Below, piece after piece: positions 1 to 64,000 of a stretch of 64,000 nucleotides of DNA. Below the pieces are notes generated by a model. The model was given only the letters and a program-made list of their open reading frames with translations, made no database searches and was not told where the DNA came from. Source of the DNA: Dokdonella sp. GTDB taxonomy: Bacteria > Pseudomonadota > Gammaproteobacteria > Xanthomonadales > Rhodanobacteraceae. Numbering within the stretch: the first letter of the stretch is position 1; each line of letters opens with the position of its first letter. The DNA lies in NCBI GenBank assembly GCA_019634795.1, contig JAHCAR010000010.1, forward strand, positions 60,585-124,584, read 5' to 3'. The position numbers and the translations under genes are program-made.

Positions 1-1494
1 GTGATCGAAAAAGCCTCGGCGATCGGCGCCCAGATCCTGTCCGGCGCGGTCATCGAACCGCAGCCGCTCAATGAGCTGCTGCCCGAATGGGGCGCCAATC
101 CGCCGCCGATCTGCGTGCCGGCCGGCAAGGACGAATTCTGGTGGCTGCGCGATCACGAACGCGCGACGAAATTCCCGATCGTACCGCCGCAACTGCACAA
201 CCACGGCAACTTCATCGTCTCGCTCGGCGCACTGTGCGCCTGGCTCGCACCGCAGGCCGAGGCCCTCGGCGTCGACGTGTTCCCGGGCTTCGCCGCCAGC
301 GAAGCGATCTTCGACGACGCCGGCGCGGTCAGGGGCGTGCGCATCGGCGACATGGGCGTGGCCCGCGATGGTTCGCACAAGCCCGGCTACACCGAGGGCA
401 TCGACATCGTCGCCCCGATCACGGTGCTCGGCGAAGGCTGTCGCGGCAGCATCAGCAAGCAGCTGATCGCGCGCTACAGGCTCGATGCAGACAGCGATCC
501 GCAAACCTACGGCATCGGCCTGAAGGAACTCTGGCAGTTGCCCGAAGGTCGCGGTGAACCGGGCAAGATCGTGCACACGCTGGGCTGGCCGCTCGATCCG
601 GCGATCTACGGCGGCAGCTTCCTCTACCACCTCGACAAGGATCGCGTCGCGATCGGCTTCGTCGCCGGCCTCGATTACGCCGATCCCGAGTTCAAGCCTT
701 TCGAAGCCTTCCAGCAACTCAAGAACCATGCCCTGTTCAAGCCACTGCTCGAGGGTGGCGAGATCCTCTCGGCCGGTGCGCGCGCGATCATCGAAGGCGG
801 CTACCAGTCGCTGCCGAAGGTCGAGATGCCCGGTGCGATGCTGATCGGCGATTCGGCCGGCCTCGTCAACGTGCCGAAGATCAAGGGCACCCACCAGGCC
901 ATGCGCTCGGGCATGCTCGCCGCCGAGCACCTCGCCGAGACCGGCAAGTGCGCCGGCTGGGACGCGAAGCTGCGCGCCTCGGTGGTGATGAAGGAACTGC
1001 GCAAGGTGCGCAACATCCGCCCCGGCTTCAACAAGGGCCTCTGGTTCGGCCTCGCCAATGCGGGCTGGGAAACCGCGACAGCGGGACTCTCGCCGTGGAC
1101 CCTGAAGAACCACGCCGATCATTCCGCGCTGAAGAAGGTCTCCGACTACGAATCGCCGAAGCGCGACTGGACCGAGCGCACGCTGCCGCCGCGCGACCGT
1201 CTGGCCAGCGTCTACTTCGCCGCGACCGAGCACGACGAGGACCAGCCGGTCCACCTCAAGGTCGCCGACACCAACGTCTGCATCACCCGCTGCGCCGAGG
1301 AGTACGACAACCCCTGCACACGCTTCTGCCCGGCCGGGGTCTACGAGATCGTCGAGGACGAGGCCGGCAAGCGCCTGCAGATCAACGCCGCCAACTGCGT
1401 GCACTGCAAGACCTGCGACATCAAGGATCCGTACCAGATCATCACCTGGACCACGCCCGAGGGCGGCAGCGGACCGAATTACCAGAACCTCTGA
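1..1494 (+). CDS. etfD: Electron transfer flavoprotein-ubiquinone oxidoreductase, 5' end missing
   Basis: The enzyme takes electrons from reduced ETF (fatty acid and amino acid oxidation) and passes them to ubiquinone at the inner membrane, using FAD and one 4Fe-4S cluster. The 497 visible residues match the family after its N-terminal FAD-binding glycine motif; family members are usually about 550 residues, so roughly 50-60 residues lie upstream of the window and the GTG at base 1 is not the true start. The C-terminal ferredoxin-like domain is clear: cysteines in CITRCAEEYDNPCTRFCP and CVHCKTC, then the typical ending GPNYQNL. The two ETF subunits themselves are at 59.6-61.4 kb, not adjacent. 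Identification is secure from the C-terminal domain and the GDSAG motif region. Confidence 0.95.
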   Translation: MIEKASAIGAQILSGAVIEPQPLNELLPEWGANPPPICVPAGKDEFWWLRDHERATKFPIVPPQLHNHGNFIVSLGALCAWLAPQAEALGVDVFPGFAASEAIFDDAGAVRGVRIGDMGVARDGSHKPGYTEGIDIVAPITVLGEGCRGSISKQLIARYRLDADSDPQTYGIGLKELWQLPEGRGEPGKIVHTLGWPLDPAIYGGSFLYHLDKDRVAIGFVAGLDYADPEFKPFEAFQQLKNHALFKPLLEGGEILSAGARAIIEGGYQSLPKVEMPGAMLIGDSAGLVNVPKIKGTHQAMRSGMLAAEHLAETGKCAGWDAKLRASVVMKELRKVRNIRPGFNKGLWFGLANAGWETATAGLSPWTLKNHADHSALKKVSDYESPKRDWTERTLPPRDRLASVYFAATEHDEDQPVHLKVADTNVCITRCAEEYDNPCTRFCPAGVYEIVEDEAGKRLQINAANCVHCKTCDIKDPYQIITWTTPEGGSGPNYQNL

Positions 1495-1554
1495 TTCTCC
1501 AACGTCCCTTCGCGCCACTCTCCGCAAGGCGTCCGCCGACCCCGCCACAACGTG

Positions 1555-1596
1555 GCGCCCCGCACCAGGATGGTGGCTACCTCGCCGCCGGGGCGC
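1555..1596. terminator. Weak hairpin between convergent genes
   Basis: An 8-bp inverted repeat (GCGCCCCG at 1555-1562 and CGGGGCGC at 1589-1596) encloses a smaller CACC/GGTG stem. It lies between the convergent stops at 1494 and 1639. There is no T-run, so a terminator role is only a guess. Confidence 0.25.
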
Positions 1597-1638
1597 GCGG
1601 TGCCGGGGTTCACCGGGAAGTGCGTGGGTCGCCGCCTT

Positions 1639-2106
1639 TCAACCGCGATCGACGCGGCACTGGAAGCAGTTGAACTTCGAGCGCACATGGACATACGCAA
1701 CGGAAGGATCCGAAAGGATCGCTTCGCAGGCCGCCGTGATCTCCGCTCCACGCACGACGCGTGCGCTGTCGTAGCGGATCCAGTCGTCGGCACCATAGCC
1801 GCGGACCAGGGCCGGATCGAGGAAGGCGAACCAGTCGGGCAGGCGATCGCCCTCGTAGCGCGTGCACGGTTCGGCGTGCAGGAAGACCGGACCGGTCTCG
1901 GCATACGGCTGGAGGGCCTCGAACGGACGGTAGCCGAACACGAGCTTCGGGCTGCCTTCCGCGATCAGACCGAGACAGTGCCGGCACGGATTTGCACCGC
2001 CTTCGGCGATCCGTCTCAACGGTGCCTGTCCGTTCCAATCGAGACCTCCGCCCCACAGTCGTGCGGCGTGTTCATGCGGAATGCCTTCGATCCTCAATGT
2101 CGACAT
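1639..2106 (-). CDS. DUF1203 domain protein
   Basis: A 155-residue cytoplasmic protein of the DUF1203 family, whose function is unknown. Family-typical segments seen are NPCRHCLGLI near residues 38-47, GPVFLHAEPCTRY in the middle, and the C-terminal AYVHVRSKFNCFQCRV. The paired cysteines and histidines at both ends could bind a metal, but this is inference. The start at 2106 is chosen because a strong AGGAGG lies 5-6 bases upstream; the longer open frame upstream of it has no family similarity. It is divergent from the ECF sigma gene at 2323, with 216 bases between them that hold both promoters. Confidence 0.85.
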   Translation of the reverse strand: MSTLRIEGIPHEHAARLWGGGLDWNGQAPLRRIAEGGANPCRHCLGLIAEGSPKLVFGYRPFEALQPYAETGPVFLHAEPCTRYEGDRLPDWFAFLDPALVRGYGADDWIRYDSARVVRGAEITAACEAILSDPSVAYVHVRSKFNCFQCRVDRG

Positions 2107-2322
2107 GTCGCCTCCTCCGACGGCACGGTTCGTTGAACCAGGAGTCGAATTGCAGCATCGGAGCCGACGCGGCGCCGGCCACATTCGGCCATGACAGTGA
2201 CGGTCGGTGGCATCGTTCATGCGCTGCGTTCGGCCCGTGACACGGGCCGTCGAAATGCCCGCCCGATGCTGCGAGAATCCGCACAGGCACGCGACGCTTC
2301 CACTCGATGGTTTCCGCGCGAC

Positions 2323-2889
2323 ATGACCGCTTCGCAGCTGACCAACACGACGCAACTGATCCGCGGATATCGCGATGGCGACCTCGCTGCGCGCGACCGC
2401 CTGTTCGAACGCTACCTGCCGATCCTGCGGCGCTGGGCGCATGGTCGCCTTCCGGCCCACGGTCGCGACCTCGCCGAGACCGACGATCTCGTCCAGGCCA
2501 GTTTCCTGCGCGCGCTCGGCCGACTCGAGGAGTTCGAACCCGAACGCCCCGGTGCCTTCCTTGCCTACCTGCGCACGATCCTCATGAACCAGGTGCGCGA
2601 AGAGATCCGCCGACGCGGCGTGCGCGCACAGACCTCATCCCTGCTCGACTCGCTGCCGTCGCCCCAGGCCTCGCTGGTGGAACAGATGATCGGCCAGCAG
2701 ACCCTGCAGACCTACGAGCAGGCGCTCGCACGTCTGCCCGAGACCAAGCGCCTGGCCGTCATGATGCGGGTCGAGTTCGCGATGAGCTACGAGGAGATCG
2801 CGAGCGAACTTGAACTGCCGTCGGCCAACGCGACGCGCATGATGATCGTACGCGCGCTCGACGAACTCGCGCAGGCACTCGGCACATGA
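2323..2889 (+). CDS. ECF-type RNA polymerase sigma factor
   Basis: A 188-residue sigma-70 family protein of the extracytoplasmic-function type. Region 2 is seen in the segment DLVQASFLRALGRLEEF followed by FLAYLRTILMNQVREEIRR; region 4 is LPETKRLAVMMRVEFAMSYEEIA with a helix-turn-helix ending PSANATRMMIVRALDELA. The ATG at 2323 gives the usual ECF length; in-frame ATGs from 2191 would add a low-complexity leader. No strong ribosome binding site precedes 2323, so the start is moderately sure. The stop codon overlaps the start of the following kinase gene (ATGA at 2886-2889), so the kinase is very likely its regulator, as is known for other kinase-linked ECF groups. Confidence 0.92.
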   Translation: MTASQLTNTTQLIRGYRDGDLAARDRLFERYLPILRRWAHGRLPAHGRDLAETDDLVQASFLRALGRLEEFEPERPGAFLAYLRTILMNQVREEIRRRGVRAQTSSLLDSLPSPQASLVEQMIGQQTLQTYEQALARLPETKRLAVMMRVEFAMSYEEIASELELPSANATRMMIVRALDELAQALGT

Positions 2890-5120
2890 ACGAGCAGGCT
2901 CGCCACTTGGCCCTCGAGGCTCTCGCCAATGGCGAGCGACCGGACTGGAGTGCGCTGTTCGGAACCGAGCAGGTGCCAGCGGACCTTCGGCGCCTCGGCG
3001 AGATCATGGCGGCGTTTCGGCAGAACACCGCCGATCCCGAATCGACGGCCCGGCCGATGCTGTTCGCGTGGCGACACCTGCACGTCATCGAGAAGATCGG
3101 CGAAGGCAGCTTCGGCGTCGTCTACCGCGCCTACGATCCGGTCCTGCGCCGCGACGTCGCACTCAAACTCGCGCGCCTCGATGCCGCGCATGTCGATCCA
3201 CGCGCGATCGTCAGCGAAGCACGCCGACTCGCGCGTCTGCGCCACCCGAACATTCTTGCCGTGCACGGTGCCGACCAGGATCAGGACTCGGTCGGCATCT
3301 GGTGCGACCTGCTCGGCGGCGTCACCCTGCAGCACGTACTCGACCGCAGCGGGACCCTGCCGGCGCGCGCCGTGCTGGATCTCGCCACGCCGCTATGCGA
3401 CGCCCTCGCACTCGTGCATGCGCGCGGCTTCACGCACGGCGATCTCAAGCCGGCCAACATCATGCTCGAAGACGACGGCACGCCGGTGCTGATGGACTTC
3501 GGTGCCGCGCGCGATCCGATGCAGACGGGCTCGACGGTCGGCTCGCCGTTGCTGATGGCGCCCGAACAGTTCGACGGTGTGTGGAGTGCCGCATCCGACC
3601 TGTACGCCTTCGGGGCGATGCTCTTTCGCTGTCTCAGCGGGCGCTTCCCGCGCGTGGCCGCCGACATGGCCGAGCTCGAACGCCAGCACCGTGGGCGTGC
3701 ACAGATCGACTTCGAACCGATTCCATTGCGCTGGCGTGCGCTGCTGCGGCAACTGCTGGCGCACGACCCCGGCGCACGCCCGAGCGCGGAGGAGACGCGT
3801 GCGCGCCTCGCACGCATGGCCAGTGCGCGCAAGCGGGTGGTCAGGCGCATCACGGTCGCGGGCGTCGTCATCGCCCTGACCGCCGGCATGCTCGCCGGTT
3901 GGTGGGCCTACCTGAGCGCCGAACGCAGCCGGCAGCGCACCGAACTGGTCAAGAACATCGTCGTCGAAGCGGTCGAGGGTACGCTGCCGAGCGGTCGCTC
4001 AGGGCCTTCCTCGGTCAAGTCGATGTACGAAAACCTCGGCTCGCTCAGCGAGTCGCGACTCGGCGAATTTCCCGATGCGCTGGCCGAGATGCAGCTCGTC
4101 GTCGGTTACGGTCTGGCCGAGCTCGGCGACGCCGAACACGGGCTCGAGGTCGCCGAGCGCGGCATGCGCCTGCTGCTCGACCAGCGCGCCGACGCTCCGC
4201 TCCAGATCGGCAAGGGCTGGCTGCAGTTGGGGTCGACCCGAGCTCTCGCCGCCCGCAACGCCGAGGCCGAAGACGCCGTGCGCCGCGCGCTGGCTTCGTT
4301 GGACCAGGTCGACGCGGTTGACGAGGCGGTGCGTCGGGTGCGCCTCGAAGCCCGCAACGAACTGGCCATTCTGCTCGGCTACCAGGGCAAGTGGGTCGCG
4401 GAAGTCGCGGCACAACGCGAGCTGTTGCAGGCACGCATCGACGCCTACGGCCCCGAAAGCGAGGAGGTCGCCGTCGATCACCACAATCTTTCCATGGCCT
4501 ATACCCAGATCGGGGACTTCGACGCCGCAATCGAGCACTCACGGCGCGCCGTCGATCTGGTCAGTCGCCATGGCGGCGAGTCCTCGATCCGCATGGGCTA
4601 TGCACAGTTCGGCCTGGCAATGGCCGAGCTCGAGCGCGGCGATTTCGACCAGGCACGCGCTTCGCTCTCGCACGCCCGCGAGCTCTACGCGGCCAATCTA
4701 CCCGAGGGCCATCGCAGTTTCGCCTCGCTCGACATCCTCGAAGCACGGCTGTGGCTGCGCGAGGGCCGACACGACGCCGCGATCGAACGCCTGCGCGCGG
4801 TCAGCGCGCGTGGGGATCTCGGCAGCGAGCGCCAGCTGAATGCGCGTCGCTATCTCGCCGAAGCGCTGCTCCGCGCATCGCGGTGGGATGCTGCACGGAC
4901 CGCCACAGCAGACGTGCTCGCTTCCCTGACCGAACGCCAGCAGCCGCTGCGACCGTTCCTCGAGGCGGCGGTTGCCTGGTGCGATTACCGGGGCAACGGT
5001 GCCCCGGCGCCGACCGAAGTCCTGCATCGCGCGCTCGAAAACCTGCAGGCACAGGGGCTCGAGCGCATGCCGATCCACGCCCTGCTGCAGGACTGGCAGC
5101 ACGGTCTCGACGGCACCTGA
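2886..5120 (+). CDS. Membrane Ser/Thr protein kinase with TPR sensor region
   Basis: A 744-residue Hanks-type kinase. The glycine loop is GEGSFG (residues 72-77), the ATP lysine is K94, the catalytic loop is HGDLKPAN (184-191), followed by DFG (204-206) and APE (225-227). The catalytic loop has HGD instead of HRD, so this is a non-RD kinase, which in known families often need no activation-loop phosphorylation. One transmembrane helix (about 322-343) separates the kinase from a roughly 400-residue helical TPR-like region. With the kinase cytoplasmic, the TPR region should be periplasmic. It is translationally coupled to the ECF sigma factor upstream (ATGA overlap). Its stop is only 4 bases from the convergent gene's stop. 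Confidence 0.93.
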   Translation: MNEQARHLALEALANGERPDWSALFGTEQVPADLRRLGEIMAAFRQNTADPESTARPMLFAWRHLHVIEKIGEGSFGVVYRAYDPVLRRDVALKLARLDAAHVDPRAIVSEARRLARLRHPNILAVHGADQDQDSVGIWCDLLGGVTLQHVLDRSGTLPARAVLDLATPLCDALALVHARGFTHGDLKPANIMLEDDGTPVLMDFGAARDPMQTGSTVGSPLLMAPEQFDGVWSAASDLYAFGAMLFRCLSGRFPRVAADMAELERQHRGRAQIDFEPIPLRWRALLRQLLAHDPGARPSAEETRARLARMASARKRVVRRITVAGVVIALTAGMLAGWWAYLSAERSRQRTELVKNIVVEAVEGTLPSGRSGPSSVKSMYENLGSLSESRLGEFPDALAEMQLVVGYGLAELGDAEHGLEVAERGMRLLLDQRADAPLQIGKGWLQLGSTRALAARNAEAEDAVRRALASLDQVDAVDEAVRRVRLEARNELAILLGYQGKWVAEVAAQRELLQARIDAYGPESEEVAVDHHNLSMAYTQIGDFDAAIEHSRRAVDLVSRHGGESSIRMGYAQFGLAMAELERGDFDQARASLSHARELYAANLPEGHRSFASLDILEARLWLREGRHDAAIERLRAVSARGDLGSERQLNARRYLAEALLRASRWDAARTATADVLASLTERQQPLRPFLEAAVAWCDYRGNGAPAPTEVLHRALENLQAQGLERMPIHALLQDWQHGLDGT

Positions 5121-5124
5121 GCAC

Positions 5125-6180
5125 TCAGTCGAAGCCGTCTTCGAAGATCCGATCGGACAATTCGTAGGCACCAAGGTCGACGGCGGACCCGAGCACGCGC
5201 TGACGCCCGTCGAGATCGAGCGCGGACAACTGCCATGCGTCGCCCGGTTGCGGCATCACGCCGAGATCGATCAGCGGCGAGTCGGCAGAGGGGCGGAAAC
5301 CCTGGACTGGAAAATCGAACAACGGATCGACCGAAACGTTCATCGAACTGCTCGCCGGCGGCGTGCCGCTGAGCACGAGGTAGTCATTGGCGACCAGGAT
5401 TGCGTTGGGCGTTTGCAGGGCAAGATCGATGGCCTGGTTGTCCCAGAAGATGTTGTTCGCGATCAGCACTTCTGCCGAACCACCGATGCGCAGACCGCCG
5501 GACCCGCCGCTGCAGTCGGCGCGCAGAAAGTTGTAGACGACCGTGTTGTTGATGACGAAGGTCGGCACGAGGCTGTTGGCCGTCAACGAAGCAGCCGCGT
5601 TGCTGCAGGCGCTGTTGGCGATGAACAGGTTGTTGCGAATCGTGAAGGCGCCTGCCCCGCCAGCCTCGAGCCCACCCCCGAAAGTGTCGGCCCGATTGCG
5701 ACGGAAGATGTTGTCGCGAATCGTCACATCGCCCGTAGAGGCCGACGTCGCCTGGACCCAGAGTCCGGCACCGCGCCCGTCCGGCTGCCCCTCGAGCATG
5801 CCGTCCTCGAAGGTCAGGCCTTCGACGATCAGATCGGTCTGCTCGCCGGGCCGGATCAGCATCGCCCGGGCCAGGTCGTTGCCCGATATGCGCGTGTCGA
5901 GTGCCGCGCCCGAGCGCGTTCCGCACGGGTTGAACAGAACCGGAATCCAACCGCCGCTGATGCGCAGGCTTCGTGGCGCCGTACTGCTGTCGAGATAGAC
6001 GAACCCATTCGGCGGCGCGACATGGAGCCCGATTACGACACGAATGTCGTTGGACTCCCCGTTGGTCACGCTCGTGTCGAGCGCCTGCTGCAGCTCGGCG
6101 CTCGTGCCGACGCAGAACTGGGCGGCTTGTGCTCTATCGGCACCGAGCGCGACCAGCAAACAGATCAGTGCCACTTTCAT
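5125..6180 (-). CDS. Secreted right-handed beta-helix protein with C-terminal GFD motif
   Basis: A 351-residue protein with a signal peptide (residues 1-19, ending DRAQA before AQFC) and repeated short Asn/Gly-rich coils such as VTIRDNIFRRNRA and FTIRNNLFIANSAC, typical of parallel beta-helix surface proteins. The segment SADSPLIDLG...VDLGAYE near the end is the choice-of-anchor Q pattern. The last residues are IFEDGFD at the stop codon, a motif shared with eight other exported proteins here. The start at 6180 gives the signal peptide; the open frame extends upstream without similarity. It is a tandem paralogue of the next gene (6311-7381), on the same strand with 130 bases between them. Ligand or substrate unknown. 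Confidence 0.85.
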   Translation of the reverse strand: MKVALICLLVALGADRAQAAQFCVGTSAELQQALDTSVTNGESNDIRVVIGLHVAPPNGFVYLDSSTAPRSLRISGGWIPVLFNPCGTRSGAALDTRISGNDLARAMLIRPGEQTDLIVEGLTFEDGMLEGQPDGRGAGLWVQATSASTGDVTIRDNIFRRNRADTFGGGLEAGGAGAFTIRNNLFIANSACSNAAASLTANSLVPTFVINNTVVYNFLRADCSGGSGGLRIGGSAEVLIANNIFWDNQAIDLALQTPNAILVANDYLVLSGTPPASSSMNVSVDPLFDFPVQGFRPSADSPLIDLGVMPQPGDAWQLSALDLDGRQRVLGSAVDLGAYELSDRIFEDGFD

Positions 6181-6310
6181 CGTCGCGCTCCGTCGGAAAT
6201 CCCGAATCGTTTCAATGCGCAGACGCGCGAATTCGCACAGCGTCACGCACGATCCGCGCGAGCGCGGCAACCGGACAGCAATGCGATGCAGCGAATCGGC
6301 CGGCGTTCGC

Positions 6311-7381
6311 TCATCCATCGAAACCGTCCTCGAAGATCAGGTCGGAGAGCTCGAAGGCGCCGAGATCGACGCTGCTGCCGATCACGCGCGGGTCGCCGTC
6401 GAGGTCGTAGCTCAGCAGTTGCCAGGGAAGACCCGAGGACGGGACGAGACCGAGATCGATCAGCGGCGAGTCGGCGCTGAGCCGGAACGGAAAGAACCCG
6501 TTGCCGGTGAACTGCGGAGACAGGTTGTAGTTCGGCCCGCCGGTGGCCGGGCCGAGCAGGTGCTGAAAGTCATTGCGGATCATCAGGCCACCGGAGTCGT
6601 TGACGAGGTCGAACTCCTCGTTGCCCCAGAGCACGTTATTGACGATCAGGACGGGCGAGATGCCGCCGATGCGCAGGCCACCTGCGGACGTCCCGATCTG
6701 GCAACCGCTGCGGATGAAATTGTAGGCGACGGTGTTGTTGATCAGGTAGCCAGTATCGTTGCCGCTATAGGTCAGCGATGCCGCTCCATGCCTGCATGCC
6801 GAATTGGTCAGGAACAGGTTGTTGTTGACGACGAGCCGACCACCGGCGGACGCGGCCAGGCCGCCGCCGTAGTCAAAGGCCGTGTTGTTGAGAAAGGCGT
6901 TGCCGCGAATCTGCACGTCGCCGGTCCAGCCGACGAATGTCTCGACTCTGAGGCCGGCACCCTGCCCCTGATCCAGGCCCAGTCCGAGCGTGTTGCCCTG
7001 CTGGAACGTCAGGCCTTCGACGATCACGTTCGTCGACGAGAACGGGCGAATGCGCATGACCCGGTCCTGATTGTTGCCGCTCAGCTTGGTCGAGAATGCC
7101 GAGAGATCCGATCGGACCCCGCACGGATTGCCGAAGAAGAACGACCAGCCGCCACTGATCGTCACGAGCGCTTCGGGATGGTCGAAGTTCTGGTAGACGA
7201 AGCCACCCGGCGGAGCCGGGTAGTTGCCGCTGCGCAGGCGGATCTCGTCGGACGCGTCGGTCACCGATGCACTGAGCAGGGCCTGGGCCAGCTCGGTTGA
7301 GTTGGAAACGCAGAACAACGCCGCGTGCGCTGACGGCACGAGGACGGACCAGAACAGGAACAACAGCGCGAGACGTTTCAT
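6311..7381 (-). CDS. Secreted right-handed beta-helix protein, tandem paralogue
   Basis: A 356-residue paralogue of the downstream gene. It has a signal peptide (about residues 1-20, MKRLALLFLFWSVLVPSAHA), beta-helix coils such as VQIRGNAFLNNTA and VVNNNLFLTNSAC in the same order as in its neighbour, the SADSPLIDLG...VDLGAFE pattern, and the C-terminal motif IFEDGFDG. The start at 7381 has GGAG eight bases upstream; a further ATG eight codons upstream (7405) is possible but would bury the signal peptide start. The two genes probably form one transcript from the divergent promoter region at 7382-7656. Function unknown; surface adhesion or polysaccharide binding are possibilities from the fold only. 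Confidence 0.85.
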   Translation of the reverse strand: MKRLALLFLFWSVLVPSAHAALFCVSNSTELAQALLSASVTDASDEIRLRSGNYPAPPGGFVYQNFDHPEALVTISGGWSFFFGNPCGVRSDLSAFSTKLSGNNQDRVMRIRPFSSTNVIVEGLTFQQGNTLGLGLDQGQGAGLRVETFVGWTGDVQIRGNAFLNNTAFDYGGGLAASAGGRLVVNNNLFLTNSACRHGAASLTYSGNDTGYLINNTVAYNFIRSGCQIGTSAGGLRIGGISPVLIVNNVLWGNEEFDLVNDSGGLMIRNDFQHLLGPATGGPNYNLSPQFTGNGFFPFRLSADSPLIDLGLVPSSGLPWQLLSYDLDGDPRVIGSSVDLGAFELSDLIFEDGFDG

Positions 7382-7656
7382 GCCGGACTCCAGGAGGCGT
7401 GACATGAACTCCAATGCGTGTCGGTGCCGAATCGCACACGCACTCGCGCGGAATTGGCCACGCCCTCTGTGAAGCGGTCGCGATTCGGCGTCGGCTCGAT
7501 GCCGGTATCGTGCCCTCCGTGTACCAAAAAGCGGCCCTCTCGCAACCTTTCGCCGCCGTCGTGGCACTGATGGAAGATGCGTTGTTCCGATTGACGCCGG
7601 CATTCGCTTGAACCGGTCGCAATCGATTTGCGACACCGACAAGGAGAACACTCGCC

Positions 7657-9027
7657 ATGAGTCGCCTGATTCGGACCGGATTCGGCCTCGTCCTTTTGGC
7701 TGCCGCTTCGGCCGCACCGTGCGCCAGTTTCGTCGTCGATACGACGCTCGACAGCGTCGATGCGGCACCCGGCGATGGCCTCTGTGCCGACGCGCTTGGC
7801 CGGTGCAGCCTGCGCGCCGCGATCATCGAGACGAACGCACTCGTGGGCGCCGACAGCGTGACGTTGCCGTCAGGAGACTACCTGCTCGCGATCATGGGCG
7901 AGCCTGAGGATGCCTCGGCGAGCGGCGATCTCGACGTCACCGACGACCTGAGCCTGATCGGCGCAGGGGCAGAGGCGAGCATCATCGACGGTGCTGCGAT
8001 CGACCGCGTGCTCGACCTCAGGCCCGCGACGGCGCGCACGATTTCCGTCGCGGCACTGACCCTGCGCAACGGGTTCATCGACAGCAACTTCTCGCTCATC
8101 GCGGGCGGTGCCGGCCTGCAGATCGGCAGCGGCGTGTCGCTCGACCTTGACCACGTCACGATCCGCGACAATCGCGTGGCCAATTCGGTGGCGGCAGCCG
8201 GCATCGCCAACGCCGGCTGCCTGCACGGTGCCTTCGTGCGGGTTCTCGACAACTTCGACATGGCGGCGCCCGGCTCGCGCCTTTCGGTCGCCGGTGGCAT
8301 CCTTGCCGCCGGCAAGACCAGTTGCCTGGTCCTCGAGGACTGCGAGCTGGCCGGCAACCGCGGCGATCATGCCGGCGCAATCTACGTGACCGAAGGCGCC
8401 TCGTTGACCCTGCGCCGCTGCCTGCTGACCGCCAACGAAGCCCGCTTTTCCGGTGCAATCGAAATCAATACCGGGGGCGAAGTGCGCCTCGAAAGCAGCA
8501 CGGTCAGCGACAATGCAGGCAACCCGGGTGCCATCCTTAACGATGGCGGCACCATCGTGACCCTGGTCAATTCCACGGTCACAGCCAATCACGGCAGCAT
8601 CGGCCTGCCCGTGGTCGGCGGCATCCAGGACGTGCATGGCGGCTTCGGCCTGACCTTTCTCGCCAATACGATCGTCTCGGGCAACGGTCCCGGTTTTCTT
8701 GCCGATGATTGCAGCAACGCGCGTTCGCTGAGCGGCAGCAACATCGTCGGCGTCGGCAGCGGCTGCCACTACAGCGCGCTGCCTGGCGACCAGATCGACG
8801 CCGATCCCGGCCTCGGTCCGCTCGCCGACAACGGCGGATTCACGCGCGCGCATCGGCCCGGCCCGAATGCGATCGACCATGGCGATCCAGACACTTGCGT
8901 GTCGCCCGATCAGCGCGGCATCGCCCGACCACTCGACGGCGACGGCGACGGCACGGCTTCCTGCGACATCGGCGCGATCGAGTTCGATCGGGACGCGCTC
9001 TTTTTGGATGGCTTCGACCCCTCCTGA
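7657..9027 (+). CDS. Secreted CSLREA/choice-of-anchor Q beta-helix protein
   Basis: A 456-residue exported protein. After a signal peptide (residues 1-24) comes a CSLREA-type N-terminal segment, here CSLRAAIIETNA, then Asn/Gly-rich beta-helix coils, then the choice-of-anchor Q block: LADNGGFTRAHRPGPNAIDHG, DQRGIARP and CDIGAIEFD. The protein ends LFLDGFDPS, the shared C-terminal motif followed by two extra residues. GGAG stands upstream of the ATG at 7657. It is divergent from the tandem beta-helix pair, with 275 bases of shared promoter region, so the three may be co-regulated. The architecture predicts an extracellular or surface-attached protein; no enzyme motif is visible. Confidence 0.88.
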   Translation: MSRLIRTGFGLVLLAAASAAPCASFVVDTTLDSVDAAPGDGLCADALGRCSLRAAIIETNALVGADSVTLPSGDYLLAIMGEPEDASASGDLDVTDDLSLIGAGAEASIIDGAAIDRVLDLRPATARTISVAALTLRNGFIDSNFSLIAGGAGLQIGSGVSLDLDHVTIRDNRVANSVAAAGIANAGCLHGAFVRVLDNFDMAAPGSRLSVAGGILAAGKTSCLVLEDCELAGNRGDHAGAIYVTEGASLTLRRCLLTANEARFSGAIEINTGGEVRLESSTVSDNAGNPGAILNDGGTIVTLVNSTVTANHGSIGLPVVGGIQDVHGGFGLTFLANTIVSGNGPGFLADDCSNARSLSGSNIVGVGSGCHYSALPGDQIDADPGLGPLADNGGFTRAHRPGPNAIDHGDPDTCVSPDQRGIARPLDGDGDGTASCDIGAIEFDRDALFLDGFDPS

Positions 9028-9111
9028 GCGCGTACGCGGCGAACTGCCGTATTGCTACGCGGTCCCAGATGCATGGCCGCAGCGGCCTGCATCCCGACTG
9101 GAGAATCCGGC

Positions 9112-9477
9112 ATGATCAAGCTCATACCCGAACTTCCCGAAAACGTCCTCGGCGCCGTCGCCTCAGGCCAAGTCACCGCGAAGGACTACGAAACCGTGCT
9201 TATGCCCGCGATCGAAAAGGCCATCCACGAGCGCGGCAAGGTTCGCTTTCTGTACCACCTCGGGCCCGGGTTCGACGGCTATTCGCCCGCTGCGATGTGG
9301 GACGACATGAAGGTCGGCTTTGCCCACCTGAAAGCCTGGGAGAAGCTGGCCCTGGTCACCGACCATGAATGGATCGCCGGCGCCATGCACGTGTTCGGAT
9401 TCGCCATGCCGTGCCCGGTGCGGGTCTTTTCGAATGCGCAGTATGCCGAAGCGGTGGCCTGGATCTCGGCGGACTGA
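9112..9477 (+). CDS. STAS/SpoIIAA-like protein
   Basis: A 121-residue soluble protein resembling the SpoIIAA-like STAS family (PF11964), found as single-domain proteins of unknown role in many proteobacteria. The family pattern is visible in the central part, where VRFLYHLGPGFDGYSPAAMWDD is followed by KAWEKLALVTDHEWI and a final segment VRVFSNAQYAEAVAWI. The start at 9112 is chosen because GGAG lies eight bases upstream and the family usually begins close to this point. It stands alone between a secreted protein gene and a convergent glycosyltransferase gene. Confidence 0.85.
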   Translation: MIKLIPELPENVLGAVASGQVTAKDYETVLMPAIEKAIHERGKVRFLYHLGPGFDGYSPAAMWDDMKVGFAHLKAWEKLALVTDHEWIAGAMHVFGFAMPCPVRVFSNAQYAEAVAWISAD

Positions 9478-9542
9478 CGCGCACGGCGCGAGCGCCAACC
9501 GATGAACGGCAACGCGGTGGCCGGATGCGTTCGCAGCGGGCT

Positions 9543-10427
9543 TTAACCCGTCGCGCCCTCGAGAATCGGTGCCGGCCGTGCCCCGGCACCAGGCCGGGAA
9601 ACTCCAGCGGCGGCCATGTCGCGGCGGATGCCATGTTCCGTCCAGGTGGCACGCAATCGGCGTGTCTCTCCGCGAATGGCCAGGCAGTTCTCGCGCATGC
9701 CGGGTTTGTTGTGGCCGCGCGCGTGCTCGAGGTGCACGCAGATGGCCGAATAGCGGATCGTCTTTCCACGCACGCCGGCGTGGTTCAGGCGTTCGCCGAG
9801 TTCGAGATCCTGACCGCCGTATTGCATGCGTTCGTCCCAGCCGTTCACGCGAACGATGTCGGCCTTCCAGGCCGATGCATTGTGTCCGTGGAAGCGCGGT
9901 GCGACCGGCGTCACGCGGTTGAGCAGCGCCCGCATCCATGCCTGGCGGGCGCGCAGCTTCAGGGTGTGCCGGCGCAACCCGTTGGCGGCAAGCCAGCGGT
10001 AGTCCGTGGCCCGCCCGCTGAGGATGTCCTCGCGCCGGATGCGGTGGCTCAGACCCAGAGGCAGTTTGCTGTAGCCGCCGGAGAGGAAATAACCCGGCCT
10101 GCGCTGGGCGAAGTGGCAGGCGACGAAGTCGGCTCGCGGCACGCAATCTCCGTCACTGAAGATCAGGTAGTCGGCCCGCGCCATCTCGATGCCGCGGTTC
10201 ATCGCCGTGCACTTGCGATACCCCTGGTCGGGCTGCCAGAAATGCCGCAGATCGAAGGGGACCTCGGCCCGCAGCGCCTCGATGCGGGTGCGGGTTTCGG
10301 GGCCGGAGCCATCATCGACAACGATCACCTCGAAGTCGGCGAAGGTCTGGCGCGCATAGCCGAGCAGAACCCATTCGAGCCATTGCGGCTCGTTGTAGGT
10401 GGATATCAGAACGCTGATGGCGGGCAT
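9543..10427 (-). CDS. Family 2 glycosyltransferase
   Basis: A 294-residue GT-A fold glycosyltransferase. The N-terminus ISVLISTYNEPQWLEWVL, the VVDDGS motif near residue 38 and SDGDC near 91-95 (DxD-type metal/nucleotide site) are typical of GT2. A later block, NASAWKADIVRVNGWDE then GGQDLELGERL, matches the galactosyltransferase-type C-terminal domain found in lipopolysaccharide and capsule enzymes. No transmembrane helix is seen, so it is cytoplasmic or peripheral. The ATG at 10427 is preferred over GTG at 10433 because the GGAG upstream is better spaced for it. The acceptor sugar cannot be read from sequence, and no other polysaccharide genes are adjacent. Confidence 0.88.
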   Translation of the reverse strand: MPAISVLISTYNEPQWLEWVLLGYARQTFADFEVIVVDDGSGPETRTRIEALRAEVPFDLRHFWQPDQGYRKCTAMNRGIEMARADYLIFSDGDCVPRADFVACHFAQRRPGYFLSGGYSKLPLGLSHRIRREDILSGRATDYRWLAANGLRRHTLKLRARQAWMRALLNRVTPVAPRFHGHNASAWKADIVRVNGWDERMQYGGQDLELGERLNHAGVRGKTIRYSAICVHLEHARGHNKPGMRENCLAIRGETRRLRATWTEHGIRRDMAAAGVSRPGAGARPAPILEGATG

Positions 10428-10530
10428 GGCCACGCTCTCCCCCGGGAAACTTCCACCTCATACTTGCGGGGCAATGGGTCAAGCGCGTTAAGGCCGCATT
10501 TCGGTTCGAAGACAGCGGGTCCGAGCATCG

Positions 10531-10564
10531 TTGCAAAACGGAGTAAACCGTATAAACTGTTTAC
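10531..10564 (+). promoter_or_regulatory. Candidate promoter with overlapping palindromic operator
   Basis: A short AT-rich island upstream of the histone-like gene at 10586. GTAAAC (10543-10548) and GTTTAC (10559-10564) form a perfect 6-bp inverted repeat with a 10-base spacer containing TATAAACT. TTGCAA at 10531 could be the -35 and TAAACT (10553-10558) the -10 with 16 bases between. An operator overlapping the -10 suggests repression, perhaps by the gene's own ribbon-helix-helix-like product. Not tested. Confidence 0.45.
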
Positions 10565-10585
10565 ATCCTTCTTCGAGCCACGCAC

Positions 10586-10969
10586 ATGAACAAGCCAGCC
10601 GTGCGCAAGTCCACTGTACGCAAGTCCACCAAGGCTTCCGCTTCCACCAAATCCGCGGCGCGCGCCAAGGCAGCAGCCAAACCGGCAAAGAAGGCCAAGC
10701 ACGAGAAGAAGCCGACGCCGCCGGCGGTGATCGAGCACGGCAAGCACCGCATCAAGCTCGTGCGCGACAGTTTCACGATGCCACGCGATGAATTCGAGCG
10801 CATTGCGCGCCTCAAGGCTCGCGCGATCGACCTCAAGCGACCGGCCAAGAAGAGCGAACTGCTGCGCGCCGGCCTGCAGGTGCTCGAACGCCTCGACGAC
10901 GCGAGCCTGCTGGCAACCCTCAACGCATTGCAGCCGATCAAGACCGGCCGCCCGAAGAAGCGCCACTGA
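10586..10969 (+). CDS. Lysine/alanine-rich histone-like DNA-binding protein
   Basis: A 127-residue protein in two parts. Residues 1-45 are a Lys/Ala/Ser/Thr-rich tail like histone H1 or bacterial H1-like proteins. Residues about 52-115 hold a conserved block, HRIKLVRDSFTMPRDEFERI then KKSELLRAGLQVLERL, found in proteobacterial proteins of unknown role; its strand-helix-helix pattern resembles ribbon-helix-helix DNA-binding domains. The C-terminus KTGRPKKRH contains an AT-hook-like GRPKK core. It is probably a nucleoid-associated or regulatory protein. The upstream region carries a palindromic site (10543-10564), and a strong hairpin follows the stop (10983-11009), so it is likely transcribed alone. 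Confidence 0.8.
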   Translation: MNKPAVRKSTVRKSTKASASTKSAARAKAAAKPAKKAKHEKKPTPPAVIEHGKHRIKLVRDSFTMPRDEFERIARLKARAIDLKRPAKKSELLRAGLQVLERLDDASLLATLNALQPIKTGRPKKRH

Positions 10970-10982
10970 TTCCGACGCGCAC

Positions 10983-11009
10983 GGCGGCGGCGATCGATTC
11001 GCCGCCGCC
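10983..11009 (+). terminator. Perfect 11-bp hairpin after the histone-like gene
   Basis: GGCGGCGGCGA (10983-10993) and its exact complement TCGCCGCCGCC (10999-11009) with a 5-base loop, 13 bases after the stop at 10969. The T-run is lacking, so it may act as a pause or Rho-independent terminator of weak type. Confidence 0.5.
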
Positions 11010-11036
11010 CGTCCCGTCCTTGCCACGATTCGACCG

Positions 11037-12089
11037 ATGCCATTCTTCACTCTTTCGCCAATCCGGTTTTCGCTTCGCCGCTCGCGTTTGCGCACCGCGC
11101 TGATGGCTACGGCCCTGGCTGCGGCGTTGCCAGTACTCGTGAGCCCGGCCTGGATCCATGCACGAACCATCCAGGCGCTGCCGTCGGGACCTGAGCGGCC
11201 GAGCCCGGCATCCGAAGACACAAGGTTCAAGGTTACCGATCTCGAATGGTTCGATGCAGCCCGCCAGCGGCGCGTACCGGTGCGCCTGTTCTGGCCGGCC
11301 GCGGCGCAGGCCGGCAAGGTCCCGCTGGTAGTGTTCTCGCCGGGCATCGGCAGTTCGCGCGACGGTTACACCTACCTCGGCTGCTACTGGGCTGCGCACG
11401 GCATCGCCAGCCTGCACCTGCAGCACGTCGGCAGCGACCGCTCGCTATGGCAGGGCAGCCTGATCGGCCTGGTGTCGCGGTTTCGCGAGGCAACCAGCGA
11501 ATCCGAGGCGATCGCGCGGGTCGAGGATGCCCGGTTCGCCCTCGATCGCCTGCTCGCGAGTCGGTTCGGCGCATCGGTTTCGCGCCAGCAGATCGCCGCC
11601 GCAGGCCATTCCTTCGGCGCCAACACGACCCTGCTCGAAGCCGGTGCCACGGTCACCCGCCACGGGCACACGCTGAACTTCCGTGACCCGCGTATTTCGG
11701 CCGCGATCCTGATCTCGGCACCGCCCTTTTATGGCGATGCGGACCTGCGCCCGATCCTCGCTTCGGTCACGATCCCGACCCTGCATATCACCACCGAGGA
11801 CGACGTGATCCGACTTCCCGGGTTCGGTTCCGACGTCCGCGACCGGCAGGCAATCTTCGATGTGACCGGCAGCGCCTTCAAGGTGCTCGCCATCTACAGC
11901 GAAGGCAGCCACAACGTGTTCACCGACCGCCGCCATTTCGACACGGCGCAGGTCGCTGACGAGGTCAAGTCCGATGCCGCGGAACTGACCCTGGCTTTTC
12001 TCGATTCGTTGGACGGGCGTGCCGACGGGCTCGCTTCGCGAGTGATTTCGCGCCCGGGCCTGATCGCCAAATACGTGCTGCAGCGCTGA
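11037..12089 (+). CDS. Exported alpha/beta hydrolase (dienelactone hydrolase/PET-hydrolase-like)
   Basis: A 350-residue hydrolase with an N-terminal hydrophobic segment (about residues 20-37, with arginines before it) that reads as a signal peptide or anchor. The nucleophile elbow is GHSFG (190-194, Ser192); the oxyanion-side loop is FSPGIGSSRDGY (100-111); later TEDDVI and GSHNVF supply the likely acid Asp and catalytic His. The layout resembles platelet-activating-factor acetylhydrolase-like and dienelactone hydrolase-like lipases/esterases. Substrate unknown. The start at 11037 lacks a clear ribosome binding site; an in-frame ATG 22 codons later (11103) is an alternative that would shorten the leader. 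Confidence 0.82.
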   Translation: MPFFTLSPIRFSLRRSRLRTALMATALAAALPVLVSPAWIHARTIQALPSGPERPSPASEDTRFKVTDLEWFDAARQRRVPVRLFWPAAAQAGKVPLVVFSPGIGSSRDGYTYLGCYWAAHGIASLHLQHVGSDRSLWQGSLIGLVSRFREATSESEAIARVEDARFALDRLLASRFGASVSRQQIAAAGHSFGANTTLLEAGATVTRHGHTLNFRDPRISAAILISAPPFYGDADLRPILASVTIPTLHITTEDDVIRLPGFGSDVRDRQAIFDVTGSAFKVLAIYSEGSHNVFTDRRHFDTAQVADEVKSDAAELTLAFLDSLDGRADGLASRVISRPGLIAKYVLQR

Positions 12090-12095
12090 TCCGCG

Positions 12096-12125
12096 CTGCG
12101 CGCGCCGCAATCGCGGCGCGCGCAG
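12096..12125. terminator. Perfect 13-bp bidirectional hairpin
   Basis: CTGCGCGCGCCGC (12096-12108), loop AATC, and the exact complement GCGGCGCGCGCAG (12113-12125). It sits between the convergent stops at 12089 and 12150 and so could serve both genes. No T-run is present. Confidence 0.6.
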
Positions 12126-12149
12126 GCGTCTCGCCTTGTTGGCGAGCGT

Positions 12150-14996
12150 TCAGTCGAAGCCGTTGCGGAACAGGACGGCGCTCATCGAATACAGGGTCGT
12201 CGTGCCGCTGATCTCGTTGGCCACCGCGATCATCGAATCGCCCGTCGGGCTCTCGCTCGCGGGAATGAAGCGAATGCCTTCGGGACCGAGATCGCCGGCG
12301 GCCGCGGGGTCTGTGTCCAGGTCGATGACCACGCCGAAATCGCGATTGTTGGCGTAACCCATGTATTGGATCGCATACGGATTGGTGACATCGAACACGA
12401 CGATGCCGCCGATCCTTTCGAGGCCGACGAAGGCGTAGCTGTGGCCGTCGCTGGCGACACCGACGGCCAGCGCTTCGGGCTCGGGGCCCTTGTTGTCACT
12501 GCGCGACTCGAAGGACTGGTTTTCCTCGTTGTCCGAGTTGAAATTGTCCGGATAGCGCTCGGCCGTGACCAGTTCGATGAGGTCACCGCTGTCATAGACC
12601 AGGTTGCCGTACTGGTCCCAGACGGCCATCGAGCGACTGCCGTAGGACTGCAGGCGGTCGAAATCGCCATCGCCATCGAGGTCGCCGTCCAGGGTCGAGA
12701 TGCCGAGACGCCCCAGTGCCGCATTGTTCTTCAGCGCGGCCGCGTTCGGAAAGGCGGTCGGGTCGAGCACGACGCCCGCGCTGCCCACCCGCGCGTCTTC
12801 GCCTCGATCGTCGCCCTCGCCCGCGCTGGCATAGAAGCGTTCGCCGGCGGGGCCGGCAAATGCGGCCACCGTATCGGGCATGTGCATGCCGAACACGGGC
12901 CAGTTGCCAATGTTGATCGAAGGACCGTCACGATCGGACGGATCGAGGCCGCTGCCGAGATCGAAGTGAACCAGACCGAGTTGGATCGGCGTCGGCTCGG
13001 CATCGAGCGGCACCGTGCCGTTCGGCGGATTCGGCAGTGGCTGCGCGGCCAGGCCGAAATCGTTGTCGTTGAGCAGGGCCAGCTCGCCATTGCCGAGCAC
13101 GGCCAGGCCTTCGAGCTTGTCGCCCTGGAAATAGCCGATCGACGGCAGGTTGGCGACCTTGACCTTGGCCACCGCGCGGATACCTGCGAGTGCCAGCTGG
13201 TCCGGCGTGTGCTGCTCCAGGGTCAGGCCAGGCAGCAGTGCGGGCGCGGCCGGTCCGCGCAGATTGGTTGCGCCGACGAGGTTGAACTCGAACAGCATCT
13301 TCTTGCCGCTGCGTTCGACCGAATCGTCGCGCTCGACGATGTAGAAGCGGCCATTGCCGGCGTACGCGGCGTCGCCGATCTTGTCGGTGTTCTGTTCGCG
13401 GAATGGCGACTTGTCGATCAGGTAGACGTACTCGGCGACCACGCTGCCGTCGGCAGGGTCGATGCCGAGCATGCGAATGACCTTCGAGCCATTGCTGGCC
13501 GCCGTATCCGGATTGGCCAGCGGGGTCTGGATGAATGCGTAGAGGATGCCGGCATCGCTATCGAAGGCCATGCCTTCGAAGCCGCGATTCGGGCGCCGCA
13601 GGCTGTACTCGGCCGGCAGCGTCTCGCTGCCATAGGTGCCGACCGCTTGCCCACCGAGTGCAGCCGTGCCCTGTGGCACGTAGCGTGCGAGCAGCGCGCC
13701 GGCGGGATTGAACTGGTAGATCGCCGGGCGGTACTCGTCGACCATCCAGTAGTTGCCGCTGCCATCGATGACCAGGCCCTCGAGATCGGCCCCGAGCGGA
13801 TCGTAGTCGAGCACCGTGCCGAACAGATCGACGGGCTCTTCGTCGACGCCCGCGATATTGGGCAACCCGGTCATCGGCGTCGTGCCATCAGCACGCGTCA
13901 GGGCGAGCTGGTCGCCCAGCTCGATCTGGCCATTGCCCGGATCGAAGCTGAAACGGACCAGGCGCGGCTGGTAGGTCGGCAGCGCGAACGGGCGCTCCAG
14001 GGCGGGGTCGCCGTCGACATTGGTCGGCTCAGCGTTCGGCCCGCGATCCGGCACGGTGACGAAACGCAGCTTGCCGGTCGGTCCGTCGATGCCTTCGAAC
14101 CACAGCGCCGAGAAGCCGCCGAGGCGAATGTCCTGGCCGCCGGCCGTGCTTCCGAGCACCGGCAGGGTCGGGAAATCGAAGGTCTGCACGCGCGGCAAGC
14201 CGCGCTCGTGGTTCTTGAGGCCGGCCGCAACGATGTCCAGTACGGTGCGCGAGGCCAGATCGATCACGGCGAACGCGTTGGCTTCCTGCAGCGAGACGAA
14301 GGCCTGGGCGTTGTCGGCGGAGACGGCGACGTATTCGGGTTCCAGATCGCGACTTGCCGACCGCCCCGGGAAGATGCGCACGCCACGGGCGCGCAATTCA
14401 TTCTCGCGCCCGTCGAACGGCGTCAGCGGAATCTGGTAGGCGGTCGCCTTGTCGATCCCTTCGGCGAGGTCGATCAGGGTGATCGACCCGCGCGGATCGA
14501 TGAAGTCCGGAGTGCCAGGGTCTCCGACCGGCTCACCTTCGTTGGCCGACAGGACAGTGTGGCCGTCCGGGCTGAAGACGACATTGTCCGGCAGCACGCC
14601 CGCAGCAAAGATTCGCCGCAGCTGGCCGTCCGTGTCGAAGAAGGCGAGCACGCCCGGCGTGGTGGGCGATGCATTCGGAACGGCGACGACGACGAGGCCG
14701 TCGTGCACGGCGACGCTGGTGACATTGTCGCCGTAGGGCGTCACGTCGATGCTGAACAGAAGGGCAGGCGCATCGACGTCGGCGGCGTCGATGACATCGA
14801 CCTTGCGGGTCGCGCCGTTGGTGACGAAGAGGCGCTGGCTGGCGGAATCGTAGGCGACGATTTCGGATCCGGCAGTGGCGCCGGAGGAATAGGTGCCGCG
14901 CTTGATCAGGTCGAGCGACTGCGCGGCGACCGGCACGGATATCGCGCAGGCCAGCGCTGCAACCAGCCCTATGCCGCGGTGTCGAGGAAGGTTCAT
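12150..14996 (-). CDS. Large secreted choice-of-anchor I protein with inserted phytase-like esterase domain
   Basis: A 948-residue exported protein (signal peptide about residues 1-25, ending PVAAQS). The outer parts form a beta-propeller of the choice-of-anchor I type: start GSEIVAYDSASQRLFVTNGA, VFSPDGHTVLSANEGEP, and the end SDNKGPEPEALAVG, YAFVGLERIGGIVVFDV. Between them, from about residue 290 to 640, lies an esterase-like domain of the phytase family, with LEGLVIDGSGNYWMVDEYRP and NRGFEGMAFDSDAGILY. A nested insertion is the simplest reading. The C-terminus is LFRNGFD, the shared motif. The start at 14996 has GGAG six bases upstream. Phosphatase, phosphodiesterase or lactonase activity are all possible; none is proven by sequence. 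Confidence 0.85.
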   Translation of the reverse strand: MNLPRHRGIGLVAALACAISVPVAAQSLDLIKRGTYSSGATAGSEIVAYDSASQRLFVTNGATRKVDVIDAADVDAPALLFSIDVTPYGDNVTSVAVHDGLVVVAVPNASPTTPGVLAFFDTDGQLRRIFAAGVLPDNVVFSPDGHTVLSANEGEPVGDPGTPDFIDPRGSITLIDLAEGIDKATAYQIPLTPFDGRENELRARGVRIFPGRSASRDLEPEYVAVSADNAQAFVSLQEANAFAVIDLASRTVLDIVAAGLKNHERGLPRVQTFDFPTLPVLGSTAGGQDIRLGGFSALWFEGIDGPTGKLRFVTVPDRGPNAEPTNVDGDPALERPFALPTYQPRLVRFSFDPGNGQIELGDQLALTRADGTTPMTGLPNIAGVDEEPVDLFGTVLDYDPLGADLEGLVIDGSGNYWMVDEYRPAIYQFNPAGALLARYVPQGTAALGGQAVGTYGSETLPAEYSLRRPNRGFEGMAFDSDAGILYAFIQTPLANPDTAASNGSKVIRMLGIDPADGSVVAEYVYLIDKSPFREQNTDKIGDAAYAGNGRFYIVERDDSVERSGKKMLFEFNLVGATNLRGPAAPALLPGLTLEQHTPDQLALAGIRAVAKVKVANLPSIGYFQGDKLEGLAVLGNGELALLNDNDFGLAAQPLPNPPNGTVPLDAEPTPIQLGLVHFDLGSGLDPSDRDGPSINIGNWPVFGMHMPDTVAAFAGPAGERFYASAGEGDDRGEDARVGSAGVVLDPTAFPNAAALKNNAALGRLGISTLDGDLDGDGDFDRLQSYGSRSMAVWDQYGNLVYDSGDLIELVTAERYPDNFNSDNEENQSFESRSDNKGPEPEALAVGVASDGHSYAFVGLERIGGIVVFDVTNPYAIQYMGYANNRDFGVVIDLDTDPAAAGDLGPEGIRFIPASESPTGDSMIAVANEISGTTTLYSMSAVLFRNGFD

Positions 14997-15252
14997 GGTG
15001 GCTCCAGGGGCAGTGAGTGTTCCGCGGCGGAGTGGATCATCCGAAAACGTCAGTGCCGTTACGCCCAAAAGTCAGCCGCCGCAAGCCAGGGAGCAGGGCG
15101 ACTGTCGGCGACCTCGTCGGTAGCGGATACGGAAGCGTCGTCGGCATCACTGCGTGCGCAAGCGCGTGCTATGACATCGCGAGCCATTGCGGAATACTGC
15201 GTCGTCGGGGCATTGCCCCGACAGCGAATCTGTCCAGGAACCGGAGTCGGCC

Positions 15253-16932
15253 ATGAGCATGGCAATCGAACGCGGCCACCAGATGTTTCCGACCCTCACG
15301 CCGGCGCAACGGCAGACCGCGCTGCGCTTCGCCAGCGCGCCGCCGCGCCGCTACGAGCCGGGCGAGGTCGTGTTTGCCCTCGGCAGCGAGGGAGCACCTG
15401 CCTTTCTCGTCACGGCCGGCAGCATCGATGTATTCCGCCGCACCGGCCTCGGCCGCGAAGAGCTGATCACTAGCCATCCCGAAGGCGCCCTGACCGGCGA
15501 GGTCGCGCAACTGGCCGGGCGGCCGACCCTGGCCGAGGGTCGCGCCGGCGCCGATGGCTGCGAGGCCGCGGCCTTCGATGCGGCGCATCTGCGCGCGCTG
15601 ATCATCGGCTCGGCCGACATCGGTGAAATCGTCATGCGCGCCTTCATCCTGCGGCGCACGGCGCTGATCACCGAGGGAGGTGCGGGACTGATCATCGTCG
15701 GCCGGCGCACGGACCCGCGAATCGTGCGCCTCGAGGGTTTTCTCTCGCGCAACGGCTATCCCTATACGGTGCTCTGTCCGGGCGCCGACGCCGATGCACG
15801 GCTGCTGATCGAACGCCTCGCCATCACCGAGGACGAGATGCCGATCGTGGTCTGCCCGAACGGCAGCGTGCTGCGCCGGCCGAATGAAGCCGATGTCGGC
15901 AGGTGCCTCGGCATCACGCCGAAGCTCGATCCAGATACGCTCTACGACGTCGCCATCGTTGGCGCCGGCCCGGCCGGCCTCGCAACCGCGGTCTACGCGG
16001 CCTCGGAAGGCCTGTCGGTGCTCGTACTCGACGCGCGGGCGTTCGGAGGTCAGGCCGGCGCCTCGGCGCGCATCGAAAACTACTTCGGCTTTCCGACCGG
16101 CATCTCCGGCCAGGCGCTGACGGCGCGTGCTTTCACCCAGGCCCAGAAATTCGGCGCCGAGATCGCCGTACCGGTGCAGGTCGATCGACTCGAGTGCGAC
16201 GAACCCAGTGGCAACGGCAGTCGCCGGCTACGCTTGCAGCTGAGCGACGGCCAGAGCATCGACGCGCGCAGTGTGGTGGTGGCTTCGGGTGTTCGCTACC
16301 GGCGACCGGATATCGCCAACCTCGCGGACTTCGAAGGCTGCGGGGTGTCCTACTGGGCATCGGCGATCGAGGCCCGGCTTTGCGAGGGCGAAGAAGTCGC
16401 CCTGGTCGGGGGTGGCAATTCGGCCGGCCAGGCCGTGGTTTTCCTCGCCGCGAAGGTGAAAAAACTGAACCTGATCATTCGCGGCGACGGCCTCGAAAGC
16501 TCGATGTCGAGCTACCTGATCGAACGCATCGCCGCACTGCCCAATGTCGAACTGCATCGACGTACCGAAGTCGTCGCCCTGGAAGGCGAAGCCGGTGTGG
16601 CCCTGGCCGCGGCCAGCTTCCGCAATCGTGACAGCGGCGAGGTCCGATGCACGCCGCTGCGCCATCTGTTCCTGTTCATCGGTGCCGACGCCCACACGAA
16701 CTGGCTCGTCGATTGCCCGGTCGCGCTCGACGACCGCGGCTACGTGGTGACCGGCGCAACGCATTCGCCGGCCGCAGGCGCACGCGCGCGCTTGCCGCTG
16801 GAAACCAGCGTTCCGCTGGTCTTCGCGATCGGCGACGTACGCGCCGGCTCGACCAAGCGCGTGGCGGCGGCAGTCGGCGAGGGCGCGGCCGTGGTCGCGC
16901 AGATTCATGCCGCCCTTGCCGGCGTGCCCTGA
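15253..16932 (+). CDS. Cyclic-nucleotide-binding-like / thioredoxin reductase-like FAD oxidoreductase fusion
   Basis: A 559-residue cytoplasmic protein. Residues 12-135 resemble a cyclic nucleotide-binding domain (PGEVVFALGSEGAPAFLVTAGSIDVF); residues 140-222 a glutaredoxin/thioredoxin fold without its CxxC; residues 232-559 a thioredoxin-reductase-like FAD/NAD(P)H module with GAGPAG (237-242) and VGGGNSAG (384-391). The redox pair expected as CATC is replaced by WASA (368-371), so disulfide reductase activity of the classic type is unlikely; this is known in the fused family. The N-terminal domain may gate electron transfer by a ligand. The start at 15253 has GGAG upstream. Divergent from the large secreted protein gene. 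Confidence 0.88.
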   Translation: MSMAIERGHQMFPTLTPAQRQTALRFASAPPRRYEPGEVVFALGSEGAPAFLVTAGSIDVFRRTGLGREELITSHPEGALTGEVAQLAGRPTLAEGRAGADGCEAAAFDAAHLRALIIGSADIGEIVMRAFILRRTALITEGGAGLIIVGRRTDPRIVRLEGFLSRNGYPYTVLCPGADADARLLIERLAITEDEMPIVVCPNGSVLRRPNEADVGRCLGITPKLDPDTLYDVAIVGAGPAGLATAVYAASEGLSVLVLDARAFGGQAGASARIENYFGFPTGISGQALTARAFTQAQKFGAEIAVPVQVDRLECDEPSGNGSRRLRLQLSDGQSIDARSVVVASGVRYRRPDIANLADFEGCGVSYWASAIEARLCEGEEVALVGGGNSAGQAVVFLAAKVKKLNLIIRGDGLESSMSSYLIERIAALPNVELHRRTEVVALEGEAGVALAAASFRNRDSGEVRCTPLRHLFLFIGADAHTNWLVDCPVALDDRGYVVTGATHSPAAGARARLPLETSVPLVFAIGDVRAGSTKRVAAAVGEGAAVVAQIHAALAGVP

Positions 16933-17145
16933 GCACGACGCAGCCTTCGACTGCGGGTGATTGCCGATATGGCCCGGCGCGCTTCACGCGCTTGCACCGG
17001 AACGATGCGCAGGCGCCGCGCCCACACCGAATCCTGCGCCCTGTTCCGGACAGTGGAACTTCAATCGGCCCGACCGCTGGGTGACTGGAGTTGCTAGGCT
17101 CGCCCGCGAACGGCCATCCCGGCACGGTCCGTCAGCGGAGCAGGC

Positions 17146-18102
17146 ATGAACGAACCTCGTCTCGAAACCTTTGCCGTCAATGGCATCCGCATGCGCGTGG
17201 CGATCCAGGGCGAAGGTCCACTGGTGATTTTCTGCCATGGCTTTCCGGAGTGCTGGATTTCCTGGCGCCATCAGCTGCAAGCCGTTTCCGCTGCGGGCTT
17301 TCGCGCGGTCGCGCCCGATATGCGCGGCTACGGCGGCAGCGATGCGCCGGCCGATCCCGATCAGTACACGATGCTGCATCAGGTCGGCGACATGACCGAA
17401 CTCGTGCGTGTGCTGGGTGCATCGCAGGCCGTCATCGTCGGCCACGACTGGGGTGCGCCGGTGGCCTGGCACGCCGCCCTGCTGCGTCCGCAGGTGTTCC
17501 GCGCCGTTGTCGGCCTCAGCGTCCCGTATTCGCCGCCCGCCGATATCGACCTGCTCAGCGCGCTCGAAAAGCGCGGCGTGCACACTTTCTACATGCAGTA
17601 TTTCCAGGCCCCGGGCGTCGCCGAAGCCGAACTCGAAGCCGATGTCGCCGCGACCCTGCGCAAGGTCACCTGGGGCCTGTCCGGCGAAGGCGCGGGCGGT
17701 GTCCCCGGCCTGCTCGGCCCCGGCGCCGGCTTCCTCGAGAACGCGCCTGATCCGGCGCGCATGCCGGACTGGCTCGATGCCGCGGATTTCGAGCATGCGG
17801 TCGGCGAATTCCGGCGCAACGGCTTTCGCGGCCCGCTCAACTGGTACCGCGCGATCCGCAAGTCGCACGAACTGCTGACCGCCTGGCGCGATGCGCCGAT
17901 CGTCCAGCCGTCGCTGTTCATCGGCGGCGAAAAGGATGACGTGCTGAAATTCTCGAGTTCACGCTCGGGCATGGCCCGCTTCTCCGAGACCCTGCCCGGC
18001 CTGCGCGGCTGTCATGTGCTCGAAGGCGCTGGCCATTGGATCCAGCGCGAGAAGGCCGACGCAGTCAATGCCCTGATCGTGGGGTTCCTCGGCGCGCTCT
18101 GA
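17146..18102 (+). CDS. Alpha/beta hydrolase, epoxide hydrolase-like
   Basis: A 318-residue soluble enzyme matching microbial and plant soluble epoxide hydrolases. HGFPE (31-35) forms the oxyanion hole, GHDWG (99-103) holds the nucleophile Asp101, NWYR in the cap region offers a ring-opening tyrosine, GGEKDD gives the acid, and GAGHWIQ near the end gives the catalytic His. The full triad plus HGFPE and GHDWG makes epoxide hydrolase more likely than haloalkane dehalogenase, which would have a halide-binding Trp in place of the cap Tyr. GGAG precedes the ATG. It appears monocistronic, with a hairpin directly after the stop. Confidence 0.88.
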   Translation: MNEPRLETFAVNGIRMRVAIQGEGPLVIFCHGFPECWISWRHQLQAVSAAGFRAVAPDMRGYGGSDAPADPDQYTMLHQVGDMTELVRVLGASQAVIVGHDWGAPVAWHAALLRPQVFRAVVGLSVPYSPPADIDLLSALEKRGVHTFYMQYFQAPGVAEAELEADVAATLRKVTWGLSGEGAGGVPGLLGPGAGFLENAPDPARMPDWLDAADFEHAVGEFRRNGFRGPLNWYRAIRKSHELLTAWRDAPIVQPSLFIGGEKDDVLKFSSSRSGMARFSETLPGLRGCHVLEGAGHWIQREKADAVNALIVGFLGAL

Positions 18103-18103
18103 G

Positions 18104-18139
18104 CGGACGCGCGGCGACATCCTGCGCCGCCGCGGTCCG
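18104..18139 (+). terminator. GC-rich hairpin after the epoxide hydrolase gene
   Basis: CGGAC (18104-18108) pairs with GTCCG (18135-18139) and GCGGCG (18111-18116) with CGCCGC (18125-18130), two bases after the stop. No T-run follows. Confidence 0.4.
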
Positions 18140-18253
18140 GGCAGGCTGCAAACGGGATCGCTGGCGTCGCTAACAACCAGCCCCCGGGAACTTGGCATAC
18201 TCTGCCGCTGCGCAGGCCGCGCGGAGGCCCATCCTGCGCCCTCGGGGGAACAC

Positions 18254-19264
18254 GTGGCACTGCATACCACCCTGCGCCAGGATTCGTTCATCACGCTGCG
18301 CGACACGATCCGCTGGCGCGTTGCGCTCGTGCTCGCCATCCTGATCGTGGTCCTGATGATCACGCTGGGAACGATCAACACGATCCTCGGACTCACCGAC
18401 ACGGCTCGCCTGGCCTGGGCCGTGCTGGCAGCCGCCAGCGCCACCCTGATCGCCTTGCTGATGCTGTCGCGGCGACTCGGGGGCACGATCTTTTTCACCA
18501 GCATCGCGGCAATCCTGCTGATCGTGCCGGTCTACGGACTCGAAAACGATCGCAACATGCAGCACTGGGCGTACATCTTCCCGCCTCTTCTCGTGTTCCT
18601 GCTGCGCCCCGGTCCGTCACTGGCGGCCATGGTCGCCTATGGCGTCTACGTGTCCTGGATCACCGCGCTGCTCCTGCCACCGATCGAAGTCGTGCGCTTC
18701 TCCAGCGGTTACGGGCTCATGGTCTGCTTCATGTACACCTATGCCCTGCTCCAGGAGCAGGCGGCGAAGCTGTTGCGCTATCACTCCGACCACGATGCGC
18801 TGAGCAATTGCCTGAACCGCCGCACCTTCAACGAGGCACTGGATCGCCTGGCGTCCGGCCAGGGCGGCTTCCGCAGCTGCGAATTCCTGCTCATCGACAT
18901 CGACCACTTCAAGGCGATCAACGATCGGCATGGGCACCTGGTCGGCGACCGCGTGATCACCCAGGTGGCCGCCGAGCTCGGCCGCCACCTGCTTGCCGAC
19001 GCCCCGCTGTTCCGCTACGGCGGCGAGGAGTTCGCAGTCATGCTGGTCGATGCCGAAGAGGGCGCGGGTGGCGCCCTGGCAGAGCGCCTGCGCTCGGTGA
19101 TCGAGCAAGGCGACTTCCAGGGGGTGAAGGTCACGATCAGTGTCGGCGTTTCGCGCTGGCATGCGGGCACCGGAAAGGTCGAGAGCGCCCTGCAGAAGGC
19201 CGACGAGGCGCTCTATGCAGCGAAACGGGCCGGTCGAAACCGTGTAGAGGTCGCGTCAGCCTGA
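18254..19264 (+). CDS. Membrane diguanylate cyclase (GGDEF protein)
   Basis: A 336-residue inner-membrane protein that should make cyclic di-GMP from two GTP. About six hydrophobic helices lie between residues 22 and 168, followed by a GGDEF domain with LIDIDHFKAINDRHGHLVGD and an intact active site GGEEF (256-260). No RxxD inhibitory site is seen five residues before GGEEF, so product feedback through the I-site is probably absent. The helix before the domain has SNCLNRR in place of the usual TGLxNRR. The start is a GTG at 18254 after a GGGGGA stretch. What the membrane part senses is unknown. Confidence 0.92.
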   Translation: MALHTTLRQDSFITLRDTIRWRVALVLAILIVVLMITLGTINTILGLTDTARLAWAVLAAASATLIALLMLSRRLGGTIFFTSIAAILLIVPVYGLENDRNMQHWAYIFPPLLVFLLRPGPSLAAMVAYGVYVSWITALLLPPIEVVRFSSGYGLMVCFMYTYALLQEQAAKLLRYHSDHDALSNCLNRRTFNEALDRLASGQGGFRSCEFLLIDIDHFKAINDRHGHLVGDRVITQVAAELGRHLLADAPLFRYGGEEFAVMLVDAEEGAGGALAERLRSVIEQGDFQGVKVTISVGVSRWHAGTGKVESALQKADEALYAAKRAGRNRVEVASA

Positions 19265-19303
19265 GCGGCTGATCGATCGCCGCCGCGCGAGCGGACCGTA
19301 TCG

Positions 19304-20266
19304 TCAGGCAGCCTGCGAGCCGAGTCCCAGCCAGGCCGCATAGAACACATATCCGCCGAGCAGGACCGCGCCTTCGAGGCGACCAATCCGGGTTCCACTG
19401 CGCAGGAAGAGCAGCACCAGCAGAGTCGCCGCGAGCAGGATCCAGATGTCGACCCGGGCGATTTCCGCAGGCACGCGGATTGGATGGATGACTGCAGTCG
19501 CGCCGAGAATGCCGAGCACGTTGTAGACGTTCGAACCGATGATGTTGCCGAGCGCGACTTCGGCATGCCCGCGGGCGGCGGCGACCAGGCTGGCGACCAG
19601 TTCCGGCAGCGACGTGCCGAGCGCGACCACGCTGAGGCCGATGACCGTCTCGGAAATACCAAACCGTCGCGACAGTTCGATCGCGCTTTCCACGAGCCAG
19701 TGCGCACCAAGTACGGTCAACGCCACACCGCCGGCGCACATGAGCAGCGAAATGCCGAGTGATCGCGATCGCGGCGCCGCATCGCCGGCGACCTGTTCGT
19801 GCACGGTCGCGCGCTCGCCGAGGAGCTTGCGCTCGCTGCGGTAGGCCCAGGCAACATAGGCGAACAGAACCGCCAGCAGGGTCGTCCCGGCCAGGATGTC
19901 GAGACTGCCGTAGAGAATGACTCCGGCGCAAACCACCGTCGAGCCCGCCAGGGCGATGCCCTCGCGGCGCAGGGCCACCTCGGCCAGCGGCAGCGGCGCG
20001 ACCAGGGCGGCGCTGCCGAGGATCAAGAGCAGGTTGGCGATGTTCGAGCCGACCACGTTGCCGACCGCGATGCCTGGCGCCTCTTCGAACGCGGCGATCA
20101 GGCTGGTCACGAGTTCCGGCGTGGAGGTGCCGAAGCCGACGATGGTCAGCCCGACCACGAGCGGCGAAACGCCGAGCCTGCGTGCAGCACTCACTGCGCC
20201 GCGAACCAGCAGCTCGCCGCCGATGCCGAGCGCGCCAAGACCGAGCAACAGGAATATCAGGTTCAT
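19304..20266 (-). CDS. Calcium/sodium antiporter, CaCA family (YrbG-like)
   Basis: A 320-residue inner-membrane protein of the K+-independent Ca/Na exchanger family. The two alpha-repeat signatures are present: GFGTSTPELVTSLIAA near residues 44-59 with GNVVGSNIANLL, and ALGTSLPELVASLVAA with GNIIGSNVYNVLG in the second half. Ten to eleven hydrophobic helices are visible. The start codon is only 4 bases beyond the nhaA stop at 20271, so the two genes form an operon with coupled translation; no independent ribosome binding site is obvious. The pair suggests a cation homeostasis unit. Confidence 0.93.
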   Translation of the reverse strand: MNLIFLLLGLGALGIGGELLVRGAVSAARRLGVSPLVVGLTIVGFGTSTPELVTSLIAAFEEAPGIAVGNVVGSNIANLLLILGSAALVAPLPLAEVALRREGIALAGSTVVCAGVILYGSLDILAGTTLLAVLFAYVAWAYRSERKLLGERATVHEQVAGDAAPRSRSLGISLLMCAGGVALTVLGAHWLVESAIELSRRFGISETVIGLSVVALGTSLPELVASLVAAARGHAEVALGNIIGSNVYNVLGILGATAVIHPIRVPAEIARVDIWILLAATLLVLLFLRSGTRIGRLEGAVLLGGYVFYAAWLGLGSQAA

Positions 20267-20270
20267 GCGG

Positions 20271-21461
20271 CTAGCGCGGGCTCGCGGACGGGTCCGATGC
20301 AGGCTTGCTTGTTCGAAGGATCAGGAAGCCGAGCAAACCGCCCGCCAGCGAGCCGGCCAGCACGCCGATCTTGACCTGCTCCATGGCCGCCGCCGAGTCG
20401 AAGGCCAGCGATCCGATGAACAGGCTCATGGTGAAACCGATGCCGGTCAGGCAGGCCAGTCCCCAGAGCTGGCCCCAGGAAACGCCGCCCGGCTTTCGCA
20501 CCATGCCGAATCGGATCGCCAGCAGCATGAACCCGAACACCCCGACCTGCTTGCCGACAAGCAGGCCAAGCGCGATGCCGAGCGGTAGCGGGCCGAGCAG
20601 GTCGTCGGCGCGCAGGCCGTCGAAGGAGACGCCGGCGTTGGCGAACGCAAACAGTGGCAGCACGGCGAAGGCGACCCAGGGGTGCAGGCCATGCTCGAGT
20701 TGCTCGAGCGGCGATTTCCCCTGGGCGCCGGTGAGTGGCACGGCCAACGCGGTGACCACACCGGCCAGGGTCGCGTGCACGCCGGATTTGAGCACGCAGG
20801 CCCACAGGAAAACGCCGACCAGCACGTAGGCGGCAATGCGGGTCACGCCGAAACGGTTCAGCGCGACCAGCACCGCGATCGCGATCGCGGCCAGTCCGAG
20901 CGCGAAGACGGATACGTCGGCGGTGTAGAACACCGCGATGATGGCAATCGCGCCGATATCGTCGATGATCGCAATCGCGAGCAGCAGGATCTTCAGCGCC
21001 GCCGGTATCCGCTTGCCGAGCAGGGCAAGAACACCGAGGGCGAAAGCGATGTCGGTCGCCGCCGGAATCGCCCAGCCGGCCAGGTTCGCCGCAACGTCGC
21101 GATTGACCGCGACGAACACCAGGGCCGGTACGGCCATGCCGCCGATCGCTGCGACGATCGGCAACCCTGCCTTTTCCATGCTCGACAGTTCGCCCTGAAC
21201 GATTTCGCGCTTGACCTCGAGCCCGACCAGAAAGAAGAACACCGCCATCAGGCCATCGTTGATCCAGAGCTGCAGCGGCTTGGCGATCTCGAAGGCACCG
21301 ACGCGCAACTCGACCGCCGTCTGCAGAAGCCCGTCGTAATGCGGTGCGAGTGGCGAATTGACTGCGGCAAGGGCGAGCAATGCAGCAGCGAACAGCATGA
21401 ACCCGGCTGAAGTCTCGCGGGCAAGGAACTCGTCGATCGCGTTGCGCACACTGGACAGCAT
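20271..21461 (-). CDS. nhaA: Na+/H+ antiporter NhaA
   Basis: A 396-residue inner-membrane antiporter that exports Na+ or Li+ in exchange for two protons. Family hallmarks: NDGLMAVFFFLVGLEVKRE near residues 68-86, PAATDIAFALGVLALLG, and the ion-binding aspartate pair in AIIDDIGAIAI. The C-terminal helices with LTGIGFTMSLFIGSLAF are also typical. The start at 21461 has AGGAG six bases upstream. First gene of a two-gene operon with the Ca/Na antiporter. The 190 bases upstream (21462-21651) hold no gene and should contain the promoter; I see no clear -10/-35 pair there. Confidence 0.97.
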   Translation of the reverse strand: MLSSVRNAIDEFLARETSAGFMLFAAALLALAAVNSPLAPHYDGLLQTAVELRVGAFEIAKPLQLWINDGLMAVFFFLVGLEVKREIVQGELSSMEKAGLPIVAAIGGMAVPALVFVAVNRDVAANLAGWAIPAATDIAFALGVLALLGKRIPAALKILLLAIAIIDDIGAIAIIAVFYTADVSVFALGLAAIAIAVLVALNRFGVTRIAAYVLVGVFLWACVLKSGVHATLAGVVTALAVPLTGAQGKSPLEQLEHGLHPWVAFAVLPLFAFANAGVSFDGLRADDLLGPLPLGIALGLLVGKQVGVFGFMLLAIRFGMVRKPGGVSWGQLWGLACLTGIGFTMSLFIGSLAFDSAAAMEQVKIGVLAGSLAGGLLGFLILRTSKPASDPSASPR

Positions 21462-21651
21462 CGTGGTCTCCTCGGCGGATCCGCCATGGCAGCGCCGCCG
21501 TGAACGGCAATCAGGTCAGGGGCCGCCCGACCCGGCGTGGCGCATTCGAGTATCGCCGCGGCCGGGTCCGGGTGTCCAACCGGTGCGGCAGGGCATACGT
21601 GGCAAACGCAAGGGTCGGCGTGCGCGCCGCGATTACGCGCGCACTTGCGCG

Positions 21652-22548
21652 CTACCGAGGGGAGCCGTCTGGCGTGTCCGCGGCAATGGCCGCGGCCGGC
21701 GGGATGGCCGCACCCTCGAATGCCGGACCGGCAACATCCTCGGCGCTCCAGCCGCGGTCGAGGTCGATGCCGGTGGTGTACCAGTCGTGGGCATCGATGC
21801 GCAGCGGCCCGCGCACGCGCTCATGGAAACGCACCGGCAACAGGTACGGGCCGACCCTTCGATACTCGAGGAAGGTCGTGTCGACGTGCGCGCCCTGGGT
21901 GGTCTCGAATCCGTTCAGGGTCATGTGCACGCGGAACAGGCGCGCGGTCTGCGCGTCGATCCAGAGCACCACCTGATCCTGCGCGGCCTCTCCGAATCCG
22001 GGCTGCACCGTGGCCAACAGGCGCCGGTAGTCGCGCCCGCCTTCACGCGCGTCGGCGATGCGCACGATTTCGGTCGCCCGCGCCTTGATGAAACTCGGTC
22101 CGAAATGGAACATGCGAAAGGCGTCGTTGGTCATCGCCGTGGCGCGGATCTTGACCGGGTCGGTTTCGCGCTCGCCGTTGTACCAGACTGCGATGGCGTC
22201 CGCCGTGCGCACCACCTGCTTGCTGCCGAGCGGACCTTCGTGATGGATCGAGTAGAGGCCATCACGCGGCCGGTAGCGCTCTTGCGAAGTGACCCGGAAG
22301 CCGGCGTCGCTGACGATCGGCTGGATGCGCTGGATCAGCCGGTACCAGTGGCCATCGGTGGACAGGTTGATGTCGCCCGGGTACTCGCGGATGTCGCCGC
22401 CATGGGCTGCCATGCAGGCATCGAAGATCTGCGCGGCGGAGAGGCCATCGTCAAACTGCAGCCCGGGGCGCGCCTGCGGAAACGAGGCGCAGGCCGACAG
22501 CAATGCGGCCACGATGGCGAGCAGAAAGCGCAGGTTTCGCAACATCAT
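21652..22548 (-). CDS. Lipoprotein of unknown function
   Basis: A 298-residue protein with a lipoprotein signal peptide: hydrophobic stretch LRFLLAIVAALLSAC with the lipobox LLSAC and Cys20. The remainder is rich in beta-strand pattern, for example QVVLWIDAQTARLFRVHMTLNG and YLLPVRFHERV, reminiscent of LolA/LppX-type concave beta folds in outer-membrane lipid carriers; that resemblance is inferred from pattern only. A short segment DACMAAHGGD near the N-terminus is common in periplasmic proteins of this sort. Two ATGs stand together at 22548 and 22545, after GGGGAA. It lies downstream of the winged-helix/TPR gene on the same strand, 98 bases away, and may be cotranscribed. Confidence 0.7.
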   Translation of the reverse strand: MMLRNLRFLLAIVAALLSACASFPQARPGLQFDDGLSAAQIFDACMAAHGGDIREYPGDINLSTDGHWYRLIQRIQPIVSDAGFRVTSQERYRPRDGLYSIHHEGPLGSKQVVRTADAIAVWYNGERETDPVKIRATAMTNDAFRMFHFGPSFIKARATEIVRIADAREGGRDYRRLLATVQPGFGEAAQDQVVLWIDAQTARLFRVHMTLNGFETTQGAHVDTTFLEYRRVGPYLLPVRFHERVRGPLRIDAHDWYTTGIDLDRGWSAEDVAGPAFEGAAIPPAAAIAADTPDGSPR

Positions 22549-22646
22549 TCATTCCCCGATCGCCATGGCCGACCACCAGCCTAGCGCACTTGCGCAAAGC
22601 GAGTCAGAGCGATCCCGAATCGCCTCCGACCCTCGGCGCCGCTGGC

Positions 22647-25070
22647 TCACTGCCCCGAAGTGTCGTCGCTGGCGTGCGACGTGGTCCTGTTTCGCTGCGA
22701 GCGGGCCCGCGCGAGCTCCGCGCGCGTGGTATCGAGCAGCGGTGAGTAGCGCTCCGCGGCGAGCCGCAATGCGGCATCGAAAGCGGCTTGTGCCTCATCG
22801 AGGCGACCGCGGCGCAGCAGGTAGCGGGCGCGAACCAGTTGCACGAGGTGGCCCCCGGTTTCGGGCAGATCCGGTTCGCCGAGCAGGCTCTCGACGGTAT
22901 CGAGGTCGCCGAGCTCGAAGAGCACGTCGCTGTAGTCGGCGAGCAGCTGCTGGTTGAGCGTTCCGGTCTCACGTGCGCGCGCCCAGACTCGAACGTACAG
23001 ACCAGCCGCGGCCGCAGGGTCTCCGCGCCGGGCTGCAAGCAACGCGTCGGCATGCTCGGCGAAACTGGCCACGTCGGCGTCCGCCGAACGCGCGGCATCC
23101 GCGCGCAGGCGCGATGCTTCGGTCTCGGCGCGCTTCAGCTCGCCGGCATTCAGGGCCGCATAGACGATGGCCAGGCGCAGGCTGTCCGCGCCGACGCCGG
23201 GCGCCGATTCCGGCATCGTCTCGAGCGCGCGCTCCCAGGCTTGCATGGCATTGCGGTAGCGGCCACCGGCGGCCTCGATGAATCCGAGCAGGCTTTGCAG
23301 GCGCAGGGCCTGGCGCGGATTGTTGGCGGGATCGAGCAGGGCCAGTCCGGCATGCACGGCCTCGCGCGCTTCGCCGAGCCGGCCCGACTGCAGCAGCGAC
23401 CAGGCCAGACTGTCGAGAGCATCGCGCAGAACGAGCGGATCCTGTTGGCGTGCGGCGCTGGCCTGGGCCGCACGCGCTGCCTCGCCGGCTTCATCGAAAC
23501 GGCCGAGGTGGCTGAGTGCACGCGCCATGCGCGCGCCCGCCCTGGCCAGGCCGGCCTGGTCACCCTCGCGATCGAACAGGTCGTGTGCCTCGCGGTATGC
23601 GGCCAGGGCCTCGTCATGGTGTCCGTTCTGTGCGGCGAGATCGCCAAGGGCCAGTTGCGCCGCCGCCTGACCCGCGCGGTCCCCCGCCACCCGGAACAGG
23701 GTCAATGCCCGCCGCGCCAGATCGAGTGCGCTTTCGCTCTGATCCGCGGCTGCGGCGAGGTGCTGGCGGGCGAGGACGATGCGCGCCTCGAGCAGGTTGT
23801 CGGAGGTCGCATGGGCAGCCTGCGCGGCCGCTTCGATCTCGTCCCGGGCCTGCTCGAGACGTAGCTCGGCCAGCCGCCGCGTCGCGCGATCGAGATGGAC
23901 GCTGGCTCTCGACCAGGCGCCGAGGCCCGGGTATGCCAAGGCCTCGTCGAGGTGTCGATCACAGTCCGCAGTCATCTCCAGCGCGCATTCGAGATGGGCC
24001 AGTTCGACCAGGATGTCGATCTGCGCAGGTGCCTCGGCGTGCGCGGCACGCAGCACCTCATAGGCGTCCCGGGTGCGCCCGCGCGAGGCCAGGCGCAATG
24101 CGTCGGCCAGCCGGTCACCGCCGTGGATGGCGCTGTCGCCGGCGCTCGTCGCCGCGGCATCGAGCTTGCCGAGTACCTCGTCGGCGAAGCTTTCCAGGGC
24201 CTCGTCGAGATTGGCGGCGCGAACCTGCCCGAGTGGCGAACGCGCATCCGCCGAGACGAGATTGCCGTCGATGCGATAGCCGATTGCATCGTGCTCGAGC
24301 CCGACCTCGAGAACATGACTGACGCGCAGCGCCTGCCGTACGTCCACCAACTGGCCTGGCGGTTTGCCGCGATTGGCGTTCAGGTACGAAACGACCGTCG
24401 CCGTCGAGAGCACCTCGGGTGCCCCGGACCGCGCCACCAGATGGCGGCGCAGGAGCTCGATCATGCCGGCATCTTCGAGCTCCTCGCCGGACTGCGCCGA
24501 CGCGAATGGCAGGATCGCCAAGCGCACGTCGGCTTCGACTGGACTCGCTTGACGGACCCGGTTCGACGCATCGCGCACTCGGAACACCCCGATCAGGACG
24601 ATGGCGGCCACGGCAACCAGCAGCGCGAGCAGCGCCGCGGGCGCACGACGGCGCGAACCCGACGGAGGCGGCGACGAATTCGCTGGCGACCCGGCAGCGG
24701 TCGAAACCGCAGGGTCTGCCTGGCCTCGCTCCACCTCGGCTTCGCCGCCGGCATCGACCGCGACCGATTCGGTCGGGGCGACCCAGCGATAGCCGTGACG
24801 GGGCACGGTGCGAACCGGATTCCCGAGCCCGTCCGCGATGGCCAGGGTCTTGCGCAGGCGCAGGATGGCCTGGGCCAGAGTGCCGTCGGCGACATCCGAG
24901 CGTCCCCAGACGGCGGAGATCAGTTCATCGCGACCGAGCGCGCGGTCGCGATGCTCGACCAGATAGGCGAGCAGGTCGAGCACCTTCGGCTCGATCGCGA
25001 GCGGCCGGCTGTCCAGCAGGAGTTCACGCTCGCGGACGCGCAGCTCAAAGGGGCCGAATCGGTAGTGCAC
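22647..25070 (-). CDS. Membrane-bound winged-helix regulator with TPR domain (CadC/ToxR-like)
   Basis: An 807-residue one-component regulator. Residues 1-97 are an OmpR/PhoB-type winged helix (PKVLDLLAYLVEHRDRALGRDEL then VWGRSDVADGTLAQAILRLRK and RTVPRHGYRWV). A proline/serine-rich linker leads to one transmembrane helix (about 143-163). The rest is a large periplasmic TPR region, with repeated helical pairs through the end. This is the CadC/ToxR layout, in which the cytoplasmic domain binds DNA and the periplasmic part senses. The start is a GTG. It is divergent from a secreted beta-helix gene at 25315, which is a likely target. Confidence 0.87.
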   Translation of the reverse strand: MHYRFGPFELRVRERELLLDSRPLAIEPKVLDLLAYLVEHRDRALGRDELISAVWGRSDVADGTLAQAILRLRKTLAIADGLGNPVRTVPRHGYRWVAPTESVAVDAGGEAEVERGQADPAVSTAAGSPANSSPPPSGSRRRAPAALLALLVAVAAIVLIGVFRVRDASNRVRQASPVEADVRLAILPFASAQSGEELEDAGMIELLRRHLVARSGAPEVLSTATVVSYLNANRGKPPGQLVDVRQALRVSHVLEVGLEHDAIGYRIDGNLVSADARSPLGQVRAANLDEALESFADEVLGKLDAAATSAGDSAIHGGDRLADALRLASRGRTRDAYEVLRAAHAEAPAQIDILVELAHLECALEMTADCDRHLDEALAYPGLGAWSRASVHLDRATRRLAELRLEQARDEIEAAAQAAHATSDNLLEARIVLARQHLAAAADQSESALDLARRALTLFRVAGDRAGQAAAQLALGDLAAQNGHHDEALAAYREAHDLFDREGDQAGLARAGARMARALSHLGRFDEAGEAARAAQASAARQQDPLVLRDALDSLAWSLLQSGRLGEAREAVHAGLALLDPANNPRQALRLQSLLGFIEAAGGRYRNAMQAWERALETMPESAPGVGADSLRLAIVYAALNAGELKRAETEASRLRADAARSADADVASFAEHADALLAARRGDPAAAAGLYVRVWARARETGTLNQQLLADYSDVLFELGDLDTVESLLGEPDLPETGGHLVQLVRARYLLRRGRLDEAQAAFDAALRLAAERYSPLLDTTRAELARARSQRNRTTSHASDDTSGQ

Positions 25071-25314
25071 TGTGTTTCTCGATCAGCCCGGTGGCGTCGC
25101 ACGCGGCTCCGTGCAACGAATGCAAGCCGCAGGGAATGAAGTGGCCGACGCCCGACTCATGCCCGCGGCAGTCTATCGTTCCGTCATCGTTTCGTGAAGG
25201 ATCGCTGATGCGCGACGAGGGCGTTCGCGTGATGCTCGGGCGTCATGATCGGCCCCGGCGGTGCCAAGCGCCTGCCCGTGGCCGGTTCGCCCCACCCGCT
25301 GTAGGAACATGCCC

Positions 25315-28182
25315 ATGCCCACCCGTACTCTGCGCGAAATCGCGTGCCGCCCCTTGCTCCTGATCTTCCTCGCCGCGCTCTGCGTTGGCCGGGCCCAGGC
25401 CCAGACCAATGATGACTGGTCCAACGCGACGGTCATCACGACGCTGCCATTCAGCGATGCGCAGACGACCTCGGCAGCGACCACCGAAACGGGCGATCCG
25501 GAATCGATCTGCTTCATCGGTGCCGCCGGCAGCCAGGGCCGGGGGTCGGTCTGGTACCGCTATACCACCGGCGCCAGCGACGAATTCCTCAACATCTCGA
25601 CCGCCGGCAGTTCCTACGACACGGTCATCAATGTCTACCGCGGTTCGCCAGGCAGCTTCCAGCCGGTCCTCGGCGGCTGCAACGACGACGGCATTTCCGG
25701 CGTCTTCCAGGCGCGCCTGTCGGGCCTGCGCCTGCGCGCAGGCACAAGCTACTCGATCGAAATCGTCTCGCATGGCAGCTCGACCTTTGGCGGCAGCCTG
25801 CAGCTGGCGGTCGCCAGCGCGCCGCAGTACCTCGTCACGCGCAGCGACGACCCGAATCCGCCCCTGGCCGCCTGCGCGCCGGGCGACTGCACGCTGCGCG
25901 CGGCGATCAAGTCGGCCAACACCACTCCGGGAGCGGTCATCGTGCCCGCCGGCACCTACGCGATCTCGCTCGGCAGCAGTGGCGAGGACGCCAACAACGG
26001 CGGCGATTTCGATATCCGCGCCGGTATGGGCATCTACGGCGCGGGACCGGGCCAGACCATCGTCAACGCAGGCAATCTCGACCGCGCCTTCGACATCGAC
26101 CCGAGCGGAGGTACCGCTTCGGGCCGGGTCACCGCGATCATCGCGGATCTGGCCATCATCAACGGTGGCGGGCCCTCGTTCTTCGGCGACGGCGGCGCAA
26201 TCCGCGCCTACGATTCCGGTGGCGGCAACCTGTCCAACGACTTCGTCGCCCTGCAGCGCGTCAAGGTCAGCAACAGCCGCTCGCAGCTCAACGGAGGCGC
26301 CATGGCGCTGTCAGCGCGCGGCATGATCCACGACTGCGAATTCAGCGCCAACTACGCCAACAGCACCGGCGGCGCCCTGACCCTGGGGCCGTCCTTCGGC
26401 GGTGGCGACACGACCATCGACATCGTCGGCACGACGATCGCCAACAACCAGGCACCGAGCAGTTTCAGCGGCGGCGGCGGCATCAAGTCGACCGCGCGCC
26501 TGCGCCTGACCAACAGCACCGTGTACGCCAACACCTCGGGCTACCACGGCGGCGGGTTGTATCTGACCGGCACCGGCAACGCCGAGCTGCGCAGCAGCAC
26601 GATCGCGGCCAACGTCGCGCGCTCGGGCGGATCGGGCACGGCCAATGGCGGCGGCCTGCGCATCGACGGCGGCACGCTCAACCTGGCCAATACTCTGGTC
26701 GCCAACAATACGACCGGCAGCGGCGCCGGCGTCGCCGACGATTGCACGGCCGGCGGTGGCACTCTGGGCGCGAACTACAGTCTGGTCCGCGACGGCAGCG
26801 GCTGCGTCTTCGGCGGAACCGGCAACCTCAGCGGCAGCGATCCGCTGCTCGATGCTGGACTGGCCGACAACGGCGGCCCGACCCGGACCCTGGCCCTGCT
26901 CGCCGGCAGTCCGGCCATCGACGCGGGCAATCCGGCCGCTTGCCTGGACCGGCTCGGCCAGGCCCTCGCTTTCGACCAGCGCGGCCAGGGCTTCCCGCGC
27001 TCGAGCGGCGCCGCCTGCGACATCGGCGCCTACGAGCGCTCGGCGACGGACGTCGCCGCGCCGGACATGCCGGTGCTGGCCAGCGCATCCGACAGCGGCA
27101 GCTCCGATAGCGACGGCATCACCAACATCGCCCAGCCTCATCTGCTCGGCACCTGCACCGACGACGACACGATGACCCTGTCGGTCGACGCCACTCCGAT
27201 CTCGCCGACCGCCGTCTGCGCTGCTTCGGCCTTCGACATCGTCCCCGCCACGCCGCTCGCGGACGGCATGCGCGCAATCACGGTCACGGCGACGCGCAAC
27301 GGCTCGACCTCGGCGGCCTCGCCCGCGCTCGATATCGTCATCGACACGCTGGCTCCTGCAGTCGCGATCAACACGGGCCCGAGCGGGACCGTGGTCGATG
27401 CTGCGGCAAGCTTCACGTTCGGCATCGGCGACGGCCTTGCGGCGGAGTGCCGGCTCGACACTACGTCGTTCGCCGCCTGCAGCAGTCCGGCCAGCTACAG
27501 CGGCCTCGAAACTGGCCCGCACAGCTTCGATGTCCGCGCCTTCGATCTCGCCGGAAATATCGGCACCGACACGCGCAGCTGGACCGTCGCCGCGCCGAGT
27601 GCCCCGGCTACGCCGCTGCTCGATGCAGCCAGCGACAGCGGCCGCTTCGCCGACGACGGCGTCACCAATGCCGCGAGCCTGGTCTTCACCGGCAGCTGCG
27701 TCGACGGCGATCTGGTCAAGCTTTACGACGGATCGGACCCGCTGGCGGGCGCGTCGGCGAGTTGCAGCGGCGGTTACGCGATCAGCGTCTCCGGAATTGC
27801 CGAAGGCGCCCATGCAATTGCGGCGAGCGTGACTCGCGGCGGCCTCGAAAGCGCGCCGAGCAGCGCCCTGGCCGTGCTCATCGACCGCACCGCGCCAGCG
27901 GCGCCGACGATACTCGGCCCGACCGGCCCGAGCGCCCCGCGGGTCGATGTCAGCGGACAGGCCGAAGCCAACGCCGACGTCTCCGTGCGCGAGGGCTCCA
28001 CCACACTCTGCACGGCGATCTCGGACAGTAATGGCGACTGGGCCTGCCAGGTGCAGTTCCAGAGCGGCGGCAGCCATACCTTGACGGCCACGGCGACCGA
28101 TCTGGCCGGCAACGAGGGGCCGGCTTCGAATGGAGTGGCGATCGATGTCGACCTGATCTTCGCCAGCGGCTTCGACGACTGA
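25315..28182 (+). CDS. Large secreted CSLREA/beta-helix protein with Ig-like repeats
   Basis: A 955-residue exported protein. A signal peptide (about residues 1-28, ending GRAQAQT) is followed by a beta-sandwich of pre-peptidase C-like pattern (DDWSNATVITTLPFSDAQT and SSYDTVINVYRG), then a CSLREA-type segment CTLRAAIKSAN, beta-helix coils, a choice-of-anchor Q block (LADNGGPTRTLALLAGSPAIDAG, CDIGAYE), and about four bacterial Ig-like domains with the recurring pattern DSGxxxDDGxTN. It ends IFASGFDD, the shared C-terminal motif. The ATG at 25315 fits AGGA spacing better than the one at 25309. Divergent from the ToxR-like regulator, with 244 bases between. Confidence 0.86.
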   Translation: MPTRTLREIACRPLLLIFLAALCVGRAQAQTNDDWSNATVITTLPFSDAQTTSAATTETGDPESICFIGAAGSQGRGSVWYRYTTGASDEFLNISTAGSSYDTVINVYRGSPGSFQPVLGGCNDDGISGVFQARLSGLRLRAGTSYSIEIVSHGSSTFGGSLQLAVASAPQYLVTRSDDPNPPLAACAPGDCTLRAAIKSANTTPGAVIVPAGTYAISLGSSGEDANNGGDFDIRAGMGIYGAGPGQTIVNAGNLDRAFDIDPSGGTASGRVTAIIADLAIINGGGPSFFGDGGAIRAYDSGGGNLSNDFVALQRVKVSNSRSQLNGGAMALSARGMIHDCEFSANYANSTGGALTLGPSFGGGDTTIDIVGTTIANNQAPSSFSGGGGIKSTARLRLTNSTVYANTSGYHGGGLYLTGTGNAELRSSTIAANVARSGGSGTANGGGLRIDGGTLNLANTLVANNTTGSGAGVADDCTAGGGTLGANYSLVRDGSGCVFGGTGNLSGSDPLLDAGLADNGGPTRTLALLAGSPAIDAGNPAACLDRLGQALAFDQRGQGFPRSSGAACDIGAYERSATDVAAPDMPVLASASDSGSSDSDGITNIAQPHLLGTCTDDDTMTLSVDATPISPTAVCAASAFDIVPATPLADGMRAITVTATRNGSTSAASPALDIVIDTLAPAVAINTGPSGTVVDAAASFTFGIGDGLAAECRLDTTSFAACSSPASYSGLETGPHSFDVRAFDLAGNIGTDTRSWTVAAPSAPATPLLDAASDSGRFADDGVTNAASLVFTGSCVDGDLVKLYDGSDPLAGASASCSGGYAISVSGIAEGAHAIAASVTRGGLESAPSSALAVLIDRTAPAAPTILGPTGPSAPRVDVSGQAEANADVSVREGSTTLCTAISDSNGDWACQVQFQSGGSHTLTATATDLAGNEGPASNGVAIDVDLIFASGFDD

Positions 28183-28259
28183 AGGCGGGATCAGGCCCAG
28201 CGGGCGCGCGCCCGGCCACGACAGCATTCGTGGTCGATCGCGCGCCGGTCGTGGTACGC

Positions 28260-29168
28260 CTATTCGAGAGGCTTCGGGAATGCCGGCATCGCGGCGAAAT
28301 CCTCGGCGACATGCTGGCGCACGACACGCGCACCCGTAGCTTTGGCCAGCGCCTCGACCTTGTCCATCGAGGCGAGGGTCTGCTCGCGGTTGAAGTTGAA
28401 GGACGGCACGAGGCGCTTCTCGCGCGACTCGGCCAGGTGCCACATGTCGCCGGTCAGCAGCACCGGGCCGCTTTGCGGCAGCTTGACCAGCAACACCGTA
28501 TGCCCCGGCGTGTGTCCGGGCGTCTGGTGGATGGTGACGCTGCCATCGCCGAATACGTCGTAGTCGGCATCGCCTTCGATCTGCACGGTCCTCGCGTTTT
28601 CCAGCGCGCTGTAGTTGGCGAACTCGTCGGAGCCGCGCGCCTTGTCCGAAAACATCGCGGCGCGCTCGTCGGCATCGACGATCCAGGTCGACGCGGCGAA
28701 CAGGTTGGCATTGCCAGTGTGGTCGAAGTGCATGTGCGAGAACGAAAGATATTCGATGTCGGGCGGGCTCAGGCCGAGTTCGGCGAGTTCATCGACGAGC
28801 TTCCTCGGGCGCGTGACATGGACCGGAAAACCCTCCGGGCGCACGCCATCCGGCGCATCGGCGACGGCGTCGGGTACGCCGCTGTCCCAGAGCAGGTCGC
28901 CACCGGGATGGCGGATCAGATAGCAGGGATCGGCGAGGGTCCGGGCCACACCTTTCATCGAGCCGTCGTCGGCGAACATGTCGACGTCGGCGAACTCGAG
29001 TTCGCCGCAGTTCATCGCATACAGCTTGAGCGCCGGGGCTGCGGCTGCCGCAGGCGCGGGGCTGTCGGCCGGCGCGGCAGTATCGGCCGTTGTTGCAGCG
29101 GGCGGGGTGTGCGTCTGCGAGCAGGCGGCCAGGACAACGCAGGTCGCGAGCAACAAGATCTTCTTCAT
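28260..29168 (-). CDS. Exported metallo-beta-lactamase-fold lipoprotein, N-acyl homoserine lactonase-like
   Basis: A 302-residue metallohydrolase. The signal peptide ends in the lipobox VLAAC (Cys16), followed by an Ala/Pro/Thr-rich linker (17-46) that tethers the enzyme. The catalytic metal ligands are in HMHFDH (145-150), PGHTPGH (218-223), TGD (239-241, Asp241) and His286, which is the complete dinuclear zinc set of AHL lactonases. LLWDSGVPD before the motif and the overall order match the AttM/AiiA-type group. A lipid-anchored, periplasmic or surface location differs from the usual cytoplasmic lactonases. Other lactone or ester substrates are possible. Confidence 0.85.
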   Translation of the reverse strand: MKKILLLATCVVLAACSQTHTPPAATTADTAAPADSPAPAAAAAPALKLYAMNCGELEFADVDMFADDGSMKGVARTLADPCYLIRHPGGDLLWDSGVPDAVADAPDGVRPEGFPVHVTRPRKLVDELAELGLSPPDIEYLSFSHMHFDHTGNANLFAASTWIVDADERAAMFSDKARGSDEFANYSALENARTVQIEGDADYDVFGDGSVTIHQTPGHTPGHTVLLVKLPQSGPVLLTGDMWHLAESREKRLVPSFNFNREQTLASMDKVEALAKATGARVVRQHVAEDFAAMPAFPKPLE

Positions 29169-29355
29169 GCAATGGACTCCGGCAGGGATTGAATCGGCGG
29201 GCACTTTGTACGGCACGGAGCGAGGCGGTCAAGTGACGAGGGCATGACACAACCTGAACGACGCAGATCCTGTCCGCGCACATTGGGGTGCCCGGAATGG
29301 CATAGTGGGTATGCGCCGGCCGTCGCAACCGGCAGGGAATCCAACCCGCGCGAAG

Positions 29356-30549
29356 ATGCCGATCGTCGTCCTGCCCATCGACATTCCGACCCTGGCCCTG
29401 AGCCGTGGCCTCGTGCAGATGATGCTCGGCGGATTGCTGCTCTATCTCGGCAGTCGCGACGAGGCCGCCGGCGCGGCGCGTTTCTGGGCGCTCGGTTTCC
29501 TGCTCAATGGTCTTTCGCTCTTCATCTTCCCGCTGCAGATTCCGCAAGCCTGGGAGCAGACGCGAACGGTCCTCAACCATCTGACCCTCGGCGCCTCGAG
29601 CGTGTTTTTCCTGCTCGGATTCTGGACGTTCGGCGATCAGCCACGGCGAATCTGGATCCTTGTCCTGATGCTGGCCATCCCGATCGGCAGCCTGCTCGCC
29701 TGGGAGGTGCTGTGGCCGAACGCGCGCCTGCGCGTGCTCTGCACGGCCAGCGGGCAGGCCCTGTTCCTGCTCGCTCTGCAGCACAGTCTGGGCAGGGCGC
29801 CGCGCAGCGAGATAGCACCGATCTGCCGGCGCCTGCGCTACGTCGTGATCGCCTATCTGCTCGTCGTGGTCTGGTCCTACGCGAGCATCGCCAATGTCCT
29901 GCCGACCTCGGCGCAACTCGATACCGGTTACCACCGCTCGTTCTTCAGCGTGGCCTCGCTGCTGTTCATGCTGTCGCTGGCGGTCGGTTGCCTGGCCCTG
30001 CAGTTCGCCCTGCTCGCAGCGCGCAATGCGGACCTGGCCATGGTCGACTGGCAGACCGGCCTGCTGAATCGGCGCGGATTCTTTAACGCTGCCAGCCGCA
30101 ACACGCAATTGCGCCGTGACCGCGACGCACCCGCCAGCGTGATCGCTCTCGATATCGATCATTTCAAGCGCATCAACGACGAATTCGGACATGCCGCTGG
30201 CGATCGGGTGCTCGTTACGTTGGGCAGGTGCCTGCGCGAGTTGGCTACCGACCCCGCCTACCTGCTCGCGCGCATGGGTGGCGAGGAGTTTTGCCTGGTC
30301 CTGCCGGCCAGCGGACGACAGCAGGCTTCCACGCTTGCCGAAGCGATCCGCGCGCGCTGCCGGGAGATGCCGGTGCCCGCGGACGACGGTCGTGCCATCG
30401 ATTTCACGATCAGCGCAGGCATCTGCGAAACCATTCCGGGCCAATCGCTCGAACACGCGCTCGCCCAGGCCGACGAAGCGCTCTACTTTGCCAAGCGCAA
30501 TGGTCGCGACCAGGTCGTCGTCAGCGCGCCGATGAGCGCGACGCACTGA
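29356..30549 (+). CDS. Membrane diguanylate cyclase (GGDEF protein)
   Basis: A 397-residue inner-membrane protein predicted to make cyclic di-GMP. About seven hydrophobic helices occupy residues 12-224, followed by the GGDEF domain: MVDWQTGLLNRRGFF, ALDIDHFKRINDEFGHAAGD and the active site GGEEF (308-312). No I-site RxxD is seen at the expected place. The start is uncertain: the ATG at 29356 gives a compact protein, and a GTG at 29305 would add 17 residues rich in Arg/Pro; neither has a strong ribosome binding site. Convergent with the next gene, 19 bases apart. Confidence 0.92.
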   Translation: MPIVVLPIDIPTLALSRGLVQMMLGGLLLYLGSRDEAAGAARFWALGFLLNGLSLFIFPLQIPQAWEQTRTVLNHLTLGASSVFFLLGFWTFGDQPRRIWILVLMLAIPIGSLLAWEVLWPNARLRVLCTASGQALFLLALQHSLGRAPRSEIAPICRRLRYVVIAYLLVVVWSYASIANVLPTSAQLDTGYHRSFFSVASLLFMLSLAVGCLALQFALLAARNADLAMVDWQTGLLNRRGFFNAASRNTQLRRDRDAPASVIALDIDHFKRINDEFGHAAGDRVLVTLGRCLRELATDPAYLLARMGGEEFCLVLPASGRQQASTLAEAIRARCREMPVPADDGRAIDFTISAGICETIPGQSLEHALAQADEALYFAKRNGRDQVVVSAPMSATH

Positions 30550-30568
30550 AACCGATCGCACGCGGACA

Positions 30569-32026
30569 TCAGTCGAAACCGTTCTCGAACAGGCGGTCGC
30601 CACCACGAAAGGTGCCGACGATCAGCGAACGCAAGGGGTCCGCCGGAGGCGGTGGATCGACACCCATGATTAGGGCGACCACGCCGCCACTCAGGGTGCC
30701 GACACCGTCCCAGGCGCCGTTCTGCTCGACGATCGCACCGGGGAGCGCGCCGAGAAAGAAGGTATCCGCGTCGATCGGATTGCCCGCGGGATCCTCGTAG
30801 GCGACCGCGGCGGTCGTGTCGAAAGTCAGGCCGAGCACCGACAACAGCGGCCGGTTGACACTCTCGACCGGACCTACGGCCCGCGAGTCGGCGGCATTCG
30901 GACCGCCGCGCAGGCGCGCACGCGTGGCCCAGCGGTTGCCTTGCCGATCCATGTATCCGCGCACCTCGACCTGGCGGGCCTGGGTGATGCCGTTGGCGTA
31001 CACCAGATCTTCGTCACGCAACTGCGCGGCACGACGCACCGTATTGGCGAGGACATGCACCGTGCCATTGCCACCCGGCACGACATCGGCGGGAACGACC
31101 GGACCCTCGATGCGAATGGTCGGTGCGTCGAACTGGACCCCCTGGGCGGTGAAGGTCAGGCCGGGCCCGAACACGCCGTCGATCTCGGCAGCCGCCCCCG
31201 GGGCCAGGTCATCCGCACTGCCGAAGCGGAATTCCGTGTTGGCGTCATAGCTCACCGCATACGGACCGAACTGGAACGACGTGTTCGAGAGGATCGTTCC
31301 GACGATGCCGGTCAGTGCGCCGAGGGCGCCCGGCGTACCCAGCGGAACCGGCACGACGCAGGTCAGGCGTGTGACGGTATCGAGCACGCTGCCGGCCGTG
31401 AAGTTGGCGATCGCGTCGGCGCGGATTTCGACGAACTCACCGACATCGACCGTCGCGCCGCAATCGATCGGACTGACCCCGGCAAGACTGACGTGCTGCG
31501 GCCCGAGCGTGATTTCGTTGCCATTGACGCCGGTGACATAGCCCGACAGCAGCCAGCGCGGCGTCGGCGTTGGCAGGTACTCGATGAACGAAGCCAGCAG
31601 GCTCGAATTGGTGTCGACGTACCCGCTCACATCGAGGTGATCACCGAGCGCGATGTTGGCGATAGTGCCTCCAGGCAGGCCGGTGGCACCCGTGTCCGCT
31701 GTCACAGTGACTTCCTGACCGAGCACGCGCAGTGGAACGGTCGAGGTCACCGACCCGCGGACGGCATAGGAAAAGACCACGGTCGCCGCGGGCACCACGC
31801 CATGTGGCCCCGGTTGGGCCATCAATGCTTGCGGGTACCGGACCTCGGTGCGCAGGCCGGGCTTTTGCGGAACGGCGCTGCCGGGGGGCAGGACTTCGTC
31901 GTCGACGACGAGCGTCGTGCCGTTGTCGACCCAGACCGCATGTCCCTGCACATCGATGAGCTCGTCGGCAGCAACCGGCGCGACCGCCGACAGCAAGGAG
32001 ATGAAGAGAATCGGGCGAATGTTCAT
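30569..32026 (-). CDS. Secreted DUF5666-like beta-barrel repeat protein
   Basis: A 485-residue exported protein (signal peptide residues 1-20, ending VAADEL). It is built of repeated OB-like beta domains similar to DUF5666: each has the pattern of a short strand, a G-x-x-V-E-V/I turn and an ending such as VQFDAPTIRIEGPV. Key segments are LGDHLDVSGYVDTNSSLLAS and GEFVEIRADAIANFTAGSVLDTVTRLTC, both with close counterparts in the protein at 42257-43786, so the two are paralogues. The C-terminus is LFENGFD. The ATG at 32026 is preferred; a TTG four codons upstream is also open. Role unknown. Confidence 0.8.
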   Translation of the reverse strand: MNIRPILFISLLSAVAPVAADELIDVQGHAVWVDNGTTLVVDDEVLPPGSAVPQKPGLRTEVRYPQALMAQPGPHGVVPAATVVFSYAVRGSVTSTVPLRVLGQEVTVTADTGATGLPGGTIANIALGDHLDVSGYVDTNSSLLASFIEYLPTPTPRWLLSGYVTGVNGNEITLGPQHVSLAGVSPIDCGATVDVGEFVEIRADAIANFTAGSVLDTVTRLTCVVPVPLGTPGALGALTGIVGTILSNTSFQFGPYAVSYDANTEFRFGSADDLAPGAAAEIDGVFGPGLTFTAQGVQFDAPTIRIEGPVVPADVVPGGNGTVHVLANTVRRAAQLRDEDLVYANGITQARQVEVRGYMDRQGNRWATRARLRGGPNAADSRAVGPVESVNRPLLSVLGLTFDTTAAVAYEDPAGNPIDADTFFLGALPGAIVEQNGAWDGVGTLSGGVVALIMGVDPPPPADPLRSLIVGTFRGGDRLFENGFD

Positions 32027-32258
32027 GAGGATTTCCAAAGGTCTTCAGACATATCGTGCGTTGCGCCAGCTCGGACTCAATGGCCGACCCCAGCGCGCCC
32101 CGCCGACGGCACCCTCTCGAATGCGGCCGCCTCTTCGGTTCGGGCGGCGGCGAACGCAGTGTGCGCGCAAGGAAAGGAGCGAACGGCACGAGCCTCCGCC
32201 TGAATCGGCGGAGGCCCATGCCTGTCGACGGCTATCGGCGTGGACCACCCGACGCCGG

Positions 32259-33596
32259 TCAGCCGTGGCCACTGCCGTCGTCACCGTCATCATCGCCACC
32301 GCCGTGGCCACCACCGTCATCGTCACCGGAGTCGTCTCCCCCGCCGTGGCCGCCACTGTCGTCGTCACCACCTCCGGCGCTGCCATTGGGGACGTTTGGA
32401 AAGAGTCCGCTCAACACGACGCTTCCGCTGGCCGAAGTAATGTCGATCGACAGTCCGCGCGGATCGAAATCGAGCAGGTCGTGGCCAGGCTCGGAGGGAT
32501 TGCGGAATTCGCGCTCGCCCTCGGTTCCGCCGGGCACGGCACGCACGACGATGTTGCCGTGGTCGATTCCGCCGACGCTCAGGCCGTAGGTTCCGGCTGG
32601 CACGTCCTCTAGCTCGACATTGAAGTCGACGCGGTTCACACGCTGTTCGAGCCGGGCCTTCAGTTCCGGGCCGTCATTGCCGGACGGCTCGACGCTGAGG
32701 TGATAGACGGCGTCACCGAACGGCGGCGAACCCGAGCCGCCACCCGTCGGCGGCGGCGGAGGGGCGGCCGCCGTGCCGAGGGTGGCGCTCAGGAAAACGC
32801 TGGCACCCTGGCGGATCTGAACGACCTTGCCGCGCGGGTCGAAGTCGAGCAGGACCTTGCCGGGCTCGACCGGGCTGCGGAACTCCAGCTCGCCGTTGGT
32901 GCCGCCAGCGACGGTGGCGACCGCAATCGTCCCGCGCTGGATGCCATCGACGAACAGCGCATAGGCACCGGCCGGCAGGTCCTCGGCTTCGGCGCTGAAC
33001 TCAGCGCGGCCCGGTAGCTCTTCGAACTTGAGCTTGCCCGAGGCCGCCGGAACGAGGCCGGTGTTGGTCATGAACTGGACGATCTCGCCGCTGCCGGATG
33101 TGGCGCCGCTGTCGCCCGAAATGCCGCCGCTGCAGCTGGAGTTGTAGGGAATGGTCAGGCGCGTGATCGGCATGCTGCCGCTGGCCAGCGCGGGATTGCC
33201 CGGATTGAACTGGACCGTACCCTGGGTGCAGCTGCTGAAGCGCACGGTCAGGGTTCCCCAGGCCTGCGTCTGCACATTGGCCGGATCGAAACTGTTGCCG
33301 AAGGCGCCGCCGCGCGTCGACCAGGCATTCAGCACGGCGACATCACCGGTGACCGGCCCCATGGCGGAAACCCATGTAGGATTGCCGGCGTTGTCGTAGG
33401 TGTACCAGGAACCGAGGATGTTCTTCTGCGGGCCCGAGCCGATGACTTCGAAATTGAAGCCATGGCCGGAGTGCGCGGGGTCGTACCAGGTTCCGGCGAA
33501 TTCGCGCGTGATCGTGAGGGCGCCTGCGTCACCGGCCAGCATGCCCGCCAGGGCAAGAGCGAGCAGTGAGAGATGCCGGGGCAAGGGGATGTTCAT
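32259..33596 (-). CDS. Secreted two-repeat protein with Asp/Gly/His-rich tail
   Basis: A 445-residue exported protein (signal peptide about residues 1-26). The N-terminal 150 residues hold a block starting FAGTWYDPAHSGHGFNFEVI and WYTYDNAGNPTWVSAMGP, a pattern frequent in lysobacterial secreted proteins. Two tandem repeats of about 85 residues follow, each with the order LPAGxY(A/G)L, GGTxGExEFR(S/N)P, EPG and LLDFDPRG, so one arose by duplication. The last 38 residues are almost only Gly, Asp, His and Ser (for example GGGDDDSGGHGGGDDSGDDD), suggesting calcium, zinc or other metal binding. It lacks the GFD motif. GGAG stands upstream of the ATG. Confidence 0.78.
   Translation of the reverse strand: MNIPLPRHLSLLALALAGMLAGDAGALTITREFAGTWYDPAHSGHGFNFEVIGSGPQKNILGSWYTYDNAGNPTWVSAMGPVTGDVAVLNAWSTRGGAFGNSFDPANVQTQAWGTLTVRFSSCTQGTVQFNPGNPALASGSMPITRLTIPYNSSCSGGISGDSGATSGSGEIVQFMTNTGLVPAASGKLKFEELPGRAEFSAEAEDLPAGAYALFVDGIQRGTIAVATVAGGTNGELEFRSPVEPGKVLLDFDPRGKVVQIRQGASVFLSATLGTAAAPPPPPTGGGSGSPPFGDAVYHLSVEPSGNDGPELKARLEQRVNRVDFNVELEDVPAGTYGLSVGGIDHGNIVVRAVPGGTEGEREFRNPSEPGHDLLDFDPRGLSIDITSASGSVVLSGLFPNVPNGSAGGGDDDSGGHGGGDDSGDDDGGGHGGGDDDGDDGSGHG
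32262..32375 (-). repeat. Low-complexity coding repeat for Asp/Gly/His tail
   Basis: The 3' end of the gene at 32259 consists of degenerate short repeats of codons for Gly, Asp and His (on the plus strand, repeated motifs of the type CCGTCATCGCCACCGCCGTG). Such stretches change length by slippage. Confidence 0.75.
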
Positions 33597-34034
33597 GGGG
33601 GGTCTCCGTGGATCGGGTACTGCGCCGCCGATTGCGACGTATCCACGTTAAACGGCGCACCGGCATCGGCCTATCGGGGCTTTCACCCAGCGGCGGGCAG
33701 CTCCAGACCCCAGCCCATGCCGGGACTGTTGCGGGGTCCGATTCACCGGGCCCTCGCTCCGGGATTCCGGAAGGTCGATGGCGTGCGGGTATAGTGGAGC
33801 TTGACGGTCGCGGGACTGGACAGGGTTAACCGCAGTCGCGGGGATCGCCCCGGCGCTTCGGATTCCTGTCCTGAAGGCAGGCTGGAGATCGCCGCTGGGT
33901 GTTTCCCCGGATTGACCGGCGGGGCCTGGAAACGCAGATTGATGCATGGACGCATCCGCTTTGACGCGCAGACGGAGCAGCCCGGGCCGGACGTCCAATG
34001 CCGTCACGAATTCGATCTTGCGTGCGAGGACTCC
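33597..34034. other. Intergenic region without a recognised gene
   Basis: About 440 bases between the divergent genes at 33596 and 34035. Open frames here have no signal peptide or family similarity, and codon bias does not match coding sequence. TATAGT at 33790-33795 could be a -10 for the downstream gene, but no good -35 is seen. I recognise no riboswitch or RNA gene. Confidence 0.4.
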
Positions 34035-34934
34035 GTGCATACACATCGCGCAAACTTGCTGATCCTGCTTTCCCTGGCGCTGCTGTCGGCACTCGCACCG
34101 CTGCCACGCGCGCATGCCGGAGGGCCTTGCCAGGTCACCACGAGCATCGTCGACGGAACCAAGTTCAAGGCCGATATCTGCCTGCCCGATCCGAATGGCG
34201 GCGCGAATTTCGAAATGAGCTTCGACCTCGAATTCAAGCTCGATCCCGCGGATCCGACCAGCTTGCAGAACCTGACCGTCCCGTGCGTCGGCTTCAGCGT
34301 CGAAGTCCTTGATGCGGCGGCGATCGCCAATGTCGAAAGCCGCCTGCCCGATCCGGTCAACCAGGCCATCGATCCGGCCCTGCCCCTGCGCGTCACGATC
34401 GAACCGCCGGTCGCCTGCGGCCTGGCCTTCGAAGACGACTACGACGCCGAAATCAAGGGCGACAATCTGGTCTGGGTGCCGTTCTCGCCATACCGGCTGA
34501 TGAAGGCGCCGATCGGCGGCAGCTACCGCGACATCACGAGCTCGGTTATCGCCGGCAGCGTGCGTTCGCGCGGCTGTGGCGGCACGTTTTCGGAGTTCGT
34601 CATGGTCGTGGACCAGGCCCAGAACTATGCCAGTGAGGTCGCTGCTGCGTACGCCGATCTCGGCGCGAAAATTGCCGATGCCGCGGTTGGACCCACCGCC
34701 AGCGCCACCCTCGGCAGCGACCGCAGTCTGAGCCAGGCCGCCTACGAGGCCGGCAATTTCAGCGATGCGATCACGCGGCTCGATGATCTGGTCGCTCATT
34801 GCGGCACGCTGGGCGGGCCGGCACTGCCGAATCGCTGGCGCAGCGCACGCGACCTGCTCAATCTCGAGGGTGAGATCGTGGCGCGTTCCAACCACCTGAA
34901 GTTTCTGCTGGACCGCCTCAACGGCAATCCGTAA
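34035..34934 (+). CDS. Exported protein of unknown function
   Basis: A 299-residue protein whose signal peptide (about residues 1-27, with LLILLSLALLSALAPLPRAHA) only appears if translation begins at the GTG at 34035, which has GAGGA close upstream; the open frame extends much further 5' without sense. The mature part has cysteines in GGPCQV, DICLPD, TVPCVG, VACGLA and SRGCGG, probably forming disulfides, and a helical C-terminal third (QAAYEAGNFSDAITRLDDLV). I recognise no family. It precedes the FHA-kinase operon by 10 bases on the same strand and may be its first gene, so it could be a periplasmic partner for the kinase sensor region. Confidence 0.7.
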   Translation: MHTHRANLLILLSLALLSALAPLPRAHAGGPCQVTTSIVDGTKFKADICLPDPNGGANFEMSFDLEFKLDPADPTSLQNLTVPCVGFSVEVLDAAAIANVESRLPDPVNQAIDPALPLRVTIEPPVACGLAFEDDYDAEIKGDNLVWVPFSPYRLMKAPIGGSYRDITSSVIAGSVRSRGCGGTFSEFVMVVDQAQNYASEVAAAYADLGAKIADAAVGPTASATLGSDRSLSQAAYEAGNFSDAITRLDDLVAHCGTLGGPALPNRWRSARDLLNLEGEIVARSNHLKFLLDRLNGNP

Positions 34935-34944
34935 GGTTCGCGGC

Positions 34945-35882
34945 ATGGTAGCCCGGCTCAGTATCCACATACCCGACGAGGCCGTGCACGTTCATGAACT
35001 CGGGGCCGGGCAGGAAGTGATGCTCGGGCGCGATCCCCGTTGCGATGTCGTCGTATCCCATCACTCGATTTCGCGTCGCCACGCGTGTCTTGCGCAGGAC
35101 GCCGCGGGCCACTGGCAATTGCGCGATCTCGGTTCCAAGAACACCACCCGGGTCGACGGTAGGCCATTGTCGGCGTCGCAGGTGCTCGACAACGGCGCGT
35201 GGTTCGCCATTGGAGATGTCTATATCCGCTTCGAGCTTGTCGACAGCACTGCGCAGGACACGAGTCGCACCGAGCACGGGCGCCGTCGCCATTCCTCGAT
35301 GATCTGGAACACGCGGCTGCGCCATGGCACCCAGGCTCAGAAGCTGATCGCCGACCTGTTGCGCGGCATCGTCGAAATCGCCGAGGCCAAGCGCGCGTTC
35401 CTGCTCAGCACGGACCACCACGGCGAATGGCGCGTACGCGCCTGCTATGCGATCGACCCCGAAGAGATCTCCGGGCGCAGGTTTTCCGGCAGTCGCGGCG
35501 CGATTGACCGCGCAATCAGCGCGCGCCGACCGGTCTACCTGAGCGACCAGCGCGACCAGGCCTGGCTGCGGCAGCAGGCCAGCGTGCTCGATGCCGGCAT
35601 CCGTGCCCTGCTCGCCATACCACTGCTGCGCGACGGCAAGGTGCTCGGCGTCGTCTATGCCGATACCGACGACGCAGAACGCGTCTACACGGATCTCGAT
35701 GCACAACTGCTCGACGCGCTGGTCGATCATGCCGGCAACGTCATGTCCGCGCTCGAACTCGAAGCGAGCCTGGCCGAAGTGTCGGCCTTGCTGCGCGTCG
35801 GCAGCGACGGCGCGAGTGCCGAACTCGGGCCTGCACCGCACTGGTCCGGCAGCCAGCTCGCGCCTTGCCGGGAGACCCGCAC

Positions 35883-35886
<4 letters not shown>
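34945..35886 (+). CDS. FHA-GAF domain signalling protein
   Basis: A 313-residue soluble protein. Residues 25-95 are an FHA domain with the phosphothreonine-binding residues in LGRDPRCD, SHHSISRRHA and LGSKNTTRVDG. Residues about 125-275 are a GAF domain (KRAFLLSTDHHGEWRVRAC to LLAIPLLRDGKVLGVVYADTD). FHA domains bind phosphothreonine peptides, so the likely partner is the kinase encoded next. The stop overlaps the kinase start by ATGA (35883-35886). Loss of a clear output domain suggests an adaptor: it may link kinase phosphorylation to a small-molecule or redox cue read by GAF. Confidence 0.92.
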
Positions 35887-39226
<3,340 letters not shown>

Positions 39227-39230
<4 letters not shown>

Positions 39231-40018
39231 AGACACCGGCACCGGGGCCAGCGCCATCGAATGGTGACGAAAACCTGCGGATGCGCAGCGAACTGCAGCG
39301 ACTCTCCGAACAGCAGAATCGCCTGTTCGCGCAGCTGCAGGCCGGCGAAGAGCACTTCAAGCAGTTGGCGCGCTCGGTCTGGCGCGTCCAGGAGAACGAA
39401 CGGCGACGCCTCGCGCGCGAGCTGCACGACGGCATTGGCCAGCACCTGACTGCGTTGCGCCATCGCCTCGAGGGCCTCGGCCGGAATGCTTCCTGCACCG
39501 GAGATGCAAGACTGCGCCAGGCCTTCGACCTCTGCGAAATCGCGATCGCGGAGGTGCGCGCCCTGTCGCGCCTGCTGCGTCCGCAGATCCTCGACGACCT
39601 CGGCCTCGACGCGGCCTTGCACTGGCTGGCCCGACACAGCTCCGAAGACACCGGCTGCACGATCGACGTCAACGTCGGCGTGCTGCCGGCGCAGCTCGAC
39701 AGCGACCTGTCGACCCTGATCTTCCGCGTCGTCCAGGAAGCCCTGGCCAACGCCATCAAGCATGCCGAGGCGCGGCAAGTGATCGTCAGCCTTTCGCAGC
39801 GTGGCGGCAGCCTGTTGCTGCTGATCGTCGACGATGGCCGCGGCTGCGACGTCGACGACGCCCTGAGGCGATCGAGCGAGAGCGAAAGCACCGGACTGGC
39901 CAGCATGCGCGAACGGGTGCGTCTGTTCGGCGGTCAGCTCGAACTGCTCTCGCAACCCGGCGAAGGCCTGCAGTTGCGTGCGCGCCTGCCCTTGACGATG
40001 GAGCCCGAAGACCGATGA
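39227..40018 (+). CDS. Soluble NarL-type sensor histidine kinase
   Basis: A 263-residue cytoplasmic kinase of the HisKA_3/HATPase_c type. A coiled-coil-like N-terminus (residues 17-60) precedes ERRRLARELHDGIGQHL with phospho-acceptor His67. The ATPase domain shows ALANAIKHA (N box), DDGRGCD and TGLASMRERVRLFGG (G box). No transmembrane segment or sensor domain is present, so its input must come from a partner, most simply the FHA protein or kinase upstream. Start and stop both overlap neighbours by ATGA (39227 and 40015), so expression is coupled. Confidence 0.95.
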
Positions 40019-40659
40019 AACTCATACGCGTCCTCGTCGCCGACGACCACACGATCCTGCGCGAAGGCCTGGTCGCCCTGCTCAACGGCAGCGGCGACTG
40101 CCGCGTCGTCGCCCAGGCCGCCGACGGCATGAGCGCCGTCGAGCTGGCCCTGCAGCATGAGCCCGACGTCATCGTCCTCGACATCTCGATGCCCAAACTC
40201 AATGGCATCGAAGTGATCCGGCGCCTGAGCAAGGAGCTCGAGCATTCGCGCATCCTGGTCCTGACCATGCACGCCGAGGAGGAATACGTCCTTCACGTCG
40301 TGCGTGCCGGTGCCTCGGGTTTCCTGCTCAAGGACAGCGCCAGCGAGGAACTGATCGACGCCGTGCGCATGCTCGCCGGCGGCCGCGGCTATTTCGGCTC
40401 GCATGCCTCGCGCGTACTGGCCCAGCAGGTCAAGCAGCCGAACAGCCGCATGGAGGATCCGTATCGCGACCTGACCGACCGTGAGCGCGAGGTGTTTCAT
40501 CTGATCGTCGAAGGCATGACTACCAAGGAAATCGCCAGGCACCTGTCGATCAGCACGAAGACCGCGGAAAACCACCGGTTCCGGGCCATGGACAAGCTCG
40601 GCGCCCGCAATTCCGCCGAACTGATCCGCTATGCGGTGAAACACGGGCTGCTCGACTGA
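40015..40659 (+). CDS. NarL/FixJ-family response regulator
   Basis: A 214-residue DNA-binding regulator. The receiver domain has acidic residues D10 and D11, phospho-acceptor D56 (VIVLDISMPKLNG) and the conserved lysine in GFLLKD. The LuxR-type helix-turn-helix is LTDREREVFHLIVEGMTTKEIARHLSISTKTAENH. It is the cognate partner of the histidine kinase whose stop overlaps its start, and the last gene of the operon. Targets are unknown; no obvious repeated operator is seen in the neighbourhood. Confidence 0.96.
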   Translation: MKLIRVLVADDHTILREGLVALLNGSGDCRVVAQAADGMSAVELALQHEPDVIVLDISMPKLNGIEVIRRLSKELEHSRILVLTMHAEEEYVLHVVRAGASGFLLKDSASEELIDAVRMLAGGRGYFGSHASRVLAQQVKQPNSRMEDPYRDLTDREREVFHLIVEGMTTKEIARHLSISTKTAENHRFRAMDKLGARNSAELIRYAVKHGLLD

Positions 40660-40710
40660 TTCGGTTTTCCGGCGATCGGCGGGTGGATCTCGGAATTTGC
40701 GGATCGCGGG

Positions 40711-41994
40711 TCAGTCGGCGGCAGCGCAGGCCGCGGCACCGACATCATCGTAGCCGTCGATGAATATCGCGTCGGCGGAATCGCGCCAGTAGGCCGCGCC
40801 GACATGACTCGGCGCGCCGCTGTAGCCGGGCACTCCGACCAGCCAGCGCTGCGTCTGGGCGCCAACCGACCAGCCGACGAGTCCGCCCGGCGTCGTCTGC
40901 GCAAGCCCTGGTCCGGCCGCAGCCAGCCAACTCGCACCATTGAAAACAAAGCGCGTCACGCCGCCGCAACCGGCCAACGCAAAGGGCGCGCCGACCAGCA
41001 ACTGATCGCCATCGAGCGAAACCGACCAACCGAAGCGGTCGCCGGCCAGTCCACCCGGCGCGGCCAGATGCGCCTGCTGCGTCCACAGCTGGGCCGAGCG
41101 CGTGAACACGAACGCGCCGCCAGCGCCGGCGTCGGCCAGCGGCGCACCGACCAGGGCACGGTCGCCGGAAAGGCTGACCGCGCTGCCGAACAGGTCGCCG
41201 TTGGCAGCGGTCAATGGCTGCAGGCGCGCCTGTTGCGTCCAGTCCGCTGCGATGTTCTCGAAGACGTAGACCGCGCCGCGACCGTAGCTTCCGGCCACTG
41301 CCGGTGCCCATTGCGGGGCGCCACCCAACAGCGTGCTTCCGCTCAGGGCGACACCGCTGCCGAGCGCGTCACCCGGACTTGCATCATCGGCCTGCAGGCG
41401 ATCGGTTTGCGCCCATGTGCCATTGCTGCGCTCGAACACATAAAGCGCGCCGGCCCCGTTGTCCGCGGCCGGCGCGCCGACAACGAGGCGGTCGACCTGG
41501 GCGGCAACGGCGGCGCCAAAACGCTCGTCTGGCAGGGTCGGAGTGGCGCCGAGCTTCTGCTGCAGCAACCAGCCGGATCCGTCGTGAACGTAGACGTAGA
41601 CGGCCCCTGCGCCCTGGCCGGGGGCACCGATGGCCAGCGTATCGGCCGACAGCGACAGCGCGGCGCCGAACAGGTCGCCGGGAGCGAGATCGATCGGGAT
41701 CAGGGCCACCGGTGCCGTGCAGCTCTGACCGACGCAATGGTAAGCATGCACGACACCGCTGCGCGAAAAATCGCCCGGAGCGCCGGCGGCCAGGCGCGGT
41801 CCGTCCAGCGCTGTCGCATAGGCCAGCTCGGCGCCGGGCTCGGTATCGGCCAGCAACAGGCTCTGCGCGTCGCTGTCGCCGCTGGCCAGCCCGCAAACGA
41901 GCACGGCGACTTCCAGCGCTTGCTTGCAGGCGGACGAAAAGCGGCGCGGGGGCGCGGCGCCAAGTCGGGTCTCGATGGAATGACGCGGTTTCAT
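40711..41994 (-). CDS. Secreted FG-GAP repeat protein
   Basis: A 427-residue exported protein made of about six integrin-like FG-GAP beta-propeller blades, with the repeat pattern GDLFGAALSLSADTLAIGAPG followed by a strand such as GAVYVYVHDG. The signal region is unusual: about 30 polar and basic residues before the hydrophobic stretch ALEVAVLVCGLAS. The shared C-terminal motif appears as IFIDGYDD but is followed by a 14-residue Ala-rich extension, the only case here with such a tail. No ribosome binding site is clear at 41994, so the start could be elsewhere. Convergent with the response regulator gene, 51 bases apart. Confidence 0.82.
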   Translation of the reverse strand: MKPRHSIETRLGAAPPRRFSSACKQALEVAVLVCGLASGDSDAQSLLLADTEPGAELAYATALDGPRLAAGAPGDFSRSGVVHAYHCVGQSCTAPVALIPIDLAPGDLFGAALSLSADTLAIGAPGQGAGAVYVYVHDGSGWLLQQKLGATPTLPDERFGAAVAAQVDRLVVGAPAADNGAGALYVFERSNGTWAQTDRLQADDASPGDALGSGVALSGSTLLGGAPQWAPAVAGSYGRGAVYVFENIAADWTQQARLQPLTAANGDLFGSAVSLSGDRALVGAPLADAGAGGAFVFTRSAQLWTQQAHLAAPGGLAGDRFGWSVSLDGDQLLVGAPFALAGCGGVTRFVFNGASWLAAAGPGLAQTTPGGLVGWSVGAQTQRWLVGVPGYSGAPSHVGAAYWRDSADAIFIDGYDDVGAAACAAAD

Positions 41995-42256
41995 GAGCGC
42001 ACTACGCCACGCGCCGATGGGCGCGGTCAAGCGAACACTGGGTGATTTGCCTCAGCTCGCAGATCGACCGGCCGTGGACGCGGCGGCATGAGCCCGCACT
42101 GTGCAATCCCCCAGTCAGCACGGGTGAAACAACCCATGCCGCCCCTTGGCCGGCAATGGCTGGCTAGCCTCGCTTCGAGCCGGCTCCCTGTGCCGGCGTA
42201 CCGCCGATGCGTCGTCATCGAGCGACGTTTCGGGAAAACAACGAGGAGCAAACACC

Positions 42257-43786
42257 ATGTATCCCTATCCGTACCACCGCGTTCGGTGCTCGTCCGCGAA
42301 GATCACCGGGCTTCTGGTCCTGATCGCGGCGCTCGCCACCGCACCCGCCCTGGTCGCGGCTGCGGCCGAGAGCGTGACCATCAACGGTCAGCGGACATTC
42401 GCCATCAGTCCGCAGACCACCTACAGCCTCGATGGCGTCGCGATTCCGGCCGAGCAAGCGGCGCGCATCGGCGCCGGCTACAGCGCCCAGGTCGTGGCCG
42501 GCAATGTCGCCCCGGATGTCAGCAGTGGCGAGGCGACCCACATCGACCTGCGCACCCTCGCTCGCGGTCCGGTGACCTCGGTCGATCCATTGAGCGTGCT
42601 GCGCCAGCCGCTCGTGATCACCGCCGAGACCGTGCTCGTCGACATCCCCGGGGGCGACCTCGCCAACATCCAAATCGGCGACCTGCTCGACGTCAGCGGA
42701 TTTCTCGACAGCAACGGCGCCATGGCGGCGTCCCGGGTCGCCCTGCCCGGTGATCCGACCACCGACTGGAAACTGTTCGGCCAGGTCTCCGCACTCAATG
42801 GCGTGCAGTTTTCGATCGGCGCGCAGGCGATCGACTCGACCGGCGTGACCCCGTTCGGATGCGTGCCGGCGCTTCAGAATGGGCAGTTCGTCGAGCTCGA
42901 ATCGCTGCCGAATGCCGGCTACGCAAGCGGATCGGTGCTCGGGCAGCTGACCCGTCTGGAGTGTGAGGATCCCGACTTCGACGATCCGCCACAGGGCACG
43001 ATCGCGGCGTCGCTCGAGGGCATCATTTCGGCATTGCCCGATCCGCTGCCGACACCGCCGAGCTTCAGCATGCTCGACGTCGAAGTCGTCACGAGCGCCC
43101 AGACCGAATATCGCGCCGGCACGATCGACGATCTCGATGTCGGCGTGCGGGTCGAGGTCGAAGGCGTCTTCGACGCGACCAGCGGAATACTCACCGCCCA
43201 AGAGGTGCGCTTCGTCCAGGGCCAGGTCCGCTTCGAGGCGCCTGTCGACCCGGCCGATATCACAACCGGAGAATCGATCCTGATCGTGGGCAGCGGCGCT
43301 GCATTCACTGCGCAGACTCGTGATGAGGACGGCATTGTTTCGGGCCTTTCGGCACCGACCCAGGTCGAGCTGCGCGGACTCATGGACCGTGACGGTCAGA
43401 TCTTCGCGACGCGCGTGCGCGAGCGTGGCCAACCCGATCTTGCCGATACGCGGCTGCGTGGACCGGTCGCCGAAATCAACGAACCGCAACTGACGATCCT
43501 TGGCATTGCGGTCGATACCAGCACGGCGCAATTCCGCGATCATGCCCAGAATGTCATTTCTTCTGCGGAGTTCTTCACCCGGGTCTTTCCCGGCACCCTG
43601 GTTTCCGCCGAGGACGCAGTCTACGACCCGATCAGCGCGACCCTGGTCGCCGGTCTCGTCGAACTCGAGGAGAACACGGTAGCGGCACCGCCCAGGGCGG
43701 CTGCGGGTTCGCCCGGACAAGGCATCTCACGCGGCACCGTGAGCCGATTCGGCGCCGATGCGATCTTCACCAATGGTTTCGAATAG
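42257..43786 (+). CDS. Secreted DUF5666-like protein, paralogue of the 30.6 kb gene
   Basis: A 509-residue exported protein with a signal peptide (about residues 1-36, ending LVAAAAE) and repeated DUF5666-like OB/beta domains. Segments such as IQIGDLLDVSGFLDSNGAMAAS, NGQFVELESLPNAGYASGSV and DLDVGVRVEVEGVFDATSG closely follow the order in the protein at 30569-32026, with which it is paralogous. The C-terminus is IFTNGFE, a motif variant with Glu. The ATG at 42257 has AGGAG eight bases upstream. Its neighbour at 44929 carries the same kind of domain in short form. Function unknown. Confidence 0.83.
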   Translation: MYPYPYHRVRCSSAKITGLLVLIAALATAPALVAAAAESVTINGQRTFAISPQTTYSLDGVAIPAEQAARIGAGYSAQVVAGNVAPDVSSGEATHIDLRTLARGPVTSVDPLSVLRQPLVITAETVLVDIPGGDLANIQIGDLLDVSGFLDSNGAMAASRVALPGDPTTDWKLFGQVSALNGVQFSIGAQAIDSTGVTPFGCVPALQNGQFVELESLPNAGYASGSVLGQLTRLECEDPDFDDPPQGTIAASLEGIISALPDPLPTPPSFSMLDVEVVTSAQTEYRAGTIDDLDVGVRVEVEGVFDATSGILTAQEVRFVQGQVRFEAPVDPADITTGESILIVGSGAAFTAQTRDEDGIVSGLSAPTQVELRGLMDRDGQIFATRVRERGQPDLADTRLRGPVAEINEPQLTILGIAVDTSTAQFRDHAQNVISSAEFFTRVFPGTLVSAEDAVYDPISATLVAGLVELEENTVAAPPRAAAGSPGQGISRGTVSRFGADAIFTNGFE

Positions 43787-44028
43787 GCGACTGGGCATTC
43801 GCCAGCGCGGCCTGTCGATGCCTTCCGATGTGCGGGAGGCGTCGGCAGGGCGCCGGCGCTTGGAGTGGCTGCAAGCGTGTGCCCTCCACGGAACATCGAA
43901 CTTTCGTACCATTGATCAGCTCGCCCCCGAAAGCCATGGTGTCCGGCAGTTGCGCGCGGTGCGCAGCGTCGGCGACCATCGTGCGTGATCGACACGCGCC
44001 GCCGGTTCGAATGCCAACGGAAGATGCC

Positions 44029-44799
44029 ATGCCCGTGCACTATGTCAGCGTCGAGGAAGCCAAACAGTGCGATGGGTTGCGCATGGTCGTTGTCGGGGGC
44101 GTGCCGAGCCTCTGGGGCGAGGCGGCCAAGGGCATCCTGCACATCAAACGCATTCCGTGGACGGCCGTGCGCCTGACCTACGACGACGAGGCGCTGGTCG
44201 CATGGGCCGGACAGCGCAGCGGTCCGGTCGCCCTGCTCGACGACGAACCGCCCGTATCGAACTGGCAGGATATCCTGCTGCTCGCCGAACGCCTTGCGCC
44301 GGATCCCGCACTGCTGCCCGATACTGCCGACGCCCGCGAGCAGGCATTGGAGATTTCACGGGGCATTTGTGCCAGCGGCGGCCTTGGCTGGATGCGCAGA
44401 CTGCAACTGGTACAGGCCTCGTTTCTAAACCAGGGCGGCTTTCCCGAACGTGTCGCGAAATACCTTGCCGCCAAGTATGGGTATGAGGCCGACGCAGCCG
44501 ACTCCTACTCCAGCCGTGTCGCAGAAATGCTCGGCGGGCTGTCGAAGCGCCTGCACGCACAACGCGTGGCCGGCAGCCACTACTACGTCGGCGGCTCGGT
44601 CACCGCCGCCGATATCTACAGCGCATGCCTGATGGCCATGTTCCGCCCGTTGCCGGCGCCGCAGTGCACGATGAACGAATCGACGCGGCAGGCATTCGAA
44701 CTCGTTGATGCGGTGACTGAAGAGGCGCTGGACCCGATCCTGTTCGAGCATCGCGACTGGATGTACGCGCAGCACCTGGAGCTGCCGCTGTCACTCTGA
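44029..44799 (+). CDS. Glutathione S-transferase family protein
   Basis: A 256-residue cytoplasmic protein. Residues 15-100 resemble the thioredoxin-fold N-terminal domain (SLWGEAAKGILHIKRIPW) and the helical second half the GST C-terminal domain, including VGGSVTAADIYSACLMAMF, where the Asp is a capping residue common to GSTs. The usual N-terminal Ser/Cys of bacterial GSTs is not obvious, so catalysis may differ. The ATG at 44029 is chosen because GGAAG is well placed; ATG at 44011 would add six residues. It stands alone, with 242 bases upstream carrying no gene. Confidence 0.78.
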   Translation: MPVHYVSVEEAKQCDGLRMVVVGGVPSLWGEAAKGILHIKRIPWTAVRLTYDDEALVAWAGQRSGPVALLDDEPPVSNWQDILLLAERLAPDPALLPDTADAREQALEISRGICASGGLGWMRRLQLVQASFLNQGGFPERVAKYLAAKYGYEADAADSYSSRVAEMLGGLSKRLHAQRVAGSHYYVGGSVTAADIYSACLMAMFRPLPAPQCTMNESTRQAFELVDAVTEEALDPILFEHRDWMYAQHLELPLSL

Positions 44800-44866
44800 A
44801 CCGGGAGCCGAAGGCAGCGACGATCCGTGACCCTTGAGGCGACGGCAGTCCGACATCGCAGCGATG

Positions 44867-44895
44867 AAAAAACGGGAGGCCCGATCGGGCCTCCC
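44867..44895 (-). terminator. Rho-independent terminator of the periplasmic OB-fold gene
   Basis: GGGAGGCCCGATCGGGCCTCCC at 44874-44895 is a perfect palindrome, followed on the minus strand by a run of six T (44867-44872, read as A6 on plus). It lies 33 bases after the stop at 44929 and is the clearest terminator in the window. Confidence 0.9.
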
Positions 44896-44928
44896 GCAAC
44901 GGCATGGTCCTGGCAGCGATGCGCGAGA

Positions 44929-45564
44929 TCAGCTGCCGACCATCGGCGACAGCGTGATGATCGTGCTGGCCATCAGCTCGCGACCGCTGAAGAAGTCGTG
45001 GTCGAGCGTTCCGGCGACACTCACGCGCTGGCCCTTCTCGATCTTCTGGAAGCCCTTGTCGTCCATCGGGTTGTAGGCCATTTCCGAGGTATCGACGGTG
45101 ATCTTCGTCGGACCGGCGTCAACCGTGAACTCGCGTCCGTCGACGCTGGTCACCTTGCCGGCCACGACGGTCTTGGAGACCGCTACCGGAGTCGTGATCG
45201 AGACCAGCATCGGATCCTCGTCGTCGATCGCGCTGGCATAGAAGTTGGTGCCAAGGCTCTCGACGTAGACGCTGGATGCCTCGATGGTGGTTTTCTCGAA
45301 CAGGTCGTTGTCGATGGCGCCAGAGACCGAGACCTTGTCGCCCTTGACCAGCTTGTAGCCGCTCTTGCTGCCGCCGGGGCTGTCCATTTCGACGTTGATC
45401 ATGCCGTCGCCGTAGTCGAGCAGGAATCGATCGGGACTGACGCTTTCGACCGTGCCGCTCAGGGTGATCCAGCTGTTGTTCGGCTTGCTGTACGGATCCT
45501 TGGCAATGGCCGGCATTGCGCCCATCGACGCGATGGCGAGTGAAAGTAGCGTTTTCGTATACAT
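44929..45564 (-). CDS. Exported DUF5666/BOF-like protein
   Basis: A 211-residue periplasmic protein with a signal peptide (residues 1-21, ending AIAKD). It contains two OB-fold-like units: SGTVESVSPDRFLLDYGDGMI with VKGDKVSVSGAIDNDLF, and AGKVTSVDGREFTVDAG with EKGQRVSVAGTLDHDFF. The pattern resembles YgiW/YdeI stress-tolerance proteins and DUF5666. A strong AGGAGG lies seven bases before the ATG at 45564, and a Rho-independent terminator follows the gene, so it is monocistronic and probably well expressed. Unlike its secreted neighbours it lacks the GFD-type C-terminus. Confidence 0.85.
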   Translation of the reverse strand: MYTKTLLSLAIASMGAMPAIAKDPYSKPNNSWITLSGTVESVSPDRFLLDYGDGMINVEMDSPGGSKSGYKLVKGDKVSVSGAIDNDLFEKTTIEASSVYVESLGTNFYASAIDDEDPMLVSITTPVAVSKTVVAGKVTSVDGREFTVDAGPTKITVDTSEMAYNPMDDKGFQKIEKGQRVSVAGTLDHDFFSGRELMASTIITLSPMVGS

Positions 45565-45653
45565 GATTGCCTCCTTTTTTGCAGTGAATCAATCACGTCC
45601 TGTGATGCCAGCTCACGCTGGTGCGGTTACCGTAGCGAGCGGCGGCTTAGCCC

Positions 45654-45665
45654 AGGATTAATCCT
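45654..45665. promoter_or_regulatory. 12-bp palindrome upstream of the OB-fold gene
   Basis: AGGATTAATCCT is a perfect palindrome about 90 bases upstream of the ATG at 45564, in a locally AT-rich stretch that also contains TATACA on the minus strand. It may be an operator for a dimeric repressor or activator. Weak evidence. Confidence 0.3.
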
Positions 45666-45877
45666 GCATTGTATAGTTTTTATGCATTCATCGAAGGGCG
45701 CGCCTAAATACAGCGCGCCGGACACCGGCGACGCGCCGTTGCAAAGTGGAATGTCGCCCGGGCCGTCGACCTGGCACCGGCTTGCCGCGACCGGCGGCGC
45801 CGCCGCTTCGCGGGCACACGGCTCGGCCCGATCCATGCTCGCGCGTCGACGATCGTCGCCGGGCCAAGGATTCCCGT

Positions 45878-47209
45878 CTATTCGAATGGCGTGCAGAAGA
45901 TCAGATCGTCCAGGTAAACGTAGGCGCGACCGATGCGGCTGCCTGGCGCGAACGAGGGATGGTCCGAAAGCGGATCACCAATGACGGCAAAGCCCTGGTC
46001 GTAGTCGAGCGAGGCGCCGAAGTTGCTTCGATTGTTGTTGCTGCCCGAAAAAAGCTTTTGCGTCCTGCCCCAGTTGCCGGCACCGCCGACATCGCGCTGG
46101 AACACGTAGGCGGCCCCGGTCGCACCGGTGATGCCGGCGACGGCGGAGGCGCCGACCAGCAGTTCGTTTTCATGCAGATGGATGGCCTTGCCGAATTCGC
46201 CACCGGAAATGCTGTCTCCGCCGGCGTCGACCTCGACTACCGGGCCCCAGGCGCCACTGCCACCCTGGTTGCGTTCATGCAGGTGTACGCGCCCGGCGCC
46301 ACCGAGGCTGGCGATGGCGAGGCGATCCTTCCACAGGCTGATCGCACTGCCGAACGCCGTGATCCCGGCGGGCGCGTCGATGCGCGTGACCAGTCCCCAC
46401 TGCCCCGGACCACCCTGGTTGCGGTCGTAGACGTAGACCCGGCCCTCGAGGCCGCTGCTGACCGGATCGACGTCGTACAGGGGGTCGCTGACGATCACGG
46501 TATCGCCGTACACGGCAACGTAGTCACCAAAGTGGTCGCGGTCGACATCGGTCGGCGGACTGACCAGCGATTTCACCTCGGTGAAGTTGGCACCGACGCC
46601 GCTGCGCTCGTAGATGACGACCTTGCCCGTGCCGGAGTCGGCATCGCGATCGCCAACCAGCAGCCGGTTGCGATCGAGCGCCACCGAAACGCCGAAGCTG
46701 ACGTATCCGGCGCTCTCCTGGGCGATGATCGACTGGCGTGGTCCCCAGGCGTCGGTTCCGCCAAGATTGCGTTCGAATACATGGACCGCTCCGGCGTCGT
46801 TGCTCGGCACATCCCCGGCCTGGATCGCGCCGACGACGAGCGTATCGCCATCCATCGCCAGCGCACCGCCGAAATTGTCACCGACCTCGGAAAACCCCGG
46901 CTCGTCGATGCGCTTGAGATACTGCCACTGGTTCGGCGCCGCGCCGCGCCTATACAGGTAGACCTCGCCCGCCTCGGTGGTCGAATGAGCCTGCTGCGAC
47001 AATCCTGCCGCCATGAACTGGCCGTTGGTGGCGATCGCTTCGGCGAAGCGGTCCTCGCTCTGGGCGACGACCGAGTCGGCATGGCTGAAATCGGCCAAGT
47101 CGGCAAAGGTGTCCGGCGGACAGGCTGCCAGCGCCGGAAATGCCGCGCCGGCAAGAATTGCCGAGAACAGACGCAATCGCGTGCTGGCCAAGCGGGGTTC
47201 GATCGACAT
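45878..47209 (-). CDS. Secreted FG-GAP repeat protein
   Basis: A 443-residue exported protein with a signal peptide (about residues 1-29, ending FPALAAC) and repeated FG-GAP blades: DNFGGALAMDGDTLVVGAI, VSFGVSVALDRNRLLVGDRD and GEFGKAIHLHENELLVGAS. The fold is an integrin-like beta-propeller. The C-terminus is LIFCTPFE, a degenerate form of the shared motif in which the Gly is replaced by Pro. AGGAG lies eight bases before the ATG at 47209. Divergent from the second kinase/sigma pair, with 128 bases between. Confidence 0.84.
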   Translation of the reverse strand: MSIEPRLASTRLRLFSAILAGAAFPALAACPPDTFADLADFSHADSVVAQSEDRFAEAIATNGQFMAAGLSQQAHSTTEAGEVYLYRRGAAPNQWQYLKRIDEPGFSEVGDNFGGALAMDGDTLVVGAIQAGDVPSNDAGAVHVFERNLGGTDAWGPRQSIIAQESAGYVSFGVSVALDRNRLLVGDRDADSGTGKVVIYERSGVGANFTEVKSLVSPPTDVDRDHFGDYVAVYGDTVIVSDPLYDVDPVSSGLEGRVYVYDRNQGGPGQWGLVTRIDAPAGITAFGSAISLWKDRLAIASLGGAGRVHLHERNQGGSGAWGPVVEVDAGGDSISGGEFGKAIHLHENELLVGASAVAGITGATGAAYVFQRDVGGAGNWGRTQKLFSGSNNNRSNFGASLDYDQGFAVIGDPLSDHPSFAPGSRIGRAYVYLDDLIFCTPFE

Positions 47210-47337
47210 CGTTTCAACTCCTGTTTCTGGGGGTGGGTATCTGCCTATCGGCGATCGAGGCGAAATCCGGACATCGCCAAACGCCTTTCCTCGGCCCGGT
47301 TACAATCCGGCGAGATTCGAATCCGCGGCACGAGCTG

Positions 47338-49884
47338 GTGACCGATCGCCCCACACCCGAGCAATTCATCCGAATCGAGGCTGCTTTCCACGACGCGCTG
47401 GATCTTCCAGCCGCGCAGCGCGATGCCTTTCTCGAGAGCGTGCTCGATGGCGAACCCGGACTGTGCGCGCTGGCGCGTCGCTGGTTGCGCGCCCACGAAA
47501 ACGAAAATGCGAGCCTCGACCGCCCCGCCCTCGCCCGGACCACCGATGCCGCAGACGGCTCGATCCCTTGCGGGAGCAAGGGGGGACTTGATGCGGGCAC
47601 GAGCGTTGGCGTCTGGCGAATCGTCCGTCGCTTGGCCCGCGGTGGCATGAGCACGGTCTATCTGGCCCAACGCGATGGCCCGGGCTTCCGGCAGCTGGCG
47701 GCGTTGAAACTCATCGCTGCCGACGCCGATGCGCGACGATTCGCCGACGAGCGCCGTTTGCTTGCAGGACTCGACCATCCCGGCATTGCCCGCCTGATCG
47801 ATGGCGGCATCACCGATGAGGGACGTCTCTGGCTGGCCACGGACTACGTAGAAGGCGAACCGATCGACCGCTATTGCCATTCGCACCAGCTCGACATTCG
47901 CGCCCGGGTGGCGCTGCTGATCGAGGTCGCTGCGGCAATCTCCTATGCGCATGCGCACTTGATCGTGCACCGCGACATCAAGCCGGCGAACATCCTCGTG
48001 ACCAGCGACGGACGTGCGCGCCTGCTGGATTTCGGTATCGCCAAGCTGCTCGAGCCCGGCACCGAATCAACGACGCGAACCGGCACGCTTGCGATGACGC
48101 CGCAATACGCTGCTCCGGAACAGATCCTCGGCCAGGCGATCACCGCGCAGACCGACGTGCATGCGCTTGGCGTGCTCGCCTGCGAGCTGCTGAGCGGCTG
48201 CAATCCGTTTGCCGTCGATGGTGATTCATTGATCAAGGTGACCCGCGCGATCGTAGATCGGGAAGCGCCGCCGCCGAGTTCGCTGTGCACGGACGCCGCG
48301 CGGGCCCGGGCCCTGCGCGGCGACCTCGACGCGATCCTGCTCAAGGCCCTGCGCAAGAAGCCGACGGACCGTTATGCATCCGCAGCGCGGTTCGCCGAGG
48401 ATCTGCAAAACCATCTGGCCGGCGAGGCGGTCAGTGCCCGCCGGGGCAGCCGCAGCTATCGCCTGGTTTCGACGCTGCGCCGGCATCGCTGGGCGTTCAT
48501 CGCAGCCAGCGCGATCGTGGTCCTTGCTGCAGCCGGATTGAGCTGGCGACTGCAGCAGTTGACCGCCGAGCGCGACCGCGCCAACGCCGTGGCCGGGTTT
48601 CTGGGCGGGCTCATCTCCGATCTCGATCCGGGCGCGCGCAACAGCGAAGATGCCGGCCGTCTTGGCCTGGCCGACGTGCTCGATGCAGGCCGCGTCCGTC
48701 TGGCCGCCAGTTCCCTGCCCGATCCACTGCGGGCGCAGCTGCTGACCCGACTCGCCGAGGGCTACAACGGCATCGTCGCCTGGGACAAGGCGGCGTCGAG
48801 CGCTCGAGCGGCGCTCGCCCTCGCCGATGAATCGGACACGGCGAGCCGACTGCCGGCCACGCTGGCCCTCGCCATGGCGCTCAGCGGCGCCGAGCGATTC
48901 GCCGATGCCGAGCCGATCTACCGGCAGCTGGAAGCGAACCCGGACCTCGATCGCGCCCGGCGCAACCAGGTCGCAACGGACTACGGCAGCATGCTGCTTG
49001 CCGCCGGTCGATTGCCCGAGGCGCTGGCGGCCTTCGATCGGGCGCAATACGACCCCGTGTCCTCTTTCGATGCTGTCCAGCAGGCCGCCAACCTGCGCTT
49101 CAGGGCCACGGCCCTGTCGCGCCTGGGTCGCACCGACGAGGCCATCGCGAGCTCGCGCAAGGCTCTCGAATTGGCCAACGAGTACTTTGCCGGGGACGAA
49201 ATCCAGCGCGGCATCTGCGAAGCGAACTTCGCCGCGACCTTGCGAGATCGGGATCCCGAACAGGCTGCGCCGTATTACCAAAGTGCGCTGCAGCGCTTTC
49301 ATCGCGTGCTCGGGGCCAACCACCCCAATTCGATCAATGCCGAGAACAACTACGCGCTCGTGCTCGCCCGCCTGCAGCGCTTCGGCGAAGCGGAAGCGCT
49401 GTTGCGCGCCAATATCGCGCGGCGCATCGAGCGTTCCGGCGCGGACAGTCGCGAAGTGGGCGAAGCGCAGCAGAATCTGGCCGCGCTGCTCTGCGATCGA
49501 CAACGCTACGATGCCTGCATGACGGCCGCCCGCGAAGCGGGCCGGACGCTGGCCTCGAGCTTGCCGGAGGAACACTATCTGCGCGCGTTTCCGCTGTTGA
49601 CCCTGGCCGGCGCACAACTGGCGACGGGAGCCGCGACCGATGCACGCCGGACCCTCGATCGTGCCGACTCGATCCTCGCCGTGGCCATGCCAGCCGATGC
49701 CTTGCCACGGAAAATCGTGAGTGCTCGCCAGGCCATGGTCGAGGTCGCGCTCGGCGATTGCGGGGCGGCCCTGGACCGTCTCGAAGCGGCACGCGGCGCC
49801 CTCGATGAAGATTCGCGGAAACGCTATGCGGCGGAATTCGACCGTGCTTCGGCCCGCTGCGTGAATCCCTCGCCGCCACCATGA
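47338..49884 (+). CDS. Membrane Ser/Thr protein kinase with TPR region
   Basis: An 848-residue Hanks-type kinase. The N-terminal 90 residues show the helical block seen in lysobacterial kinases (FHDALDLPAAQRDAFLESVL). Glycine loop RGGMST (101-106), lysine K124, HRDIKPAN (211-218), DFG (231-233) and an AAPEQ (258-262) are intact. One transmembrane helix (about 385-403) separates it from a TPR region. The start is a GTG at 47338, chosen because the N-terminal block begins there; the open frame upstream is unrelated. It overlaps the following ECF sigma gene by ATGA, mirroring the pair at 2.3-5.1 kb but in the opposite order. Confidence 0.92.
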   Translation: MTDRPTPEQFIRIEAAFHDALDLPAAQRDAFLESVLDGEPGLCALARRWLRAHENENASLDRPALARTTDAADGSIPCGSKGGLDAGTSVGVWRIVRRLARGGMSTVYLAQRDGPGFRQLAALKLIAADADARRFADERRLLAGLDHPGIARLIDGGITDEGRLWLATDYVEGEPIDRYCHSHQLDIRARVALLIEVAAAISYAHAHLIVHRDIKPANILVTSDGRARLLDFGIAKLLEPGTESTTRTGTLAMTPQYAAPEQILGQAITAQTDVHALGVLACELLSGCNPFAVDGDSLIKVTRAIVDREAPPPSSLCTDAARARALRGDLDAILLKALRKKPTDRYASAARFAEDLQNHLAGEAVSARRGSRSYRLVSTLRRHRWAFIAASAIVVLAAAGLSWRLQQLTAERDRANAVAGFLGGLISDLDPGARNSEDAGRLGLADVLDAGRVRLAASSLPDPLRAQLLTRLAEGYNGIVAWDKAASSARAALALADESDTASRLPATLALAMALSGAERFADAEPIYRQLEANPDLDRARRNQVATDYGSMLLAAGRLPEALAAFDRAQYDPVSSFDAVQQAANLRFRATALSRLGRTDEAIASSRKALELANEYFAGDEIQRGICEANFAATLRDRDPEQAAPYYQSALQRFHRVLGANHPNSINAENNYALVLARLQRFGEAEALLRANIARRIERSGADSREVGEAQQNLAALLCDRQRYDACMTAAREAGRTLASSLPEEHYLRAFPLLTLAGAQLATGAATDARRTLDRADSILAVAMPADALPRKIVSARQAMVEVALGDCGAALDRLEAARGALDEDSRKRYAAEFDRASARCVNPSPPP

Positions 49885-50444
49885 ACGAGACTGAGAGCGG
49901 ATTCGAACGGGGCATTGCCGAGGCTGGCCTGTCCGCCAGGCTCGGCCCCGAACAGCGGCAGCTCCTGTACGCCGAATTGAAAGCGGCCGCTCGCCGCCAG
50001 CGCCGCAAGCTCGGCGCGCCGGGCACCTTGCAGACCACGGCCGTGGTCCACGAGGCGTGGTTACGCCTGCGCAACCACGCCGAGTTCGTCGACGAAGCGC
50101 ATTTCATGGCCAGTGCCGCCTTGGCCATGCGCTACGTGATCATCGACTACATTCGTGCTGCGCGGGCCGGCAAGCGCGCTGGCCAGGCCGGGCCGAACAT
50201 CGAGGACTTCATGCTCGTGGAGGATGCTCGTCATGCCGAGGTGCTTGCCGTGCATGAAGCCCTCGGCGATCTGGCTGCGCTCAAGCCGCGCTGCGTGCAT
50301 GTGGTCGAGTGCCGCTACTTTGGCGGCTATACCGACGCCGAGACCGCCGAGGCGCTGGCCGTCGACGAACGCACGGTCCGCCGTGACTGGCTGTTCGCAC
50401 GTGCCTGGTTGCGCGATCGGCTTGACGAGATGCCGCGCGAATAG
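49881..50444 (+). CDS. ECF-type sigma factor of the Sigma70_ECF group
   Basis: A 187-residue sigma factor similar to the PF07638 group, common in Lysobacterales and planctomycetes next to TPR kinases. It has TTAVVHEAWLRLRN and FMASAALAMRYVIIDYIRA in region 2, and LKPRCVHVVECRYFGGYTDAETAEALAVDERTVRRDW in region 4 with its helix-turn-helix. The start overlaps the stop of the kinase gene (ATGA, 49881-49884), so kinase activity probably controls this sigma factor. No promoter targets are visible in the window. Confidence 0.92.
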   Translation: MNETESGFERGIAEAGLSARLGPEQRQLLYAELKAAARRQRRKLGAPGTLQTTAVVHEAWLRLRNHAEFVDEAHFMASAALAMRYVIIDYIRAARAGKRAGQAGPNIEDFMLVEDARHAEVLAVHEALGDLAALKPRCVHVVECRYFGGYTDAETAEALAVDERTVRRDWLFARAWLRDRLDEMPRE

Positions 50445-50495
50445 GCTACGCAGCCGATGCATGCGGCGATGGCTCATGTTCGGTGGGTGGCATGG

Positions 50496-50535
50496 CTGAC
50501 CGCGCGGCCCGGCAAGCGGCACCGGGCCGGGTCAG
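50496..50535. terminator. Hairpin between convergent sigma and membrane protein genes
   Basis: CTGAC (50496-50500) pairs with GTCAG (50531-50535), and GGCCCGG (50506-50512) with CCGGGCC (50522-50528). It overlaps the stop codon of the minus-strand gene at 50532. No T-run. Confidence 0.45.
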
Positions 50536-50879
50536 CGGATGCCCTCGCTGCCATCGCCGGTCAGGGACGGATCCGACCGGCACTGCGCCGCGCCGCGCCG
50601 GAATGCCGCGCGCTCCTCGTCCGACATGTGCGCCCAGCGATCGTGCAGATGACCATGGCGGTGAGGCCGACCGGATTGGCCGCGAAAGCCGCCGAACAGG
50701 ATCTTGCTCAGCACGAACAGTCCCCAGGCCTGCCAGAAGCCGATCGTCGGCAAACCGAACAGGGTCGGCATCAGCCAGTTCCAGAGCAGCATCACGACGA
50801 ATCCGAACAACGGAATCAGCAGGATGGCCAGGATGACGAATTTTACCACGCGGCGGGCGCGCTCCTTCTTCATGTTCAT
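50532..50879 (-). CDS. Small membrane protein downstream of an ECF sigma gene
   Basis: A 115-residue protein with two hydrophobic helices: VVKFVILAILLIPLFGFVVMLLW (residues 11-33) and FWQAWGLFVLSKILFGGF (48-65). A short histidine-rich motif HRHGHLHDRW follows, then MSDEERAAFRRG. The LWNWLMPxLFGLP pattern is shared with many small proteins of unknown function found beside ECF sigma factors. The histidines could bind a metal. It begins 16 bases after the sigma gene stop, so the two are an operon, and the protein may be its regulator or a target. GAGGA stands upstream of 50879. Confidence 0.72.
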   Translation of the reverse strand: MNMKKERARRVVKFVILAILLIPLFGFVVMLLWNWLMPTLFGLPTIGFWQAWGLFVLSKILFGGFRGQSGRPHRHGHLHDRWAHMSDEERAAFRRGAAQCRSDPSLTGDGSEGIR

Positions 50880-50895
50880 GTTCGATGGTCCTCGT

Positions 50896-51441
50896 TCAAT
50901 TCAGGATCTCGTGGTAGATCGCCTGCAGGCGCCGGCGCAGGTACAGCACGGCATAACGCTTGCGCGACAACAACGTGTTGACGCCGACGCCGGTCTCGGC
51001 GGAAAGGGATGTGAAGCTGCGACCCTCGAGTTCGTGGGCGACGAATATGCTGCGCTGCTCCGCCGGCAGTTCGTCGAGCGCGGCATCGAGTTCGTCGAGC
51101 AACAGACCTCTCGCGAACGCGGCCTCGGGCGAGGCGGCAGGGTCGGGCAGCAGCTCGAATATCGACAGTTCCTCGCCGTCCGCCGCCGACGTCGACACGG
51201 ATGCCTCGAAGCGGCGGCGGCGAAAGCGGTCGTTGATGCGGTTGCGCGCCACCCGGAACAACCACGCCCCGACCTGTTCGATCGGCTTGAGCAGGCGCGC
51301 CGCTTCGACGAATTCGAAGAACACCTCCTGCACGATGTCTTCGGCATCGGCGAGGTCGGGCACGAATCCGCGCACGAAGCGCCGCAAGCGGCCGTGTTCC
51401 CGATCGAAGGTCTCTGTGATCGAGCGATCCTGTCTGGTCAT
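50896..51441 (-). CDS. ECF-type RNA polymerase sigma factor
   Basis: A 181-residue RpoE-type sigma factor. Region 2 is seen as DLADAEDIVQEVFFEFVEAARLL then GAWLFRVARNRINDRFRRRR; region 4 is LPAEQRSIFVAHELEGRSFTSLSAETGVGVNTLLSRKRYAVLYLRRRL. No conventional anti-sigma gene follows; instead the small membrane protein at 50532 does. The start at 51441 is selected because upstream residues are not family-like; an ATG at 51471 is open. Divergent from the exported esterase-like gene at 51749. Confidence 0.88.
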   Translation of the reverse strand: MTRQDRSITETFDREHGRLRRFVRGFVPDLADAEDIVQEVFFEFVEAARLLKPIEQVGAWLFRVARNRINDRFRRRRFEASVSTSAADGEELSIFELLPDPAASPEAAFARGLLLDELDAALDELPAEQRSIFVAHELEGRSFTSLSAETGVGVNTLLSRKRYAVLYLRRRLQAIYHEILN

Positions 51442-51676
51442 TTCCAGCGCATTGTCCGGTTCTGCGTGCATCCATCCATGCGGACGTATGAGCGCGGCGG
51501 ATATTGTGCGGCAACAACGAGCGTGACCTTCCATGGTGCCGCCTGCGCCTTCGCGACTCGTGCACTCGGGGTCGGTCCGGCATCCTCACCTCATCTTGGC
51601 GGAAGCGCCATGCGTCGGTTTCTTTTGAAACAAACATGGCTGCGGCGGCTGGCGAGCTTGTGGAGTTGACTGAAGC

Positions 51677-51706
51677 CAGATGGTTTCGCGATCGCGAAAC
51701 CATCTG
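51677..51706. promoter_or_regulatory. 30-bp perfect palindrome upstream of the esterase-like gene
   Basis: The 15-base arm CAGATGGTTTCGCGA is followed by its exact complement with no spacer, centred near 51691-51692 and 43 bases before the ATG at 51749. It could be an operator for a dimeric regulator or, as RNA, a strong hairpin in the leader. TTGACT at 51666-51671 lies just upstream and is a candidate -35. Confidence 0.6.
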
Positions 51707-51748
51707 CGAAAATACCGGTCGTATACGGACACCCGCGGAAAATCGCTG

Positions 51749-52978
51749 ATGATTGCTGCGTTTCACAATTTTGCAAAGCGCGTTGCGCAGCCACTGGCCG
51801 TCACGATGATCATCGCATCGTCAACAGTTTTCGCTGCGTCGCAGGCTGATCCGCAGCATCGAACGCCCGAGCTCGATCGACTACTCGCCGACGTCTGCAA
51901 GAAGCAGACGGTACTGATCGGGGAGGACAGCCACCACGGCAGCGGAGCGACGCTCTCGCTGAAGGTCGACCTTGTGAGGCGGCTGATCGAGAATTGTGCG
52001 TTCAATGCGGTCTATTTCGAAAGTTCGATCTACGATTTCATCGATCTTGAGCGTCGGATCCATCAGGGCTCGGCATCACCCGATATGCTTGCCGATGCCA
52101 TCGGCGGCCTCTGGTCGGTAACCAGCGAGGCCGACCCCCTGGTCACCTACCTGTACGCCAAGGCGAAGTCGGATCAGGTATTCCTGGCTGGGCTTGATCT
52201 TCAGTTCGGCAGCGCGACTTCAGTGTACTCGCGAACCCGCTTTCCGCATGAACTCGCTCATTTTCTCGACGATCCTTTGCGCAAGGAATGTGAATTCGAA
52301 ATCAATCGACTTGGCAATTGGGGTTACGACGACGATCAGCAATACCTCGATGCGCGGGGTCGCCTGGGCGAGTGCGCCATTGCAATCGAGAAGGGAATCG
52401 CCGCGCAGGATCAGAGCGATCCGGTCGGAACGGCGGCCATCATGGCCAAGAACTTCCGTGGCCACCTCGCCCTTTCATCGGGCGACTCGCTGAACAAGCG
52501 CGACAAAGCAATGTACGAGAATTTCCTCTGGCATCGATCCCATCGACCCGACAGGAACAAGATCATCATCTGGTGCGCAACGGTCCATGCGGCAAAGGAT
52601 CTTTCGTTCCTCGACAGCGATCGCCGATCACTGGGTTCTTACATACACGCACTGCAGAAGGACGAAGCCATTGCGCTGGGGTTCACGGCGCTGGCTGGCA
52701 GCTATGGGCGCACCCCGAGTGCGCCGAACCAACTCACTCCGGCAGCAGCCGACTCGCTCGAGAGTCGCGCGTTTTCAGGCGTGCACGATGACCTGGTCTA
52801 CCTCGACCCAAAGCAACTCGAATCTTTCGGAGTCAGTACCGCCCGACCCCTCGACTACGCCAAGCCGACTCGAGCGCAATGGTCCGAAGTCGTCGATGGA
52901 CTTGTCGCGCTGAGGGAGGAGCATCCGCCACACATTGTGCGCAGCGCGCGCCCTCGCCAGGCCATGCCTGAACCCTGA
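51749..52978 (+). CDS. Exported erythromycin esterase-family protein
   Basis: A 409-residue exported protein (signal peptide about residues 1-30). It matches the erythromycin esterase/DUF-like family PF05139 through VLIGEDSHHGSG (56-66), where the Glu and His residues are the catalytic core, FESSIYDF, and a later IIIWCATVHAAKD. Enzymes of this family open macrolide lactones, but most members have unknown substrates, and an exported location points to another ester. Third codon positions look less GC-rich than in the flanking genes, which may mean recent acquisition. GGAA precedes the ATG at 51749. A 30-bp palindrome lies just upstream. Confidence 0.82.
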   Translation: MIAAFHNFAKRVAQPLAVTMIIASSTVFAASQADPQHRTPELDRLLADVCKKQTVLIGEDSHHGSGATLSLKVDLVRRLIENCAFNAVYFESSIYDFIDLERRIHQGSASPDMLADAIGGLWSVTSEADPLVTYLYAKAKSDQVFLAGLDLQFGSATSVYSRTRFPHELAHFLDDPLRKECEFEINRLGNWGYDDDQQYLDARGRLGECAIAIEKGIAAQDQSDPVGTAAIMAKNFRGHLALSSGDSLNKRDKAMYENFLWHRSHRPDRNKIIIWCATVHAAKDLSFLDSDRRSLGSYIHALQKDEAIALGFTALAGSYGRTPSAPNQLTPAAADSLESRAFSGVHDDLVYLDPKQLESFGVSTARPLDYAKPTRAQWSEVVDGLVALREEHPPHIVRSARPRQAMPEP

Positions 52979-53000
52979 GCGACGGAGCGAGTCCGCTCAG
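52975..53000. terminator. Hairpin overlapping both convergent stop codons
   Basis: CTGAGCG (52975-52981) and CGCTCAG (52994-53000) form a perfect 7-bp stem with a 12-base loop; each arm contains the stop codon of one of the convergent genes. No T-run. Confidence 0.35.
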
Positions 53001-53755
53001 TCCTTCGCGGCAGCACCCTCCAACAACGGCTTGATCAGGTCCATCGGCAACGGGAACACGATCGTCGAGGAACTGCCGTTGTTCGAGATGTCGGCCAGGG
53101 TCTGCAGATAGCGCAACTGCAGGGCCTGTGGCTGCTGCGACAGCATCGCGGCGGCGTCACGCAGCTTTTCCGCGGCCTGCATCTCGCCTTCGGCATGGAT
53201 CACCTTGGCCCGGCGCTCGCGCTCGGCTTCGGCCTGGCGGGCGATCGCGCGCACCATGCTCTCGTTGAGGTCGACGTCCTTGATCTCGACCGTGGTGATC
53301 TTGATGCCCCAGGGATCGGTCGCCTCGTCGAGGATCTGCTGCAGGCTGTGGTTGATCGAATCGCGCTTGGCCAGGATTTCGTCGAGCTCGTGCTGGCCGA
53401 GCACCGAACGCAGGTGGGTCTGGGCGAGCTGGCTGGTCGCCTGGTAGAAATCGGCGACCTGCAACATCGACTTTTCCGGCTCGACGACGCGGAAGTAGAC
53501 GACGGCGTTGACGCGTACCGAGACGTTGTCGCGCGAGATCACGTCCTGCGGCGGCACGTCCATGACGTTGACGCGAAGATCCACGCGCAGCATGCGCTGC
53601 ACGACCGGAATCAGGATGATCAGGCCCGGTCCCTTGGTGCCGGTGTAGCGGCCGAGAGTCAGGACCACGCCACGCTGGTACTCCGGCAAGACCTTGATCG
53701 ACGAGAACAGCAGGAACGCGCCGAGGACGACGATCACACCTGCAAATCCGAACAT
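52997..53755 (-). CDS. Slipin (SPFH/stomatin-like protein)
   Basis: A 252-residue membrane protein of the prohibitin/stomatin family. An N-terminal helix (about residues 3-22, [13 protein letters not shown]) anchors it, followed by [23 protein letters not shown] and [26 protein letters not shown], typical of slipins, and a coiled-coil helix rich in Ala/Glu ([23 protein letters not shown]). Such proteins build membrane scaffolds and are cleaved by the partner protease. Here the NfeD protease gene lies directly upstream with 23 bases between. AGGAG precedes the ATG at 53755. Confidence 0.94.
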
Positions 53756-53778
53756 GACTTTTCTCCTTCGCTGGGGAA

Positions 53779-55164
53779 TTATTCCGGTATCACCCACAAT
53801 TGCAGGCCTTCGCGGCGGACCACGCGGATGCGCGCCCCGGCCGGCATCGGCTGGTCGCAATGGACGCGCCAGCGCTCGCCAAGGACGCGCGCCCAGCCTT
53901 CGCCTCCCGCAGCCACCGCGCCGAGCAGCTCGCCGCCGACGCCGAGCATCAGGGCATCTCCACCGATGCGCGGCGCCCTGCGCGCGCGCAGGACCAGCCA
54001 TGTCAGCAGGGCCAGCAGCGCAATCGCGCAGAAGGCGATGCCGGCAATGACGCCGAGATTGACGGCGAAACCGGGCACGTCGGTGTCGAAAAGCAGGATC
54101 GAGCCGAACACGAAGGAAACGACGCCGCCGATGCCGAGCGCGCCGACACCGGGCGCGACCACTTCGGCGATCAGCAATCCGATGCCGAGCCCCATCAGGG
54201 CAAGTCCGGCATAGTTCACCGGCAACAGCTGCAGGGCATACAGGCCGACCAGCAGGCAGATCCCACCGACGATGCCAGGGAAGAAGCTGCCCGGATGAAG
54301 TGCCTCGAGAACGAGGCCGTAGAGGCCGGCCAGCAACAGCAGGTAGGCAAACGTGGGATTGGTGATGACGGCCAGGAAGCGCGAACGCCAGTTCGGCTCG
54401 TAGGCGCGCACGGTCGCATTGGCGAGCCGCAGTGTCAGCGCCTGTTCGCCGACGCGCACGTTGCGTCCGTTGGCCTGGGCGAGCAGGTCCGGCACATCGC
54501 TCGCGACGATTTCGATCACGCCCTGCTTGAGCGCCTCGCTCGCGGTCAGGGTCGCGGCATCGCGCACCGCCGCCTCGGCCCAGTCGGCATTGCGCTGGCG
54601 CAGTTCGGCCAGCGAGCGGATGTAGGCCACCGCGTCATTGCGGACTTTGCGCGTCTCGGCCGAACCTGCCGGTTGTTCCGCGGAAGCACCGTGCTTGTCC
54701 GCGTCACCGGAATCGGGCTTTTCCCCGGGCTCGGGCATGACGCCGCCGAGCGAGACCGGCGTCGCCGCGCCAAGGTGGGTCGCCGGGGCCATCGCCGCGA
54801 CCTGACAGGCATACAGGATGTAGGTGCCGGCGGAAGCGGCACGCGCCCCGGCCGGCGCCACGTAGCCGAGCACCGGCAGTTTCGCCGCGAGAATGCGGCT
54901 GACGATCTGGCGCATCGATTCGGCCAGGCCGCCGGGAGTATCCAGGTGCAGCACGATGGCCGTGGCGCCGTCGGCTTCGGCGCGGCGGCTGGCCTGCTCG
55001 AAATACTCCGCGGCAGCCGGTCCGATCGGGCCCTCGAGGTGGATTTCGGCGACGACCGGATTTGCAGGGGGCTGCGCATCGGTCGCGGCGGCCGACGCAA
55101 GCGAAGCGACGCCGGCGATCATTGCCAGCAGCGTGCAGCAGAAGCTTCGGATCCATCGAGTCAT
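53779..55164 (-). CDS. nfeD: NfeD-type membrane Ser protease (ClpP-class)
   Basis: A 461-residue inner-membrane protease, partner of slipins. A signal peptide (residues 1-26) is followed by the ClpP-like domain: [17 protein letters not shown] and [14 protein letters not shown] with nucleophile Ser111, then the helix [21 protein letters not shown] where the general-base Lys is expected. Four to five transmembrane helices occupy about residues 270-400, and a C-terminal OB-fold ends with [19 protein letters not shown]. Full length for the long NfeD type. GAGG stands before the ATG at 55164. With the slipin it forms the usual two-gene operon for membrane quality control. Confidence 0.93.
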
Positions 55165-55409
55165 CTTGCCGACCTCGCAGAATCGAATGATGCGCCTGGA
55201 CCGCACCGGCCGCGGTCAGCGGCGCTGCCGCCCGGACGGCCCGCCATGTCAGTTGGGAGAAAATTGACGCGCCTCGTCCCAAAGATGGGGGCGTCCGGAT
55301 GGGCAACAAGTGTCCGCGTGGCTCGCAGCGCCCGTTTTCACACGCCAGGCGCGCGCCGCACCGCTGCCACCGACCGCCGCGGTGAGCGCGGCGGTCCGGT
55401 CGACGTGCC
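55165..55409. other. Intergenic region
   Basis: About 245 bases between two minus-strand genes. The nfeD promoter should be here. I see no gene, no repeat and no convincing -10/-35 pair. Confidence 0.35.
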
Positions 55410-56525
55410 CTATGCGTTGCCGCGATCGCGCCGCACCGCTGCCAGACGCATCGATGCCGCAACGACGCCGACCAGAAGAGCCATCAGCAGCAGGCTGCTC
55501 CAGCGCCCGCCGGCGGGCAGTTCGGCCGGCGCGACGAACGGCGTGCCGCCCGAAACGAGGCTGATGAAGCGGGCACTGACGCCACTGATCTTGGTTTCGA
55601 CGAGATTGCCGGCGCGATCGATCTCATGGACGCCGCTGCCATTGGTCGTCAGGATGTTGCCATCGGGCAGCTCGTAGACGCCTCGGTAGCCACCCAGCGC
55701 TGCCGGATCGTAGATGCCGACCAGGGTGCCGGTCGGCGTGTATTCGACCACGCCTTCCTCGGTGCCGGAAAAATTGGCGACGAGGATGTTGCCATTGGCG
55801 GCCAGTGCGATCTGCTCCGGAAACGTGTTGATCGCGACGAGATCGGGATTGGCTGCACCGCTCAGGTCGTAGCTATGGATCTGGTCGCTGGTGATGCCGC
55901 CGACCAGATAATCGTTGCTGCGCAGCAGCGCATCGAACGGCGAAACGAGTCCGGCCGCGCCATTCGCGATGAAGTTGCCGAGGTAATTGCCACTGGCGTC
56001 GAATTCGGCCACGGCGTCGGCATTCGTGCCGCCGCCAACGGTGACCAGCAGGTTGCCATTGGGCCTCATCTCCATGCCGCGGACATTGTCGAGAATGGAG
56101 TTGTCGACACCGCCCGTCGGCGCGAAGACACCGACATAGGTGCCGGTCAGGTCATATTCCTGGACGACGTCATTGATCTGGTCGGAAACGAGGAAGCCCG
56201 AGCCGTCGCCCTTGAGGATGGCGTGGATCGGCGTGCTGAGGTTTGTCGAATCGGCCGGAATGTAGTCGGCATTGACCAGGTCGCCGGTAACGGGATCGAA
56301 GGCCATGACCCGGTCGTTGGTCGATTCGGGAATCAGCAGCAGACCGCCGGCCGGGATGCCCGCACCATGCGGAACAACGGCGGAGGTGGCGCCGGGACCG
56401 GCGATTTCGGCGCCGGACATTTCCGACGCGATGGCCGACCCCGTTTGCGCGTGGGCGGTTCCGAGCGCCAGCGTGCAGACGATAGCGCAGGCGGACATGA
56501 TGAGGGAATCTGCAATGCGCAGCAT
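55410..56525 (-). CDS. Exported NHL-type beta-propeller protein with IPTL/PEP-CTERM-like tail
   Basis: A 371-residue exported protein. After a signal peptide (about residues 1-26) come repeated propeller blades with NHL/lactonase-like strands, for example GGLLLIPESTNDRVMAFDPVTG and PNGNLLVTVGGG. The last 35 residues form a sorting-tail pattern: LPAGGRWSSLL, a hydrophobic helix LLMALLVGVVAASMRLAAV and terminal RRDRGNA. The Pro-x-x-x-x-W/S motif, single helix and arginine cluster match the IPTL-CTERM/PEP-CTERM group, which exosortase-type enzymes cleave. No exosortase gene is in the window. It therefore uses a different tail from the GFD proteins. GGAG stands upstream of 56525. Confidence 0.8.
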   Translation of the reverse strand: MLRIADSLIMSACAIVCTLALGTAHAQTGSAIASEMSGAEIAGPGATSAVVPHGAGIPAGGLLLIPESTNDRVMAFDPVTGDLVNADYIPADSTNLSTPIHAILKGDGSGFLVSDQINDVVQEYDLTGTYVGVFAPTGGVDNSILDNVRGMEMRPNGNLLVTVGGGTNADAVAEFDASGNYLGNFIANGAAGLVSPFDALLRSNDYLVGGITSDQIHSYDLSGAANPDLVAINTFPEQIALAANGNILVANFSGTEEGVVEYTPTGTLVGIYDPAALGGYRGVYELPDGNILTTNGSGVHEIDRAGNLVETKISGVSARFISLVSGGTPFVAPAELPAGGRWSSLLLMALLVGVVAASMRLAAVRRDRGNA

Positions 56526-56629
56526 GGTGGACTCCGGAAAAAGCGCGCCCCTGGACGCTGGTCGGGCCACCTTGCACGCGATGGGCGGGGCGGTCAAGTT
56601 TGCACGCGATCCCAGCGGGCGAGGCGTGC

Positions 56630-57373
56630 TCAGACCTTGAGTCGATGTCGAAACAGTTTCTCGTACAGGGGACGGCACGCGTCGGCGACACGCGCTGCTT
56701 CGCCTTCGAGCCGGATCTCGCGCGCATGCGCTGGCTCGAAGCCGGTCGAATTCCACACCGCCGCATACCAGTGCGGCGCCCAGATGCCGTCGCTGGCACG
56801 CGGGCCGGCCGGCCACTGCAGCATCGCGGCAGTCCATGGAATGCCGAAATGCACGCACAGGGCGCGCAGTTGCGCTTCGGGATCGTGCAGGAATTCGTCG
56901 GCGTCGATCACCGGTGGTGCTTCGCCGAAGCGATCGCAGACCTCGTCGAACAGGCGCAGCTCTTGCGGCAGGCCGATGTCTTCCTCGGAAACGGTGTCAC
57001 GCGAACGCAGGTAGGAAGCGACGACCTCGGCCGGGTCGCGGATCAGGAAGGCATGGCGCACTCCGCGCATCCAGTCGTGGCCGATGTGCGGCAGCATGTG
57101 ATGGCACATGTGCTTCTGGTACCAGAGCGGGCGGCCGTCGGGAATCGGTCCGATCATGGTCTCGGCCACCTTGCGCCAGTCGGTCTCGCCGGCGGCGATG
57201 ATGTCCTCGCGCAGCGGATGTTCGAGTCCGCTTTCGGCGAGATAGTGGGCGTAGAACGGCTCGTCGCTGACTGCGCAGTCGCCACGGTTTTCCCAGGCCC
57301 GCATCATCGCTGTCGACAGGTTGCGCGGGCCCGACCACATGGCGATGCGCACAGGGCCATAATCGGCGCTCAT
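56630..57373 (-). CDS. Sulfotransferase-family protein
   Basis: A 247-residue cytoplasmic protein. WSGPRNLSTAMMRAWENR (13-30) is the PAPS-binding P-loop-like motif, and AFLIRDPAEVVASYLRSRD in the middle matches the second PAPS (3'-phosphate) site, so it likely transfers sulfate. The start codon overlaps the aminotransferase stop (ATGA, 57370-57373), so the two are cotranslated and may act on the same molecule. Proteins combining sulfotransferase-like and class IV aminotransferase-like domains are known in plants, which supports a joint role; this is from memory. Confidence 0.85.
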   Translation of the reverse strand: MSADYGPVRIAMWSGPRNLSTAMMRAWENRGDCAVSDEPFYAHYLAESGLEHPLREDIIAAGETDWRKVAETMIGPIPDGRPLWYQKHMCHHMLPHIGHDWMRGVRHAFLIRDPAEVVASYLRSRDTVSEEDIGLPQELRLFDEVCDRFGEAPPVIDADEFLHDPEAQLRALCVHFGIPWTAAMLQWPAGPRASDGIWAPHWYAAVWNSTGFEPAHAREIRLEGEAARVADACRPLYEKLFRHRLKV

Positions 57374-58308
57374 GCGGACAGGGTCCTCGCCTTGCGCGCG
57401 GCGATGTCGCGCGCCACGTGGGCCTTGTACAGGGACTGGATGCGCTCAACCATCGGTCCGCGCCGGCCGTCGCCGACCACGCGGCCGTCGATCTCGCGGA
57501 CCGGCACGACGCCGGCGAAGGTGCCGGTGACGAAGGCCTCGTCGGCGCCGTAGACGTCGGTCAGGCTGAAGGACTTCTCGACGGCGGCGATGCCGGCCTC
57601 GCGGCAGACCGCCAGCACGTTCGAGCGGGTGATGCCGCCGAGGCAGTATTGGCCGGTCGAAGTCCAGACCTCGCCCTTGCGCGCGATGAAGAAGTGGGTC
57701 GAATTGCAGGTCGCGACGAAACCGTGCGGATCGAGCATCAGGCCCTCGTCGGCACCGGCCGTATAGGCCTGGATGCAGGCCGTGATGCAGTTGAGCTTGC
57801 TGTGGCTGTTGAGTTTCGGATCCTGCACGTCGGGATAGCCGCGACGCACGTGCACGGTGAACAGCTTGAGGCCGCGCTCGGCCGTCTCGGGCAGCGGATT
57901 CTTGTATTCGGGAATGATCACGATCGTGGCCGGGCCGATGACCACGCGCGGGTCCTGGTAGGGCGTGCGCTTGAGGCCGCGCGTGACCATCAGGCGCACG
58001 TGCACGCCGTCCTGCATGTCGTTGGCGGCCAGTGTCCTGTAGATCGCGCCGGTCAGCGCTTCGCGGTCGAGGCCGATGTCCATCGCGATCGCCTTCGCGC
58101 CTTCGTAGAGGCGGTCGAGATGGGCATCGAGGAAGGCCGGATGGCCATCGACGATGCGCAAGCCCTCCCAGACGCCGTCGCCGAGCACGAAACCGGAATC
58201 GAAAACCGAGACGGTGGCTTCCTCGCGGCGCTTCATGGCACCGTTGATGTAGATCAGGATGTCGCGATTGCGCGGATCGTCGGCGTAATCGTGGCTGCCA
58301 TGGCTCAT
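57370..58308 (-). CDS. Class IV PLP-dependent aminotransferase
   Basis: A 312-residue cytoplasmic enzyme of the branched-chain/D-amino acid aminotransferase and aminodeoxychorismate lyase fold. Fold-type IV marks: INGAMKRREEATVSVFDSGFVLGDGVWEGLR near residues 21-51, VRLMVTRG, and LNSHSKLNCI with candidate PLP lysines 165 and 171, then FVATCNSTHFF and GGITRSNVLAVC. Which amino acid it uses cannot be told; DAAT, BCAT or lyase are all possible. It overlaps the sulfotransferase by ATGA and is divergent from the ATP-grasp gene (126 bases apart), so a small pathway is conceivable. No strong ribosome binding site at 58308. Confidence 0.9.
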   Translation of the reverse strand: MSHGSHDYADDPRNRDILIYINGAMKRREEATVSVFDSGFVLGDGVWEGLRIVDGHPAFLDAHLDRLYEGAKAIAMDIGLDREALTGAIYRTLAANDMQDGVHVRLMVTRGLKRTPYQDPRVVIGPATIVIIPEYKNPLPETAERGLKLFTVHVRRGYPDVQDPKLNSHSKLNCITACIQAYTAGADEGLMLDPHGFVATCNSTHFFIARKGEVWTSTGQYCLGGITRSNVLAVCREAGIAAVEKSFSLTDVYGADEAFVTGTFAGVVPVREIDGRVVGDGRRGPMVERIQSLYKAHVARDIAARKARTLSA

Positions 58309-58434
58309 GCTCGGGCGTCCTCGCTGGGGGCGTGGCGAGCATACGCCATGCGGCCGTCGGCATTCACGCGCATCGCAGCTTGAGGCCGGGCCGGGCACAG
58401 GGCAGGATGGCGGCCCCGTTCCGGAGTCACGCCG

Positions 58435-59340
58435 ATGCCGCACATCGCCCTGGTCACCGCTGCCGTCGCACGAGGCTCCGACGAGGACCTCGCTCCGCTG
58501 CAGGACGCGCTGCAGGCGCTGGAGGCCGAGGTCTCGATCGTCGACTGGGACGATGCCTCGGTCGACTGGGCGCGCTTCGATGCCGCGGTGCTGCGCTCGT
58601 GCTGGGACTACACCGAGCGCGTCGTCGAATTCCTGATCTGGGCCGAACGCGTGAGTCGGCTGACCCGTCTGATCAATCCGTTCGAAGTCGTGCGCTGGAA
58701 TACCGACAAGCACTACCTGGCCGAGCTCGCCGAGGCCGGCGTGGCGATCGTGCCGAGCCGCTTCGTCGAACCGGGCGACGACGCGGCGCGCGCGCTTGAG
58801 TCGTTTCTCGCCAACCATGCCGACGCCGCCGAGATCGTGGTCAAGCCGGCGATCGGCGCCGGCTCGCGCGATACCCGGCGGCATGATCGGGCGCGGACCG
58901 ACGCCGCCCTCGCGCACATGCGGCGTCTGCTCGACGCCGGGCGCAGCGTCCTGCTGCAGCCCTACCTCGAGCGCGTCGACGAGGCCGGCGAGACCGCGCT
59001 GATCCATTTCGACGGGCAGTTCAGCCATGCCATCCGCAAGGGCCCCCTGCTCCGCCCCGACGAGGAGGCGACCAGCGAACTGTTCGCCCCCGAACAGATC
59101 GAGGCGCGCGAGGCGGATGCCGGCGAACGGGCGCTGGCCCGACAGGTCCTCGCTGCGATGCCATTCAAGGTCGAACTGGCCTACGCGCGCATCGACCTGA
59201 TCCGGTCCGCCGCCGGCGAGCCCGTGCTGCTCGAACTCGAGCTGACCGAGCCGTCGCTGTTCTTCGCCCACGCCGACGGTTCGGCGATCCGCTTTGCGCG
59301 CTGCCTGCTCGAGCGCTGCCGATCCGCGGCGGCAGACTGA
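58435..59340 (+). CDS. ATP-grasp ligase, RimK/DcsG-like
   Basis: A 301-residue cytoplasmic ligase. The pattern LRSCWDYTERVVEFLIWAE and NTDKHYLAELAEAGVAIVPS matches ATP-grasp proteins related to glutathione synthase and D-cycloserine ligase. The ATP site is in EIVVKPAIGAGSRDT and LLQPYLERVDEAGETALIHFDG; the magnesium site is in ELELTEPSLFF. Products are normally amide or thioester-activated amino acid compounds; the substrates are unknown here. GGAG precedes the ATG. The divergent aminotransferase/sulfotransferase pair is the likely pathway context. Confidence 0.88.
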   Translation: MPHIALVTAAVARGSDEDLAPLQDALQALEAEVSIVDWDDASVDWARFDAAVLRSCWDYTERVVEFLIWAERVSRLTRLINPFEVVRWNTDKHYLAELAEAGVAIVPSRFVEPGDDAARALESFLANHADAAEIVVKPAIGAGSRDTRRHDRARTDAALAHMRRLLDAGRSVLLQPYLERVDEAGETALIHFDGQFSHAIRKGPLLRPDEEATSELFAPEQIEAREADAGERALARQVLAAMPFKVELAYARIDLIRSAAGEPVLLELELTEPSLFFAHADGSAIRFARCLLERCRSAAAD

Positions 59341-59429
59341 GCGCTCGCAACGAGACCGCACTGTTCAGTCCGTGATCAATCCGAACCGCGAACCAGCATT
59401 CGCGCGGAACGCAGGGTGCTCATGCACGA

Positions 59430-59466
59430 GTTGTCCACAGGGCTGTCCACGCCGACTGTGGATAAC
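59430..59466. promoter_or_regulatory. Imperfect inverted repeat of DnaA-box-like sites
   Basis: GTTGTCCACAG (59430-59440) and CTGTGGATAAC (59456-59466) form an 11-bp inverted repeat with one mismatch; the right arm, read on the minus strand, contains TTATCCACA, the DnaA consensus, and the left arm TTGTCCACA differs by one base. A third partial copy TGTCCAC lies at 59444-59450 between them. It sits upstream of etfB. It may be chance, a hairpin or a regulatory DnaA cluster. Confidence 0.45.
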
Positions 59467-59631
59467 CGTTGCCGGCGATTCCGTGTCCGGCCCTGATGCG
59501 CCGCGCGCGCGTCGCATCGATTGATTGCAAGGGCAACCATCCGGGACGAATTGCCACACAGTTTCATACCCGGCGGATGCCCTACGTTACAATCGGCGGG
59601 TTCTGTTTCCCCGTGAAGGAATCCCGCAACG

Positions 59632-60378
59632 ATGAAAATCCTGGTCGGTTACAAGCGCGTCGTCGATTACAACGTGCGCATCCAGGTCAAGCCTGACGGT
59701 TCCGGCGTGGTCACCGACGGCGTCAAGCTCTCGGCCAACCCGTTCGACGACATCGCCCTCGAAGAGGCCCTGCGCCTGCGCGAGAAGGGCGTCGCCAGCG
59801 AAGTCGTCGTCGCCACGATCGGCCCGGCCAATGCGCAGGCCCACATCCGCAACGGCCTGGCCATGGGCGCCAACCGCGCCATCCACGTGGTCACCGAGGA
59901 GGCGATCCAGCCGCTGACCGCGGCGCGCGTCCTGCTCAAGCTGATCGAGAAGGAGCAGCCCGACATCGTCCTGCTCGGCAAGCAGGCGATCGACGACGAC
60001 TGCAACCAGACCGGGCAGATGCTGGCCGCGCTCTGGGATCGCCCGCAGGCGACCTTCGCCTCGAAGGTCGAGATCAATGACCGGACCGCGCGGGTCACGC
60101 GCGAAGTCGATGCCGGCCTCGAGACGATCGAGGTCGACCTGCCGGCCGTGATCACCTCGGACCTGCGCCTCAATGAGCCGCGTTTCATCAAGCTGCCGGA
60201 CATCATGAAGGCCAAGGCCAAGCCGCTCGAGACGATCGCCTTCGCCGATCTCGGCGTCGAATCGGGCGATCACCTGAAGACGACGAAGCACGAGCCGCCG
60301 GCCAAGCGCAGCAAGGGCGTCATGGTCAAGGACGTGGCCGAACTGGTCGCCGCGCTGAAGGCCAAGGGCCTGGTCTGA
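59632..60378 (+). CDS. etfB: Electron transfer flavoprotein beta subunit
   Basis: A 248-residue ETF small subunit that carries AMP and accepts electrons from acyl-CoA and other dehydrogenases. Family marks are MKILVGYKRVVDYNVRIQVKPDGSG, NPFDDIALEEALRLREKG, LLGKQAIDDDCNQTGQMLA and VITSDLRLNEPRFIKLPDIMKAKAKP, the ETF-beta signature. AAGGA is upstream of the ATG. First gene of an operon with etfA, 55 bases apart. The membrane partner, ETF-ubiquinone oxidoreductase, is at the other end of the window (1-1494). Confidence 0.98.
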   Translation: MKILVGYKRVVDYNVRIQVKPDGSGVVTDGVKLSANPFDDIALEEALRLREKGVASEVVVATIGPANAQAHIRNGLAMGANRAIHVVTEEAIQPLTAARVLLKLIEKEQPDIVLLGKQAIDDDCNQTGQMLAALWDRPQATFASKVEINDRTARVTREVDAGLETIEVDLPAVITSDLRLNEPRFIKLPDIMKAKAKPLETIAFADLGVESGDHLKTTKHEPPAKRSKGVMVKDVAELVAALKAKGLV

Positions 60379-60433
60379 CGTCGTGGCCGCGCCTGGCGCG
60401 GCCTCCACCCGAACAAAGCCTCGAGGAACACCC

Positions 60434-61378
60434 ATGTCGAAGATCCTGATCGTTGCCGAACACCTGGACGGCAAGCTCAATTCCAGCACCGCGCGCTGTG
60501 TCAGCGCGGCGCTCGCCATCAAGCCCGAAGCCATCGAAGTGCTCGTGCTGGCCGCCGACGCCGCCGGCGTCGCCGCCGAGGCCGCACAGATCGAAGGCGT
60601 CAGCAAGGTTCTCACCGTGAGCCGCGCCGAAAACGCGCATGCGCTGGCCGCGGTCCTGGCGCCGCAGGTCGCCGCCGTTGCCGGCCAGGGCTACAGCCAC
60701 GTGTTCGCGCCGTCGACGACCTTCGGCAAGGACCTGATGCCGCGCGTCGCCGCCCTGCTCGGCGTGGCCCAGGTCTCCGATGTCATGAGCGTCGAATCGG
60801 CGCAGGTCTTCAAGCGTCCGATCTACGCCGGCAATGCGATCGTCACGGTCGAGGCACCGGCCTCGGGCATCGTCGCCGCGACCATCCGCACGGCCTCGTG
60901 GCCGGCCGCGGCAAACGGATCGGCGAATGCGCCGGTCGAAGCCGCCAGCGTCGAAGTCAGCCTGCCCTCGCATACGCGCTTCGTCGAACTGGCCCAGGGC
61001 AAGAGCGACCGCCCCGACCTGCAGGGGGCAAGCAAGGTCATCTCGGGTGGCCGCGCACTGGGCTCGTCGGAAAACTTCGAGATCATCTACAAGCTGGCCG
61101 ACAAGATCGGCGCCGCGGTCGGCGCTTCGCGCGCCGCGGTCGACGCCGGCTATGTGCCGAGCGACCTGCAGGTCGGCCAGACCGGCAAGATCATCGCGCC
61201 GGAACTGTATGTCGCGATCGGCATCTCCGGGGCGATCCAGCACCTGACCGGAATCAAGGACGCCGGCACGATCGTCGCGATCAACAAGGATGCCGAGGCC
61301 CCGATCTTCGAGATCGCCGACATCGGCCTGGTCGGCGACCTGTTCAAGATCGTGCCGGAGCTCGAAGCCGCGCTCTGA
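60434..61378 (+). CDS. etfA: Electron transfer flavoprotein alpha subunit
   Basis: A 314-residue ETF large subunit with the FAD site. N-terminus [15 protein letters not shown] is typical; the FAD-binding domain has [62 protein letters not shown] and [33 protein letters not shown] is placed before the ATG at 60434. Forms the ETF heterodimer with EtfB. A strong hairpin follows 8 bases after the stop (61386-61420), so the operon likely ends here. Confidence 0.98.
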
Positions 61379-61385
61379 GCCCCGC

Positions 61386-61420
61386 GATGGCGGCCTGCGC
61401 GCACGACGCGCACCGCCATC
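61386..61420 (+). terminator. Strong two-part hairpin after etfA
   Basis: GATGGCGG (61386-61393) pairs with CCGCCATC (61413-61420), and inside it TGCGCG (61396-61401) pairs with CGCGCA (61407-61412) around a 5-base loop; only CC is unpaired. Lies between convergent genes. No T-run. Confidence 0.6.
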
Positions 61421-61502
61421 AATGGAACCTGGCCGCCTGCGCTACCGGCAAGGGCGGCCGATCACCCGGAATCGGTCCCTCGCCCAGCCGGGTTGTCCGG
61501 GT

Positions 61503-62699
61503 TCATGAACCACTGTCGACTGCGTCTTCGCTGTCTTCGTATTCGTCCGCCTCATCCGAATCGATGCAGGCATCATCGTCGCAGTCATCTTCGTCCGGGC
61601 ATATTCCCTCGGCAACGCAAGGGTCGTAGCCCGGCGTTTCGCGCACGAGCTCGGGATGGGCAGTGATGAAGGCCGCGCCGGCGGCCTCGGCCGCGGCGAT
61701 CCGGTCGGCACTGCGCGGGTGGCTCGACAGATAAGCGACGCCGGCATCGTCGTCGCCATCGCTATCGTAGTGCGCATCGAGCCTGCGCATCGCCGAGGCG
61801 AACCAGGCCGGCGAAATCCGATGCGCAGCGAGCGTGTCGAACGCGTAGCGATCGGCTTCCTGCTCGAAGCCGCGCGAGTAGTGGCTCTGCAACAGAAAGG
61901 TCGGTACCGCGACGACGACCGTGCTGGCCGAACTGACGTCGCCGGTAAACAGCGCCGCAATGACGAGCACGAACGAGCTGCGCAGGGTTTGGCGCAAGGC
62001 GTGCTGATGCTGCTGGTGGCCGATCTCGTGGGCGACGACGGCATCGAACTCGCGGTCGTCGCCGAGCAGGTCGACCAGCTGGTCGGTGACGACGACGATG
62101 CCGCCGGGCACGGCCAGCGCATTCGGTCCGACGCCTTCGGCGTCCCTGAACACCACGCGGTAACCCGTAGCGTCCGGAAGGCCGGCCACGAGCCGGTCGA
62201 ACCGCGCACCCAGCTCGGCCTGGCGGGCGCCATCGAGCTTGCTCGCGGCGAAGCCGAGGTAGCGATCGAGCTGGCCGAGCACCTGGTCGCCGAGACTCGC
62301 CTCGATCTCCTTCGGCACCTTGGCGGCGATATGGTCGGACAGCCACGGCACCCCCCAGACGAAGGTCACCACGGCCATGACCAGGCAGAGCATGATCGAG
62401 GCGGCAACCGCCTGGGCATGGCGTTCGAGGCGATCGACCAGGCGCTGCAGGCGGTCGTGGTTGGGGAACCACTGGTCGAGCCGCTCATCGTGGCTGGCCA
62501 TCACGCGCGCACCATCGGCCAGTTCGATCGTGCGCAGCGTGCGTGCCAGGCGCGGGGTCAGACGCAACGCAGCGGCGTCCTCCTCGCGATCGACATCGAC
62601 ACCGACGATGCGGATCCGGCCGCCGTCGAGACGCCTGACCTCGACTTCGTGCAGGCGACTGCTCAGACCATCGAAATAATGGGCGCGGAATGCGTTCAC
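61503..62699 (-). CDS. M48-family membrane metallopeptidase
   Basis: A 398-residue zinc protease. The zinc site HEIGH (224-228) is followed by the third ligand Glu in RGFEQEADRYAFD; one transmembrane helix is at about 98-117, and the tail after residue 360 is very acidic (CPDEDDCDDDACIDSDEADE). Start is a GTG at 62699 that overlaps the stop of the YjgN-like gene (GTGA), so the two are cotranslated; M48 peptidases are known neighbours of YjgN/DUF898 proteins. It may process membrane or envelope proteins. The acidic, cysteine-containing tail could bind metals. Confidence 0.88.
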   Translation of the reverse strand: MNAFRAHYFDGLSSRLHEVEVRRLDGGRIRIVGVDVDREEDAAALRLTPRLARTLRTIELADGARVMASHDERLDQWFPNHDRLQRLVDRLERHAQAVAASIMLCLVMAVVTFVWGVPWLSDHIAAKVPKEIEASLGDQVLGQLDRYLGFAASKLDGARQAELGARFDRLVAGLPDATGYRVVFRDAEGVGPNALAVPGGIVVVTDQLVDLLGDDREFDAVVAHEIGHQQHQHALRQTLRSSFVLVIAALFTGDVSSASTVVVAVPTFLLQSHYSRGFEQEADRYAFDTLAAHRISPAWFASAMRRLDAHYDSDGDDDAGVAYLSSHPRSADRIAAAEAAGAAFITAHPELVRETPGYDPCVAEGICPDEDDCDDDACIDSDEADEYEDSEDAVDSGS

Positions 62700-63817
62700 A
62701 GGCCGATGTCGATGTCGAACAGACCATCCACCTCCGCGGCCGTGGCATCGACGTCGCCGCCGCGTTCGGCGCGCATGCCGTTGAAGTCGTCGAACGCGAT
62801 CAGGCTCAGGCATTCGGCCCGATAACGGGCCAGGCGCACCTTGGCCCACGGAATCAACAGGCCGGCGCTGGCCAGGATGGCGACCGTATTGCTGAAGTAA
62901 AGCCAGAGCAGGCGACGACCCTTGAGCGTCGAGTGAAAGCGTCTGCCGCCGATTTCCACGTGGTTGTAGACCAGGTTGGAGATTGCCGCGGCGAGGAAGG
63001 CGAGCACGACGAAGTAGCCGGAATACATGAGGATCGGCAGCGCGAGCATGAGCCAGGCGGGTGGCGGCCCTCCGCTCTCGCCGCCCGCGGCCAGGCCCGC
63101 GATGATGACGCCGACCATGAGGAAGCTCATCAGGAACATCCAGCCGGTGATGACGCCCCAGGCGATCAGGTAGGGCGGATAGAACTGGCCGGGCCGGAGC
63201 AGGAAACGAAACCAGCTGCCGCCGAAACGATGGTTCTCGACGATGAATTCCTTCTGCTTGCCCTTGACCCACGGATACAGGATGCCGAGGGTCAGGATCA
63301 GCGGAATGCCGAGCACGAGGAAGCGGATATAGGCTTCGCCGTAGTCGGCTACGAAACGGAAGTTGAGACCTCGCCACGATGAATAGCGGGCGCGGAAAGC
63401 AGCACCGCGCACGATCAGCCACGGGGTCAGCACGGCGATCAGCAGGGCCAGGCCGAGTTGCAGGCCGACGCTGTACTGCCCGGCGATCACGTAGGCCGCG
63501 AACAGGGTCACGGCGATGATGCGGCCCTTGAGGATCGGCAATGGCCGGGCCAGGTACTCGAACGGCACGCCGGCCAGCCGCGTGTTGCCGTAGAAATAGC
63601 GTTCGCTGCGCACCTTGGCCCAGGCCGAAAAGACGCCGAGGCTGAGGATGCTGAGGGCCAGGTTGACGATCCAGATACGGAAATATTCGGTCGCCGAACC
63701 ATCGAACAGGAACGGATATTCGAGCGCTTGCGGAGGGCGTGGCGGCGGCATCGACGGAACAGGCGGCAGCGGCGGTTCCGGCAGCGGCGGCAGCGCCGCG
63801 ATGACGTCCTCGTGCAT
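62696..63817 (-). CDS. YjgN/DUF898 family membrane protein
   Basis: A 373-residue inner-membrane protein with a Pro-rich N-terminus (residues 9-40) and about eight transmembrane helices. DUF898 marks are FLFDGSATEYFRIWIVNLALSILSLGVFSAWAKVRSERYFYGNT, LGIPLILTLGILYPWVKGKQKEF, and LLWLYFSNTVAILASAGLLIPWAKVRLARYR, each with the PWAKVR-like pattern. Function unknown. The start at 63817 has AGGGA upstream. Followed by the M48 protease with GTGA overlap. Confidence 0.9.
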   Translation of the reverse strand: MHEDVIAALPPLPEPPLPPVPSMPPPRPPQALEYPFLFDGSATEYFRIWIVNLALSILSLGVFSAWAKVRSERYFYGNTRLAGVPFEYLARPLPILKGRIIAVTLFAAYVIAGQYSVGLQLGLALLIAVLTPWLIVRGAAFRARYSSWRGLNFRFVADYGEAYIRFLVLGIPLILTLGILYPWVKGKQKEFIVENHRFGGSWFRFLLRPGQFYPPYLIAWGVITGWMFLMSFLMVGVIIAGLAAGGESGGPPPAWLMLALPILMYSGYFVVLAFLAAAISNLVYNHVEIGGRRFHSTLKGRRLLWLYFSNTVAILASAGLLIPWAKVRLARYRAECLSLIAFDDFNGMRAERGGDVDATAAEVDGLFDIDIGL

Positions 63818-63878
63818 GTGGATTCCCTGCCCGCCTCCCCGTATCGGCCGCAGTGTACGCGATCTGCCGGCGCTACCT

Positions 63879-64000
63879 AGTGTGGTGTCCCACAAACAAC
63901 GCGAAGAAATTCCGGATGGATTTCATGGCGACGACGAGCAACGCAGTATCGCCGTGACAGACGCCGGAATTATTTGATGGTATTTGTAGGACACCACACT
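63879..64000. repeat. Imperfect inverted repeat, possibly a small palindromic mobile element
   Basis: AGTGTGGTGTCCCACAAA at 63879-63896 is the near-complement of TTTGTAGGACACCACACT at 63983-64000 (one mismatch in 18). The arms stay partly complementary further inwards, including AATTCCGG against CCGGAATT. The right arm reaches the window edge, so the element may continue. The centre has no gene. The arrangement resembles a short terminal-inverted-repeat element. Confidence 0.6.

What the first reader, a model, noticed from the sequence alone, without database searches (positions are those of the whole stretch)
5125..47209. Nine unrelated exported proteins share a C-terminal [IL]F-x-x-G-[FY]-[DE] motif
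The genes at 5125, 6311, 7657, 12150, 25315, 30569, 40711, 42257 and 45878 have signal peptides and different folds (beta-helix, propeller, DUF5666-like, FG-GAP), yet end in IFEDGFD, IFEDGFDG, LFLDGFDPS, LFRNGFD, IFASGFDD, LFENGFD, IFIDGYDD(+14), IFTNGFE and LIFCTPFE (degenerate). Synonymous codons differ, so selection is at protein level. There is no membrane helix or basic patch after it, unlike PEP-CTERM, GlyGly-CTERM or LPXTG. It looks like a recognition tag for secretion or cleavage. I know no named family for it.
Basis: partly seen in the sequence, partly recalled or inferred. Interest (0 to 1): 0.88.

Follow-up and report, generated by a model that had tools for sequence, protein, structure and literature searches.

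The report
C-terminal export tag on secreted proteins
Dozens of mostly unrelated exported proteins in one group of soil and water bacteria end in the same short tag, and the tag is found mainly in species that have one particular type II secretion machine, so it may be the long-sought address label for that machine.

Summary
The nine tails are present as described (eight good, one degenerate) and far above chance: the own genome has 28 exact C-terminal copies, the reversed pattern 0. The tag is D-x-[IL]-F-x-[DNS]-G-F-[DE], mostly at the very C-terminus of exported proteins of many folds. In 292 sampled genomes of the phylum outside the order only background is seen. Inside the order it is patchy and follows one machine, a type II secretion system with a PDZ-bearing GspC ('T2SS-A'). 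Tag and GspC agree in 126 of 160 genomes by the strict pattern, 142 with an F-x-D-R-F form, 149 with seven more genomes of the same family f10; 7 have GspC only, 4 the tag only, and 2 of these 4 carry A-type GspG. The later criteria were set after f10 looked like an exception and its tails were read. A second, Xps-like system is in tagged and untagged genomes alike. Rhombosortase does not follow the tag; exosortase does only loosely. Best reading: a linear C-terminal signal for T2SS-A. Co-occurrence is shown, recognition inferred. Main rival: an anchoring or processing tag on T2SS-A cargo. The searches run found no description.

The parts
5125..6180 (-). tagged exported protein, right-handed beta-helix with choice-of-anchor Q end just over cut-off; tail IFEDGFD (tag codons 5128-5148)
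6311..7405 (-). tagged exported paralogue of the previous protein (50% identical); tail IFEDGFDG (tag 6317-6337)
7657..9027 (+). tagged exported beta-helix protein with choice-of-anchor Q domain; tail LFLDGFDPS (tag 8998-9018)
12150..14996 (-). tagged exported choice-of-anchor I / phytase-like protein (start chosen by eye); tail LFRNGFD (tag 12153-12173)
25315..28182 (+). tagged exported protein with choice-of-anchor Q and bacterial Ig domains; tail IFASGFDD (tag 28156-28176)
30569..32026 (-). tagged exported DUF5666 protein; tail LFENGFD (tag 30572-30592)
40711..41994 (-). tagged exported FG-GAP_2 propeller; IFIDGYD followed by 11 more residues (tag 40747-40767); low model confidence at the tag
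42257..43786 (+). tagged exported DUF5666 protein; tail IFTNGFE (tag 43763-43783)
45878..47209 (-). exported FG-GAP_2 protein with a degenerate tag IFCTPFE (45881-45901)

Best explanation
The tail is a short linear C-terminal export tag for one of the two type II secretion systems of these bacteria. Sec (or Tat) carries the protein to the periplasm, where it folds. The tag, which seems to hang outside the fold, is then recognised by T2SS-A, the system with GspC (T2SSC plus PDZ), GspD, GspE and often GspF in one locus and GspG-K (by gene order also L-N in some genomes) in another. The protein leaves through the GspD-A secretin. Shown: the tag, its place on exported proteins, its absence above background in the phylum genomes sampled outside the order, and its co-occurrence with T2SS-A and not with T2SS-B. 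Inferred: that T2SS-A reads it.
For: Family f1: T2SSC (PF11356) in exactly the 5 tagged genomes of 26; f2: a strong match only in the one tagged genome of 26; f9: the one untagged genome, G019, has no GspD, T2SSC or GspG match. All 160 genomes: 59 both / 30 GspC only / 4 tag only / 67 neither by the strict pattern; 75/14/4/67 with the R form; 82/7/4/67 with seven more f10 genomes. The idea predicted tags in f10, which has T2SSC in 26 of 26 genomes but few strict matches; all seven f10 protein ends that were in view carry a form of the tag, and R-form or extended forms are common there. A-type GspG, at a second locus, is in 13 of 23 genomes given, including G118 and G048, two of the four with tag but no GspC. 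Secretins A and B lie on opposite sides of long branches with 100/100 support (A alone against one long Xanthomonadaceae-type row: 90/84). GspC-A has T2SSC plus PDZ; the one protein in the GspC position of T2SS-B that was scanned matches no Pfam family. Choice-of-anchor Q relatives in two T2SS-A-less genomes end without the tag (G053, G101). Passages: the PDZ domain of EpsC is needed for VesB secretion (PMC12369372); no conserved signal for type II transport identified yet (PMC11981180).
Against: G097 has 15 tag matches (control 0), 98% completeness and no T2SSC, second GspD or A-type GspG; both loci read there are real tails. G059 (77% complete) lacks both as well. G082, G127 and G156 have GspC-A with 2 matches each; no tag was seen in the parts of G082 and G127 read, and the G156 choice-of-anchor Q protein ends without one. 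Three f10 genomes and G006 had too few matches to count. Co-loss in related genomes is few independent events; the tables are not corrected for phylogeny. 16 of 72 tags have 1-11 residues after them and two 87, which does not fit strict end-binding by a PDZ. In Vibrio the PDZ-dependent information of VesB lies in its Ig fold and survives loss of the tail (PMC12369372, passages), and Pel3 uses several loops (PMC7949064, passages). 12 of 117 loci bear MAG titles of other orders. No binding or secretion experiment exists.
Confidence: 0.57

Rival explanations
1. The tag acts after export: T2SS-A recognises its cargo by other features, and the tag then anchors the protein at the cell surface or is cleaved or modified there, like GlyGly-CTERM on type II substrates. 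Tag and machine are lost together because the cargo is lost.
For: Tagged proteins carry domains that NCBIfam calls choice-of-anchor (choice_anch_Q in 16 of 79) or resemble families named rhombosortase- or myxosortase-dependent. Tags survive in G097 without T2SS-A. Type II signals are held to be structural (PMC7949064, passages).
Against: No membrane helix or basic patch follows the nine window tails. Rhombosortase is over cut-off in 3 of 35 genomes, only one of them tagged; an exosortase-fold gene is in 14 of 22 tagged and 3 of 13 untagged genomes, so 8 tagged genomes lack it. No wholly untagged gene family recurred beside tagged genes in more than 3 of 11 genomes.
Confidence: 0.23
2. A separate, unidentified receptor or peptidase reads the tag and is lost in the same lineages as T2SS-A.
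For: T2SS-A is not sufficient (G082, G127, G156) and G097 has tags without it. Only five gene families were profiled against the tag.
Against: The gene set found to fit the pattern is itself an export machine for folded periplasmic proteins.
Confidence: 0.13
3. The tail reflects shared ancestry of the proteins or a mobile C-terminal domain, without a trafficking role.
For: Some window proteins are paralogues, and choice_anch_Q is common among tagged proteins.
Against: 79 tagged proteins match 64 Pfam families at E up to 1e-5, none in more than 4 members, and their alignment has no common part but the tail by which they were picked and the start.
Confidence: 0.04
4. It is a known C-terminal sorting signal (PEP-CTERM, GlyGly-CTERM, MYXO-CTERM, T9SS tail).
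For: Same position and similar kinds of cargo.
Against: No membrane segment or basic end in the window tails; no model matches the tail; rhombosortase and exosortase do not track it.
Confidence: 0.01

Closest known systems
GlyGly-CTERM / rhombosortase on type II substrates (PMC3237569, PMC6219818: search listing only)
   Same: C-terminal tag on many unrelated Sec-exported proteins; three of 79 tagged proteins match a rhombosortase-dependent M36 family and four match rhombotarget A
   Different: no glycine/serine motif, membrane helix or basic end; rhombosortase over cut-off in 3 of 35 genomes, one of them tagged
PEP-CTERM / exosortase (PMC1569441: search listing only)
   Same: short C-terminal signature on many exported proteins, patchy between species
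   Different: no membrane segment; exosortase-fold gene absent in 8 of 22 tagged genomes and present in 3 of 13 untagged
T9SS C-terminal domain (recalled)
   Same: C-terminal signal for crossing the outer membrane after Sec export
   Different: the T9SS signal is a folded domain of about 70-80 residues (recalled); this tag is about 9 residues
Type II secretion with a PDZ-bearing GspC: Eps of Vibrio, Out of Dickeya (PMC12369372, PMC7949064, PMC11981180: passages)
   Same: GspC-A has T2SSC and PDZ domains
   Different: known substrates are described as lacking a common linear sequence (PMC7949064); here a common linear tail exists

Membership tests
type II secretion substrate | Sec or Tat signal peptide | tested here: met
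   65 of 68 tagged proteins reach the threshold of a crude predictor, 183 of 397 untagged do; the predictor over-calls
type II secretion substrate | the genome has the matching machine | tested here: met
   T2SSC in 82 of 86 genomes counted as tagged; A-type GspG in 2 of the other 4; G097 and G059 negative
type II secretion substrate | export lost without the machine | not testable with these tools
   needs a gspD-A deletion
PEP-CTERM | membrane helix and basic residues after the signature (recalled) | tested here: not met
   nine window tails end 0-11 residues after the motif with no such segment; the wider count allowed at most 14 residues and cannot show longer ends
PEP-CTERM | co-occurrence with exosortase | tested here: not met
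   14 of 22 tagged, 3 of 13 untagged: loose association, 8 tagged genomes without
GlyGly-CTERM | glycine/serine-rich motif, hydrophobic stretch, basic end (abstract start) | tested here: not met
   window tails
GlyGly-CTERM | rhombosortase present | tested here: not met
   over cut-off in 3 of 35 genomes, one tagged
MYXO-CTERM | invariant cysteine in the signature (abstract start of PMC11980579) | tested here: not met
   no cysteine at the first variable position in 72 tails, D/N/S/G/A only at the second
T9SS C-terminal domain | folded domain of tens of residues (recalled) | tested here: not met
   little conservation more than two residues before the motif
type I secretion C-terminal signal | no N-terminal signal peptide (recalled) | tested here: not met

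The most novel reading that the evidence does not exclude
This is the first short linear, sequence-readable secretion signal for a type II secretion system: a C-terminal [IL]F-x-[DNS]-[GR]-F-[DE] tag that can be moved between folds and is read in the periplasm by T2SS-A, probably through the GspC PDZ domain, with tag and reader having shifted together (G to R) in one genus.
Probability: 0.5. Interest if true: 0.95.

Novelty: new variant of a known kind. Interest (0 to 1): 0.86.

Why it matters
How type II secretion systems choose their cargo is a long-standing open question (own knowledge). [quoted passage not shown] A tag that can be read from sequence, sits on tens of proteins per genome and occurs in named isolates of Dokdonella, Tahibacter, Pseudofulvimonas and Marinicella would make recognition directly testable by deletion and grafting, give a secretome predictor, and possibly a portable export tag. 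If it anchors or processes cargo instead, it would still be a sorting signal for which the searches here found no description.

Tried and rejected
Neighbour search: genes next to tagged genes in 40 stretches plus the window gave no recurrent partner. Exosortase and rhombosortase as partners: rejected, the first with a loose association left. 'Any second type II system' as the partner: rejected, since G061 (2 GspD over cut-off) and G074 (3) have no strict tags; the extra secretins placed in the tree lie outside clade A (two of the three of G074 were placed). f10 as counter-example: resolved by the R and extended forms. Literature: searches for tail strings, CTERM names, choice-of-anchor, genus names and type II C-terminal signals found no description; the library is open-licence PMC papers only. 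Structure models (two jobs, alignments of 4 and 5 sequences): pLDDT is under 50 from residue 278 on in the beta-helix and from 406 on in the propeller, so neither places the tag. PDZ comparison: at one column the 13 R-tag GspC proteins have E or D, the 7 G-tag f10 proteins R, P, S, V or A, but 2 of the 26 G-tag proteins overall have E; 18 columns passed the same filter and the R-tag genomes are close relatives, so this is only a hint. G082 and G156 could not be extracted for it.

Rows dropped before counts: one search left out genes cut by a stretch end, genes starting without M, proteins under 80 residues, and proteins with only a degenerate tail. One search left out frames with signal score under 3. 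One search used 79 of 85 tagged frames because of the residue limit. One search was given 16 genomes only, so extended forms were not counted in the other 144. The strict pattern excludes V at the first position and any extension. The 30 loci lie outside f10 and were not read.
Full report
Observation. Eight fit [IL]F-x-x-G-[FY]-[DE]; the ninth, IFCTPFE, is degenerate. The proteins fall into about five kinds: choice-of-anchor Q beta-helices, a choice-of-anchor I/phytase-like protein, an Ig-containing protein, DUF5666 and FG-GAP_2, so 'nine unrelated' is an overstatement. In the 3.87 Mb genome (85% complete) the strict DNA pattern for [ILMF]F..GF[DE]-stop occurs 28 times and the reversed control 0 times; 27 of the 28 end open frames of at least 171 codons.

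What the tag is. In 72 tagged proteins from ten genomes the position two before the motif is D in 45; the first motif position is I or L in 68; the residue before G is D, N or S in 70; the last is E in 43 and D in 29; 56 end exactly there and 16 carry 1-11 more residues. Positions fixed by the search pattern are not evidence of conservation. The 79 tagged proteins were picked by a DNA pattern for the tail; beyond the tail and the start they have no common part. They match 64 Pfam families, none in more than 4 members (25 shown), among them subtilases, metallopeptidases, endonuclease I, glucose/sorbosone dehydrogenase, a di-haem peroxidase and FG-GAP proteins. By NCBIfam 16 of 79 carry choice_anch_Q, and others resemble rhombosortase- or myxosortase-dependent families. 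So the tag stands where known sorting signals stand. A model of the tail itself should have been the commonest match; none appeared.

Export. With a crude home-made predictor, 65 of 68 strictly tagged proteins reach the signal-peptide threshold against 183 of 397 untagged neighbours. The predictor also calls membrane proteins.

Where it occurs. In 160 genomes of the order, 83 have at least one strict match and 63 have 4-47; the reversed control has 0-3. Of 299 genomes drawn from the phylum, 292 lie outside the order and show 0-4 matches, with controls of 0-5; most of the 30 loci read there are short spurious frames. Titles include isolates of Dokdonella, Tahibacter, Pseudofulvimonas and Marinicella and MAGs of Rudaea, Wenzhouxiangella and Lysobacterales. 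NCBI places Marinicella and Dokdonella in Lysobacterales and Wenzhouxiangella in Chromatiales. Twelve of the 117 loci bear MAG titles of other groups: eight Alcanivoracaceae, one each Oceanospirillales, Chromatiales, Pseudomonadales and Planctomycetales. Of seven of these compared with the other loci, one (L201) is 92% identical over 1,850 bases to a Lysobacterales MAG (L161), the other six gave no DNA match. So the titles may be wrong, but occurrence outside the order is not excluded.

The machine. The GspD model in 62 genomes found two secretins over cut-off in 26 of 27 genomes with at least 4 strict tags (exception G097), and exactly one in 26 of 30 untagged genomes outside f10 (G061 two, G074 three, G001 and G019 none); the five f10 genomes have two. 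The loci show two systems. T2SS-A: gspC (T2SSC plus PDZ), gspD, gspE (Pfam for the own genome), often gspF, in several genomes between a DEAD-box helicase gene and an ftsEX-like pair (names by eye), with gspG-K, and by gene order gspL-N in some genomes, at a second locus. In the own genome L-N were not seen beside G-K. T2SS-B: one operon in the order gspE-F-G-H-I-J-K-L-M-N-D (Xps-like by recall), in tagged and untagged genomes alike. A secretin tree puts 17 B sequences and 22 A sequences plus the second secretin of G061 on opposite sides of long 100/100 branches; A without that long row has 90/84. A weak T2SSC match (23.6 bits, under cut-off) lies in the B operon of G031.

Co-occurrence. PF11356 over the same 160 genomes: in f1 in exactly the five tagged genomes and none of the other 21; in f2 a strong match only in the one tagged genome of 26 (four weak or short matches elsewhere, untagged); in f9 in 24 of 25 tagged genomes and not in the single untagged one; in f8 two with both, three with GspC only, one with tag only, 20 with neither. 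With at least 4 strict tags as the only criterion the table is 59 both, 30 GspC only, 4 tag only, 67 neither; adding the R form (at least 10 matches) 75, 14, 4, 67; adding seven f10 genomes 82, 7, 4, 67. The Fisher values ignore relatedness and are not probabilities. The last two tables use criteria chosen after seeing f10, though the reason to look there was the prediction from T2SS-A. Incompleteness alone would hide a single locus in about 4.4 of the 86 tagged genomes; 4 lack GspC, and 2 of these (G118, G048) have the A-type GspG at the other locus.

The f10 test. Family f10 has T2SSC in all 26 genomes but 0-3 strict tags. If the idea were right, a tag should be there. Of 30 choice-of-anchor Q loci fetched, 22 matched the domain-end pattern used for reading; 12 ran on beyond what was printed and 10 ends were in view. 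All seven f10 ends carry a form of the tag: IFNDRFEQP, VFQDRFEQP, IFADRLESQP, IFQDRFQDFGE, IFSDGFEA, IFGSRFD, IFSDRFDSAR. The three others (G053 and G101, without T2SS-A, and G156, with it) have none. A fixed R-form pattern gave 10-88 matches in sixteen f10 genomes (controls 0-1, 7 in one) and 0-5 in the rest except G150 with 10. In G037 stretches chosen around choice-of-anchor Q genes, 7 of 9 distinct matches lie at C-termini (one of the 7 in a 21-codon frame) and two are followed by 87 residues. Seven other f10 genomes gave 14-42 matches to a [GR] pattern without a stop, controls 0-4. Of 13 of their loci read, 7 are real tails, many starting with V and carrying a short extension; each of six genomes has at least one, and the seventh, G114, has IFSDGFEA.

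Results against. G097 keeps 15 matches (control 0), both loci read being tails, but shows neither T2SSC, a second GspD nor A-type GspG although 98% complete. G059 (77% complete) lacks GspC-A and A-type GspG as well. G082 and G127 have T2SS-A and no tag in the parts read; G156 has GspC-A and 2 matches. So T2SS-A is close to necessary and not sufficient. The losses in f1, f2, f8 and f9 may be only a few independent events.

Mechanism. T2SS moves folded proteins from the periplasm. PMC7949064 and PMC11981180 (passages) say that no common linear signal is known; PMC12369372 (passages) shows that the PDZ domain of EpsC is needed for one substrate, VesB, but there the information lies in an Ig fold and a VesB lacking its last part is still secreted in a PDZ-dependent way. 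T2SS-A has such a PDZ. The one protein in the GspC position of T2SS-B that was scanned matched no Pfam model, and XpsC of Xanthomonas has a single helix instead. A C-terminal, aromatic, acidic tail would suit a PDZ, but trailing residues in about a fifth of cases argue against strict end recognition, so GspD N-domains or the pseudopilus tip remain possible readers. Two shallow structure models leave the tag in low-confidence stretches, which is weak evidence for an exposed tail.

Verdict. Most likely it is a T2SS-A export tag (0.57); a post-export anchoring or processing tag is the main rival (0.23). On re-checking, the facts mended did not require other odds: the f10 counts include matches that are not tails, but each of the seven genomes shows at least one tail.

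Noticed in passing
45878-47209: The protein with the degenerate tag has a lipobox-like end of its signal peptide (LAAC), so it may be a lipoprotein and less dependent on the tag.
   Followed up: no
L270:6372-7949 and the T2SS-B operons: A conserved exported protein of about 500 residues with no Pfam match lies one or two genes downstream of gspD-B; the cluster has 10 members, in tagged and untagged genomes.
   Followed up: no
L456:2667 and L456:5000 (G037): Two choice-of-anchor Q proteins carry the R-form tag followed by 87 more residues, so the tag can be internal.
   Followed up: no
G000:C2:3735-4169 (outside the window): A short exosortase-fold protein; similar ones occur in 17 of 35 genomes and loosely follow the tag (14 of 22 tagged, 3 of 13 untagged).
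   Followed up: partly
2323-5120 and 47338-50444: Pairs that look like a small sigma factor beside a large serine/threonine-kinase-like protein lie next to tagged genes; a similar sigma-like gene lies near tags in G041. Names recalled, no family search run.
   Followed up: no
G053, G013, G097: Only these 3 of 35 genomes have a rhombosortase over cut-off; G097 is also the main exception to the T2SS-A rule.
   Followed up: no
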